Shown here: positions 1 through 64,000 of the stretch, piece after piece
Layout of the letters: each line of letters begins with the position of its first letter
Numbering within the stretch: the first letter of the stretch is position 1
Assembly (NCBI GenBank): GCA_033182465.1
Contig: CP137325.1
Coordinates: forward strand, 1,426,001 to 1,490,000
Reading direction: 5' to 3'
DNA from: Sanghuangporus weigelae
Taxonomy: Eukaryota > Basidiomycota > Agaricomycetes > Hymenochaetales > Hymenochaetaceae
Length of the DNA: 64,000 nt
Program-made: the position numbers and the translations under genes
Notes under the pieces: model-generated
Databases searched by the model: none
What the model saw: the letters and a program-made list of their open reading frames with translations, nothing else
What the model was told of the DNA's origin: nothing

Positions 1-1570
1 AGATGGTCTGCGCGGTCCAGAAGACCAGCATACCAATACATGATGTCAAGAACAAAATGCGCCTGCCCAGCCGATCGGCGAGGAACGATGCGGTGACCGC
101 GACGGCAAGGTTCCAGATTTGCAGAATACCATTGATGAGAAGCTGGGTCGTCGGATCTGTGATGCCGATCGCATCGAATACCTTGTTCAGATAGTACGAC
201 ACTAGCCCATTGCCCGACCACTGAGAGAAGAAAGCGATTGCGATGATGATGCGTATCCGCTTGCGGTTGCCGGGAGAGGTGATGAACGACTTCCAGCCGA
301 TATTCGAGGCCACTGTCCTGTCGAACTCAATGGCAGCCCTGATCTCTTCGAATTCGTATTGGACAAGCGGGTCTGATCTAAGAAATGGTTAGCAAGCTGG
401 TTAGGGTTATGGATTATGCACTTACTCGTTACCGTCTGCATGATAGTAGGCCAAGGTGCGAAGAGCTTGGGCCTCACGACCTTTGCTTACAAGCCACCTA
501 GGAGACTCTGGGGCGAACCAGACAAGGCACACTTGGAAGATTGAAGGCAAGCCTTGGAGAAGCGAAGGAAGTCGCCATGACCATGAGCTATATATAAGTA
601 ATTTAGCAAAGAGATAATACATTCGCATCTTCCAAGATTCTTACCTCGGGATTCTGAAGCTACCATATGTAGTCCAGGCAGCACTGTAGGTTTGATAAAG
701 TGATGAGGTATGAAGACCAGTAATAATGATCAAAAAATTCTTACACAATTGACCCAGAGTACCAAAGGGAATTGTAGAGTGAGGTCAAAGAGGCACGGTA
801 TGGAGGATATGCAATCTCTGAAACAAGCATAGGAGCTGAGTTGGCAGCAAAGCTGAGTCCAAAGCCGATCAAGAATCTGTGATGCAGAAGGTGAGATATG
901 TAGCTAAGTTCCCAGGAAAGCAAAGATCTTACCGAGCGCCAATGAACATATTGACTGATTGGGAAGCTGTCTGTAATGCAGTCGCAACACACATGATAGA
1001 AGCGCCGAGAAAGACAGTTGGACGTCGACCAAGATAGTCCGACGCATAAGGCGCAAAAGGATATGCGGCGAGAGAACCGATGTTCTGTTTCGTAAAGTTA
1101 GCCGAGGGAAGCTGATCCTTCATCACTACAACTTACCTGGATGGCGTTGAGGAGACCAAGCATCGAGTTGGTAGGATTATTAAACGCCTCCTTCCATTGG
1201 CTTAAGGACTGAAGTCCATTCATCATGCTTCCATCAAATCCATTCGTCGAAGAAGTGACCAAACTAGAGAGAATACCAAATTAGCAACATGGCAAAAATA
1301 TTCTTCTGGGACCAAAGAATGCGACACGACACGGAAGCGTAGTGACTAAAAGACAAGTAAAGGCGTACAAGAGTACAATCCAGCCATTTAGAGCGATGAG
1401 CCTGCAAAAGAAGACGTAAAATTAGCATTCAAACAGGAAATGCCGAATCTTCGGGGGACAGCGGTAGAACCATGCACATACCGCCAGTTGTTGTACCATT
1501 TCCTGTTTGGGTCCAGGAGATGGGCATACCCGACAGCTGAGTTATCCAACACAGCAGCTCCAGCACCCAT
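1..1570 (-). CDS. MFS sugar transporter (lactose permease-like), 3' end outside window
   Basis: This is a multi-exon sugar porter of the major facilitator family, expected to be a 12-helix plasma-membrane proton/sugar symporter. I take the start as ATG at 1570, giving MGAGAAVLDNSAVGYAHLLD, followed by an intron after about residue 30. Later exons show QNIGSLAAYPFAPYASDYLG with GRR right after it (about 1100-1020), the loop 2-3 signature of the family. They continue with FLIGFGLSFAANSAPMLVSE (about 930-810) and APESPRWLVSKGREAQALRT (about 520-460), the PESPRWL motif that follows helix 6 in sugar porters. The first bases of the window still code (ADRLGRR-like, helix 8 region), so about a third of the protein is missing. 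A TTATAAG box on the minus strand lies about 80 bases upstream of the start. The fungal lactose/galactoside permease branch is my best guess; substrate cannot be read from sequence. At least five introns. Confidence 0.85.
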
Positions 1571-2546
1571 GGTGTACGTTGGAGATGTGGAGAATCGAGG
1601 TAGATAGGTCAAATGAGAGGCGGAAACCGGATTCCATCGAGCGTCCCGACCCCTTATAAGCTTGTGGTCATGCCATTCAAACGGCTATGGTCAGGCTACC
1701 GGGTTAAAAAAAGAACGCGGCCTTAGTTGCCTGTCGATTCCCAGTGTGGACGGATCCTCCGACGTTCCTCCTGGCCACTTGTCTCCATTCAATCTGCGCC
1801 TATGGATGCTCTGGATGAACCGACATCCCAAAATAAGCCGGTCATCTGACATAATGGCGTGCGAGATGTGCGAGTATAGGGGAGCGAGAGAAGACTGATT
1901 TGAAATCAACGCCAACATCGCAATGGAACAGGCCCTTCCATTTTAAAACCGTGTTCGAGAATAAAACTTCCGAGAACACATAGAAGCTTTTATCTGTGCA
2001 GTGATATGCAAAGCAAGTTAGTTTCGAGGCGACCTAGACTAACAAGACCAGTTCACGAAAAGACCTTGTACATACTGCACTTGGCGTGCCGAAGCAGAAA
2101 AGGTTCCCGTCAATCGTTGAGGCCATACCGCATAAATGATGTTCCTTCTCTGAGCAAAAGAAAAAAGGTACGTCGCAAACGCGAAGATAATGACGCGTAC
2201 TGCTTGAAGTCACGCATCAAGGCTACTGCGGCGTGATTGACTTGCCTATCATTCCCGGACCGTGGAAGTGATCAAATGGTCGTCGAAACCTCGGACAGAA
2301 AATATCAAATATGAATGGAGGAATGAAGAGCATACATTGAGCTGAACATGATGATAGTGGCGGCATAAGATTCTTCATCGATTCACGTATTGTACACATA
2401 GGTCAATGCGAATTTCATAGGAATGCTGAGTCTTTTCATCTGCATTCGTCAATAAGATTCTTGCAAAGTCCTTCTTGCTGCCGCGACGCCTTCAGATAAG
2501 CCATGTTCTATTTCTATAGTGAGAAAAGGACGTCAGGTTTAACTCA
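1571..2546. other. intergenic, no gene seen
   Basis: The stretch between the transporter start and the GH5 stop holds only short, overlapping open frames on both strands with no family motif and no convincing splice pattern. Its left end must contain the transporter promoter. I see no repeats. Confidence 0.6.
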
Positions 2547-4228
2547 TTATGACGCACCAAACTCCCATATATTGCCACTGTGACCCTTTTCTGCGGTATG
2601 CGTGAGTGCTCTTCTCTTTGCCCATTGGCCCTTGAACCCCAGTTCCGGGACAGCAGAGCCTATTTCGACGGAGAAGAAGGTAAACGCGTCATCCCAGCCT
2701 CTGACAAAACCTTCTTCAAAACGCCAGTGCTCATAATGACCTGGGTACTGAGTCCAAAAACCTGCATGTTCGCTCAAAGCTTTTTGTTTCTCCTCATCCA
2801 TTCTCACCCGATCGTTGAAAACCTGCTTGCCCGGTACTCGCCGAATCCCATACCAAGCAGGCATAATCTCTGCGAGAGTTGCATCGCGTAAGCTCCATCC
2901 GGCATCCCACCTGTCTTTCTTGTAGGTCCAGAAGTACCAGCCGGCGCAATGTCGCTCAAAGATCTCGAGTTCCGCTCGAGCAAATACACGGCGCTGTCGG
3001 TCTTGTTCCCCCGCTTCGCCCGAACGCAGCGAAGCCGGGTTAAGGGCTGCGCTGAATTCGGCGACGACAATGTTCCCGCGACTAGATTGCGACCGTGCGG
3101 CTAGTTCGCCATCCATATGCGCTCTGAGCGCACCTGCGTGATCATCACCCGAAAGCCGTTGATCCTCTCCGGTAAAGCACCGGTACAGGTGGTGGTCTAC
3201 CACCACAAAGTCGGATTCGGGTCGTGAACCGACGAAACCGGCATAATGGTTCGTGTCCCATGCATCATGAATGTAAAGAGGTAAGGTAGGTGCAACACGA
3301 CGCAGCTCATCTATTGTGGCAGAATACCAGCTCTGAAGAGCATTGTGATTCTTTGGCTCGTTCAACAATTGCAGTCCAACTACATTTTCTTTCATATGTA
3401 GCTCCCTTGCAAGAACCCAAAGAGTGTGTTGGGTATGTGCCATATTCTTGCGTTCGTAGAATCGAACAGGTCCGGTCTGGCCGCTATGCGCATCATCATT
3501 TTGCTTGCCGGCTGCGGCATGCAGATCTATGCGTAAATCGGAGTCAATACGTGGACCCGAGAATGGCGAAGACTACTGTACGGGCCTATCAATACGCCGA
3601 TACCAAATGTCGATGCCGTGTCAATCGCTCGAAGTATCCGGGACCAGGCACCAGAGAACACGTTCCCAAAATCAGAAAAGTCTGTACCATCCAGGACGGA
3701 AGGGTCTGCCCCACAAGCGTGATAGAATCCGATCTATGTTGTTTGAGAAAAAAATGACTGATGAACCTTCCCGTTGCTACGTACCGGGATACGGACAGTA
3801 TTGATCCCATGGTCAGATAACCAGACCCAGTCAGCCTCGGTAATCCAATTGTCCCAATGATTCTCGAGGATTTCCTTTGCATTCTCTCCTCTTGCAGTAT
3901 CGTAGTCACTAACGGCCGGATCTCTGGCGCTACGAAATGGTGCGTCGCTAATCCAGCGTTCAAGTGTGAACCAGGAACCTGAGATCGTATCACTGGTTAA
4001 CACAGACGGGCAAAACTTGATATTGATGCCGCACTGACCAAGGTTGACGCCCCTCTGCTTTCGGTATCTGTAGACATCTTGCAGACTTATTGGTCCATCA
4101 TAAGCATCGACTGTAGCAGGTGATTTGTCATGACCATGGCTTGCTAGCTTGCCAGTCCTGCCCAAGAACTTGTTCAGCTTCCGCTGAGCCTTTTCAGCCA
4201 GAAAGTCCATGTTAGCTAGTTGTCTCAA
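2547..4228 (-). CDS. Glycoside hydrolase family 5 (exo-beta-1,3-glucanase-like)
   Basis: Three exons (about 4228-3785, 3733-3586, 3526-2547) give about 523 residues. The N-terminal part has RGVNLGQCG and GSWFTLERWI, the opening of fungal exo-1,3-beta-glucanases, then INTVRIP before intron 1. Exon 2 reads IGFYHACGADPSVLDGTDFS. Exon 3 starts at DLHAAAGKQN and carries the acid/base motif LLNEPKNHN, then VVVDHHLYRCF, and VVAEFSAAL, whose Glu fits the nucleophile. GYYFWTYK is represented by CAGWYFWTYKKD. No clear signal peptide is seen, so it may be intracellular or unconventionally exported. A second in-frame ATG lies at 4210. Intron 1 is GT-AG. The reading frame across intron 2 needs a junction after 3586 where no GT donor is present; either the donor is unusual or a base is wrong. 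Expected role: hydrolysis of beta-1,3-glucosidic bonds in cell wall glucan. Shares a 257-base divergent promoter with the farnesyltransferase gene. Confidence 0.85.
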
Positions 4229-4485
4229 GGACGATGATGGTAGATGTTCAGGTCGTGCTCGTCATTCAGCCAAACGTTTCCCAACCTCTTGTTCTTTGCC
4301 TAGACGGCAGTGAAGAATAGACTCTCAAAATCAAGGAGGCGTGTATTCGGCACAGTAACCAACCGCAGTCGTGGATGGAAACATAAGCAAAAAGATATCT
4401 GCCTTGCCATGACAAAAGCGAGCACGTGACTCTGGAAGAACAAGGAATTCGAAGCTGGCTACGTTTCTCCTGCTCGTATTCCACC
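4229..4485. promoter_or_regulatory. Divergent promoter, GH5 / farnesyltransferase alpha
   Basis: The starts of the two divergently transcribed genes are 257 bases apart, so both core promoters must lie here. I see no clear TATA box on either strand. Confidence 0.5.
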
Positions 4486-5738
4486 ATGTCCAAGCTATAC
4501 AGAGACCGTCCAGAATGGGCGGACATTACGCCAGTGCCACAGCATGAACCAGGTGCTAACCCAATTGCTCCGATCTTTTATACTGAAGCCTGCGAGTATC
4601 TGAGCAAATGGTACTTCTATCCTCAAGCTGATCGTTGAATGATTAGACAAGGATGCTACGGATTATTTTCGAGGAGTCGTGAAAGCGGGTGAAATGAGTG
4701 AACGCGTCCTGATGCTGACAGAAAGTGTCATACGTATGAATCCGGCTCATTATTCGGCGTGGTATGTACATATCTCTGTAATCAGACTCGCGTTTCATCG
4801 ATATTCTGTTCTATCTCGGCGGACAGGCAGTATCGATATCGAACACTCGTAGCCATCAACGCTCCTCTGGACGAAGAGCTCGAGCTTATGGACGAGCTAG
4901 CGGAAAAGTTTCTGAAGAACTATCAAGTCTGGCATCATAGACGATTATTACTGCAACGTGGTGCTCTTGCCAAGACACCTGCTGCCGAACTCGCTTTTAT
5001 CGCACGTGGACTTTCCTATGATGCAAAGAACTATCATACATGGGCGTATAGGCAATGGATTCTCGCATATTTTAACCAGGATGCACTCTGGGAAGGCGAG
5101 ATGCGATATATTGAAAATATGCTCGAGGACGATGTCAGAAACAATTCTGCGTGGCATCATCGTTTCTTCGTGGTATTCTCCAACGGAGTAAGGAAGGGCG
5201 ACGAAGACAGGGAGGACACGATCAGGAGAGAAGTGTCTTTCACGAAAGAGAAGATCGCTTTAGCGCCAAATAATGCATCAGCATGGAATTACTTGCGCGG
5301 TGTTTTGGAGCGCTCCGACACTCCATTCGCTTCGCTGAGGGAGTTTGTCCTACTTTACACGGTTCCCGCGCAATCCTCGTTGGATGACGTGAGGGATGAT
5401 TCAGTTGTTGATTTAGAGAATCCTCGGCCATCTCCTGGTGCTGATTTGCCCTGCCCCGCAGCGATTGAGTTTCTTGCGGACACCCATGAGGCGGCGGGGG
5501 GTAATCAGATACAGGACGCGATTAAGGTGGAGTACTCATTAATTTCGTATTCTGGTATCAGATCTTCAGCTCATATCTTTCTTTCCGACAGCTATGGAAG
5601 TCGCTTGCGGATGAACATGATACCATACGGAAGAGGTATGTCTTTACTATCTGATTGTTTTCCCAAACAATCGATGATTTTCCGCCTAGATATTGGGAGC
5701 ATCGTATCTCGGAGGCGCAGGCGTCTCAGAACTCATAA
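4486..5738 (+). CDS. RAM2: Protein farnesyltransferase / geranylgeranyltransferase I alpha subunit
   Basis: Five exons (4486-4591, 4647-4761, 4827-5526, 5592-5635, 5690-5738) add to 1014 nt, coding 337 residues, the usual length for the family. The start [16 protein letters not shown] matches the N-terminus of fungal alpha subunits. Repeats of the prenyltransferase alpha type follow: the [20 protein letters not shown] motif, [54 protein letters not shown] and [10 protein letters not shown]. These are the W-x-x-R helical hairpins. The end is [20 protein letters not shown]. The protein should pair with either CaaX beta subunit and help prenylate Ras- and Rho-type GTPases in the cytosol. Intron 1 begins GCGAGT and ends TAG, so it is a GC-AG intron; reading it this way restores the conserved YTEAYKDA junction. 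The symbol follows the yeast gene. Confidence 0.92.
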
Positions 5739-6562
5739 ATCGGATATTAAACTCGGCTTCATTCCGTTTTATGACACGTAACTGGATGACGTATTTTAGA
5801 ATTTATCACCCCTATGAAAGCTTAAAGTCTACTTTGTTCTGCACTTTCGGCAACGCATCGATCCGTTCATTTCGATTCGTGACGCATGCAGTCTCCGCGA
5901 TAGTTGCTTCATGGCCACCGGTGCTCGCGAGCATGGTTTGCACGCTTTCCCCCGCGTGCCTTTATAGGCGTTTGCCATATTGTGAAGGGAAGCGACCCCG
6001 TTTCACCAAGATTTATTTACCTGATGTCCCTTCTCTGAGAAATAAATGGAACGGGATGTTATAAATAAATAAATATCAAATTATTTTTGTGGGGGAGCGG
6101 TAATACAGTAAGGGAGATAAGGACAGGCATGAAACGGAACGAATCTGAACATGGGGCAATGAGAGAAACAGATTGTATCAAAATCAAGCTAGGTCAACGG
6201 CGAATCATGGACAACGTTATCCTTTTAAGGAAAGGAAGTCTATGAACGACTACGCGTTTGGACACGAGGACGAGAACATTCAGTCCAGAAACATAGCAAA
6301 ACGAGAAGGGAAAACTTGGCTGTGGAAATGCATAACAAAATTTGAAATAGCAAACGATCTTGGCAGGAAGGGCAGTCAAAGACTGGAAGATACTGTGAAG
6401 AGGCATAAACGAAGCAGACGAGATGGGGAAAGCTACGCGGACACAGCTACTAGCGTACTTGGCTAGTACACACTCAGCGAGGCGCATAATGGTCTGCGCG
6501 AGTAGGTCATTACAATTAATTCTCATTTTGTTCTGTGAGATAGCTTGCAGAAGCTTTAATGT
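5739..6562. other. intergenic, no gene seen
   Basis: Several open frames of 100-120 codons exist here but none has a motif, and they overlap on opposite strands. An A/T-rich patch with repeated AAATA at 6060-6075 may mark the 3' ends of the converging genes. Confidence 0.55.
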
Positions 6563-7400
6563 CTAGCAATTAATTAAGTTCTGAAAAGATTGAAGAGTTT
6601 CATCATAAAGTTGACGACGGCACGCCTCACAAGGGCGCATGCACCTCTGGCAACTCTGGAGGATCAGGTGAGTTATTAGTCCTGCTGAGGTGAAGAAGCC
6701 GGCTCACGGAGGAACAGGACGGGCCAGCGATAGGAGCAGTCGGACTACGAGCCAATCAACACAAGCACGCTTACTCACAATCGAAGACGGGAATTTACCT
6801 TAATTGGAAAGGCTGAAAAGTTGACGTCTGAGCAGTCTCTACGGGTATAATCCGACCATGAGCCCAAGAGCCTGCGGCGTCGACGATCTCGTTGCCAAAG
6901 GCCATTGAAATCTGAGCCATCTGGGTGGTGTTCATTGGCCAAAGCTGGGCATCCTGAAATCCATCGACGTGAGAGACCGTGTCCCTAAGAAATACGGGTT
7001 AACTTACAATGGGAGCCGGTGCAAGAGCTACTGGCGCAGTCTGCTGCGGAACGGTTGGGGCGAGCAGGGTCACCTCAGATTGATGGTCGCCAGCATCAGC
7101 GTTCTGGGCTGAGTTGGCTAGCCGTCAGCACTATGCATATGAACGGCAAAATGTGGTTAACTCACCTCTCTTGTTTCTCTGAGCTTTCTTTTTCTGCTTT
7201 TCGATCCATTTCTTCGTATGCGTGGGACCACTGCAAGTTTTCTTCGCCGCAGCGCAATTGGTGCATGTATTCGACCCGGGCGCTTGTTCGCACTGGAAGT
7301 CGCAGGGGGGAGTAATGAGTCACTAAGCTCTTCCGGTCCGAGAGCATGCAATTACCTTAATCTTCTTGTCTCTACAACTTTCGCATGCAATTTTCCGCAT
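6563..7400 (-). CDS. Small Zn2Cys6 (Gal4-type) zinc cluster protein, copy 1
   Basis: Six exons (7400-7356, 7292-7166, 7108-7008, 6953-6799, 6744-6708, 6655-6563) sum to 558 nt, coding 185 residues. The start MRKIACESCRDKKIK runs into CEQAPGSNTCTNCAAAKKTC across intron 1. The spacing C-x2-C-x6-C-x8-C-x2-C-x6-C is an exact binuclear zinc cluster, found in fungal DNA-binding regulators. A Lys/Arg-rich stretch (KKWIEKQKKKAQRNKR) follows, as in the linker or nuclear signal of such factors. The rest is rich in Ala, Thr, Gln and Pro, with no recognised middle homology domain. The C-terminus has PIAGPSCSS and RCMRPCEACR, matching the ends of the two copies at 12.6 and 14.9 kb. It is far shorter than usual Zn2Cys6 factors (500-900 residues). 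Function as a DNA-binding regulator is inference; target unknown. Confidence 0.72.
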
Positions 7401-8656
7401 GACAAGAGCAACAGAGGGTTAGAAGAGGGTGGAGAGAACACAGAGGTATAGAAATTTCGAGGCTTGTTGAATCATGGGACGACCGAGTACCTTCTTTATA
7501 CGACATGAATACAAGAAACACGCGAACTCAGCGTGCTACAAAGGCTGAAATCCTGCTTTTCGCCGAGCAAAGAATAATCATCTACGACAGGCGGTGCGGA
7601 AATAACGAGCACCGATGAAATTCTATTGAGCGTCTGGTGGCCTTGAATGAATGCATGATGAACACGTTGAATTATTCCCCAGATCCGGCCTTATCCTAAC
7701 CATCGTCGTGATGGAAGGATGCGAGAGGAACGGGGCAATGCGAAGATTTTTGTGGCTGACCAAGCTCTAGCTGCATATCAAGATCGACGCGTCGGAATTT
7801 GCCTTTTGGGGAGTAAGGCACGTCGTAACAGATTATGACCCAATAAGATACAAGATTAGCGCCTAAAGCTCTGCTACGCTGTGCGATACAAAACCTATTT
7901 TGCGTCTAGCCGACTGGTGAAGAGCATGACTCATGCCGATACATGGATGATCATCAGGGCAGAAGTTTCTTGGAGTAATTTTAGTGAAATGAAAGAAGCA
8001 AAAATGTCAAATTAGTCAGAAGTTCCAAAAACCCGATTATTTTGGCTCACATAACTGATGATGCGGGGAAGAAGAGTCGTAAAGCGCAAGAAGAGTTTGC
8101 AAGAGTCAACTAGCGCACCGCGCCTCAGCTCGCAGTTCTCGCGACAGTGCAGATGCCTCGTTCTCAAATATAGCAATGCATTGGCAGTGTTCATCAGTCC
8201 AATTCGAAGCGGAAGTTTCAGACGACAGAATCGTCTTGGCTTTGAGGTGGCCTCGTGCGATAGCGTCCCAAGAGGCATGCAAGAGAAGCATGTCTTTATG
8301 GATATATCATCGGATCAAATTGGTAATCAGGGCCTGATTTTGCTGATCACGACTTGAGCTGAGTAGTGAGCACTGAGCACCGCATCATCGGGCTGCCTTG
8401 ACAACGAGCGACTGTTCTCTTCGGGTCAGCTAACCAGAGTTCTAGGTTCAGACGACCTGATGCTGTTGCGAACTAAAACATGACAAAGGCAGGGGAGATA
8501 AACTGCCTTCATGTAATCGAGATTTCACGAGAATCGAATGTTTAGCGTATCGTATGCCCTTCTCCGTAATCCAGAACTTGGTCAAATTCTGGACGATTTT
8601 CCGGCTTGAAATTGTCTGTCACGCATCGAGGCTTTGGTTTCTCTGGCACAGCTCCT
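7401..8656. other. intergenic, no supported gene
   Basis: Short frames on both strands around 8010-8360 overlap each other and have no motif. A minus-strand frame 8291-8106 has fairly protein-like composition (NWTDEHCQCIAIFENEASAL) but no upstream exon could be fitted. I make no gene call. Confidence 0.5.
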
Positions 8657-9691
8657 CTAGTCGGTCAAGGGAAGTACATCATCCTGCATAGAGCACAGCA
8701 AGTTGACATTGCTTGTACAACAGCGCTGGAAATCAGATAAACGTGCGTGTCTGCGTTGCATTTGCATAGCTAATGAGGACAATAAATCAGCGTCAGGCGT
8801 TTTCTAGAGGTAGATTGCACGTACTTTTCAAAGACATGCCTGGCTGTTGCATGTCGAAGACGATGACATCGACATAGCAGAAGATTTCTTCTGTACGTGC
8901 TGGACCATGCAGTGCATCTGAGTCAATATCAACATCAGACCGGAACAAGCTCGACAAATAACCTCCTCCCGTTTGTAGTGGAAGGTGAAGCGAGCAATTT
9001 CTCCGGCACAGAACTTGATTTACTCATAAATGACAGCCCTAGTCAGATGTGGCTCCAGTGGTACAGCGCAAGTCAGCTCCAGAGGCGAATTGAATTTCCT
9101 TCCATTCCTCACTACGCAAGCATGCTTGCGTTCAGGTTGCCACAGATAGGTACATTCAGTTCTCGCTGTTCAAACTTGCAGGAATCAGCGCACGACCTGT
9201 CAGAGCGTCTATTCTCCACATTTCCGACAGAATGAACCAAGCGAAATTTCTTGCAACCACGTTGTCAAAGGACGGACTGAGCTACGAATTCAGAGTCGCC
9301 TTGAGTTGACTACTTCAGACTACGCCGTTCTTGAACTGTGCATTAATGCATATGAAACGCACGCACCCGTACTCGAAAACGGATAGAAAACATGGTGGCT
9401 AACGGTAAAAAGATCGAGCACGTGGCTCTTCGACGTGCCTAGTTGAACTTTGATGCGGTACCTCACATTAGTAATACACATCGTTATCAATGATGAAACA
9501 TGAGTTTGGCAGGTAATTCCCAGAGATGACTTGTATATCTGACAACATCTACCATGTATGTTCTCGTTTGCTCTTGCAGCCGAAGTGCCAAGGTACGAGA
9601 TCTCATCGGATCTCGCGGACCCTTCGTTATCAATAAAGTACAGCGTGCTTGAACTTTCGGGGGCTGGCTGGAAAATGGGGGAGTTTGACAA
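8657..9691 (-). CDS. Probable multi-exon gene of unknown function
   Basis: I do not recognise this protein. The first exon starts at 9691 with MSNSPIFQPAPESSSTLYFI and stays protein-like to about 9555 (SARSDEISYLGTSAARANEN). Further down the same strand there are coding-like pieces bounded by plausible splice sites: GEIARFTFHYKREEVICRAC (about 9005-8940), then DALHGPARTEEIFCYVDVIV and FDMQQPGMSLK ending at a GTACGT donor near 8824. A last exon follows a TTAG acceptor at 8770. Two endings are possible (8733 or 8657), depending on phase. The middle exons between 9550 and 9010 could not be resolved. No signal peptide or membrane helix is seen. The start is only 90 bases from the aldo/keto reductase start, so the two share a short divergent promoter. 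A broken gene is a real alternative. Confidence 0.4.
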
Positions 9692-9781
9692 TATATAAAG
9701 ACGGGCTGAGTTACCCTATGTTTCGCTACCTTGCGTAGAATTCAATCCTCTCCGTCTAAGTGAATTGAACAAGTATCGAAG

Positions 9782-11140
9782 ATGTCGGCAAAGCTTTGGC
9801 TACCGCCTCCTGCCCCGGTGACTCCTCTAGGTCGCTACCGCCTCCTATCTCCTCTCGCGGGTATTCGTGTCTCGCCGTTGGTGCTTGGTGCTATGAGCAT
9901 TGGTGACCAATGGGACAAGTTCGGAATGGGTGCGATGGGCAAGGAAGCCTCATTCGAGCTGCTTGATGCATTCTTTGATGCTGGTGGAAACTTCATCGAT
10001 ACAGCTAATGATTAGTGCGTATTTAGATATTATGCGGAATGCATTGCGTCTGACTGGTTTTCCCCTATACAGTCAGGACGAGACTTCCGAGATGTTCATC
10101 GGAGAATGGGCAGAGCAGCGTGGAATTCGTGACCAGTTGGTCATCGCGACGAAGGTTTATTGTATTATGTTCTGTTTGCTTTTAATCTAATTTTTCTTTT
10201 TTTCTCTATCAGTATACAACAGACTTCAAACGTGCAGATCAGAATATCAAGAAGAAGGTTTCTTATGTAGGAAATAACGGGAAGAGCCTCAAGCTTAGCG
10301 TCGAGGCGAGCCTAAAGAAGTTACGTACATCGTATATCGACATTCTTTACGTGCACTGGTGGGATTGGAATACGTCTATCAAAGAAGTAATGGACAATCT
10401 CCACCATCTTGTCGCACAAGGCAAAGTCCTGTATCTAGGCATATCTGACTCTCCCGCCTGGGTCGTTTCTGCCGCCAACCAGTATGCAATGGACCATGGA
10501 AAGACTCCGTTCGTTATTTATCAGGGTGCATGGAACGTCATGGAGCGCAGCTTTGAACGTGAAATAATACCAATGGTTCGTAGCCTTGGACTTGCACTGA
10601 CACCATGGAATGTCCTTGCGGGCGGTCGTCTCCGAACGGATGCGGAGGAGGAGAAGCGTCTAGCCAGTGGAGAAAAAGGTCGGACCATCTTTCAGGCCGA
10701 ATGGAGACGCAACGAGAACGAAAGGAAAATGACAGCTGCTCTGGAGAAGGTAGCAAAGGAGGTCGGTACAGAGCACGTTACTGCAGTCGCAATAGCATAC
10801 CTTATGCAGAAGACGCCATACGTATTCCCAATCATCGGGGGACGCAAGGTTGAGCAACTCATGGCGAATATCGACGCACTCAAGATCTCACTTTCGGACG
10901 AGCACATCAAATATATCGAGAGTATTCTTCCGTTCGATCTGGGTTTCCCTCTGAACTTCATCGTAAGTAATTTGCTTCGAGCATTTGAGAGAGGATGTAT
11001 TGCATGGAGAATAACTGTTGACATATGCACAACTACAGGGAGACGGGACACCAGAGAGATCGACTATATTATATGAACATGCTGCGCATTGGGATCGCTG
11101 GCCGCTTAAACAGCCAATCCGGCCTTCTCCCACTGAGTGA
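9782..11140 (+). CDS. Aldo/keto reductase, aryl-alcohol dehydrogenase type
   Basis: Four exons (9782-10014, 10073-10154, 10213-10962, 11039-11140) total 1167 nt and 388 residues, the normal length of fungal AAD-type enzymes. The barrel shows [34 protein letters not shown] with the catalytic Asp and Tyr, LVIATKY with the catalytic Lys, and [11 protein letters not shown] with the His. [40 protein letters not shown] and the tail [17 protein letters not shown] are typical of the AAD14-like branch. It should reduce aromatic aldehydes to alcohols with NADPH in the cytosol, a reaction used by wood- and litter-decay fungi, though the true substrate is unknown. All introns are GT-AG. Confidence 0.93.
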
Positions 11141-12637
11141 GAGCGATACGAGGGTGACGGTGATAAACGTACTGTGCGATAGCTTCGGGCAACAAGTTAT
11201 GTTTTCGTAAAGAAATTATTATTGCGATAAATCGACGTGTCTCAAAAACGATAACTGAACGCCAGATCTGTCAATAAACGGATATGAACGGCCAAAATTG
11301 TCCTTTGGTGTTATCGAAAGGTCAAATAGCTGGCGGCAGGTTGCGCGACAGAGCAGTCTGTAGGTATTATGATTAATTGGATGGTGGTGCCTGCTCTGCA
11401 GAACAGACAACTTGCTTGGGTTCATAGACCAAAGATTATTAATTGTTCTAAGTATACATACCAAATCATTACGGTAAGATTAGCTGTGATGTGCTTGTAT
11501 CAGATGGCAATCTCCTGATAGGGCGCCTCTTTCTTGATGGCCAAGACCTCGATGAAAGATTCGAAACGGAGCTTTCAGCATTTAATATTTGTGGGGCCGG
11601 AGCTTCGAAGGCAAAAACATACATCCATTCGATCCGGGATCAGTGTCACAAGTCTCTTTTGTTCATGAATTCATCGAACAGCAGCTCTACATGGAATCCT
11701 GGTACAATCAGCGGACGTAATATCGCTCCCAAAGAAGCACGGTTGCGAAAACGTGCTTTAGTTGCTCCTGAACAGGCGAAGTATACATCAATGCAGCAAG
11801 AAAGCTGGACTGCTTTGCCTTCTAAATGTAAAGATCCAACTCTATGCATCATCTTTTAACCTTAAGCAAGCAACGATGCTGCCGTGAGAGACCCATCTCC
11901 GATCTGAGGGAAATTCGCCATCAGTTTAATTATTTGAATTCGAGTTCGCTTCCCGCCAACACGTATTCCGCTTCGTACGGATCCTGACCTGTGAACCGAG
12001 CGATGTGTTACAGGTCGGTCCCATGGAGCCAAGTCGAACCGTACAATCATTCTACCCTTGCATGGTTGCCCACAAAAGCGCGAGTCATTCTCACCCAAGC
12101 CGCAATGCTGACGTGTGATAATGACTCACAGGAGATGCTGATTCTCGGTACCACCGATCGGCAATCTCCGTACGGTCCAAATATAGGTAGTGTGGCTCAA
12201 GGAGTGTCCTACGTCTCAAGGTCCACGAACGTAGAAAGCAGCTTAAAAGGTGAAACTTCATCGAGAAGCCATATGTTATAAGCATACTCGCATAAATACA
12301 CCTGACTCTAGCAGCTACTGTACAACAGTAAACTGTACCATCCGCAGGTCAACAAACATCAAACGCAACAGAGGAGAAGAGGATCCGGATTTAGGATTTC
12401 AAGAACGCAAAATCGGTGCCGCACAGCGGATGCGGATGAGATGGATCATGATTCGCTAGCGGAGATGACCAATGTCGTACAAACAAGAAAAACAGATGAA
12501 AACGGCTGGAAAAGATGCACTCAATACATGAGAGACCCCCGCTGGGAATATCTAGCAATGCATTCAACAACTTACTGAGAAAACGACGAATCTCAGGAAC
12601 CACAGAGTATCAGCGGAAAATGTTAGAGACCACAACC
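11141..12637. other. intergenic with one unassigned open frame
   Basis: The only notable item is the open frame described separately at 11491-11859. The remaining sequence has scattered short frames without motifs. I see no repeats or transposon ends. Confidence 0.5.
11491..11859 (+). other. Unassigned open frame, possible gene fragment
   Basis: A frame of 122 codons has protein-like composition at its start (LLIGRLFLDGQDLDERFETE, then LSAFNICGAGASKAKTYIHS). Coding-like sequence may extend a few codons upstream of the first ATG. No domain is recognised, no splice partner was found, and an antisense frame covers part of it. It could be a relic exon or chance. Confidence 0.2.
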
Positions 12638-13417
12638 CTAAAAGTGATTGCACATAATGCACGGTGTTCGACACCTCTAGAGCAATCGTTGATTAGGGTC
12701 GGATATAAAATCTCAGCGCCAGAATAACTCACGGGACAACAAGCAGGCCTACTAGTTAGTCTAATGGAAATAGCCAAGATCAATCAAAAATCAAGGACAA
12801 GGCTCCTGAAGCACGTACTCGAAAGGGAAACTTCTGAAGACGAGTGTGGGAGATTGCGGGAGTTCGTGTGATGCAGCGTTTGAATTATAGCGAGTATAGT
12901 GATTGGCCACCGAAGTCGAAGTTGGAAGTGGAGCCGATTTCTCTGGGCGCGGGAGCCATTCTGGAGTTGGCTACAACATAAATAATTTATTTATACCGTA
13001 AAGTGGCCGGAATAAGTAGTGCCGTACTGGAAGGGCAGGCAACGGGATAGGACAAAGGACTTGACTACCTCCAATCGAACCTGTTAGCTGTTGCATGCCG
13101 AAGGAAGAATCGTCTTCAATGCATAGCCCTAACCGGAGAGTAGCAAGCGAATAGAGGAGGTCAGCTCAGGTGAGTCACGGTTCTTGTCGGATCACCTTTA
13201 CAAAGTATCGCCGCCTCTTTCCGTAAGCGGGCTTCGGTTTTCACTGGACCACTGCATTTCAAACCCGCGTTGACACAGTTTCTGCAGGTAATCAGATCAT
13301 CAGTCTGAATGCACTGCAAAGCCGGTCAGTGATATTCTACCCACGCAGCGCGATGGTCGAGCTTACTTTAGTCTTGTGGTCCCGGCAGGCGGTACAAGCC
13401 CTTTTCCTGGTCTGCAT
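12638..13417 (-). CDS. Small Zn2Cys6 zinc cluster protein, copy 2
   Basis: About six exons code roughly 145 residues. Exon 1 (13417-13367) reads MQTRKRACTACRDHKTK; exon 2 (13313-13196) continues CIQTDDLITCRNCVNAGLKC. The cysteine spacing C-x2-C-x6-C-x8-C-x2-C-x6-C equals that of copies 1 and 3. SGPVKTEARLRKEA follows, nearly the same as SGPVKTYARLRKEA of copy 3. Downstream exons give SHELPQSPTLVF, then LTSRPACCP and RCRTPCIMCNHF before the stop at 12638. The exon carrying LTSRPACCP is flanked by a TTAG acceptor and a GTGAGT donor at the same places as in copy 3. Exon 3 (about 60 nt near 13130-13070) is less sure. Expected to bind DNA through the zinc cluster; no activation or dimer domain can be recognised. 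Confidence 0.65.
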
Positions 13418-14898
13418 ACAGTACTCGATGCGAGCAAAGGAGGAACAGTGCAAGAAGCTGGAGAATCTCTATCTAACGAACTATATATATATTCCTTGCA
13501 CACAAAGCGCGCATTGAGGGAGCAGGACGTTTTCCACATTTTTTCTCGGCGAACCAGGATGCAGCACGAAAACACCGTGAAAAAGGATCCTAGGAATGCG
13601 ACAAATAGAAGGTTAAAAACCGGTACCCAGACTCCAATTGTATGGCCGCACGACGTTGGCGTGCAAAATGCGTGGTCGGCCACTAATATACGGATTAGGG
13701 AAGGTATAGTTTATCGATCGAACATTCTAGAAGCCTAAGCTCCGTTTTCCGTAATCTGAAGAGGAGAAAGTCATGATAATAGAATAGAATAGCTCATTAG
13801 TAGATATTATAAAAAACCAGTGCGTAGACAACTTGCATATAGAATGAGCTTGCGCCATAGGAAATCCCAGAACCAAGAGATAACCAGACGAGAAGAATCA
13901 CACAGCGCTCTCAGTTCACGCATCGGGTAACCGATAATGGTGACCCACATTGACGAGATGTACGTGGCACGCATGACTTGGGATTGCACGTCATTAAATT
14001 CTTATGCACCACATCCGCCTCTATCGTCCCTGCTCCTGCAGCCTTTCGGCTTCATTTTCGCCGGCATCGTATCTCTGGCCTCATCGAAGATAGAAAGCCT
14101 GAAGATTGCAAGGGCACGTGGGTCCTCGGGCCTCCTGCCCAACACAACTTTCACGACCTCGAAATTACCTCTTGAGATCGAGCTCGTTGAGTTCATCCCG
14201 GTCCACTGGCGCCGACCAGAGCCAAGACTCTTCATGAGAAGAGGCTGGGCCTGGTACCTAGACCTTTCGCTTCTCCAATTAGACGAGTAAAGAGCAGAAC
14301 ATGCTTTGCGCATTGACCGAGGACTTGCTAGTACGATGTGTTTGTGCAACAGCGTGAACGGGTAAATCTTCGTGATTACGGACTTTGCTGGCCAGAACCT
14401 TAATCTGTAAATTCAGAAGAGGGCGCTCTGAACTCGACATTGTTAGAAGGAATGAACGTAAGCGGTGATGGTGATGGTGGGCGTGATGATGCATTGGGCT
14501 CGCTTAGAATCAGCCCGGTTAGCCTTATCGGCAATTTCCGTTCAGTCCTATCTACTCATTTTATTCGTCGTGACGCCGCAGAAACCAAGAACAAATTGAC
14601 TGACATGAGAATAGATTCATGGACAACAGCACAATGCCGCAGGAGGCGTAGAAATTATCAATGTTCAACGCTAGGAAAGAGAACACAGGAATAGACGTCT
14701 GGCTTTCCGACGGAGTAAGATGTGATGAAATAAAGGAGAGTATCAGAAGCTCGCTAGCGAGGTGGACCGTCAAGGCCCAAGATAAGAGTAGCAAGCAGTA
14801 ACTGGAACAGATATGAACAAAATCTGAACTGCATAAACGTCATATGACTTACTAGATGCACAACGGATTCTGGAAACAGCTAAGGACAGACAGAAGCC
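13418..14898. other. intergenic, no supported gene
   Basis: The open frames at 13376-13738 and 13937-14349 lie on overlapping opposite strands and show no motif. A minus-strand ATG at about 14316 starts MRKACSAL, faintly like the start of the zinc cluster proteins, but the rest of the cluster is not there. I make no gene call. Confidence 0.5.
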
Positions 14899-15683
14899 TC
14901 AGAGGAAGACGAAATTCTCAGGATCCGGGAAAAGCAACAAGTGCGGTCTGCACCTCTGAAGTAAAAAGCAACGTCAGGTCCGAGATCTTCATTACAAATG
15001 CCGACTCACGGGACAGCAGGCAGGCCCATTGATCGGTCTATCAGCCATAAATCAATCAAAGAAGAGAGGAGCGGTTCCCGGGTGCTTACTCGTTCTGGTA
15101 ATTTCCGAAGGCCAGTGTGGGAGACTGGGTAAGGCCATGCGATTCAGTTGTTGAGCCGTAATGAGCATCATCGACAGGGACACTCATAAGAGAATGCGGC
15201 ACCGAGAAGTCCGAGCGAGCAAGCCGTACTGGGGTCGGCTTTCATGTTAAATACTTGAGCACTTCTCTTACTGAGTATTGATAAACGCCATACCTCAAAG
15301 CCAGGCAGAGGGGTGGGGCAGTGTATCTGACTGACACCGACCGGACCTGCCGGCCGTTCTAGGACAATCGAAGCGCCAACTTCTCGGCCCACAGAACCGC
15401 ACGAATGAATTGCGGTATCAAGAAGTCAGCTATGAGTCAACTCAGCCATCGGAACATGATTATCACCTTCAAGAAGCCTCTCCGCCTCTTTCCGTAAACG
15501 AGCATACGTTTTCACGGGACCGCTGCAGATCAAACCCTTATTTGAACAGTTCCCGCAGGAATCTGACTCAGTCGTTTGGTCGCACTTGAGGATTCGTGAG
15601 CCAGACTCCTCGTGCCGCAACAAAATTGATAGCATTACCTTGATCTTGCGATCGCGACAAGCAGCGCAGGCGCGCTTTCGCAT
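14899..15683 (-). CDS. Small Zn2Cys6 zinc cluster protein, copy 3
   Basis: About six exons code roughly 153 residues. Exon 1 (15683-15639) is MRKRACAACRDRKIK. Exon 2 starts CDQTTESDSCGNCSNKGLIC, completing a C-x2-C-x6-C-x8-C-x2-C-x6-C zinc cluster, then SGPVKTYARLRKEAERLL. Later exons contain LPGFE, PTPVRLARSDFSVPHSLMSV, SHGLTQSPTLAFGNYQNE, PINGPACCP and RCRPHLLLF. The order and junctions match copy 2. Intron 1 is 54 nt long, carries no stop, and ends in AAG, so a retained-intron product would stay in frame but push 18 residues into the zinc cluster. The sequence downstream of copies 2 and 3 is also alike, which points to a segmental duplication. Role as a small DNA-binding regulator is inferred. 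Confidence 0.65.
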
Positions 15684-17140
15684 AAGCAGAGCAGGTGCCC
15701 GATGTACTAGAGAGAAGGTATGAAGGAGAACAGGAAATGCGGAAAGACGATGGGAGGCCATCCTCCAGAAGGCATTGTCTTATACACAGACCAGCGCCTT
15801 TGACGTAGAGCATGAAGCGACCGCATTGCAAAAGCGTTGAAGTACACAGAGTCTTGTCTCGGCGAAGTGGAATGAGTTTCAAGACGTTCAATCTCACGTA
15901 GACGGTAAATGGAAAGGAAGAGATGCACCTCCGATCACGAGGGAGGCCACAAGGTGATGGTACGCAGGAAACGTGGTCAACAATCTGACAGAAAAATTTC
16001 TACCACTCGCGGAAACGACATAGGTCATCTATAACCTCACGAGGGAGAGTTTACAGAATACTACAAGATGTATGTCGTCTGATGTACTGTTTGTACAGAG
16101 TATAGATCAATGTAAGCGGACTAAATAGACTTGAGTTATGAAGAACTCACCTTCAGATCAAGCAAAGAATACAAGTATAGATAATATTTATATTGCAATC
16201 ACCTTGATGGTGACGTGGCGTCCTGTAAGGAAGTGAATGGGCCAAAGATTTAAGTGCCGAAGGATCCGTGGAAACACGTAAGTTACGGGAATTACAGCAC
16301 AAATCACGAGCGCGATTTGAAAATATTACGGAACCTGTTCCATTGACAAGAAGCCGTGGCAATCTGGAGAAGTTGGTTCATGCTTCCAACTTCCCAAAAG
16401 CACTGATACCACTCAGCCCGCGCGCGGTGATGGCGGCTTGTCCCGACTCTGAGACAACCCACACTCGGAAATAGGCTATACACAGCAGGACCAAATAAGG
16501 GGGATCTTCCAGGATCCCCTAACCTCGAGAACTCGAAAAAGAGCTATGTTTAGCCGGCTCCCTTGATTGCTAATCGGAGATATCTCAACATCGAAATCCT
16601 CCTTACCTTGAGATGGACCCGGTGAGGCATACCGAGCAGATTCCTGCATAGAACTTCCATAAGATGGTTACACAACTGTTCAATGCGGGCCGTTAAGATT
16701 AATATTATCGCCGTGAGATTAAGAACGCATTGCGAGTCATCGGTGCATCTGACGGAGACCATCCTAGCCAGACAAAACTTATATAAGACATGTGAGAACA
16801 GAGTCTGAGTTCGCCTGATCCTTGAACCGGATCATGCCGTCGACAAGGCGAGCGGGAGGATGGAAAGGACCCCTCAACGTTTCTGAACTCTCCAATAGGA
16901 AGGTCACTGTGCAATTGCATGGAGTTTATGAAGAGGAATGTTTTTTAATCTCCGATGCACTTGAAATATGGCCTCCCCGAGACGTATTACAATTTTGACT
17001 TGACTGGCGATGGCAAAAAGTCAGGCGGGATGATGCGTAAAGAGTTTGACAGATAGCGCACATTTTTAATTCAACTTTGTCGTGTTTCTTCCCGTGATAC
17101 ATCTTAGCTATACCATTCCGTTTTGTTTGAAAAAAAATCC
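15684..17140. other. intergenic, possible decayed relative of the zinc cluster genes
   Basis: No gene could be built. Around 16760-16600 on the minus strand there is a short coding-like piece ending SARYASPGPSQ before a GTAAGG donor, and 16360-16150 has Cys-containing frames. None shows the zinc cluster. The region could hold a decayed gene. Confidence 0.4.
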
Positions 17141-18430
17141 TTATCGATTCGCGAGCTTCAAGAGGTCGCCGAGAACGCCCATCGCTGTTACAGCGGCTCC
17201 CGCACCGGCCCCTTGAACGATCAACGGGTGAGCTCCATAGCGCCTCGTATGGAACATGATAATATTGTCTGATCCTCCCAGTGACGTTGCGAAAGGGTGC
17301 ACGTTTTCATACCTTGTGAAGGGGAAAGTATTCATAAAGAACGATAAGACGCTCCCATAGTAACATAGCCTACTTTTCAAGAGACGCCTTAACGACGCGC
17401 TTCTCAACATCGATCACGCCGACATAGCGGAGAACCTTGTTTTCATTTTGTGCTTCGACCCGCACCGCCTCAAACTCACCGTCGAAGTCGGGCAAGCGGG
17501 ACATGAACTGATCGCCGGTTTCCAATCCCTCCAACGCGGGAGGAACTAGACTCCTGGTAACTACAGACTTGTAGCCTTGAGGAAGGGCGTCTGCAAGGAC
17601 AGGAATCATTCGGGAGAGAATAGTGAGCTTGCGTGCGACATCTGCACCATTCAGGTCATCACCCGGATGCGGCTCCTAGACATACATAGGAAGAATTCAG
17701 ATGGACATCCTGTCTTTCCGCATAGCGTAGGAAATACATCACTGACAGTATACCCATTATCGCGAGCCGCCTTGACCACAGATGAAAAAGAGGGTCCACC
17801 GGAACTAGGCGTTGAGAAGTTGTTGAAGATATAGCTCATTGTCCCAGAGAAGACGCCCTCGATTTTTGTAACCTGAATTCGACTCAACTTAATTTCTGAA
17901 CGGAGAATGTATAGAATGAACAATACCGTGTCTCCTGTCGCAACCAAGTCCTTTAACGTCGAGATGATCGGTAACCCTGCACCAACAGTAGCCTCGTTTA
18001 AGACTCGCACCCCACCCTGGACACTAGCTCTCAGAATCAAGTCGAAAAGCTCTTGACCAGAAGAGAACGCTTTCTTATTTGGAGTGATCACATTTACGCC
18101 TCCAGCAAGGAAGCTGGGGTACATATGCGCGACAGTCTCCGCAGCCGTGTTATCTACGAGAACAACCTTTCGACCCGCATTCGCAAGAGCATACAGCTCT
18201 CCCGCCAGAGCAGATATGATGGTTGGCCCTCTTGATTGTTGATAGACCTCCCTCCAGTTGGAACGATCGATGGCGAGGCCATCTGCCGCGAAAAGTGTTG
18301 CATCCGATGACGCAAGGGCGACTAATTGGAAGTATCCCTTCGGCAAAGAAAGTAGCTGGTCAACAAACTCAGCGCCGACGAGACCCACGCCCACGACGGC
18401 GATGAGGACAGGACTCGTCTGATCTGACAT
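17141..18430 (-). CDS. HOM6: Homoserine dehydrogenase
   Basis: Four exons (18430-17927, 17872-17747, 17675-17374, 17312-17141) sum to 1104 nt, coding 367 residues, close to the yeast enzyme. The N-terminal Rossmann motif is [20 protein letters not shown] (GxGxxG). [12 protein letters not shown] and [14 protein letters not shown] follow, with the catalytic-region Lys in NKKAF. The substrate-binding signature reads [20 protein letters not shown], then [17 protein letters not shown] and [20 protein letters not shown]. The end is [20 protein letters not shown]. It reduces aspartate semialdehyde to homoserine with NAD(P)H, the branch point to threonine, methionine and isoleucine. Start chosen at [12 protein letters not shown]. 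The symbol follows yeast. Divergent from the secreted-protein gene, 186 bases apart. Confidence 0.94.
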
Positions 18431-18616
18431 GATGGAGTCAGATCAAAAACTTCAGGTCACGTGGAGAATCTTCCTATAGTTTTCGGCAAGCCCCGACTCT
18501 ATATGGTGTTGGAATCTCTACTCTACTACAGTACTCGTCGCTTTGATACCTTCACCACCTCTACCATATCGACAACCGATAATCTAATCTAAGCAAAACG
18601 TCTGTCTGTCAGAATA

Positions 18617-19455
18617 ATGTACTCTAAGATCATTCTTTTAATCTGTTGTCTCGCTGGCTTCTTTCGTCTCGTATCTGCTTGCGAAGGAGAGTGCATCATC
18701 GAGATCACGAAGGCTTTTCTGGGCAATTATTCTGTGCCGATACACACTGCCTTCAGGGAGATGGTACGCCGTATTTTATTATGTATACCTGAACTCATGT
18801 GCGTCCACAATCTCTTCTGCAGAGCCAGGAAATCTCCACAGATCTTCTGCCACCGTCTCAAAGACCCATCGACCCTATGACGTTCATTCAACCTATCCTC
18901 ACGGCATATTCCAAAATATCCTATGACACGCTTGAGGATGCTATCTTTCCCTCGTACTTCCATGGCAAGTGCCAGCGCTTCTCAAAGGATGGACAAGATC
19001 CGCCCGGGTGCCCGAACCCTGACTGTCCAGTTGTTTGTGGCACGCCCGGAAGTATGGTTCATTTCTACTCCACGCTTCGCTACATCGTATTCAATAGCAC
19101 GTCGGCAATGCTGGAAAAGCTCGCCACTCCAGGGAATGATGCTTACGATCAAGTCAACACACTGGTCCAGAGAGCTCAGGGAGTTCACAAGAGGGACTTG
19201 GTGGCAACTCATGGCATGGGCCATTCGCTCGGTCATCGCAACCATAGCAAGCGCGTACTCTCGCGAATTCTCCGCTCAAATCTTGAGAAGCCTGGACTCC
19301 AATCTCGTTCTACATCTAATCTCGCCTCTATCATGTCCCAGTTCAGCAATCGCTTCATTAGAGCGTGCGGAGGCAACGCCCGCGACAGTGAAGATGCTCT
19401 TCCAAAGTGTAGCTGGGAACAAGATATGAAGAAGTTTATTCTTTCGTTTCCTTGA
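18617..19455 (+). CDS. Conserved secreted protein, function unknown
   Basis: The start MYSKIILLICCLAGFFRLVS, followed by AC, is a clear signal peptide. Exon 1 (18617-18763) ends at a GTACGC donor; exon 2 begins at 18823 after TTCTGCAG. The mature part has paired cysteines (CEGECIIEI; GKCQRFSKDGQDPPGCPNPD then CPVVCGTPGS), the stretch STLRYIVFNS with an N-glycosylation site, and the tail CGGNARDSEDALPKCSWEQD. A second intron between about 19165 and 19300 is possible, since that stretch is less protein-like. With one intron the protein has 259 residues. It looks like the cysteine-rich secreted proteins common in agaricomycetes, but I cannot name a family. Confidence 0.7.
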
Positions 19456-19791
19456 TTTTTGGTGCTTCTATCTCTGCTTGTCTGGCGAGACGCCTGCTTG
19501 TCCTGTTTCGGGGTCTGTTGGATCGTCCTTTGACTCCTGAATGCATGTACTCTAGTTAATCCAACCGACTATACAAACATGAAATCTGAGTCATCTGCGA
19601 TCTGCACGTGACTGACGCGTGACATAACGTGTCGATTGTCGTCGAGGAGTCAGCCTCAACAATCGCCCAATCGACGGCGTGAGGGCAGGACTAGAAGAGA
19701 CATGATTTAGAAGAGGGCTGACGTTTTCAGTCAAAAGAATAATATATGGTCTAGCGATCGTCTCATACCTTCATCTGACCCTCCTCACATC
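19456..19791. other. intergenic
   Basis: This stretch should hold the end of the secreted-protein transcript and the promoter of the FAD oxidoreductase gene. ATATATGG at 19743 is the only TATA-like sequence, 50 bases before the start. No gene is seen. Confidence 0.5.
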
Positions 19792-21788
19792 ATGAAGAGT
19801 CATCAGCATGGAGGCCCTATCAAGGTCGCAATCGTCGGTGCAGTGAGTGTTTCAAACTTGATGAATGCCTGGAAGCTGATTTCAAATTCAAGGGCTCGGC
19901 CGGTATGGCCGCTGCATTCGCGCTGACGAATCATCCGGACAAGTTCCAGGTCACGGTCTTCGACAAACAAGACGTCTGTGGTGGGATGGCTACCTCGATA
20001 CCGTGAGAACTGTATTTTCAAGAGATATCTTCCCAAGACTTGACCTTACATTATAGGATCGATGCCGATAAGTTCGGTGCGAGCTACATTAATGACGGAG
20101 TAAGGTTTCCATGAAGTTTATTTTATTAACGGCAGCGATCTTACCGGCAATCTTTCTTGATTCATTCTAGGTTCAGGGAGGATCGCCTCAATTCTACAAT
20201 ACATTCAAGTTTCTCGAGAAGCTCGGATTCAGATCGACGGAGGTCGGGATGCAGATCTCGTTCGGAAAGGGGGAGGAGAAATTCTGGACGAACGTGTTCC
20301 CGTCGGAGCTCGTTGCAAAGCATGCTGACAATATCAAGAAATTCGGGCGCGTGCTGAAAGTCATCAAGCGTCTCGAGCCGTTGTTCGCAGTTATGAGCGT
20401 TCAGGCGATGCTCAAATTGTTCAGATTTCCGCGAGACTTCGGAGATCGGCTGATCTATCCATTGATTGCTCTTTTTATGGTCCGTCATCTCGGTGATTAT
20501 CTTATCTCTTATTCGTAACTGACCATGTCATTCTGTGACAGGGAACTGGGAACCAGACGCCGCACGTTTCATCCGCGATTCTTGAGCGCCTCTTCCTTGA
20601 TCCAAGCATGAGTTTATTTGAATATTCATCAGATTCTCTACTCGCTGATGTACCTACTATGCTGGCATTTCCGAACCTTCATGACGTATATGAAGCCTGG
20701 AAGAAACACCTCGAAGAGCGTGGCGCGCGGGTTCGCTTGTGTACGGAAGTCTTACAAGTCCTCGGGCGTAACAGTGATAACGTCATCCTGCGATTCAAAC
20801 CCGCGAACGACCAGGATGAGGAGAATAGCGACGTTGAGTATTTTGATGAACTAATATTCGCAGCCGATGCGGATAGTTGCCTGAAGATGCTTGGAGATCA
20901 AGCGTCGTGGATGGAGAAGAAGGTGCTCGGAAACGTGAAGTACTTCTACGACATCAGCATTACTCACTGTGATCGAGAGTACATGGAAAAGGTGTGTCGT
21001 GATTTTTGAGCGTGTTTGCCTCCGCTGACAGGCGCTACTCGACAGTATTACGAACTCAATTATAGAGAAGCTCTCGTCGCTAAGTCGTGGAAGGAGGAAG
21101 GGACGACGCAGGAGGCAATGTCGTTCGCTGAGAAGAACTTCCGGCCTCTGTACTTCATCCACATGTATGACAAGGACCCGAAGAAGATCGAGATGAGCTT
21201 TGATCTAACGCATTACCAGCCTCAGTTCAAGGTCCGTCATCCGCTAGCATTTGCTATCTAGTTTGATACTATTCAACTCGTCGATTTCGTCTCGTAGGGC
21301 ATACCGCCTAACGGGCAGCATCCAGCGAATGACGGGCCGAAATCTCCACCGTCTCCGCCCAACCCTTCAGAGCATCCGCATATTTATCAGACAATATTTC
21401 TCAACAAGGTCATGCAAAACGAGTGGACGCGCAACGAGATCGATCCGAACGTAATTATCAAGGAGAAGTGGTGGAAACAGCAAGGGCACAATTGGACGCA
21501 TTATCTTGGAACGGTACCGTGGCTATGGGCAATCAATGGGAAGCGCCACACGCATTACGCGGGTGGTTGGGGATTGGTGAACAGTAAGTCGCCCGTGTGA
21601 AGTTTGGTACAGAAACAAGTGCTGATTCTCGATTGATATCGCGTTGAAAGTGCACGAAGGTGCGGACTCTTCTCGATGCATGCTCTACGGCATGATAGTC
21701 TAATTTATCTTCAGTTGGCCTGACGTCAGGATTTGCTGCTGCATATCAGCTCGGCGCAGACTACCCGTTTAACGACGACGACGGGTAA
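19792..21788 (+). CDS. FAD-dependent oxidoreductase (amine oxidase / NAD(P)-binding Rossmann type)
   Basis: A gene of about nine exons. Exon 1 (19792-19842) reads MKSHQHGGPIKVAIVGA and joins GSAGMAAAFALTNHPDKFQV, giving a GxGxxA/G FAD-binding motif, then VFDKQDVCGGMATSIP. Next come DADKFGASYINDGVQGGSPQ, YNTFKFLEKLGF, and a long exon with HVSSAILERLFLDPSMSLFE and FPNLHDVYEAWKKHL. FDELIFAADADSCLKMLGD is the place where this class contacts FAD again. The C-terminal exons read HIYQTIFLNKVMQNEWTRNE, HYLGTVPWLWAINGKRHTHY, AGGWGLVN and GLTSGFAAAYQLGADYPF. The family resembles the flavin amine oxidases found widely in basidiomycetes. Substrate is unknown. Pieces of its last exons recur at 56.9 and 61.2 kb inside the hydrophobin array, so its 3' half has been copied. 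Confidence 0.85.
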
Positions 21789-22072
21789 GCAGATTTTCAT
21801 CTCGACGAGAACAGTTCTTTGATCATTCCAAAAATCAAGTGCTCGACGTCTCTTCACCCTTGTTCTTGGAGTGATGCATCTGTCAAGGATGCGGAAGAAG
21901 GATAGGAAAGGGAAGATGGCATAACAAATGGGACGACAGAATTGGAGGAGACTTTTCTCGTCTTCTTGTGCACGTGCGCTCACGTAAGACATTGTGTGTG
22001 GTCGCGTCTTTGTACTGTTGTGTTCGACTCTTCCTGGCTTAAATCCTAGGACCAAGCAATCGCATACACGAG

Positions 22073-25000
22073 ATGCTTGTCCCTAATGATGATAAGGAAA
22101 TCTTGTCGTATAACAGTTTGCTTTCGTTCTTTCCTTGCTTTCTCAAGCCAGGTGATCCAACATCTCCTGCTGACATCAGAAAAGATAGCTTTCCTGCCTC
22201 TCGTGGCCATCGCAGCACATCTATTCTTGACAACAGACCCGGGCTTTTGGCTTCCAGTGTTCATACTGACCGCGTGCACGCATCAAAATGGAGAACTCCA
22301 AGACGAAGAACTGCTGTTCCCAAAGATCTTCCCTTGCCTCGGATCGAGAATGGAAGTCTAGAGGCGCTGCTTCGGAATAACCCCGACCATTATCATCATG
22401 CACGAGAAGGAAGAAGAGTGATTCTCGGTCCAATGCCCGTGAAGGCATTTCTCGAGGATTTTTTACCTCCTGCGCCAGACGAGTCACTAATGCCCAGATC
22501 TTCTGCAGCGTTTCGCGGAGTGCCTTCAAATCCAAGGAATGAAAGGGACATATACATTCCTCTAGTACGTTGGTGATCTGCTTTAATTCGAGAGCTAATG
22601 CTTAGAGACCCATAGGCTGAGGCCATCAACAACGATAGACGATGTCCAAGTGTAAACTTTTGTATGACGGCTGATAGGCGCGCATGTGCTCGTCGCAGAG
22701 TTCCCAGTCCCGCTTTGTGTGGTTACGCAAATAACGATATTCGCTCTGTTATGAAGGAAAACGACAGCAGTCTGATCCAGGATGACATCCGAACGAGATA
22801 CGAATCGAACTTAGGACTTGCGGAGATATTTGTGGTGGTCAGGAAGGACCATGATCCATTCTGCGACCACCACGTACACAAGCAATGCGAAAGTAGCTCA
22901 TGCCACGAGGGCTTCTTCTGCTTTGAGAATCGCGAATATGTAAAGCAAAGTGACTTCGATGCCGGGAAACAAGAGAAGCGCAACCTTGGACAAAGCGTGC
23001 ACCATGCTGCCGATGCGTGCTCGCGTCAACATCGTGCCTTCTATTTCTCAATACTGGTCATTGGTACTCGAGCCCGTTTCTTTCGTTGGGATCGTGCTGG
23101 AGGGATTGTCACCAGGGCATTCGACTACAAAGAACATCCAGAATTGTTATGCAAGTTCCTCTGGCGTTTCCATCATGCTAATCCAGTGCAGCGTGGTTTT
23201 GATCCAACCGTCACGATTGCGTCGAAAGCCGAAGAGGACTTATTTGTGAAGCATGTGAGAAAACATATCTCATTTCAGCTGGGCGTTGACGAGAATGATA
23301 CAAAGGAGTTGGAAGAGGAGCTAAAACAACACTACGAACGAGGGAGAGTAACCAGAATGGAGGTACATGATAAACGAGTACGATCCGCGCCACGCGTATT
23401 TCTTGTCTCCGTCCCCTTGGCATATCCGAAATCTGTGGTTGGTCGTTCTACCCGTGCTTATTGGGCCGTCGAGGTGATAACGCCTAACAAAGGCACAGTG
23501 TGCTTCTTGAAGGATTCTTGGCGTATTGACGACGGCGATATGCCGCAAGAAGGAGCTATATATGACGAACTGGATGACGGAAAAGTCGAGTTCGTATGCA
23601 ACCTGGAATGTTCCGGCGATGTACCGGCCTTCCAATCTATGGATCAACGATATGGAGTATGTTACACGGTATCTCTGTCCTGAGGTCTCTTCTGATCATT
23701 GTCCAGGGGAAGAATATCGATTTTCGAGATAGACCATTCGTCTCTCAAATCGCGCTTGACGAATATACGTTTGCGGAACAACGTACTAGGACACATGACT
23801 ATATTGACGCTCCTTGGGTCTGCAAGTGCTTACGAGAATCTCTGCGCCTTCGCGTACTTAAACATACCCATTATCGAGTCGTCCTTAAGCAGGCGGGATA
23901 CCCATTAAGAATGTTCAGAGGCTCGCGAGAACTGTTTGGCACCACTCATGATGCTCTTAGAGGTATTACCCTGAGTTCACAAGAGTATCATTTATCACTA
24001 ATTGAACACTCAGCTATTAATTCCGCGTGCACTCGTTGCAAGAGGTTGCATCGTGACGTTAGCTTAGACAACATCATCCTATATCGCTTCGAAGCTTCGC
24101 AGCCACGGCGAGGGCTGTTGATTGACTGGGAGTTTTCGGTCTCGGCAGACGAGTACGGAAAGGCTATAGACGACACCCAGATAGTGAGTATGGCCTCTCT
24201 GATTCTTATGTCTCCTGCAATATTGATGTGATCTAGGGTACTTGGCCATTTATGTCAAGGAGGGCACTGAATTGGAGTGACGGGTTTCGACACACGAAAG
24301 AGGACGACATGGAGTCCCTGCTGTATGTTGTGATGTATGCATGCGTGCGTTGGCTATCCCATAACTCCAAGTCGCAACTGGGCCGTTGGATCTATGAGTT
24401 TTTCGTCGAAGTCTCCGTAGGTAACCGTGGACAGTTCGCTGGTGGGAGCAGAAAAGAACTCGAACAGATTTGTTCGGGATCAAAGTTTCTCGAAAAATTT
24501 AGATTTGATAATCCATATATCCGAATGTGGTTCAGAGCTGCCTATCAGTATTTGGAGACGGATCACGAAATACCAAAGCAAAAAGGCGTAGCTCATCTCT
24601 GGACTATGGACAATTTCCGTGACGTCTTCAGAAATGTTTGCCTCGGTCTTTCTACGACAGAAGACACAAACAATGATCGAGTCGAAAATGAGATGGGAGA
24701 TTATCTCGCGGCGGTGGATGGAGCTTGCCACGGCACGGATACCTCTCTCCGAGCTGCAGCCAAGACATTCCGTGCAAACCTTGACTCGTTCAATACTGGG
24801 GTCGATCAGGTAGAAGACGAGATTTTCGAGTATATCAGCGAATATGGCAGCGACGAGTGGCATGGCTCTGAACGACGTGACAGTAAACGAAGGCGGCTCG
24901 ATTCTGAACAGTGGCAAGACGAGGCGATCAGCGCAACAGCTCATGGCCGACAAGGAACTAGATGTGATCACGAAATCTCTAGCGTAAGGTCTGCCCATTC

Positions 25001-25166
25001 CGATTCTGCCTTGGATCGCGGCCCTCGCAGACCATATAATCTAAGATCCCGGCGATTGGAGACTCAGAGTTGTTCTTCGGTTTATCAAGGAAAGCGGAGA
25101 AGTTCACGATTAGCGGCGAAAACGAGCTCAAAACATGCGAAGCAGTCGTCTATCCGGTATTCATAG
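22073..25166 (+). CDS. FunK1-type fungal protein kinase, copy 1
   Basis: A multi-exon gene. The first exons include HYHHAREGRRVILGPMPVKA and FLEDFLPPAP; the start at 22073 is a guess. The main exon (about 22625-23657) holds the N-terminal FunK1 region: FYFSILVIGTRARFFRWDRA, AFDYKEHPELLCKFLWRFHH, ANPVQRGFDPTVTIAS and STRAYWAVEV. The kinase part follows: THYRVVLKQAGYPLRMFRGS, the catalytic loop RLHRDVSLDNIILYRFE, and LLIDWEFSVS, where DWE stands in the place of the usual DFG. After another intron come GTWPFMSRRALNW, HTKEDDMESLLYVVMYACVR and the C-terminal helical part. The tail is rich in Arg and Ser (RSRRLETQSCSSVYQGKRRS) and could be a nuclear signal. FunK1 kinases are expanded in agaricomycetes and linked to multicellular development; that is family knowledge. 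About five or six introns. Confidence 0.85.
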
Positions 25167-25902
25167 AGCAGAACACGCTGCCGGATCGCGTTCCCCATCA
25201 TAGTGTCTCATGGATGTTCAACGCCTGTTCCTTCCCTTCACCTTCGGGTTCTGGCGACGTAGACTCGCAGGATGAGTGGAACTACGGAGAAGATCCTGGC
25301 ATGGAATCACGATCTTCTGAGCAGGACAAGCGGCCTGTAAGTTCTGTGTTGTTTTTGTCTAGGCTCCTTGATAGTTATAGTGATTGTCAGCCGCAGCACA
25401 GGGTGATGTCCCGCAAAGTCCTCACAGTAAAAGAAAGGCGTAAGATGACCGGCAAGGAAGGACCGAGTTCCACGAGTAGAGATACGAATTATGCAATGGG
25501 CGATAATGTATCTCATTCGGTTCTATTCATTCTCATTTACTGACCTCGATCGCCCGAAGCTTATTCTCCCTGAGGATCGCCCAGATGAAATGCCTTTGGA
25601 TGATCAAAATAAATTCCCCGATCGCGCTGGGATATTCTGGGACATATATTGGTGGAAACTTCGGGAGAGATTATGCTTTGCGGCTGACCATCTGTACAAT
25701 TTCTAAGTCATCATATATCCACTCCGGTGCAGTGTTTTCTCCGTGTAATCATTAAAGCTGACCCCAGCACGAAAACCGTCGTCAAATAATCAGAATAAAG
25801 TACTAGAACAAGGCGGATATGATTTACACTAGAGAACCCAATGAAAGATGCTGACAGTTGCTGAAGCATCGACATTAAGGCTGTACAACGCCCTCCTGTA
25901 TA
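25167..25902. other. spacer between convergent FunK1 genes, possible relic exons
   Basis: On the plus strand 25230-25340 is coding-like (SGSGDVDSQDEWNYGEDPGM) and ends at a perfect GTAAGT donor. A matching acceptor lies near 25400. No start or longer gene could be attached, so it may be a relic C-terminal tail of a FunK1 relative. Nothing else is seen. Confidence 0.35.
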
Positions 25903-28900
25903 TCATCTTGACCGTACACACTTAGACGAATCACGTCTTGCCCTGAGTCGTGGGCTTCTCCTCGGCCCTTGACTGGATAAAGAGCGAGTCCGTCCACCTG
26001 ACCGGCGGGAATCGTCCGAATCCGAACCACTCCTGCTCGTATTCGTCTTCCTGGATCTTTCGTTTCTTGTTCTGCGCTTGTCCCTAAGACGTTTCGAATT
26101 TGGTTGTTCGTCTTTTCCTCTTTTGCCATTCACATTGTCATCATTATCCTGACAAACCGACCGTCGACGTTTTTCGTCTCGCCTCGGTAAGACCTGCACT
26201 TCACTACTTTCATTCTCAATGCCATCTTCATCTTCAAATTCCTCATCCAATGATCGCTTCCCGAGAAATTCCGGTTCCGTATGGATTAGACGGAAATTTC
26301 TGGCTGCAATGAACAGAGAAATATGAGTGCCTTGGATGAGCGGAGTCGCACCGGCAAAGCCTTCAAGCTCATGCTCAGTTCGGTCGATGTTCGTATCGTC
26401 AGTTCTAGCCAGGTCCTCGCACACGACTGTGAATAGTTCTTGCATCTTTTCCGTTGTCAACAGGCAGTCCTTGGAAGCAGGAGAGGTCGTCCATAACAGT
26501 TTGTAACCAACCCTGAACCAGTCCTGAACGAAGCGATTTTCAAACGAGAATTTATCGAAGAATTTTGAGCCGCCAAAAGATATTTGCAGAAGTTTATCCG
26601 TCCCGCCGATGGTTTTACCGATCCCTTCTGGCAGGGCTTCATAAAAGAAGCTACGCACCCAGCGACCTAGCTGAGATACGTAATTATGAGGCAGCCAGCG
26701 GATACTGCCATACATAACGACATAGAATAAAGATTCCAGGTCATCCTCAATTGCATGACGAAATTTCTTTAGGCCATATAAGGCATTTCCCGACATGAAT
26801 GCCCACGTCCCCTGCGAGAAATACTAGTAAGGAAGTCGTTTCAACGACAAAAATGTGCCTACGATACGAAGTTTGTCCGCGACTCGCCCCGATGAATCAA
26901 CCATGCTCGAATACTCCCAATCGACAAGCAGACCTTTCCGTGGTCCTGACGGTTCAAGTCGATAAAGGATAATATTGTCCAAGCTGATATCGCGGTGGAC
27001 CCTCCGGCATCGTTTGTACGCGGAGTCGAGAGCTGCAATGCATCAGTAACTGGTATGCTTATCGAAGCGATATTGGTACCTTGCAGCGCATCTCTAGCCG
27101 CGCTAAACAGTTCCCGTGATCCGGTAAACGTTCTCAATGAGTATCCGGCCTCCTTCAGGATCATGCGGGAATGCGTATGCCGGAAAACATGCGAGGCTAG
27201 ATCCTCTCGCAGACACTTGCAGACCCAAGCGGCATCAATGAATTCTTGTGTTCTCGTTCGTTGTGCTGAAATGGTCATTTCTTCTGAGTCGATCATATTG
27301 GTAGGAGACTTCCTTTCAGGAGCTTCCCTTGGACCGAATAAAGCCGTAACCACATCGCTTCGGACATTCTGCTCGTCGAATAGACTCGGCTCCTAGAGTA
27401 TATTAATCAGTTTGATAGTTCCATGCATATCTTCTGAGAACACACCTCAGTCATTTCATCGACTAAACAAACTTCCGGAACATCTCCGTAACATTCAACG
27501 TCACATATATTTTCCACACCGACGTCTCCCAACTCCTCGTATATGTCACACTCGCTTTTCATAGCATCCCCATTCAGGCGCCATGTATCTTTCAGGAAGT
27601 AGCACATGCCTTCATTTTGTCCAGTAAGTTTGATGGACCAATAGGCACGAGTGGAATGGCCAGACACCGACTTCGGACACGTCAGGGGTACTGATACGAG
27701 ATAAAAGTCGGGCGTTGACCGGCCTCGCTCGTAGACCTCGATTTTCATCACTTTCCCCTTCTCGTAATGCTGTCTCAGCCCGTTTTCTATCTTCTCGGAG
27801 TCATCCTCGCTGATACCCAGCTGCAATGCGACATGCTTCCTTATCAACGTCCTGAACAGATCCTCTTCCGTTTGTGAAGCGACGGAGACTGTAGGATCGA
27901 AGCCACGCTGGACTGGATTAGCGAGATGGAAGCGCCAGAGAAACTCGCATAACAATTCCGGGTGATCTCTATAATCGAATGCCTTCGTGACAATCGCCCC
28001 AGCTCGATCCCATCGGAAAATTCGAGCACGAGTGCCGATCGCTAAGACTGAGAAGTAAAACACGCGATGTTGTCGCAAGCATGCCTCGACTGCGTAAGCG
28101 ACGCATTCGCCAAGATTCCGTTTCTCACTTCTCCCAGAATCGACATCCTTCTCTTTTTCGTAGTCGCGATTCTCAAAAGCGAAGAAACTCTTGTATGAGG
28201 ATTCGGAATGGGTATGAGAATCGCAGAACGGATCATGGCCCTTCTTGATCACGAAAAATGTCTCGGCCGAACCCAAGTTTGATCCTTCCGTTTCTCGAGA
28301 CAGTTGCTGCATATCCATGCGGGCATAACCACATATACTCGGTCTGAAATTTGGCGAGGAAGAGTCCTCGGGCACGTCCGCAGTGCTGCAGAAACTTAAG
28401 CTCGGGCAGCGCTTTTCACTATTGATCGCCTCAATCTAGCAGCCAGTAAGCTTTAACTAAACAGAGGGAACCCGCAAAATCTACGCACCAGAGGATCGTA
28501 AATGGCCTTCTCATTCTTTGGTCTTCGAGGCACCTTTACAAACGCTCTCACTGGTTTAGGCATCGCTTTTCCAACGGGAGCTGCAGGAAGGAACTCGTCG
28601 AGGAATGCCTTTACGTGCACAGGTCCAATTATCACTTTCCTCCCATCTCTTGCGTGACGGTACATATTAAAGTTTGATTGAGTCTCTCGTGAGGTTTCGT
28701 TGATCGTCCGGGAGATAGCGATATCCTTCGGGATGGGCGTGGTTGTCCGCGACGCATAAGAAGGCAGGGATATACACTGCTTGTCTAGAGAGACACCATG
28801 CAGCAAAGAACTGGTTGAGACATGCTGCTGTTGACGACGGAAAGTCGCATAGTCCTGTGCCGTCTCTTGGTACAAAAATGGTGTACAGTGAGCCACGCCG

Positions 28901-29020
28901 GTCCGTTCGACTTGGAAAACGAGTTAGCGACGCACTAAAGTCTTTGCCTGGCAGTATTTCCGTTTGATCGACTTCATGCGCCAGCATGTCGAAATTAAAG
29001 AGACGTCTGGTGACTGACAA
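25903..29020 (-). CDS. FunK1-type fungal protein kinase, copy 2
   Basis: This paralogue lies tail to tail with copy 1. Possible starts are 29020 (MSVTRRLFNFD) or the in-frame ATG at 28987 (MLAHEVDQTEILPGKDF). An exon around 28820-28490 has YRHARDGRKVIIGPVHVKAF and LDEFLPAAP. The main exon (about 28440-27450) has FYFSVLAIGTRARIFRWDRA, FDYRDHPELLCEFLWRFHLA, NPVQRGFDPTVSVAS and STRAYWSIKL. Kinase pieces follow: THSRMILKEAGYSLRTFTGS, RRVHRDISLDNIILYRLEPS and GLLVDWEYSS, then GTWAFMSGNALYGLKKFRHA and EDDLESLFYVVMYGSIRWLP. The C-terminal tail is strongly basic and Ser/Arg rich (SRKTNTSRSGSDSDDSRRSG). Catalytic His-Arg-Asp, Asn and Asp are present. Exon borders match copy 1, so an inverted duplication is likely. 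Reading frames look intact. Confidence 0.85.
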
Positions 29021-29239
29021 CTGTGGGGCCTGCAGCGGAGGTCATGTGACGTGACTAATACAGTGAGTGTTTCGTAATAAAAACACTGATTTGAACGCAA
29101 AGCAAGCGCGTGGGATTGACTAAATCTGCGCATGCTTAAACATTTATGAAAAGCTGAAAATCAATACATGTAGTAGAAGACAGAACCCGACTCGTACAAG
29201 TCCATCGACCACTGCCGTACTCAAGTCTCAATTGAAGCC
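29021..29239. promoter_or_regulatory. upstream region of FunK1 copy 2
   Basis: The spacer between the kinase start and the LINE fragment. It must hold the kinase promoter; no box stands out. Confidence 0.35.
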
Positions 29240-29957
29240 CTATACACTATGATTCTTGACCGATGCCCATCTACGACACATCGTCGGCCCCAGTTACAGG
29301 TGCTGTCATTGTTACCTCTGTTTTCCGCCACTCGAAACCCACGTGCATATCCTTTTAGACTGTGTGGCGACAATTGACATCCGGTCCAAAGCTTGGGATG
29401 GGGACCCACCCTCAGATGAAGAGGCGTGGCTCCACCCGGACAACTGCGACCGCTTACTATGGTTCATCGCCAACTCCCATCCTCTGGCCTTAACTGCGGC
29501 CATAGAGAACGAGCTGACGGCTGACCTACCTGCTCCTGGACCTCCTAAGCACTGCAACCACCCTAACCCGGCGCTCGAGGCAGCCAGGACCCAGATTCGC
29601 GAGGAATTTCTTGCCGAAGGGAGAGCGCTTGAGGGCCCCTTCTTCGACCAAACTTTCTTTACAGCACGAATTCACACGATCTACTGGGCACACGGACTGC
29701 TCTAGGGCGTATGCAGGTAAGACCACCCCTTTCATCTTCTAATGACTACGGGCGAGCGCCCATTTGTGTTCGCTAGTATTTAGTTATAGACTGTCACCTC
29801 CACTCTCAAGCTACTTTTACCTTCACCGCCTTCGGGCAGGCCTCCCTTGGACTTAGTAGTCTAGTCAGGCGGGAACTCTGTATCCCTGCGCACATGTATC
29901 TATTATAGCATCTGACGCGCAATACAAATCTTACTCAAAAAAAAAAAAAAAAAAAAA
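29240..29957 (+). mobile_element. 5'-truncated LINE (non-LTR retrotransposon) 3' end with poly(A) tail
   Basis: An open frame running to the stop at 29705 shows a cysteine/histidine arrangement CCHCYLCFPPLETHVHILLD followed by C, like the zinc-binding region found at the C-terminus of some LINE reverse transcriptase proteins. It is followed by about 230 bases of untranslated sequence and then a pure run of about 20 A (29938-29957). Only the last 150 codons remain. The word GCCCATCT occurs both near the left edge (29263) and just after the poly(A) (29962), and may be part of a target duplication, although the left one may simply belong to the element. Typical of a 5'-truncated insertion. Confidence 0.55.
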
Positions 29958-30145
29958 CAACGCCCATCTCCACTAATCGATGGCTCCTTCTGGCCCCGGG
30001 ATGGTGATCTGATGGAGCCATGCCTCTTGTCTCTTGCCGACGAGTCTTCTGCCTAACTTGGCCAACTCAGTCGGTACCAACAGGTAATGTAAGATGTTGT
30101 GTCCGCGAGGTAGATTCCTTGGAAGCTGATGTTCCTTCTTGGCGG

Positions 30146-30859
30146 TCATCTGGGGCATCCCGGAAATATGTCCCGCCGTCCCTCAGGGTCAAGGCGTACT
30201 TGTTTTGTAGCTGGCCCCTGCAGATCCTTTTGTCTCTCGACAGTAATGGCAGCATTGCTTATAGGTCTCTTGTCTGCTGGTCGTTGCAAACCATGGTCTA
30301 CGTTACGAGAGCGAGAGGTGTGTGTGCCACGTGGAACTTTCTTGGCTTCGGACTCATCTGAGACTTGATGCTCAAATCTGTCGTGGAGCATGCCTTCTTG
30401 CTGGCAAAGGCCTTCGTATGCAACGTTAGTCATTTCTTTCAGAGTGTCGATAGTCCAGTTTCCAGAGTTCGACAGCTGGTTGTGGAGAGTTTTGAGGTGA
30501 TTGTACCCGGCTTTGAACCACAAGTGGATATACTTATTAGTGAACCTGAACTTTTCGAAAAACTTCGCTTCAGCGTTTGCTTGGGTTAGGAGTTTTCTAT
30601 TTCCTCCAAGTTCTTGACCATCTGTATCCCTTTCAACCTCGTCAAAGAAACTAAACATCCAAAATCCCAGGTCCAAAATGTTGTTATGAGGCAACCAATG
30701 GAGACTGGCGTACATAACCATGTAAAATAAGGATTCCATGTCGTCCTCTCTAGTTTGCAGTTCAGATCCATTTCCATTAAGAATTCTTTCAGATACGAAG
30801 GCCCATGATGCCTGAATCACATACATGAATATATGCCAATTAAAAAAAGAACAGGCCAA
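30146..30859 (-). pseudogene. Truncated FunK1 kinase, C-terminal part only
   Basis: The frame begins inside an exon after a possible intron (ASWAFVSERILNGNGSEL) and matches the post-catalytic part of FunK1 copies 1 and 2: REDDMESLFYMVMYASLHWL, PHNNILDLGFWMFSF, AKFFEKFRFTNKYIHLWFKA, TIDTLKEMTNVAYEGL. The C-terminal tail is short and ends GRRDIFPGCPR. The N-terminal domain and the catalytic loop are absent; upstream sequence beyond 30870 is repeat DNA. The remaining frame is open for about 230 codons, so the truncation is probably not very old. Confidence 0.7.
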
Positions 30860-30884
30860 CTCACTGTCCGAAAATACATTGTAA

Positions 30885-31145
30885 GATCGATAGGGTGGGT
30901 GGATGATCGGACTAGATCTGTAGGTGTGATCCTAGCAGGCTAGGATGTTTGATCCTATAGGGAGCGAGCGAGAATGAATCAGGGAAACCTAACAAAGAGG
31001 GGTGATCTGGTGTATGATCGATAGGGTGGGTGGACGATCGGACTAGGTCTGTAGGTGCGATCCTAGCAGGCTAGGGCGTTCGATCCTATAGGGAGCGAGC
31101 GAGAACGAATTGGGGAAACCGAACAAAGAAGGGTGATCCGGAAGA
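30885..31145. repeat. Tandem duplication, about 131-bp period
   Basis: Two adjacent copies both start GATCGATAGGGTGGGTGG and contain GGGAGCGAGCGAGAA. The second begins at 31016. They differ at about a dozen positions. The block lies at the broken upstream edge of the truncated FunK1 gene. Confidence 0.85.
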
Positions 31146-32001
31146 CTCCCTTGAGACAGACCGAGACTCCAGCCTACTCTGTGGGAACCGTGGATAGACG
31201 GAATACCTCTAGCCGGACGGCCGGTGTGGACTATCTAAAAAGGGGGGAAAAGGGGGAGTGAATACACGTAGGCAAGATGTGATACTCAATGGTCGTCTAG
31301 GGGGACCAATCCAGCCATGCTGCGGTGAACCGAGTGAATACTTCGGCGACTTGATCACCTCGGAGATGAGTCGACGAAGAAAGAAGACAAGCTGAGAGTA
31401 TCCGAGTCACCCTGGGGACGTCCGGACTAGTCTAGGCAAGGAAGACGAGACACCCAAGGGGGGTACTATGGCTTTCTATGACTGACAGAGTCGGTCGGGA
31501 CGGTCTGAGAGGCTTCGGAACAGAGGACGTGTGCGCTGAACAGATCTCTGGTATTCGCTATCTGAAAACTATGACATCTGGGCAGGTTTTATAGACTATG
31601 GGCATCCAAAACATGTACAAAATGACTGATCTGGGACTGGGGAAGGATCGTGACAAGACGTGAGGTGAAACGTAACAAAACCACAACAAGGAGCGTGAAA
31701 CCGACAAGACAGAAGTCTAGTGGACTACAGGAAACTGTGAAACAGGATGAAATCATAGCAAGGAGTGTGAAACTGACGCGATAAGGGTCAGACGGACTGC
31801 AAGGAACTGTGAAACAACATGAAAACTGTCCAGGAAGGGTCCTCCAAACCACGCACCCAAGTTGGTGAACAAACCGGACGGAGTGATCAAACAGATGTAC
31901 CAATCGGCGAGCCCCGATCGGAAGTCCGAACCTCGGAGGCCACTTCGGCAAAGTCCGAACAATGGAGCGCACCTCGTGGAACATCTAGGATGAAGGTACG
32001 C
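31146..32001. repeat. Repeat-like DNA with a 72-bp tandem duplication (about 31664-31826)
   Basis: No gene is recognised. Within it, a unit containing AAGGAGYGTGAAACYGAC occurs at 31688 and again at 31760, a 72-base period. The right end is the ACGC target site where the 1.8-kb LTR-like element was inserted. The sequence resumes at 33820, so 30.9-32.0 and 33.8-34.0 kb were once joined. It may be the non-coding part of an older mobile element. Confidence 0.5.
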
Positions 32002-33819
32002 TGTAGTGCACTGGCTCCTCCTGTGCCAGTACACTCATACTATGGCTCCCTCTTACTGCAGATACCATATCCCAGCACTGCCGACACCTGAGAGTGTGAG
32101 GGCACACTCCTATTGCACTCGGGACATCATTTGAGCACGTATCCATTGATTCCAGCACACGTACTGTACTGCGGCGCCCTCCTATGACCCAAATTGATCC
32201 GCCGATGGCTCCCCGACACTCAGACAGGTCCGCCGACAGCTCCTACCCAGCACCAGGCACCATAGGACACATCCCTCAGTGACTACGTGCCGCCGATCTT
32301 ATGATTTACCATATGTACAGCCGTGCGGCGACTCTGGATGCCTCCGAGTCGGCCCCCCTTGGCGCCGATCAATGCGGCGGACACTCAGACATCCTCAGGT
32401 ACCCTCGCCGACGCCTCCTACAGCTTACCAAGCAGTCCCCCACTGTCTAGGGAGCTATATATTGTCATATGTGCTTACATGCCTCATTACGATGTATCTG
32501 CCACCAGTCCGGCAGTCCCCCACAGCACTGCCGCTCCGGCCACTCATATTAGTCACTAGGGATCGCCCACACTCTGTATTGAGTGCCGCCGATGCATCGG
32601 ACACCTCAGGGACATCGGCTGATGCGCCCTTTGTCTCATATACGCGATATCAGCCTCCAATCATCGGTTCCGATGTTTCCCGACTTCCCCCCGACGCGGC
32701 GGCCCCCATTAGACCATGTATGGAAGGTAGGCATGTGGTACATCGGCGTGCCAAGCCACCGACTCGCGCCACCAAGCCCAACTCCGCCGGCGCCCGTGTT
32801 ATTGCAGATACTCAATATTTCATGTGATTGGATGCCCCCCTCACGTTGCCGCTCTCAGATTTCACCTGGGCGCTCCGGCAGCAGCCCTTGGCGACCCAGA
32901 TGACTCAGGAGATGTTGTCAGACAGTAGGATGTGTCGGCGACAGCAGTAGAGTATATATAGAGCTTATACTAGCTTGTAGACGACAGGATTCCAAGCCTA
33001 GCAAGGATTCCAAGAGCATGTACCAGACCGAGCGCCAGAGTTCGAGATATCCCTCACTCTGAGTCTCCCCTCATGTACTGAGCCTCCCCCTTGACTATAT
33101 ACTATCCTTGACATCTCCTCTTGTTTGACTCCACATTCTACTTGCCTTCGCCGCCTCCGGTACGCCTCTGCCGCTCTGACGTTCAGTGAGTGAGTAGGGC
33201 TTGGGATTTAACCCTGAGCCTCCTCCCCACACTTTATACCTGTCCGGCGCCCCTCTATTTGACATCGGCGACCCTTCGGCGACCCAGGCTTCTTATCAGA
33301 CTCCCCTTCGGCGTCCTTTCCAGCCTTTCACTCCAGTTTATCCCATCTATTGATCTTATACAGTCTTTTCCTTTCATCTATCGCGTTTACGCTACTTCGG
33401 CAGATTTGTGCAGCCTCCCCCTCAATCCGGCACCCCTCTATTCGACGTCGGCGGCCACCTGGCGACCCAGCCTTCCTATCATACACCCCTGCAGCGCCCT
33501 TTCCAGCCTTTCACTCCAGCTTAGTCCATATATTCATCTTATACGGTCCTTTCTCTCCATCTATTGTGTTTACGCTACGTCGGCAGCCCCCTGTGATTCC
33601 CCCTCTCAAGCGGCGGTCCTGTTATCCTATTCCCTTTATCCAGCGGCATCCCTAGACCCATCCATTACGTCTCCGACGGTTCCTGGCACCTGCCGGGTAG
33701 TAGGTCTTTGAGAGTCTGATAGCGTCGGCATCCCATTTTTGGAGGTTCCTTCATACATTCAGCACCCTTAGTAGGACGGACATCTGTAGCACCTTCAGAT
33801 ACGACACCGCCGATCGACA
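32002..33819 (+). mobile_element. LTR-like element of about 1.8 kb, copy 1 (solo LTR or non-autonomous)
   Basis: The element starts TGTAGTGCACTGGCTCC and ends CCGATCGACA, so it has TG...CA ends. It is flanked by ACGC (31998-32001) and CCGC (33820-33823), a 4-base target duplication with one difference. An internal TATATATAGAG near 32953 looks like a promoter. A subrepeat of about 183 bases near the right half is present twice. The open frames inside it are not protein-like (proline/serine-rich, different in each copy). It looks like a long solo LTR or a non-autonomous LTR relative; the family is not known. Confidence 0.6.
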
Positions 33820-35318
33820 CCGCTTGCTTCTCGGCTTCTTTTCTCTGCTCAAATCCCCACCCTCGCATGCTTTCAGCAGCCTTCAATCTCAACTCACTCA
33901 TCCCCTCCGAAACCGCTTTGGAACCTAGCTCAACCCTTCGGAATCACCCCAGCTTTGGCCTATAGTCACCCTTCTGCTATTCCATTCGTCTCAATCTTAC
34001 AGAACAGCCCCCAACAGAACTGCGACACTCCTCTGCTAACAGACAGTTCCCTGGAGTTTCACCGCGTTAGCTGGCTTGGTTACTGGTTGCGTTTGGAAAG
34101 CCGATCGTGTAAATCTGTTGATCGCGTAGATCCTGATGCAAGATTTTGAGTGGATCCTTTCAATATTGCTATCATATGTTCATATGTTATGTATCCTGGG
34201 TTAGGCTTCTCTATACCATCTTGTATGATGTATCCTGGGAACATTCTGTGTTTTGCTCGTATGTTGAAGTTCATTTGTAATACTTCTGTCATCAGGATTG
34301 ATGTAATTATTGTACAGTAAATGTCCCATCCTATTTGATGCGCTTGTTGACATTTCTTACAGTCTTTTACTTCTGGCCATTCACTGGCTCGTCCTTGGTT
34401 AACTATTCTCTTTGTCATGGCTTCAAGCGTTCTCAATGAGCATGTATACATGTTGCTTGTAAGCTGTCACGTGCATACTATAATGCTGACTAAAGCAATT
34501 TCTAACAATAAGGGTTTGGGAAAGGAATCCATTGAGACTTATTATCCGGAGTGACTCGTATTGGATTATACACTATTTCCAAACCACATAGAGAATGTTT
34601 TCGCTGTACGATTGTTGTAGCGTGGCACCGTTACACATGTTTCTTTGAAAGAGGTATGCTGTGATCTGATTAGATAATCATACGTTGCTAAATATCGCAT
34701 CGCGACAGCTTCTTCAAGTTCCTCGTATAAGAATGTTCAACCCGATACCATCATGTTCGAGTCTTCACAACCACTATTCCTCTTCAGCTTTGAACTGCCT
34801 AAGAGAAGGACCATCTCATTATTGTCTTGAGTCTCCAATTCTTTCGCTATTTTAGGAGTGGCTGAGGACTATCTGATATTAGCGTCATTCGCTGATTTAC
34901 TATATGATTATGAGCCCAACATCATGACACGGCACTTTTCTTGTAATACCATATCTTCGGTTGTGTCCCATCTGCACCTCTGCGCCAGAGGCAACACAGA
35001 GATAATTAGAATAATTCCGCTCTGAGGGTACCTTCTGTTCACGTCTATCTACCTCTTCTTCATTTGTCTAGATGTCATACATCTGCATATATTGGAGAAT
35101 AGGAGAAGAAGCTATCATCGTCCGCTGGGCAATGCAGAGGTCCTACTTCTATCTGGCAAATGCATGATCAGCTTTTGGTCGTGTCCACTCATCCGATTTG
35201 ATCTCGAAACCATACATTCCCCACTGAATGCTCGATAAAAGAGGCGCAATTGATATAGATATAAGAGGTGACCCTCTTCCCTAGCTCACTTGCTAGCCAT
35301 CCTCATGGCTCCTTCACT
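33820..35318. other. mixed region, one unassigned frame
   Basis: The first 200 bases continue the repeat interrupted at 32.0 kb. After the frame at 34451-34080 (see its entry) the sequence is A/T-rich and I see nothing that I can name. Confidence 0.4.
34080..34451 (-). other. Unassigned open frame
   Basis: A frame of 123 codons looks protein-like in its middle (WPEVKDCKKCQQAHQIGWDI and FPGYIIQDGIEKPNPGYITY). No domain is recognised and there is no clear promoter or splice partner. It may be a fragment of a mobile-element protein. Confidence 0.25.
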
Positions 35319-35539
35319 ATGAAGCTACTGCTTACGAGTCTCACTCTCCTCTCGTTGTACTCATCTATCACAAATGCGTATACCTATGGACTGGGTAAGA
35401 GCTGGCTTATCGGTCAAGGCTCAAACTCAAGCATTTAGAAAGTTTCTATGACTTTCAACCCTGGTATTCCTCCTCCAGGTCAGATCAGCTTGCTGAAACT
35501 CTATCCAGGATTATCAAATGGTATGGAACTAGGTTTGAT
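35319..35539 (+). pseudogene. 5' fragment of a secreted-protein gene
   Basis: ATG at 35319 opens MKLLLTSLTLLSLYSSITNA followed by YTYGL, a good signal peptide with an Ala-x-Ala-like cleavage site. A GTAAGA donor follows immediately, and an acceptor CATTTAG at about 35439 leads into a further short coding-like piece. From about 35540 the sequence becomes the hydrophobin-array repeat, so the rest of the gene is gone. Function unknown. Confidence 0.45.
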
Positions 35540-36330
35540 CTTGAAACTGATGTGCCCTTTGCTTCCCAGCTTTTGCTCCATTGCCTACTTTCAATGTCTT
35601 TCCATTGTCCCCTTGATGAATCTATGTAATTCAAGAGATATGACTTTTTTTCATTTCGAGAAGGAGAGATGCATTCTTTTGAAGGAACATCCAGTGGGAA
35701 CGACATTACGGCTGTCTTATGTGAGCATTTAAGATTTGCCCGACAAATTTTTCCTGATGTTTTCTCTCTCAGAATGAGTGGACCGCTAAGTGGCATTTTT
35801 TAATGACCTTTTTTTAGGTGATCTTCGTTTTTATTTGCGGAGCTTAGTGAAGAGTGACCAGAAGAACATGAACACATTGGAGCATTTGCAGCTTGGCTTG
35901 TTGTCTCGCTCGAGATCTCACCTTGGTATATATAATGGCCTATTGTGGTTTCAAGAAACCCCTCGCCCCTTTATCTTCAACTCATGATCAGTTCTCTTAC
36001 AGTACTGGCCAATACTAATTAGCCTGCTTGCATCACGGAATGGTTGAATGAGTCAAAGGCTGAAGAAACTAGTCTCTCGGATCTTCTCTTCTGTTCATTC
36101 AGGTGTGGTGCTGTGTAAAAGCTGATCTGATCTACAAAATGATCATTTCAAACTGATGAACACGCTGGAACTTATTGGAGTGGAGAAGTTGGTAATTTCG
36201 AATTGGTTATACCGGAGGCACACGAAGTAATCTTACCCTCGATGGACTGAGACGATCCAAATCACATTCCCTGTGTATTCAGAACGCCATGGCCGATACA
36301 TATGTCACTCTCGCTTAAGAATACACATTT
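35540..36330. repeat. Hydrophobin-array repeat unit, left part of unit 1
   Basis: This non-coding stretch aligns by eye with 57780-58490 and 61570-62250. Shared landmarks are GATGCAT(C)TTTT near 35670, TTTAAGATTTGCCCGACAAA at about 35730, and GGTGTGGTGCTGTG near 36105. In the other units it lies between an FAD-gene fragment and a hydrophobin. Here it is cut off by a DIRS-like element, and resumes at about 40180. Confidence 0.7.
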
Positions 36331-38332
36331 TGTTTTGTATGTTTCGCAGTTTGTTATTATAATGTACATTTTATTTTGAGAGAAAGAAAGAGGAGAACAT
36401 GAGAGAAGAGAAGAGAAGAGGAGATGGGTGCCAGCCGCTGAAAGCGGCTCCGGCTCCCATCATCATGCCCGAACCTACGAGTGGCAGAAGTCAGCTATGG
36501 CTCAACACCTATAATGTAGGAGCCCGTGACGCGTCGAGGCGTAGTGAGAACCCACATGAGTAGGAGGCGGGTGAAAATACTTACGGTTTGAGAAATAAAG
36601 GGGGGGGGGGGGCGATAATGCACCGAGCTGCGGAAGTGCAAGATCAGGTCGCATATATGAGAGACTCAGACACATCTGATTATCTCGGAGGGGGCATGGT
36701 CAATCGAACGAACTGATCATGCACTTCGGGGGCGGCCTGAAGGTAAGGGGCCAGGATTTGGGCATGTTTGCGAACGTAGAGGGTGAAGGCGTCAGATGCC
36801 CAATGCCCGATTGCCTTGACCACATCGAAGGGAACTCCACGAAGCAGATATTCGAGTGTAGACCCGATACAAATGCTATGGCCATGTAAATGCTCAAGGC
36901 CGGCTTGCTTGGCAGCTTGCTCCAGGCGTTTGAGAAAAACAGTCTTGGTAAGGGCCTGGTGAGTATTCTCAGAGCGGTATGCAAATAGAGGCCCATTCAA
37001 GGGAGGACAATTAACAGCAAGATGATTTTGAAAGGCAGAGAAAGGGTCAGTCGGCCCTTCTTGAGCAGCCCAGAAGACCTCTTCACCGTTGGGTGCCGTT
37101 TTGGATGTAGGCAGAGAGAAGGCACGAACTTGATGGCCCTGGCGATCCGTTCGCTCAGAGACATCAGATGGTTTGATATGGACATGGGGGAGGAATGCTG
37201 CTCGATTCGGAACAGTGAACTCTCCAAGTTGAGCACAAGCATAAAATAATGTAGTCAAGCAGGCAAAGACGGCGGCATCCAGAGGTTCGGAGAGAGTGAG
37301 GCAAGTCCGAAGGGATGCAATAATTTCAGGTGTATATGGTGCTTGGAGTGGTCGTCTGGAGGTTTCAGGGGTGAGAGAGCCTGCACCACGAAGGAGGGAT
37401 TTGAGTTCGGTTTCATTGATACTCTATGGAACGCGATGCAGGACATGCCAGGCTCGAATGCCAAAGACATAATTTGCAATTGATGACGAAGAGTAAGAAC
37501 CAGCCAATGAAGCGATGAAACCAGCTAACAGATCAGAGGAACAAGGAGCTCGAAGCTCTTCAGAGATATGTAGATTATCACAGAAACGATTCTGCACCAG
37601 GCGGAATTTGTCTGAATTGGGTTTCGGAACAAGAGAAAGAGGAGAAGATTGAAAGGGACCAATAAGGTCCTCGAGTTGAGAATGAGAAAAAGGGCCAAAG
37701 TATTGGCCAGCTGAAAATTCCGCGGAGACAATAGAATCAAATACATTTTGATGCTGATAAAGGGAGGTGGAGTTGGAGGGACAGAAGGAGACAGAGATAC
37801 GAGGAATGCCCGCATGAAAACCTGTCCAAAGAAAAGAGACAAGAGGGGGGTACCGCTCGAGGAGTCGAAATCGAAGTAAATCAGAATGCCAGGAGGCAGG
37901 ATGATAAGGCGACGAGGAAGGAAATTTATTTCTGAGCGAGTTTGCAACCAGAGGCTCCATGAACTGTAGATCCGCATCCAGAGCACTCGTGGAGATAAGA
38001 GTGGTGGGTGGCACATCCAACAAGGAGTTGGAAGCGGATGCACACGTTTTGGCCAGAAGGGTTGAGAAGGGCATTCCCCGGTCCTCGATGGCAACGACTG
38101 GGTTGAGAACCGTCCCAGAGCTTTGCTCTGGAGCAGGTCTGGACATTGTGGTCCCCAGTGCCAAGACAGATGGCGCAAATGGTGGGGAGCGCACTTGCGC
38201 CCGAGCGAAAAGGCTCGGTTTTCCGAAACCGAGACGCTGAGGCAGTGTTGGTAGAATTGTCGGCTTCAGCTCCAAAACAGCGTTTTTGCGCTCCAGACAC
38301 CCGAGAGAATGAGGATGGAGTCGAGGCCTGAT

Positions 38333-38335
<3 letters not shown>

Positions 38336-38371
<36 letters not shown>

Positions 38372-38372
38372 T
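38336..38372. repeat. Microsatellite (GACA)n
   Basis: About eight uninterrupted copies of the tetranucleotide GACA, inside the DIRS-like element. Confidence 0.95.
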
Positions 38373-38419
38373 ATAAAAAGGGAGTGGTTAGAGACAATGA
38401 CATTGTACGGATATGTTAC

Positions 38420-38637
38420 AGAACATAAGGAGAGAGGTCATCACAGAGATGTGTCATCGCAACCAGACATGGTTGCGGAACAGAGAGAGAGATCATCGCA
38501 GAGATGCGGCATCACAACCCGACATGGTTGTGGAACAGAGAGAGATCATCACAGAGATGCAGCATCACAACCCGACATGGTTGTGGAATATAGAGAGATC
38601 ATTGCAGAAATGCGGCATCGCAACCTGACATGGTTGC

Positions 38638-38640
<3 letters not shown>
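38420..38640. repeat. Minisatellite, about 57-bp unit, four copies
   Basis: Each unit runs GAGAGATCATCGCAGAGATG and on to CATGGTTGYGGAA. The four copies differ at a few positions each. It sits between the gag-like region and the finger region of the DIRS-like element. Confidence 0.9.

Positions 38641-38672
<32 letters not shown>
38641..38672. repeat. Microsatellite (GA)n
   Basis: About 15 GA repeats directly after the minisatellite. On the minus strand they code a Leu-Ser repeat at the end of the gag-like frame. Confidence 0.95.
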
Positions 38673-38675
<3 letters not shown>

Positions 38676-40044
38676 TGCTCACGGTGGAGGATGCCATAAG
38701 CTGATGGATTTTGTTAACTTGCTTTTGGTGTTGTGCCGCCTGCAGTTCCTGCAGGACTTGATTGAACATAGCCTCGTCTACACAGTTAATGTAAGGGTGG
38801 GAGTTGGTCTTCTCGAAGTCGTTATGCCACATGGTGCGGATTTGAGCAAGATAGACCATGAGAGGGTGCTGGCCGTTAATCGTGGGGTTGAGGTTGGACG
38901 GATGAGAAAGAACATTATCAAAAAGGTCGGCCCACATGTCGACGACTTCAGGAGGCCATTGTGCATTGCGAATGGCTTCGAGAAAATTCATGTGGGCTTC
39001 TCGGAACTGATGTAAGTCAAGTAGATCATCGGAAGGCACCTTCTTAGACAAAAAGGCTGAGGTAGCAGGAACGAGGGCGGATGCTCCATCGACGACTTCA
39101 AAACGATAGGAATTGTCGGAAATGGTCTGCTGATGGGATTCAAGTTGGCTCTTGAGACCACGAGTCGTAAAGTGGAACAGAGGGATGTGCTGCAGCTTCC
39201 GAAGCCGACTCTCGATGGAAGCATGGAGGACATGAGTGGACCGGCGGTCTTGAAGGAGGTCAGGGCCAAACTGGAACGGGTTTCGGTCTGGGCTAGCGCT
39301 GGCGGCAGTAGCAGCAGCAGCAGCAAGAACGGGTACAGCAGGTGCAGGAGCAACAACGGGAGCCGGAATATGGAGAATGGGAGGAACGGCATCAGCAGGA
39401 GCAGCAGGAGCAACAGCAACAGATAGTGCAGGAGGTAGGATCTGAATGACCGGGGTTGGAGACGGGGGTCGCGAGGCGTTAGGCAACGGAGCCAACAGAG
39501 CCAGGGAACTGCCACTGCTCGCTTGTGCCTGATTTGCAGCCGTTCCGTGATCGACGGCGGAGGAAGGACCAGCGACAGGAGCCGAGGCGGGGTCGACGGA
39601 GGCGGAGTGGGGTACGGGGATAGAGTGCGATGAACTTGCCTGGTTTGAACTGTATGTGTTCCACCATATTTTCGCCTGAGCTGTCCAAATCTGCCAAGTC
39701 TGTTCCATAAACCACTTGATTTCATTGTCATCCAGATTGCTAAGCCGTCGTTTGTATTCACGTCAAGCGTCGTCATAAGCAGCTGAAGAGAAATCCGGCA
39801 TTTGAAGAAGGTCGGGATCATACGGTACACGGTCGGGTTGCGGTGGCACAGCATTACGATGCGTGTTGATGGCCATACTGATATAGTTTGAAGAAGCAAA
39901 CTAAACGAATGTATAGAAAGGAGATACAGAACATGAGCAAAGAGGGTTTCGGTATTTGAAATGAAATTTGCAACAATGTTCCTTCACGACAAGAACGACG
40001 CGTCGGAGGTGATGGTAGGAACGAAAGAAGCCTCGGCTTCTTCC

Positions 40045-40190
40045 GTCACCTCCGACGCAGACCTAAATCTTCAGTCTGGCTCGCCACACCGAAGATTGTC
40101 AATTAATCGAAAGCCCCGTCACCTCCGACGCAGACCTAAATCTTCAGTCTGGCTCGCCACACCAAAGATTGTCAATTAATCGAAAGCCCT
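40045..40190. repeat. Direct repeat, about 75 bp twice
   Basis: CCGTCACCTCCGACGCAGAC and the following text through GTCAATTAATCGAAAGCCC occur twice in succession with almost no difference. A further partial copy starts near 40000 (GACGCGTCGGAGGTGA) in inverted orientation. These lie at the right edge of the DIRS-like element. Confidence 0.85.
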
Positions 40191-40254
40191 GAACTAGTTC
40201 TTAAGCCTTTCCAAGACTCATATGTGGTTCCTCCGCCTTCGATTTCATGGATGG

Positions 40255-40408
40255 TTTTAAGATGTTGAGCTCACGGTGCCTTCAGTATGAGGGCATACGT
40301 ACGGTAACGAGAGAACGTTCGTTCTTATTATACACTAACCTTCCAGAGGTCTTATATACTACTGATACAGCACGTGCTAATATTACATAATACAATTATA
40401 TTCTAATA
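40255..40408 (-). repeat. Copia 3' LTR
   Basis: 154 bases, matching 53585-53738 except at two positions. A purine-rich tract (GAAGGGGAG on the minus strand, 40417-40409) lies against its inner edge, as expected for the polypurine tract. Confidence 0.93.
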
Positions 40409-40447
40409 CTCCCCTTCAATCTAGTAATTTCTGAATGATTAGATTGC

Positions 40448-41088
40448 TTAACTGTCGACAAGTCCGATTAACAAATTTAAATGATTGAATTGTTTAATAT
40501 TGAGCACTTTTGTTAACGTGTCTGCACGTTGATTTGTGGTTGGTACATAATTGACCATAATTGAATGATTTTCGATATAACAATGTACGAAGGCTCTTCG
40601 CCTATCCAAATGTTTTGTTCTAATATTATGTGAAAATTCATCAATTTGAACATCTCTTATAGCTGCTTCGTTGTCCGAGTAAATCGTGATTAATCTATCA
40701 CTTTCTTTTATATTTAATTCTTCAATAAAATGTTTAATCCATATAGCTTCTTTGGTGGCATGTTGTAATGCTTGAATTTCTGCTTCATATACTGATGCAG
40801 GTACCAAATCTTGTCTTTTTGATGACCACGAAAATGATGAATTTCTTATTGTAAATATATATCCATTAATAGCTTTATAGCCTTCTGTTACCGCACCGTC
40901 TGAATCGCAATATCCATCTATTATTAGCGGATATTTGCCTCCAAGTTTCAACCATTTGTTTTTGGTTGTGTTTAAATATGATAAGGCATATCTAGCAACA
41001 TTAACGTGTGTTTCATCAGGGTTATGTAAATGTCTTGCTAATTGTCCTGCAACATAGGCTACATCGGGCCTAGTGGCATCTGCAGCGT
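40448..41088 (-). other. Copia RNase H region
   Basis: Motifs of the copia RNase H: TRPDVAYVAGQLARHLHNPD, GYCDSDGAV, SSKRQDLVPASVYEAEIQAL and TIYSDNEAAI, ending with KHLDRRRAFVH. The insertion of LTR-like copy 2 lies directly upstream in the reading direction. Confidence 0.85.
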
Positions 41089-43108
41089 TGTAGCGCACTG
41101 GCCCCTCCTGTGCCAGTACACTCATACTATGGCTCCCCCTATACTGCAGATACCATATCTCAGCGCCGCCAACACCTCAGAGTGTGAGGGCATACTCCTA
41201 CTGCACTCGAGACACCATTTGAGCACGTTTCCACTGATTCCAGTACACGTACTGTACTGCGGCGCCCTCCTATGGCCCAGATCGATCCGCCGATGGCTCT
41301 CCGACACTCAGAAAGGTCCGCCGACAGCTCCTACCCAGCACCAGGCACTATAGGACAGACCCTCCAATGATTACATGCCGCCGATCTTACGATTTACTAT
41401 ACGTACAGCCTTGCGGCGACTCTGGACGCCTCCGAGTCGGCTCCCCATGGCGCCGATTGATGCGGCGGACACTCAGACATCCTCAGGGACCTTCGCCGAC
41501 ACCTCCTACAGCTTACCAAGCAGTCCCCCATTGTCTAGGGAGCTATATATTGTCATATGTGCTTACATGCCTCATTACGACATATCTGCCACCAGTCCGG
41601 CAGTCCCCCACAGCACTGCCGCTCCGGCCACTCATATTAGTCACTAGGGATCGCCCACACTCTGTATTGAGTGCCGCCGATGCATCGGACACCTCAGGGA
41701 CATCGGCTGATGCGCCCTTTGTCTCATATACGCAATATCAGCCTCCGATCATCGGTTCCGATGTTTCCCGACTTCCCCCCGACGCGGCGGCCCCCATTAG
41801 ACCATGTATGGAAGGTAGGCATGTGGTACATCGGCGTGCCAAGCCACCGACTCGCGCCGCCAAGCCCAACTCCGCTGGCGCCCGTATTATTGCAGATACT
41901 TGATATTCCATGCTATTGGACGCCCCCCTCACGTTGCTGCTCTCAGATTTCACCTGGGCGCTCCGGCAGCGGCCCTTGGTGACCCAGATGACTCAGGAGA
42001 TGTTGTCAGACAGTATGACGTGTCGGCAACAGCAGTAGAGTATATATAGAGCTTATACTAGCTTGTAGACAACAGGATTCCAAGCCTAGCAAGGATTCCG
42101 AGCCTAGCAAGGATTCCAAGAGCATGTACCAGACCGAGCGCCAGAGTTCGAGATATCCCTCACTCTGAGTCTCCCCTCATGTACTGAGCCTCCCCCTTGA
42201 CTATATACTATCCTTGGCATCTCCTCTTGTTTGACTCCACATTCTACTTGCCTTCGCCGCCTCCGGTACGCCTCTGCCGCTCTGACGTTCAGTGAGTGAG
42301 TAGGGCTTGGGATTTAACCCTGAGCCTCCTCCCCACACTTTATACCTGTCCGGCGCCCCTCTATTTGACATCGGCGACCCTTCGGCGACCCAGGCTTCTT
42401 ATCAGACTCCCCTTCGGCGTCCTTTCCAGCCTTTCACTCCAGTTTATCCCATCTATTGATCTTATATGGTCTTTTCCTTTCATCTATCGCGTTTACACTA
42501 CTTCGGCAGATTTGTGCAGCCTCCCCCTCAATCCAGCGCCCCTCTATTCAACGTCGGCGGCCACCTGGCGACCCAGCCTTCCTATCATACACCCCTGCAG
42601 CGTCCTTTCCAGCCTTTCACTCCAGTTTATCCCATCTATTGATCTTATACGGTCTTTTCCTTTCATCTATCGCGTTTACACTACTTCGGCAGATTTGTGC
42701 AGCCTCCCCCTCAATCCGGCACCCCTCTATTCAACGTCGGCGGCCACCTGGCGACCCAGCCTTCCTATCATACACCCCTGCAGTGCCCTTTCCAGCCTTT
42801 CACTCCAGCTTAGTCCATATATTCATCTTATACGGTCCTTTCTCTCCATCTATTGTGTTTACGCTACGTCGGCAGCCCCCTGTGATCCCCCCTCTCAAGC
42901 GGCGGTCCTGTTATCCTATTCCCTTTATCCAGCGGCATCCCTAGACCCATCCATTATGTCTCCGACGGTTCCTGGCACCTGCCGGGTAGTAGGTCTTTGA
43001 GAGTCTGATAGTGTCGGCATCCCATTTTTGGAGGTCCCTTCATACATTCAGCACCCTTAGTAGGACGGACATCTGTAGCACCTTCAGATATGACACCGCC
43101 GACCGACA
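41089..43108 (+). mobile_element. LTR-like element, copy 2, inside copia
   Basis: Starts TGTAGCGCACTGGCCCC and ends GACCGACA, with perfect GCGT duplications at 41085-41088 and 43109-43112. It is the longest copy (2020 bases) because the subrepeat of about 183 bases is present three times (near 42421, 42603 and 42786). It separates RNase H from reverse transcriptase of the copia element. Confidence 0.75.
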
Positions 43109-43112
43109 GCGT

Positions 43113-43599
43113 ATCGGAGTGATCCGACTAAACTCATAAATAATGATTTAGTTTCCTGTGAACTCGTATTGTCGCTTGATTTTAATCTACTGCCTGGTGC
43201 CATTGGAGTTTGGCGTGATCTTTCAGTTTCAATATTAAATCTGAGTGTTATGTCTTCAATGTATTTCTTTTGTCTTAATAATATTGTTCGATTGTGACGG
43301 TTTCTCTTCATTTCAATTCCTAATAACCAATGGATCTCACCATTGTCTGTTAGATTAACGAATTTTCGTATTTTCGTGATTAAATTATTTTTTATATTAA
43401 TATTTCGACTTATTATAGTTATATCATCCACATGCATAAATGTTATCAAGTTCGGTTTAAATATCGATTTATCGTAAAATACCGCATAATCTTCAGCAGA
43501 TCTTGTTAATCCTGCTGCATTAAGTATATCATTTATTTTCTTATACCATCTTCTTCCTGATTGTTTTAACCCATATAAGGCCTTTTTTAATCTTAATGC
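43113..43599 (-). other. Copia reverse transcriptase, second part
   Basis: Shows KKALYGLKQSGRRWYKKIND, the catalytic-site box ITFMHVDDITIISRN (variant of YxDD), and HWLLGIEMKRN. It lies between the first and second insertions. Confidence 0.85.
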
Positions 43600-45418
43600 T
43601 GTAGCGCACTGGCTCCTCCTGTGCCAGTACACTCATACTATGGCTCCCTCTTACTGCAGATACCATATCCCAGCACTGCCGACACCTGAGAGTGTGAGGG
43701 CACACTCCTATTGCACTCGGGACATCATTTGAGCACGTATCCATTGATTCCAGCACACGTACTGTACTGCGGCACCCTCCTATGACCCAAATCGATCCGC
43801 CAATGGCTCCCCGACACTCAGACAGGTCCGCCGACAGCTCCTACCCAGCACCAGGCACTATAGGACACATCCCTCAGTGACTACGTGCCGCCGATCTTAT
43901 GATTTACCATATGTACAGCCGTGCGGCGACTCTGGATGCCTCTGAGTCGGCCCCCCTTGGCGCCGATCAATGCGGCGGACACTCAGACATCCTCAGGTAC
44001 CCTCGCCGACGCCTCCTACAGCTTACCAAGCAGTCCCCCTTTGTCTAGGGAGCTATATATTGTCATATGTGCTTACATGCCTCATTACGACATATCTGCC
44101 ACCAGTCCGGCAGTCCCCCACAGCACTGCCGCTCTGGCCACTCATATTAGTCACTAGGGATCGCCCACACTCTGTATTGAGTGCCGCCGATGCATCGGAC
44201 ACCTCAGGGACATCGGCTGATGCGCCCTTTGTCTCATATACGCGATATCAGCCTCCAATCATCGGTTCCGATGTTTCCCGACTTCCCCCCGACGCGGCGG
44301 CCCCCATTAGACCATGTATGGAAGGTAGGCATGTGGTACATCGGCGTGCCAAGCCACCGACTCACGCCGCCAAGCCCAACTCCACCGGCGCCCGTGTTAT
44401 TGCAGATACTCAATATTTCATGTGATTGGATGCCCCCCTCACGTTGCCGCTCTCAGATTTCACCTGGGCGCTCCGGCAGCGGCCCTTGGCGACCCAGATG
44501 ACTCAGGAGATGTTGTCAGACAGTAGGATGTGTCGGCGACAGCAGTAGAGTATATATAGAGCTTATACTAGCTTGTAGACGACAGGGATTCCAAGCCTAG
44601 CAAGGATTCCAAGAGCATGTACCAGACCGAGCGCCAGAGTTCGAGATATCCCTCACTCTGAGTCTCCCCTCATGTACTGAGCCTCCCCCTTGACTATATA
44701 CTATCCTTGACATCTCCTCTTGTTTGACTCCACATTCTACTTGCCTTCGCCGCCTCCGGTACGCCTCTGCCGCTCTGACGTTCAGTGAGTGAGTAGGGCT
44801 TGGGATTTAACCCTGAGCCTCCTCCCCACACTTTATACCTGTCCGGCGCCCCTCTATTTGACATCGGCGACCCTTCGGCGACCCAGGCTTCTTATCAGAC
44901 TCCCCTTCGGCGTCCTTTCCAGCCTTTCACTCCAGTTTATCCCATCTATTGATCTTATACGGTCTTTTCCTTTCATCTATCGCGTTTACACTACTTCGGC
45001 AGATTTGTGCAGCCTCCCCCTCAATCCGGCACCCCTCTATTCAACGTCGGCGGCCACCTGGCGACCCAGCCTTCCTATCATACACCCCTGCAGCGTCCTT
45101 TCCAGCCTTTCACTCCAGCTTAGTCCATATATTCATCTTATACGGTCCTTTCTCTCCATCTATTGTGTTTACGCTACGTCGGCAGCCCCCTGTGATCCCC
45201 CCTCTCAAGCAGCGGTCCTGTTATCCTATTCCCTTTACCCAGCGGCATCCCTAGACCCATCCATTATGTCTCTGATGGTTCCTGGCACCTGCTGGGTAGT
45301 AGGTCTTTGAGAGTCTGATAGTGTCGGCATCCCATTTTTGGAGGTCCCTTCATACATTCAGCACCCTTAGTAGGACGGACATCTGTAGCACCTTCAGATA
45401 CGACACCGCCGATCGACA
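43600..45418 (+). mobile_element. LTR-like element, copy 3
   Basis: 1819 bases, starting TGTAGCGCACTGGCTCC and ending GATCGACA. Left flank ATGC (43596-43599), right flank ACGC (45419-45422). The right-hand ACGC is at once the left flank of copy 4, so copies 3 and 4 are separated only by the 4-base target site. Confidence 0.75.
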
Positions 45419-45422
45419 ACGC

Positions 45423-47210
45423 TGTAGCGCACTGGCCCCTCCTGTGCCAGTACACTCATACTATGGCTCCCCCTATACTGCAGATACCATATCCCAGCGC
45501 CGCCGACACCTCAGAGTGTGAGGGCATACTCCTACTGCACTCGAGACACCATTTGAGCACGTTTCCACTGATTCCAGTACACGTACTGTACTGCGGCGCC
45601 CTCCTATGGCCCATATCGATCCGCCGATGGCTCTCCGACACTCAGAAAGGTCCGCCGACAGCTCCTACCCAGCACCAGGCACTATAGGACAGACCCTCCA
45701 ATGATTACATGCCGCCGATCTTACGATTTACTATACGTACAGCCTTGCGGCAACTCTGGACACCTCCGAGTCGGCCCCCCATGGCGCCGATCAATGCGGC
45801 GGACACTCAGACATCCTCAGGTACCCTCGCCGACGCCTCCTACAGCTTACCAAGCAGTCCCCCATTGTCTAGGGAGCTATATATTGTCATATGTGCTTAC
45901 ATGCCTCATTACGACATATCTGCCACCAGTCCGGCAGTCCCCCACAGCACTGCCGCTCCGGCCACTCATATTAGTCACTAGGGATCGCCCACACTCTGTA
46001 TTGAGTGCCGCCGATGCATCGGACACCTCAGGGACATCGGCTGATGCGCCCTTTGTCTCATATACGCGATATCAGCCTCCGATCATCGGTTCCGATGTTT
46101 CCCGACTTCCCCCTGACGCGGCGGCCCCCATTAGACCATGTATGGAAGGTAGGCATGTGGTACATCGGCGTGCCAAGCCACCGACTCGCGCCGCCAAGCC
46201 CAACTCCGCTGGCGCCCGTATTATTGCAGATACTCGATATTCCATGCTATTGGATGCCCCCCTCACGTTGCCGCTCTCAGATTTCACCTGGGCGCTCCGG
46301 CAGCGGCCCTTGGCAACCCAGATGACTCAGGAGATGTTGTCAGACAGTAGGATGTGTTGGCGACAACAGTAGAGTATATATAGAGCTTATACTAGCTTGT
46401 AGACAACAGGATAAAAAAAAGCCTAGAAAAGGATTCCAAGCCTAGCAAGGATTCCAAGAGCATGTACCAGACCGAGCGCCAGAGTTCGAGATATCCCTCA
46501 CTCTGAGTCTCCCCTCATGTACTGAGCCTCCCCCTTGACTATATACTATCCTTGACATCTCCTCTTGTTTGACTCCACATTCTACTTGCCTTCGCCGCCT
46601 CCGGGACGCCTCTGCCGCTCTGACGTTCAGTGATCCGGCGCCCCTCTATTCGACGTCGGCGACCCTTTGGCGACCCAGGCTTCTCATCAGACTCCCCTTC
46701 GGCATCCTTTCCAGCCTTTCACTCCAGTTTATCCCATATATTGATCTTATACGGTCTTTTCCTTTCATCTATCGCGTTTACGCTACTGCGGCGGATTCCT
46801 GCGGCCTCCCCCTCAGTCCGGCACCCCTCTATTCGACGTCGGCGGCCATCCGACGACCCAGGCATCCTATCAGACGACCCAGCGGCGCCTTCTCCAGCCA
46901 CTCACTCCATTTTATCCTTTATATTCATCTTATACACTTCATACCTTCCTGTGGCCGAGTTTATACCACGTCGGCAGCCTCTTGTGATCCCCCCTTTTGA
47001 GCGGCGGCCCTGTTATTCTATTCCCTTTATCCAGTGGCATCCTTAGACCCATCCATTACGTCTCCGACGGTTCCTGGCACCTGCCGGGTAGTAGGTCTTT
47101 GAGAGTCTGATAGCGTTGGCATCCCATTTTTGGAGGTCCCTTCATACATTCAGCACCCTTAGTAGGACGGACATCTGTAGCACCTTCAGATACGACACCG
47201 CCGACCGACA
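45423..47210 (+). mobile_element. LTR-like element, copy 4
   Basis: 1788 bases, the same ends as the other copies, with perfect ACGC duplications at 45419-45422 and 47211-47214. It resembles copy 5 more than copy 3 in its right half (the segment containing CCGACGACCCAGGC near 46853). Confidence 0.75.
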
Positions 47211-47214
47211 ACGC

Positions 47215-47922
47215 TTGGCCGGGTTTAATATCTTTGCAGAACTTTCCTGGTGGTGGACGCATGTAGATGATTTCATCTTCATTTAATTCTCCGTATAAAT
47301 AAGCAGATTTTACATCAATTTGATGTATCTCGTAATCATTTGCCGCTGCCCAATGTAATAATAATCTAGCTGTTGATAGCTTTGCGACTGGTGCAAAAGT
47401 GTCTTGTGAATAATAATCTATTCCATCAATTTGACTAAAACCTTGCGCTACTAATCGCGCCTTATATTTTTCGATAGTAGAATCTGCTTTGTATTTTATA
47501 TTGTAGACAAATCTACATCCCACTATATTTGTGTTCGGTGGTGGATATTTATATATCCATGTGTTATGTTCTATTAGTGAATCTATTTCATTTTTCATGG
47601 CCTGTTGCCACTTATCATGATCAGGTCTTCTTAACGCATCTAAGTATGTTATTGGTATTTTCATACTTTTATTTATTTCATTGTTAAATTCTGTTAAGAA
47701 TATAGAAATATCTTCTTGTTTTTCGATCGCTAGACCTGCTTCTCTTTTCTTACGAGATGGTTCACGGTGTCTTTGTAGTCTTTCTTTTAATGATGTTTGA
47801 TTATTAGTATCGTTATTATTATCATGTTGTATTATTATCTCCTCCTGAGTTCGAGTTTCGTTAGAAATGATGAACTCTACATTTCTTTCTGTTGATACTT
47901 TGGAATCATGGTACACGTACAT
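47215..47922 (-). other. Copia reverse transcriptase, first part
   Basis: Contains WQQAMKNEIDSLIEHNTW, VYNIKYKADSTIEKYKARLV, AQGFSQIDGIDYYSQDTFAP and IHQIDVKSAYLYGEL, the N-terminal motifs of copia reverse transcriptase, including the first catalytic Asp in DVKSAYLYG. Confidence 0.88.
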
Positions 47923-48038
47923 GCCATCTTTTGTATTTGAATCGTATCCGACAAATTTTCCAATTGCACCTTTATTTTGTAATTTATTTGTGTTTTCTTT
48001 TCTATATATGACATCGTGTCCAAATTCTTGGAGACCAT

Positions 48039-49200
48039 TTAGTATGTAATTTGCATTAAAGCGTTTTTGAATGGTGTTTCAAAGTTTATAGCACTTTTTG
48101 GTGATCGATTGGTAATAAATAATGCGTGTTGTGCAGCATAATACCATAATCGTTGTGGTAAATTTCTTGCTGTTAACATAGATCTGACGTGATTAAAAAT
48201 AGTTTGATGCATTCTTTCAGCAACTCCGTTTTGCTGTGGCGTGTCATGAACAGTTAATTTCCTGATAGTTCCTTGTGAATCAAGGTAATCAGTAAAGTCT
48301 TTAGATAAAAATACAGCATCGTTATCCGATTGAAGAATTTTAATTATTGCACCATTTTGTAATTTTAATCGAGTTGTATATTTAATATATTCCGTGTAGG
48401 CATCACTTTTGTGTTTTAACGGTAACATTTCTGACCACCTAGTTGAATCGTCAACTAATGTAAGTAGATATAATATCGAATTTAACGCTAATGTTGGCAC
48501 TGGTCCCCAAATATCCATATGTACTAAATCACCAAAATTATTTGCTAGTGGTGATTTTCTTTGATGTGGGATTATTGTCCGTGATATATTAGCTCTAGTG
48601 CAATCAATACAATTTTTATTTGTATTGTCGTCTATAATTTTTTCAGTTATTATTTCTGGATGGTCTTTAATCATTTTTCATATATAACCGTAGCTTATAT
48701 GGCCTAGTTTCTTATGTAATCAATCGATTGTTAGTGACGCTATAATGTTTGGTTTCATTTGTGGATCATTATACGTGTGTACTTCGTATAATTTTTTATA
48801 TGATCATTGTATGGTTCCGAGATGTCTATTATTTTTCATTACAATGCAAATATCTTGTTCGGTGATAAATTTAAATCCTTGATCACACATTTCAGCTAAT
48901 GATATTAGCGTGCATTTAAATTTTGGCGAATAATAAATATTTGATAGTTTTATTATAGTGCAATTTTCAGGTGTTACAAAATTGTTATTGACTTTAAATA
49001 ATAAAATTTTCATGTTGCCTTTTTGAGAAACGGTGATGGCGGTGTCGTCAGCGGTTCGCACTATAATTGGTTCGCAATTAGTAAGATTCGTTAAAATTTT
49101 TTGATAAGGAGTAACATGAATGCTAGCTCCTGAATCTAATAATGCCATTGTATGACTTACTGATTGGACGTATTCCATTGGTACGTCATCAGGTATTGCT
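48039..49200 (-). other. Copia protease and integrase region
   Basis: The protease motif ALLDSGASIHVTP lies near 49140. The integrase shows FGDLVHMDIWGPVPTLA, YLLTLVDDSTRWSEMLPLKH, LQSDNDAVFLS and TPQQNGVAERMHQTIFNHVR, the DDE-type core. Confidence 0.85.
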
Positions 49201-49859
49201 CTTTCAATAATATTGATTTCTTTTTCGCATCTTTTACCTTCGCGTTTAGACATTATTGCTGCATATTCATCCATCTGCTCCTTCGTTGGAGGATTAAGAT
49301 GCATCGGATGATAACCATGTTCTTCAATAAAGTCTTGGTCCGCAGCGTTGTTCGCGAAAGGTGGGACTGGTGCGTCGTGATCAATAAGGTCAAAAAGAGA
49401 TTTTCCTTCGAGAAGGATACCGTCGTCGTTAGGGTCTTGTTGCATCGTCATTTGTTCCCAAAAATCATCGACAAAATTGGTGCCGGATGATGATTCGGCA
49501 GCAAGTTGGGTAGCGATTGTCTGTTGACGTTTCACGGGTCGTTCGAAGGGGTTCGTTGCGTTTGTCCATTCTCGAGTTCGTTTTAATTTCGGGTTCTCGT
49601 CATCCGAAAGATCAAGAGTTGTTGGCGAAGGAGTATTGACTGTGAAGTTTGATTCCGAAGGGAGAACGGGTGTCTTCGAGCGCATACTAGCCATGTTAAT
49701 TTCTTCGATACGAGTGGTGTTAGGTGGTGGTAGCGCGTAAGAAGGGATAATTGCCTGAGCGGCCGCATTCGGATTTGTATAGCCCGTCGGCGCTTGTGTA
49801 ATCAAAGAAGCAGTCGTAGTAGAATTGGGACGAGATTGACGTATCTTCAGGGTTTGTGG

Positions 49860-51212
49860 AGTCGGCGGAGCACGGCAGTCTTTCGACATGTGTCCGAACT
49901 TTTTGCAATTGAAACATTGTGGTGCTCCTGTGACTGCATGCGTGTGAGGTGTAAAATGTTTATAGGTAAAGTTTGATCGGCCTCTACCACGTCCTCGAAA
50001 ATAGTTTCGGTTATCCCAAGGACCTTTCCAGAATTGCGTAGTAGATCCGGGATAGTTTGGGTTTGCATATTGCAGGTAACTCGGGTTTCTATTCATTCCT
50101 CGGTTAAAATGCGATCAATAAGAAAAGATTCATCCTCGTGATGATGTTGTTCTCCCCCAAAAGGTACTTGGGGTAGCTGATGGTTGCTTCTGCGCCTGGT
50201 AATTTGCAAAAGCCGCACGCAGTTTGGCGATTAAGCCGTCAGGGGTTACGGTTCTGCATGGTTGATTGGCGGTGAGAGTTGAATTGTAAAAATCGATCCT
50301 CGCTTGTAATTGTTGGAACACGTAACCATACTGCGGTGGTGTAGAAGTTTGTATCGCAGATAAATATGTATCATCTGTCGGCTTCTTATTGTGTTGCGTG
50401 AGTAAACCATAGATGTTTTGTAACTTATCTAAGGTTTTATCGAATTCGGAAACGTGTCCGTGTATATTGAAAAGCTTCGATACTTCGACTGCGGAGGTAA
50501 CCGTGGTTCGAACGTCGAACCTCGTTTTGAGATGATTTATAAATAGTATAACGCGATTGATACCGATCATATTGGAAAGAATGGAATCAGGTACTTTCGA
50601 TTGGAAAACGGAGATGAGTTGGTTGTTCGTGGTTTGGCCATCGGTGTCATTAGCTGGCAGGCTCGCAGTAAGGTGATCTTCGAGTCCTAATGCGAGCATG
50701 GTTGCTTCGACACGAATAAGCCACATTTTGAAATTCGATCCGTTGTGCTGAAGTTTCTCGACACCATCAAAGGCCTTAAACAGGTCCCTGAGGTCTAAGC
50801 CAGCGATGTGGAAAACTCGAGTAGCCATTGATGAAGATGATGAGCTAGATGGGCTTGAAGGGCTTGGAGGTGGTGTATGTGGACTTTGGGATGAAGTTCG
50901 AGGTGCACTTATATGTGTTGGGTGTGAACTAGCTCTTGTTTGCTCACTATTATTTGAATTATTATCATTTTCATTTTCTTCATCTTCATCTTGTTCCGTT
51001 CGGGGCTCCTGAGTTTGCGTTGACTCCGTATTCTGAGGTACTATCTCCATTTCTTGTGGCAAATTTGTTAATGTCGTGCCCGAAGGTCCGCTCGCAGATT
51101 GTCTAGGTAATTCTTGCCTTATTACTTCACGATAAGTTTCCTCATCGTCAGAATGTGGTACATGTTCATAAAGATATCTATTCCTTAATTCTGTAACGGC
51201 AATTGTATTCAT
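49860..51212 (-). other. Copia gag region with zinc knuckle
   Basis: MNTIAVTELRNRYLYEHVPH opens the main gag frame; FKAFDGVEKLQHNGSNFKMW and MLALGLEDHLTAS are typical of copia gag. The CCHC knuckle CFNCKKFGHMSKDC is at about 49915-49875. LTR-like copy 5 is inserted just upstream in the reading direction. Confidence 0.8.
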
Positions 51213-51234
51213 TTTTATGTTTCTTACAATGCGT

Positions 51235-53173
51235 TGTAGCGCACTGGCTCCTCCTGTGCCAGTACACTCATACTATGGCTCCCTCTTACTGCAGATACCA
51301 TATCCCAGCACTGCCGACACCTGAGAGTGTGAGGGCACACTCCTATTGCACTCGGGACATCATTTGAGCACGTATCCATTGATTCCAGCACACGTACTGT
51401 ACTGCGGCACCCTCCTATAACCCAAATCGATCCGCCAATGGCTCCCCGACACTCAGACAGGTCCGCCGACAGCTCCTACCCAGCACCAGGCACTATAGGA
51501 CACATCCCTCAGTGACTACGTGCCGCCGATCTTATGATTTACCATATGTACAGCCGTGCGGCGACTCTGGATGCCTCTGAGTCGGCCCCCCTTGGCGCCG
51601 ATCAATGCGGCGGACACTCAGACATCCTCAGGTACCCTCGCCGACGCCTCCTACAGCTTACCAAGCAGTCCCCCATTGTCTAGGGAGCTATATATTGTCA
51701 TATGTGCTTACATGCCTCATTACGACATATCTGCCACCAGTCCGGCAGTCCCCCACAGCACTGCCGCTCCGGCCACTCATATTAGTCACTAGGGATCGCC
51801 CACACTCTGTATTGAGTGCCGCCGATGCATCGGACACCTCAGGGACATCGGCTGATGCGCCCTTTGCCTCATATACGCGATATCAGCCTCCGATCATCGG
51901 TTCCGATGTTTCCCGACTTCCCCCTGATGCGGCGGCCCCCATTAGACCATGTATGGAAGGTAGGCATGTGGTACATCGGCGTGCCAAGCCACCGACTCAC
52001 GCCGCCAAGCCCAACTCCGCCGGCGCCTGTATTATTGCAGATACTCGATATTCCATGCTATTGGATGCCTCCCTCACGTTGCCGCTCTCAGATTTCACCT
52101 GGGCGCTCCGGCAGCGGCCCTTGGCGACCCAGATGACTCAGGAGATGTTGTCAGACAGTAGGATGTGTCGGCGACAGCAGTAGAGTATATATAGAGCTTA
52201 TACTAGCTTGTAGACAAAAGGGGATTCCAAGCCTAGCAAGGATTCCAAGAGCATGTACCAGACCGAGCGCCAGAGTTCGAGATATCCCTCACTCTGAGTC
52301 TCCCCTCATGTACTGAGCCTCCCCCTTGACTATATACTATCCTTGACATCTCCTCTTGTTTGACTCCACATTCTACTTGCCTTCGCCGCCTCCGGTACGC
52401 CTCTGCCGCTCTGACATTCAGTGATCCGGCGCCCCTCTATTCGACGTCGGCGACCCAGGCTTCTCATCAGACTCCCCTTCGGCGTCCTTTCCAGCCTTTC
52501 ACTCCAGTTTATCCCATATATTGATCTTATACGGTCTTTTCCTTTCATCTATCACGTTTACGCTACTTCGGCGGATTCCTGCAGCCTCCCCCTCAGTCCG
52601 GCACCCCTCTATTCGACGTCGGCGACCCTTCGGCGACCCAGGCTTCTCATCAGACTCCCCTTCGGCATCCTTTCCAGCCTTTCACTCCAGTTTATCCCAT
52701 ATATTGATCTTATACGGTCTTTTCCTTTCATCTATCACGTTTACGCTACTGCGGCGGATTCCTGCGGCCTCCCCCTCAGTCCGGCACCCCTCTATTCGAC
52801 GTCGGCGGCCATCCGACGACCCAGGCATCCTATCAGACGACCCAGCGGCGCCTTCTCCAGCCACTCACTCCATTTTATCCTTTATATTCATCTTATACAC
52901 TTCATACCTTCCTGTGGCCGAGTTTATACCACGTCGGCAGCCTCTTGTGATCCCCCCTTTTGAGCGGCGGCCCTGTTATCCTATTCCCTCTATCCAGCGG
53001 CATCCTTAGACCCATCCATTACGTCTCCGACGGTTCCTGGCACCTGCCGGGTAGTAGGTCTTTGAGAGTCTGATAGCGTCGGCATCCCATTTTTGGAGGT
53101 CCCTTCATACATTCAGCACCCTTAGTAGGACGGACATCTGTAGCACCTTCAGATACGACACCGCCGACCGACA
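51235..53173 (+). mobile_element. LTR-like element, copy 5, inside copia
   Basis: 1939 bases with the usual ends and perfect GCGT duplications at 51231-51234 and 53174-53177. It splits the copia gag region. The subrepeat is present about three times (near 52487, 52671 and 52855). Confidence 0.75.
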
Positions 53174-53584
53174 GCGTAATGGTCGTTGTTCATAGAATCG
53201 CGGAGGAGCATAATGGTAAAATTTTGAACATGACATTGAATATTCTATTCGTCGTCTCTGCGTGCTATACCTCGTTGTAACCTGTGTCGCTGCATCTCTC
53301 TTTCCAACCACCTGCGCCCAGTCTGGTCTGTTGTGAGGATATTGAGCAGCCGGACTTTTACCAGTTTCTCGGTATGTAGGACGCGCGGGTCGAGTCTGAA
53401 CTTCGTCCATGTTGTAACGACTTCGATGCGACGTGGACTGTGTTTGATAAAATCGGTATCGAAAATATTGTTGTCGTACTTCCAAAATTCGGTGAACTTG
53501 TATGTTCTAGTATATATGTGCGTCGTGTCGACGAACGTCAAATCCGAATATGTTTTGTTCGCAGGGTTGTCAAGGCTCATAACC

Positions 53585-53738
53585 TTTTAAGATGTTGAGC
53601 TCACGGTGCCTTCAGTATGAGGGCATACGTACGGTAACGAGAGAACATTCGTTCTTATTATACACTAACCTTCCAGAGGTCTTATATACTACTGATACAG
53701 CACGTGCTAATATTACATAATACGATTATATTCTAATA
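53585..53738 (-). repeat. Copia 5' LTR
   Basis: 154 bases. The primer-binding site next to it reads GGTTATGAGCC on the minus strand (53584-53574), complementary to the anticodon arm of initiator tRNA-Met. Priming from an internal tRNA fragment is known for Drosophila copia. Confidence 0.92.
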
Positions 53739-53743
53739 GATGG

Positions 53744-54055
53744 AACCTAGAAGTGAATCGTTTCTGGCATCGCTGCTCATACTGTGCTGACAAATACGTC
53801 TTAAATGTATTAGTTCTGCATCACCGTCCTGATATTGAACTCTTTATCATTGCCATAACCGTCTAACCTCGGGTATATTGAAGCGTGACTGCGTAGAAGT
53901 CTGCGACAGACTCTTCGAAGGAGATGCTTCCCACAACTCTCCGGCCGGCACATTCTCAGCAGTATAAACTCCAGCATCTCTGGACTCTCGACTAACACTC
54001 ACTTCACAAGCAATTGACTTGAGTTAGTTTGAGTATCGTTTCTCAGACTCTCGCC
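53744..54055 (+). promoter_or_regulatory. Promoter of hydrophobin 1, truncated by copia
   Basis: A TATAAA box lies at 53963-53968, 93 bases before the ATG, preceded by CTCCGGCCGG as in the other three hydrophobins. Only about 310 bases of the original upstream sequence remain next to the gene; the rest lies left of the copia element (40180-40254). Confidence 0.75.
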
Positions 54056-54553
54056 ATGTTTCTAACAAAGTGCACTTTTGTCCTTGCTCTCCCACTTCTT
54101 GCTTTCACCGTGGCCCTAGGTATGCTCGCCACCAGGGCCACAAGCACCACTATTAACATTGTCACTATGATAGACACTGCATTGGAGCCTGAGAGCCCAT
54201 GTAACACAGGCCTCTTCAGTGCTGCAGCACCGTTGTCTCAGCTAGTGATCCTTCTATTGCAGCCCATTTGGAAGTCGTTCTTCAAGACGTCAACGTAGCA
54301 GTGGGAGTGACCTGCAACCCTCTTTCTCCAGGAGATTCTTGGTACATAGCCTCAGCAGTATAGTTTTTGGGATTAATGAAATATATTCTAATCCAACCTG
54401 GCCCTTTCTCCCATGAAGCTCTGCCGTGACTGTTTGTTGTGAGGACAATACCCACGGTAACTATGATTTCAATTTATTCTTCTTCTGTTCTGGTCTTGAT
54501 CATTAGGTGGCTTGATTGCTATCGGTTGTGCTCCAGCCAACGTCGTCTCTTAA
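54056..54553 (+). pseudogene. Class I hydrophobin 1, frameshifted
   Basis: Three exons as in the other copies: exon 1 from 54056, exon 2 54419-54456 (38 nt), exon 3 54507-54553 (47 nt), the last two equal in length to those of the intact copies. The start [20 protein letters not shown] is a signal peptide. All eight hydrophobin cysteines can be found, but one base is missing between CNTG and QCC compared with the other genes. The first cysteine is therefore in one frame and the other seven in the next (QCCSTVVSASDPSIAAHLEV, VTCNPL, then CSAVTVCC and AIGC). Splice sites are good. It is either a recent pseudogene or a sequence error. Confidence 0.75.
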
Positions 54554-55805
54554 GTGTGCATCTGCAGATATGAACGCGGTGTGTTCTATTTTTGTGAAAT
54601 CATGAATGATTTGGGATTGTGTTGTTAAATGTAACCTGGAGGTTGCCAATCGAAGTTCAATTTGTTACTGTCAATGCCTATCTTGAAAGAATTGTCATGA
54701 CGCTGCGAGAGATGATGAACGTTCTGATATTCAGACAGTAGTTCAGAGATTATCAATACGGAGAACAGATGCTTGGAAGGAAGGGAAGATGACGTGTCGT
54801 TGATGTGACATGTTTCGATCATAGTCTATTTACACCATCCACGGTTCCTACCTAAATCAAACTTCGAGGCAGCTAGAATTTCGGATCTTTCCTTTGCCTC
54901 GCTGATACAGTGATAGTATGCGGCATTGGTGTCTTCGGTGGAGAAGTTGGACAGGTACCTTTGTCAAACCAATAGACGTGCTCGGGCTCCTTAAAGCGGA
55001 GAACTCGGTGACTCCGCATTCATCTCACTTCCAATGAGTCGAGACGACCGAGATCGTATTTTACGCCACTCGACAAGCGTATTTTGAACGTCGTAGTCAA
55101 CTTATGCGTTTCACTCACGCCAGCTTGGTATCGCCTTTGCCTTTGGTTGGTTGGTTGGGGGGGGGGCAAAGGCTCCGTATCCGGTTCACCTCAGTCCAGG
55201 CTTCAGGTGCACGAGGTAACGGCATTATGGGTTCCTTATGGTATTTTGCTCAAGTCTTTCAGCTCATAGATCATCGACCGGCCTCCTGTAACCCCGACGA
55301 TCGGATTGTCTAGTTGATCGAATGACCCAAAACAGTTCTCAAGCTTTTTGACGTTTCCTGTGCCTTGAATGCAGTTTGTTCCATTGCTTCTGCCATAGTT
55401 CGCTTCCCCCATCCAGATTCCAGTAAGACAGCTCCCGAAAGTGAATTGTTTCCGCCACTGTTCCTTGTTCTGCGCTGACATACGCGTCTCTAATGTCTTG
55501 GCCCTGTATCACTGTGTTGGCACCGGACTCTCTACCAATACCGTAACTGTCTGATCTTAGGTGCAATGGGGCATCGCAATACAGAAATGATGTCGAGCCT
55601 GTCAAGTTATCCGCTTCCCTTGTTTTTCGGCGCTGTATACTGGGAAAACCTCCTGGAGCTCCGTGAAGGACATCAGAGAAAATCGTTTCTAACAACTCTC
55701 CGGCCGGCCCGTTCTTCGATATAAACACATCTCCAGACTTTCGACTAAGACAACTTTCGAACACCCGACTTCTCTTGAACTAGTGCTAATCTTCACTGCG
55801 CCGCG
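54554..55805 (+). promoter_or_regulatory. Spacer and promoter of hydrophobin 2
   Basis: No gene is seen. The stretch 55235-55800 is repeated before the hydrophobin at 63.1 kb (62510-63100) and partly before the one at 59.0 kb. A TATAAA box at 55720-55725, 86 bases before the ATG, follows CTCCGGCCGGCCCGTTCTTC. A run of ten G is at 55156. Confidence 0.6.
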
Positions 55806-56328
55806 ATGCTTTTCACCAAGTACGCCTCCGTCCTCGCTCTCCCGCTCCTTGCGGTCGCCACACCTGGGGGTACTCACACCACCAAGGCTACAAGTACGAC
55901 TACTGTCACTATCACCTCGACGGCCACCGCGACTCAGCCAGCGAGTCAGTGCAACACAGGTCCGATCCAGTGCTGCAATTCCGTTCAGTCAGCTAGTAGC
56001 CCTGCGTCCTCGGCGCTTTTGGGTCTCCTTGGAATCGTTCTTCAAAACGTCAACGTTCTCGTGGGCTTGACCTGCAGCCCCATTTCTGTTATTGGTGTCG
56101 GAGGTTCTGGCTGGTAAGTCGCTTCAGCAGTACGGTTCATGACAAAGGAGTTATATTCTAATTTAACTCTCTCTGTACTCCCATAAAGCAATGCTCATCC
56201 TGTCTGTTGCGAGAATAATACCTTCAGTAACTCTAATGTCGCACTTATTAGTATTCTTCCTGTACTGATGTTCATTCCTAGATGGCCTCATTTCTATCGG
56301 CTGCGTTCCAGTCAATCTCGGGCTGTAA
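55806..56328 (+). CDS. Class I hydrophobin 2
   Basis: Exons 55806-56113, 56189-56226 and 56282-56328 sum to 393 nt, 130 residues. Signal peptide [20 protein letters not shown], a Thr-rich linker, then the eight-cysteine pattern: [21 protein letters not shown] and SIGC. Intron 1 splits the codon of the fifth cysteine; intron 2 splits an Asn codon. Hydrophobins are secreted and self-assemble at air-water interfaces to coat aerial hyphae, fruit bodies and spores. It is preceded by a TATA box. Closest in this window to the copy at 63.1 kb. Confidence 0.94.
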
Positions 56329-56879
56329 GCATCGGCGAGATGTCGCCGAGATCGAGATGGTCCTTAGTGAGAAATTATAGTGGTTTCGGATTTGCGTTGT
56401 TAAAAATAAACTGCCGGGTTCATCTTGCTGAGAATATGTTTGTCAATAAAGGTTGCTTGAAAGCAATACAATTTATGACATGGTGAGCGACTTCCTCTGG
56501 CGTGAGGAAATGGACATCCGAATATTTCAGTCAGCAATATACGCAGAATTGAAGTACAGTGCTCAACCTTCAGGTAGGAGAAACTTGAATGCGTGAGAAT
56601 GGCGCGTCGCGTCAGGCTGGTAACTTTACGTACACATTTACTATATCACCCCATGCACTCGCAACAACGCGACCTTCGATTCCAATCCAATTTGAGCCGA
56701 TGCCAAGACGTGTCCTGCTCTCTGAGTCAGTCATGCATTCCACCTTGTCCGCTCGGCCGGTGATACCGAAGAGAGGGGCATAGGCATCTTATGAAAGCTT
56801 CAAAGATCATATCCCTGGTGCGCGAAATGAATAACTAAGCTCTCGGGAACCTCAGGTATTTCTACTCTACGACATAAGC
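56329..56879. other. spacer after hydrophobin 2
   Basis: 3' untranslated region and spacer with no gene. CAATAAAGG near 56446 resembles sequence after the other hydrophobins and may be near the polyadenylation site. Confidence 0.5.
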
Positions 56880-57600
56880 AACACTAGAATCGAGAGTACA
56901 TGGAAAAGGTGTGTCGTGATCTTTGAGCGTGCTTACAACTTACATTTGCTGAAATCAATATTCGGGCTCGACTATAAAGGCATCTCGTCGCCGTTCGCAA
57001 AGTTCCGGCCTCTGTATTTCATCCACATATGACGCGCATCACCGGCCTTAGTTCAAGGTCTGTCATATTCATAGTTGGCTTCCTATTCCGATACTATTTG
57101 TTGCTTTTTCCGCAGGGCATACCGCCTGACGGACGGCATACAGCAAATGAGGAGTCGAAATCATCACCGACCCCCCCCCCCTCTCTTCTTCCCAAGCCTA
57201 TATGCTTATCTGACAGTATTTCTGAACAAGGACATGCAAAACGAGTGGACGCGCGACGAGATCGATTGATCCAAGATCTTCAAGGAGAAGTGGTGGCAGT
57301 AGCAAGGGCATATAATGTTAGTACGGTGCTGCGGCTCTGACAATCAACGGCATCACACACACTATACGTCAGGCTGGGGATTGGTGAACAATGAGCTGTT
57401 CGTGCGAAGTTGTGAGGTGCAACGGGTGCGGGTTTCGATTCATATCGCTGTCTAGCTCATGAAGATGCGAATTCGTCTCGCTTTGTATTCCATGTGATGA
57501 TCGATTAAGTCAACGTCAGCTGGTACGCCGTCAGGATTCACTGCTGCGTATGAGCTAGGTGTGGACTATCCGATTAACGACAACGACAAGTAAGCAAGCT
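56880..57600 (+). pseudogene. 3' fragment of the FAD oxidoreductase gene, copy A
   Basis: The fragment matches the end of the gene at 19.8-21.8 kb from GAGTACATGGAAAAGGTGTG (56898; parent near 20975) through GCATACCGCCTGACGG (57116), AACGAGTGGACGCGCGACGA (57239) and GGCTGGGGATTGGTGAACA to the last exon (about 57540-57595). Frames are interrupted several times and the 5' exons are absent, so it codes nothing useful. Downstream sequence (TCTGTCAAGGATGCGGAAGA at 57683) also matches the parent locus at 21881. Confidence 0.85.
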
Positions 57601-58982
57601 AACAACTAGGCGAGCTTCAAAATTTCAACCAATCACGTGCTCGACGTCTCGTCTCTTCACCCCTTATTTTGAAGGTGGTGCATCTGTCAAGGATGCGGAA
57701 GAAGGATAGGAAAGGAAGATGTCGTAACAAAAATGGGACGACAGGATTGGAGGGGACTTTTTCGTCTTGTTCACGTGCGCTCGCGGTTTGAAACTGATGT
57801 ACCTTTTTTTGCTTCGTTCCATCTACTTTCAGTGTCTTTCCATTCTGTTGCTTCCCCCTTGATGTAACTATGTAAATCAAGTACGATTCGCTCTTCATTT
57901 CCAAAAGAGAAGATGCATCTTTTCAAGGAAACTCCCAGTCGGAACGACATAACGGCTCCAAAGTGAGTATTTGAGATTTGCCCGACGAATTTTTCTGATG
58001 CTTTCTCAGAATAAGCGAGTCGCTAAGCACCGTTCTTTTTCTTGAGGTAGTCTCCGTTGATCTCTGTAGAGCTTAGCGGAGAGTGGTTAAAGGAATATGG
58101 ATACATCGGGGCGTCCTCGTAGCCTGCCTTGTTGCCTTATTCAAGATCTCACTTTGACACGTATGATGACTTATCGTGTTTTCATGAGGCCCCTCGGCCC
58201 TTTGTCTTCGAATGAGACTCACAATCAAAGTCTGGGGCGACTGGTCTCTCGGATGTTCCCTTTCGCTCTTCGGGATGTGGTGCTGTGTGAAAGGTGAGCC
58301 GGTAAATTTACAATGATCATTTCAAAGTGATGTGCATGCTAGAACTCACTGAAGTGGAGAGGTTGGTAATCTCGAATTGGTTATACCGGAGGCACGCGAA
58401 ATAATCTTACGCTTAATGGACTGAGACGATCTAGATCACATTCTCTGTGTGTTTAGCGAATATATATGTCGCTCTCGCTCAAGAGTGTCGAAATAACCAA
58501 AAGACTTGAACTGGTAGCTTTCAAGCCTTCAACGTTTTCCGTGCCTCTAATGTGGTTTGTCTAGCTGCCTCTGCCTTCCAGATTTCATGAATGGAGCCTT
58601 AAAGTAAACCGTTTCCGCCATCGCTGCTCTTTCTGCACTGCCGTATACGCAATGAATGTACTGGCTCTGCATCACCGTCCTAGAATGGGACACTCATCGG
58701 ACACTTAACCAACACCGTAAGTGTCTGATGTTAGGTGCGATGGGGCGTCGCGATACGGAAATGACGTTGGGCCTGTCAAAGCTGCCCGTTTCCGATGACT
58801 TTTCAGCGATGCGTCCTGAACAACCTCCTAGACTCCGTGAAGGACTCTAGAGCAAAGTGCTTCTCGCAACTCTCCGGTCGGCCAGTTCTTCGATATAAAT
58901 TGAGGCAAAGCTAGACACTTAACTAACAAACAACTCTCGAGTACCCAGCTTCTCTCAAACTAGTTCTAATCCTCACTCCGCA
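57601..58982 (+). promoter_or_regulatory. Array spacer and promoter of hydrophobin 3
   Basis: Repeat-unit spacer shared with 35.5-36.3 kb and 61.5-62.3 kb. The right end has CTCCGGTCGGCCAGTTCTTC and TATAAA at 58894-58899, 89 bases before the ATG. No gene is seen. Confidence 0.6.
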
Positions 58983-59515
58983 ATGCTTTTCACCTTCACC
59001 AAGTACGCCTCTCTTCTCGTTCTCCCAGTCCTTACGGCTGCCACGCCCTGGGGAACTTCCACCACCAAGGCTTACAGTGCGACTACAGTCACTGTCACGT
59101 CGACGGCCACCGCGACGCAGCCAGCGAGCCAGTGCAACACAGGTCCAATCCAGTGCTGCAATTCCGTTCAGCCAGCTACTAGCCCTGAGTGCATGGCCCT
59201 TTTGGGTCTCTTGGGCATCGCCCTTCAAGATATCAACAATCTCATGATGGGTTTGACCTGCAGGCCCCTTTCTGGCATGGGTTCCGGAGGTTCTGGCTGG
59301 TAAGTCGCTTCAGCAAAACAGCTCAGTATGAGTGAGATATATTCTAATTCGATCTTTCCTTTCATCTCATAAAGCGAGGCTAATCCCGTTTGCTGCGAGA
59401 ACAATAACTTCAGTAACTATAGTGTCACGCTTGCTCACTTTCCTTGCCGTTCTGATGTTGATTCTTAGATGGCATGATTTCTATCGGCTGCGTTCCGGTA
59501 AACATCGAGATGTAG
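58983..59515 (+). CDS. Class I hydrophobin 3
   Basis: Exons 58983-59299, 59375-59412 and 59469-59515 total 402 nt, 133 residues. The signal peptide is MLFTFTKYASLLVLPVLTAA. Cysteine pattern [25 protein letters not shown]. It differs from copies 2 and 4 by extra residues near the start and around LQDINNLMMGLTC. Intron places are the same. Expected to be secreted and to form amphipathic surface films. Confidence 0.94.
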
Positions 59516-60321
59516 GCATCGTCCAGCAGGAACGAAAGACACCTCGCCGAGAAGGTCGTTATTAAGAAGTTATTAGTGGTTTGGGTCTGTGCTGTCTGAT
59601 ACGAACTGCCTGTCTGAGTTCATCTTCCTGAGAATATGATTGTCAATAAAGGACCGATTAAAAGAAATATAATTCATTGTCATGGTGAACCAGATCCTAT
59701 GAAATGAGAATATGAGCGCTCTTATACTTCAGTCCTCAGGCAGGAAATCTTCTTGGAATGCGGCTAGTGTTTTGATGCATCTTACAGATTACAGTAAGTA
59801 GGTTGCTTCCCATTCCGGTACTACTTTATCTGCCTGTTTCTTCTCTCGTAGGGCATGGTACATATTCCGACCGTATCCGTATACGGATACGACCGTACAT
59901 TTAGTCTCATACGGATACGGAAGGCTCGTATACGGGGGTGATAATACTTTATATCTCAAAATAAAGTAAATATCACTTTTTCGAAGCATATATAAAATTT
60001 ACTGCACCAACAACAGTATTTGGGGATAATTTCACCAGAAAATTAGTTGAATAATGATCAGTGGGATGCATGTGAACAAGTGCTTACCTGGTGTACATCA
60101 TCATCAGAACTCCCTCCTATTTGCAGGTTTCTTGTAATTGGTAACTGAAATTTTTATTTCTGATCAGAGGGCAAATCTGGGCGGCAAAGATGGGCTGGGC
60201 AACGTGATGTAAGTTGCCATATACGGATATAGGTAGAATACTAACCGACAGGGGGCAAAACCCTATCTCCGAACCTGAAAATTTGGATCCGGAACTGGAC
60301 GAGCTTTCCAATTCTGTTTCC
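59516..60321. other. A/T-rich spacer with palindromes
   Basis: No gene is seen. CGTATCCGTATACGGATACG (59873-59892) is a perfect 20-base palindrome; related words CATACGGATACGG and CGTATACGGG follow within 50 bases, and ATACGGATATAG recurs at 60220. This may be the end of a decayed DNA transposon. Confidence 0.45.
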
Positions 60322-60323
60322 TA

Positions 60324-60995
60324 TACAGGCATTTACCGGTCCTTTAAACAGTACCCTTCCTTTGAACACCCTACATTTACTCACTCAAACCTCCAATTTG
60401 CAACTTGAAATTTTTATCATAGGTGGACAGAATACACATGAGTCATGCTGCGAAATTTCAGCAAATTACTATGACCCGTTAAATACAGAGAAATTATTTA
60501 CTGCTGAATTTCAGTGAATCTCAATGAGAAACAATGAATCAGATGCATTTTGCTATTCATTCATGCTTTGAGCATGGCTCAAAAGCAAATATATTAGTAC
60601 TCCACTACTGTAAGTACATGCAGCCTAGTTTTTGTGGCGAAAGAGCTATCCAATGAATTAATATAAGGCATACAATAAAGGTGACTTGAAAAGCGTGACA
60701 GGCAGACTTATCAACATTATTATGTAATCGGGCAGTTCTCATCTCGCGAATACATGCACTAGCATGACACTTATGTCACAAGGTGTTCAAAGGAGTTAAT
60801 TTCGTGACATTTACCCTACTTTTTTCACACGCACAATTTGATTTTTCCTGCACATTTTACAGCTCAAAAAATTTTCAGCATATAGCCTCCATAGCAGACT
60901 ACTCAGATATGCAATTAGATTTTTTGTTAAATGTTTGTGGTGTTGTGTACGAGTGGATCTGTATTGGGTGTTCAAAGGACCGGTAAATGCCTGTA
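60324..60995. mobile_element. MITE with 22-bp terminal inverted repeats, TA target
   Basis: Perfect inverted repeats of 22 bases, starting TACAGGCATTTACCGG at 60324 and ending in its complement at 60995. TA flanks both sides (60322-60323 and 60996-60997), as in Tc1/mariner-type elements. The word GTTCAAAGG is repeated inside near both ends. No transposase is present, so it is non-autonomous. Confidence 0.75.
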
Positions 60996-60998
60996 TAA

Positions 60999-61128
60999 CA
61001 CACCGGGCAAAAACTCATTCCGCGCCCTTAGAAATTTTGATCGGAACAGGTGAGCTCTCATCCGATTGGCTCTTTTTCCATTCTGGGTAACATTTTCACG
61101 GTTCGAAAATGAGTTTTTGCCCGGTGTG
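60999..61128. mobile_element. MITE of 130 bp, TAA target
   Basis: Perfect 21-base inverted repeats begin CACACCGGGCAAAAACTCAT at 60999 and close at 61128. TAA flanks both sides (60996-60998, 61129-61131), as in PIF/Harbinger-type elements. It abuts the TA-type MITE directly and shares its target bases. Confidence 0.75.
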
Positions 61129-61149
61129 TAAGAGCTCATAAACATAATT

Positions 61150-61450
61150 CTGCCCCCTGTGCGACATTATCGGACGCACTATCTTTGGTACGGTACCGTG
61201 GCTCTGAGCAACCAACGGGAAGCACCTCACCCGAACAGCTGGGAATTGGTGAATAATACTGTTCGTGCGAAGTGGTGTAGTGCAACGGGTGCTAATTTCG
61301 ATTCATCATTTTTACTGTACGTGCACGAAGGTACGAACTCCCTCGCTGGATATTGCATAGCATGGCCGTCTAATAAAAATTCAGTTGGCCTGACGTCAGG
61401 ATTCGCTGCTGCTCGGTACGGACTATGCGATTCGGTTAACGTCGACGACA
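61150..61450 (+). pseudogene. 3' fragment of the FAD oxidoreductase gene, copy B
   Basis: Matches the last exons of the gene at 21.5-21.8 kb: TTTGGTACGGTACCGTGGCT (61183), GGGAATTGGTGAATAATACT, CAGTTGGCCTGACGTCAGGA (61381) and GATTCGCTGCTGCT. Only about 300 bases remain and the frame is not kept. It occupies the same place in its array unit as copy A. Confidence 0.8.
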
Positions 61451-63100
61451 AACTTTTTTTTCTTTTTAAAGAAGAAAAAAAAAATCCATCCGATCAAGCG
61501 CTCGATGTCTTTTCGATTGGCCCGTCTTGTTCACATGCCCTCATGTAAAACATTTTGCTTGTACTTGAAACTGACATGCCAGGAGTTATTCTCGCGCCAT
61601 TAAAAATCATACTGTACCTAGAAGAAAGATAATCCACCAACCAGATGAAGAGCGTCCATGTTCCGACCTGAATTTCCTGGGATCCGGCGAGCTTTTTTTC
61701 CCGGTGCGCATGATGTGCCTTTTGCTTCCTGGCTTTCTCTCCACCGCCTGCTCTCAATCTGGTCAATGTTCTGTTGTTTTCCCCTTGATGAATCTATGTG
61801 AATCAAGTATGATTCGCTCTTCATTGTGAGAAGAAGAGAAGATGCATCTTTTCAAGGAACCGCCCAGTCGGAACGGCGGAACGGCTCTCTAAGGTGAGTG
61901 TTTAAGATTTGCCCGACGAACTTTTCTAACATTTCTTCAGAATGAGTGTGTCATTAAACACCATTCTCTTTTTCTTGAGATGATCATTGTTGATATTTGC
62001 AGAGCTTAGTGGAGAGTGATCGAAGGAGTATGGACACATTGGAGCATCCTCGCAGCTTGCCTTGTTGCCTTGTTCAGGATCTGACGTTGGCACTTATGAT
62101 GGGTTATCGCGGTTTCATGAGGCCCCTCAGCCCTTTGTCTTCAATTCACTATCAAATATTCAGGCAACTAGTCCCTCGGATCTATCCTTTCGTTCCTTGG
62201 GATGTGGCGCTATGAAAAAGGCGAGCCGGTACCTTTACATGCGATCATTTCGAATTGACGGTTGTGCTGGAACTCAGAGGTACGTCTATGATTCTGTATT
62301 CATTATCCCGGAAATGTACGAAAGGGTCACATCCTGGATGACTCGAGAAGAACGACGTCGTTTTCTGCGTCTTGTCATGGTTGGTATATACTTCGAGGAG
62401 GATTGATGCTACCTGCGTCTTTACTTGAGGGAAAAGAATCCACTTAGAACTCTTCTCTGGTCTGCCACATTACACGCTCAAACTGCACGAAGCAACGGCA
62501 GTCTAACTCCTCACGGCATTTTCTTCAAGTTTTTGACCACACAGGTCGGCGACTGGCATCGCATAACTCCGACCATCATATTGTTGGCTTGGTCGAATGG
62601 TTCAAAATAGTCCTCAAGCTTTCCGGTGTCAGCCGTACCTCGAACCCAGTTTGTTCCACTGCTTCCTGATAGTTCGCTTCTGTCTTTGGAGCTGAAGATG
62701 GGCATCCCGAAAGCACGTTGTTTCCGGCATTGTTTCCGGCATTGCTGCTTATTCTATACTGATATATTCACCTTGAATTCATCGGTCCTGCACCACCGTG
62801 CTGGTATCGGACTCTTTACCAACCCTGTACCTGTCTGGTCTTGGGTGCATTGAAGCGTCGCAATGACATCGGGCCTGTCAAGGCTATCCATTTTTGTTGC
62901 CTTTCGGCGCTGTTTTCCGGGAAAGATCTCCTGTGGCTTCATGGAGGGCTCCGTAAGGGAATTACTTCTCGCAACTCTCCGGTTGGCCTGTCTCTCAGCG
63001 GTATAAATTGCAGCGTTTCTGGACTCTCAACTGACACTCATCCATCGAGAACCCAACGACTCTTGAACTAGTATCGACCTTCAACTCTTGACTTATCATA
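61451..63100 (+). promoter_or_regulatory. Array spacer and promoter of hydrophobin 4
   Basis: Repeat-unit spacer alike to 57.6-59.0 kb and, further right, to 55.2-55.8 kb. CTCCGGTTGGCCTG and TATAAA at 63002-63007 lie 94-120 bases before the ATG. An open frame at 62212-62406 looks coding-like, but matching DNA in the other units is not open, so I do not call it. Confidence 0.6.
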
Positions 63101-63631
63101 ATGCTTTTCACCAAGTACACTTCTGTCCTCGCTCTCCCGCTCCTTGCAGTCGCCACGCCCTGGGTTACGCCCACCACCAAGGCTACAAGTACGACTACCG
63201 TCACCGTTACTGCGACGGCCACCGCGACAGAGCCAGCGAGTCAGTGCAACACAGGCCCGATCCAGTGCTGCAATACTGTTCAATCAGCTGATACCCCCGC
63301 CGTCTCGACCCTTCTGGGTCTGTTGGGCATCGTTCTTGAAGACCTCGACGTTCTCGTGGGCTTGACCTGCGATCCGATTTCTGTTATCGGTATTGGAAGT
63401 TCTGGCTGGTAAGTCACTCCTGCAGCGCGGTTTTGGAACTAAAAATGGGATGTGTTCTTATGGCACGCTGTTTTCTCTTTATAAAGCGATGCTCACCCTG
63501 TTTGCTGCGAGAACAATAGCTTCGGTAAGTATAACATCACACTTACTACTGTAGTATTCTTTCCGTACTGATGTTTATTCCTAGATGGCCTCATTTCTAT
63601 CGGCTGCGTCCCGGTCAATATCGAGTTGTAA
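63101..63631 (+). CDS. Class I hydrophobin 4
   Basis: Exons 63101-63408, 63487-63524 and 63585-63631 sum to 393 nt, 130 residues. Signal peptide [20 protein letters not shown], then a Thr-rich segment and the cysteine pattern [25 protein letters not shown]. Nearly the same as hydrophobin 2 outside the linker. Secreted surface protein; no frame damage. Confidence 0.94.
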
Positions 63632-64000
63632 GCGTCGTTCGGCGAGAATGAAAGCGACGCTTCGTCGAGAAGGTTGTTATTGAGAAACTATTGGTGGCCT
63701 AGGATTTGTGTTGTTGACTTTGAACTGCCTGTCTGCTGAGAATATGATTGCCAATAAGGCACTGCTTGAAAGAAATACATAATTTTTTGTGTCGTGGAGA
63801 ACCACTTCCTTTGGAAAGAGAAGATGAACGTTCTTTTATTTCATTCCTGAGGTGAAACGCGTGAGGATGAAACATTTCGTCACGCGTGCTCGTACTCGTA
63901 CATATAACATAACTGTTAATTTTGCGTATGTATGCTCTATCATCACGAAGAAACGCAGCGGGGCGAGTTATCCGAGATTACATGCACCCGCAGCAACGTG
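63632..64000. other. spacer after hydrophobin 4
   Basis: 3' flank similar to that of hydrophobins 2 and 3 (GAGAATATGATTGCCAATAA at 63738). No new gene before the window end; ATGCACCCGCAGCAACG at the end resembles sequence near 56655, so a further repeat unit may follow. Confidence 0.5.

Follow-up and report, generated by a model that had tools for sequence, protein, structure and literature searches.

Within the window (the whole stretch of 64,000 nucleotides of Sanghuangporus weigelae DNA that was analysed) and beyond its right end lies an array of five genes for hydrophobins, which are surface proteins; the preliminary description had counted four, and the fifth is located outside the window. 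The Pfam hydrophobin domain is above cut-off in all five array members, with hydrophobin 1 the weakest (25.1 bits). Hydrophobins 2 to 5 have open frames with eight cysteines in the class I hydrophobin spacing C-CC-C-C-CC-C; hydrophobin 1 is frameshifted. Each gene belongs to a repeat unit, and units 1 to 4 are on the plus strand. Unit 3 (56827-59740) carries segments A-B-C-D uninterrupted and hydrophobin 3 (58983-59515, frame open), while unit 2 (55180-56532) consists of segments C and D only, with hydrophobin 2 (55806-56328, frame open). Unit 4 (59804-63852) encodes hydrophobin 4 (63101-63631, frame open) and its A segment is broken between 59857 and 61169. In unit 5, segments A and B occupy 65331-66210 and 66212-66882 (extended coordinates, beyond the window). 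A coding role of segments A and B was considered and rejected, as they have no shared open frame, B has no period of three and the gaps are not in threes.

Decayed tails of a neighbouring gene are present in units 3 and 5 (units 2 and 4 yielded none), and the gene is whole-looking only beside unit 1. The sequence therefore places the founder edge of the array at unit 1, and we infer the direction of copying.

Unit 1 is preserved as four host pieces. Segment A (20911-21996) begins within the final part of the neighbour gene; the frame of that gene appears by eye to be open to about 21261, and the remainder of the segment is noncoding. Segment A aligns with 56827-57785 in unit 3 and 65331-66210 in unit 5. 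Segment B (35540-36326) is noncoding and aligns with 57788-58484, with 61711-62154 in unit 4 and with 66212-66882 in unit 5. Segment C (40175-40254) consists of 80 host bases between two elements, and segment D (53744-54700) contains 312 bp of upstream DNA from 53744 to the ATG at 54056, a TATA-like box at 53963 and the frameshifted hydrophobin 1. This agrees with the earlier view that hydrophobin 1 keeps about 310 bases of its own upstream DNA. The pieces had been described as collinear with 57.8-58.8 kb, and 35541-36320 indeed aligns with 57788-58484 and 53740-53830 with 58591-58681; in the collinearity check that was named beforehand as the refuting test, both 35.5-36.3 and 40.18-40.25 kb align, in order. 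Joined together (2911 bp), the four pieces match unit 3 mainly in one HSP (joined positions 299-2756, E=0). The host DNA of units 1 and 3 is 65% identical across this alignment and reaches 71-78% in the best-matching segments. The bridge between the elements (40174-40254) scores 33 against unit 3, compared with a 99th percentile of 22 and a best score of 24 for 300 random 81-mers from positions 1-20000 of the window, scored against the unit 3 target only. Scored against the other units, the bridge reaches 28 (unit 2), 20 (unit 4) and 19 (unit 5), and the last two values do not exceed the unit 3 control.

The account of a first unit split by mobile DNA holds down to the junction bases for two of the inserts, a probable tyrosine-recombinase retroelement and a copia element. 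The extent of the splitting was underestimated: A adjoins B in unit 3 (57785/57788) and unit 5 (66210/66212), a single HSP spans the A/B join in unit 4, and the two segments are 13.5 kb apart in unit 1. Thus, unit 1 was opened three times rather than twice, and its inserts total 30.9 kb rather than about 17 kb. The elements had also been called nested. In fact, the retroelement and copia are neighbours separated by 80 bp of host DNA, and the term applies to four 1.8-kb repeats inside copia.

The Ty1/copia retrotransposon (40255-53738, minus strand) is bounded by LTRs at 40255-40408 and 53585-53738 that differ at 2 of 154 bases (0.013, interval 0.0016-0.047). Its 5-bp target duplication, GATGG, stands on both sides (40250-40254, forming the last five bases of segment C, and 53739-53743), and the sequence example quoted previously, TTTCATGGATGG, LTR ... 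LTR, GATGGAACC, was recovered. RVT_2, Pol_BBD and zf-CCHC are above cut-off, and rve scores 29.9 against a cut-off of 32.6. On the minus strand rve (48039-48674) precedes RVT_2, which is split into two pieces (47056-47922 and 43084-43632; E 9.4e-28 and 1.6e-19). The LTR pair, the 5-bp duplication, the integrase before RVT_2 and the zinc knuckle are shared with Ty1/copia elements. LTR termini are usually TG...CA; unlike the usual Ty1/copia, the coding-strand LTR here reads TATTAG...TTAAAA and the element is broken by the four 1.8-kb repeats.

These repeats, all on the plus strand, comprise a 2020-bp variant (41089-43108, flanks GCGT/GCGT), two tandem copies (43600-45418 and 45423-47210, with ACGC in common; together 43600-47210) inside the copia reverse transcriptase, flanked by RVT_2 positions 2-105 and 112-243, and a 1939-bp variant (51235-53173, flanks GCGT/GCGT). 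They are absent at all three sites in the five other copia copies compared (5/5). The repeat is dispersed, with at least 50 matching stretches from the 40 candidates scored out of 285. Among 12 copies, TGTNR ends were found in all 12 and exact 4-bp duplications in 8 when the best-fitting ends were taken, of which five are CCGG, CCGT or ACGG, the forms expected of Ginger1, and three GCGT or GCGG; two of the copies (L023 and L024) have the same flanks and are not independent. PMC2836005 reports TGTNR ends and 4-bp NCGN target duplications for Gypsy LTR ends as well as for Ginger1 DNA transposons, and the 1.8-kb repeat appears to resemble them in both features. Unlike Ginger1 as characterised there, it lacks terminal inverted repeats of 40-270 bp, its ends agreeing by eye in little beyond TGT...ACA, and no transposase-like frame was noticed; because these inverted repeats are missing, it was not filed as Ginger1. 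We also rejected the repeats as LTRs of a larger element. One direct pair (C1:3478432 and 3492244), separated by about 12 kb, has the same outer bases on both sides and so fits a segmental duplication, and no second such pair was seen among the at least 50 stretches (40 of 285 candidates scored).

The retroelement to the left of segment C (36327-40101, minus strand, with its left edge placed to within about 15 bp) had been called DIRS-like. It appears to be a tyrosine-recombinase retroelement, and its repeat order points probably to the Ngaro rather than the DIRS type. A match to the tyrosine-recombinase domain PF00589 lies in 36680-37258 at E 2.6e-4 and 21.2 bits, below the cut-off of 27.1, with similar results in copies L050 and L051. 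The window copy has an internal deletion at 37590, where three of the four copies compared hold about 1.5-1.8 kb more and L049, the fourth, carries a deletion of its own. The reverse-transcriptase region of the window copy is missing. Pfam (E 1) and PDB sequence searches for an Ngaro reverse transcriptase gave no match; a WVDDF motif read by eye in a frame of L051 is presumably that of the reverse transcriptase. An A-pol-B-A-B repeat order was seen in one of the four copies compared (L052); only A...B is seen in L050, in L051 and in the window copy, and L049 is cut at its left. Inverted terminal repeats of the DIRS1 type were sought in the window element, and none long enough was found. The presence of a Dam methyltransferase marks DIRS, not Ngaro, elements, and seven frames from L050, L051 and L052 gave no match to this enzyme in Pfam searches, which missed the reverse transcriptase too. 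With the Ngaro elements of Basidiomycota, as described in PMC3783388, the family here would share a putative tyrosine recombinase, the A-pol-B-A-B order (in L052) and the lack of a Dam methyltransferase match. The window copy differs from that description in its A...B order, in the missing reverse-transcriptase region and in lacking about 29 left-end bases (by eye).

The right end of the Ngaro-type element is at 40101, and 16 of 19 other matches to this end stop within 40097-40109. A 74-bp tandem duplication (40043-40189, plus strand; copies 40043-40116 and 40116-40189) covers this junction and consists of the last 59 bases of the element and 15 host bases. Since it includes host bases beside the element end, it is later than the insertion. 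It also shifts the host bridge, earlier given as 75 bases at 40180-40254, to 40175-40254 (80 bp), and the bridge itself stands as host DNA.

The third insert of unit 1 is a composite block (21997-35539) between A and B, which adjoin in units 3, 4 and 5. It starts with a 7-kb inverted segmental duplicate of kinase-cluster DNA (22029-29012, plus strand) with two convergent Pkinase_fungal genes (PF17667), and the related cluster lies 320 kb off on the same contig (C8). Positions 22029-25147 are 94% identical to C8:1772761-1775856(-) and 25147-29012 are 84% identical to C8:1768596-1772450(-), the 84% being not far above the unit-to-unit identities; overall, the kinase block shows identities of 94%, 84% and 92% to C8:1.759-1.776 Mb. 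A 1.8-kb dispersed repeat follows (32002-33819, plus strand); it has TGT...ACA ends, and its flanks, ACGC and CCGC, do not match each other exactly. The right end (34508-35539, plus strand) is a piece of a second locus on this contig (C8:1577168-1578283; 85% and 92% identity), and its match stops at 35539 while the similarity of segment B begins at 35541. The block joins the host nearly flush, with 2-4 bases in common at the left, and no target duplication was seen at its ends. The block as one transposon is therefore not supported, its ends matching two different loci and no target duplication having been seen. The kinase duplicate also indicates that DNA of the same chromosome other than transposons takes part in the splitting of unit 1. 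No paper was found on FunK1 with transposable elements and Agaricales.

The missing target duplication would also fit a block that already lay between A and B ancestrally and disappeared from the other units, and one deletion could be common to units 3-5. We consider this improbable, as parts of the block are 84-98% like copies elsewhere, compared with 65-78% between units; a gain in unit 1, rather than a loss elsewhere, is suggested by this relative divergence. Chimeric joins in a repeat-rich region of a single assembly could in principle imitate such a structure, a very remote prospect given the exact 5-bp target duplication, the diverged (84-94%), not identical, kinase relatives and the ordered host pieces.

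Unit 4 was also opened. Inside its A segment we detected a 0.67-kb repeat (60324-60995) with 29-bp terminal inverted repeats and TA on both sides, copies of which (93-100% identical) are present on many contigs, including one 100% copy on C8. Positions 59804-59857 are 87% identical to 65501-65552 in unit 5, and the similarity resumes at 61169. With this element present, units 2-5 are not free of mobile DNA, unit 1 is not the sole target of insertion and the length argument (three of three, 0.0054) has lost its basis. The spacer at 63853-64000 gave no further match.

The hydrophobin 1 model (371 nt) has exons at 54056-54341, 54419-54456 and 54507-54553. Its frameshift, not mentioned in the preliminary description, is a 1-nt deletion between Cys1 and Cys2-Cys3. 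All eight cysteine codons are kept and the codon columns used contain no further in-frame stop, so hydrophobin 1 seems, from its sequence, to have died recently. The chance that all eight cysteine codons survive 70 random changes is 0.009, which argues that constraint acted on the gene through much of its divergence. Codon-position counts (19/26/25) do not differ significantly from those of other copies (Fisher p 0.10 and 0.23) and the open hydrophobin 3 is also flat (7/7/9); old neutral decay of hydrophobin 1 was considered, and these counts give it no support.

Together, these data make it highly probable that the array was duplicated first, that unit 1 was then opened three times by the block, the Ngaro-type element and copia, that unit 4 was hit separately and that hydrophobin 1 is recently dead, with the splits and the frameshift read from one assembly of one strain. 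The original unit, roughly 3 kb long and made up of a hydrophobin gene and the noncoding DNA upstream of it, would have lain beside the neighbour gene and been duplicated into the array of five. Later, the composite block would have been placed at the A/B border of unit 1, most simply by ectopic templated repair together with transposon hits. The Ngaro-type element would have inserted at the B/C border, followed by the 74-bp duplication over its right junction, and copia would have entered segment C with its 5-bp duplication and then taken the four 1.8-kb repeats, while unit 4 independently took its 0.67-kb element. Relatives of the inserts are 84-99% alike compared with 65% for units 1 and 3 (best segments 71-78%), and the inserts are therefore younger than the split of the units.

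Hydrophobin 1 is a clean test case of mobile DNA killing a duplicate versus settling in an already dispensable one. The insertions may possibly have killed the gene, by moving segments A-C away and ending expression so that a frameshift could become fixed, and we hold this reading tentatively. The single frameshift and the eight retained cysteines make the loss recent, as is the copia insertion; yet hydrophobin 2 has an open frame although neither A nor B adjoins it (about 626 bp of unit DNA upstream), hydrophobin 4 is open though unit 4 was opened in segment A, and the 312 bp nearest the gene, TATA-like box included, persist in unit 1. It is plausible, at somewhat below even confidence, that hydrophobin 1 was already dispensable and that its unit afterwards tolerated the arrival of large pieces of mobile or duplicated DNA. 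Of the copies, hydrophobin 1 has diverged furthest (dS of 0.81-0.93 against the others), and unit 1 holds three large inserts whereas only one, of 0.67 kb, was found in another unit. Against this dispensability stand the eight kept cysteine codons, by which the decay cannot be old, and the insertion outside unit 1, with part of the spacer DNA (64001-65320, 54700-55180 and 56540-56830) compared with the extended window only.

A further reading, which we regard as doubtful, takes the founder unit as a local sink for large insertions that three unrelated mechanisms each opened, giving a passage from duplication to loss in one genome; the block would then be a natural templated insertion joining far-apart pieces of one chromosome. 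The three mechanisms are LTR integration, integration by a tyrosine recombinase and the placing of a composite segment whose pieces come from two loci on the contig. Each kind of event is ordinary and the history here is unusually clear to read: the tandem copies supply internal empty sites, and thus junctions, event order and gene fate are readable from one genome. Among titles and abstract openings in the literature, no described hydrophobin array with such insertions was found. The Tricholoma vaccinum genes hyd3 and hyd4, as presented in PMC5147985, are likewise linked hydrophobin duplicates with eight-cysteine spacing. They form an inverted tandem pair, whereas the array here consists of five direct units that share a long noncoding upstream region, and the 30.9 kb of inserts split one of these units.

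A Pfam search of the genome placed hydrophobins at 18 positions, 16 of them above the cut-off (all 23 candidates scored). Five above the cut-off belong to the array, which therefore has five units and not the four given in the preliminary description. In unit 1, the host DNA is interrupted and collinear with unit 3, as had been described. Self-comparison aligned the DNA left of the tyrosine-recombinase element (probably Ngaro-type; DIRS-like in the preliminary description) (35541-36320) with 57788-58484 and that right of the copia element (53740-53830), which is flanked on either side by GATGG, with 58591-58681. The short bridge between the elements (40174-40254) matches unit 3 with a score of 33, against at most 24 for 300 random 81-mers (99th percentile 22); it scores 28, 20 and 19 against units 2, 4 and 5, the random control having been made for the unit 3 target alone. 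With 57800-58800 as query, all six matches in the assembly (33.87 Mb, 13 contigs) fell inside the array. The window lies at C8:1426001-1490000 of this assembly, whose hydrophobins, fungal kinases and Ngaro-type element point to a basidiomycete. The collinearity is real and locus-specific.

While the openings by these two elements stand, they are not the only ones: 13.5 kb (21997-35539) also separate host segment A (20911-21996) from segment B (35540-36326). Segment A aligns with 56827-57785 in unit 3 and 65331-66210 in unit 5 (coordinates of the window extended by the following 20 kb); it directly adjoins B in both, and a single HSP spans the A/B join in unit 4. When the four host pieces of unit 1 (A, B, 40175-40254 and 53744-54700) were joined, the resulting 2911 bp aligned with unit 3 (2914 bp) mainly as one HSP (299-2756, 65% identity). 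The inserts, previously put at about 17 kb, amount to 30,879 bases if the 74-bp duplication zone and a single copy of the 5-bp duplication are included.

The 13.5-kb block resembles several places on the same contig (C8). Within it, 22029-25147 matches C8:1772761-1775856 (94%, inverted order), 25147-29012 matches C8:1768596-1772450 (84%) and 25913-28734 matches C8:1758948-1761770 (92%). Fungal-kinase matches number at least 117 in the genome (best 107 of 185 candidates scored), 14 of them within C8:1.743-1.797 Mb; three (C8:2014344, 2020209 and 2025921) recur about 98 kb further on (C8:2112335, 2118170 and 2123879), pointing to a large duplication on this contig. At its right end (34508-35539) the block resembles C8:1577168-1578283 (85-92%), and the match ends at the start of B. 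Repeats occupy 31011-31998, 33823-34064 and 34062-34508, and 28900-31010 gave no other match in the genome search (best 40 of 155 candidates scored). The first of these repeats (988 bp) has at least 54 further matching stretches (best 40 of 155 candidates scored), forms close inverted pairs on contigs C5 and C2, adjoins a 1.8-kb repeat on C5 and is bordered by a 131-bp tandem duplication (30880-31141, 90% alike). By eye, A and the kinase-cluster DNA have 2-4 bases in common at the left join (GTG), and no target duplication was seen at the block. Repair copying ectopic segments would be the simplest mechanism for its origin.

The copia element, on the minus strand, matches in order zinc knuckle, Pol_BBD, rve (below cut-off) and RVT_2, and its two LTRs are identical at all but 2 of 154 bases (interval of the difference 0.0016-0.047). 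It contains 1.8-kb repeats (41089-43108, 43600-47210 and 51235-53173; another lies in the block at 32002-33819), which are absent from all three sites in the five copies compared, fetched from those found in the genome search; two of these (L048 and L053) contain other additional sequence. Each single repeat has GCGT on either side, and the tandem pair has flanks ATGC, ACGC and ACGC, with one 4-bp duplication common to the pair. This repeat has at least 50 matching stretches in the genome (best 40 of 285 candidates scored), with TGTAG/TGTCG ends and an exact 4-bp NCGN target duplication in 8 of 12 copies. The ends are like those of Ginger1 or Gypsy (PMC2836005), but long terminal inverted repeats are absent. 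Two copies (L023, C1:3492244; L024, C1:3478432) have identical flanking bases and so look like one segmental duplication, not two insertions.

At the right end of the Ngaro-type element (36327-40101), nine of 19 other genome matches stop exactly at 40101 and 16 within 40097-40109. Relative to the window copy, about 1.8 kb more stand at 37590 in L051 and L052, and about 1.5 kb more in L050; in L049 the deletion is a different one, accompanied by one further insertion. Within the extra stretch of L051, an open frame carries a WVDDF motif (by eye that of reverse transcriptase), for which Pfam and PDB sequence searches gave no match. The repeat order A-pol-B-A-B, which PMC3783388 describes for Ngaro, was found in L052, whereas L050 and L051 have only A...B. 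The 74-bp duplication comprises 59 element bases and 15 host bases, and thus arose after the insertion.

Unit 4 also appears to have been opened. Within its spacer (59741-61168), 60324-60995 is a dispersed 0.67-kb repeat with 29-bp inverted ends and TA at both flanks, a hallmark of Tc1/mariner-like elements. At least 75 stretches match it in the genome (best 40 of 285 candidates scored); near-full copies are 93-100% identical, including one on C8 at 100%. It is probably a recently active MITE. To its left 59804-59857 matches unit 5 (65501-65552), the single 54-bp anchor of this reading, and to its right similarity resumes (61169 with 65718).

The gene models of hydrophobins 2-5 are open with eight cysteines each, that of unit 4 despite the insertion. 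In hydrophobin 1, one nucleotide is missing between Cys1 and Cys2-Cys3, the donor is GTACAT (GTAAGT in the other copies) and there are in-frame deletions. Over the 120 codon columns without a gap in any copy, hydrophobin 1 is the most diverged (dS 0.81-0.93), and hydrophobins 4 and 5 differ least (dS 0.13). Changes private to one copy, counted at the three codon positions, are 19/26/25 in hydrophobin 1, 3/0/6 in hydrophobin 2, 0/0/0 in hydrophobin 4 and 3/1/4 in hydrophobin 5, and the counts of hydrophobin 1 do not differ significantly from those of the other copies. All eight of its cysteine codons survive (chance 0.009 given 70 random changes), which argues that it was maintained for much of its history and broken late. 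The open hydrophobin 3 (58983-59515) has a flat distribution (7/7/9), hinting at relaxed or shifted constraint.

All three large inserts lie in unit 1. A chance figure of 0.0054 for this was dropped, since the insertion in unit 4 means that insertion is not confined to unit 1. Because hydrophobin 2 is open without adjoining A and B, and hydrophobin 4 with a split A, the upstream DNA farther from the gene may not be required. We slightly favour that the inserts settled in a unit already dispensable; that they caused the loss of hydrophobin 1 is nearly as likely. Every process involved, taken singly, is already known.

Part of a gene seems to lie left of unit 1, in frames at 20171-20518, 20539-21009 and onward to about 21261, for which no Pfam match exceeded a cut-off. 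Units 2 and 4 showed no tail of this neighbour gene. Units 3 and 5 start with pieces of its end, 14-24 residues long and carrying stops and gaps, so the duplicated piece started inside the neighbour gene, and unit 1, beside which that gene still stands, is the founder edge of the array.
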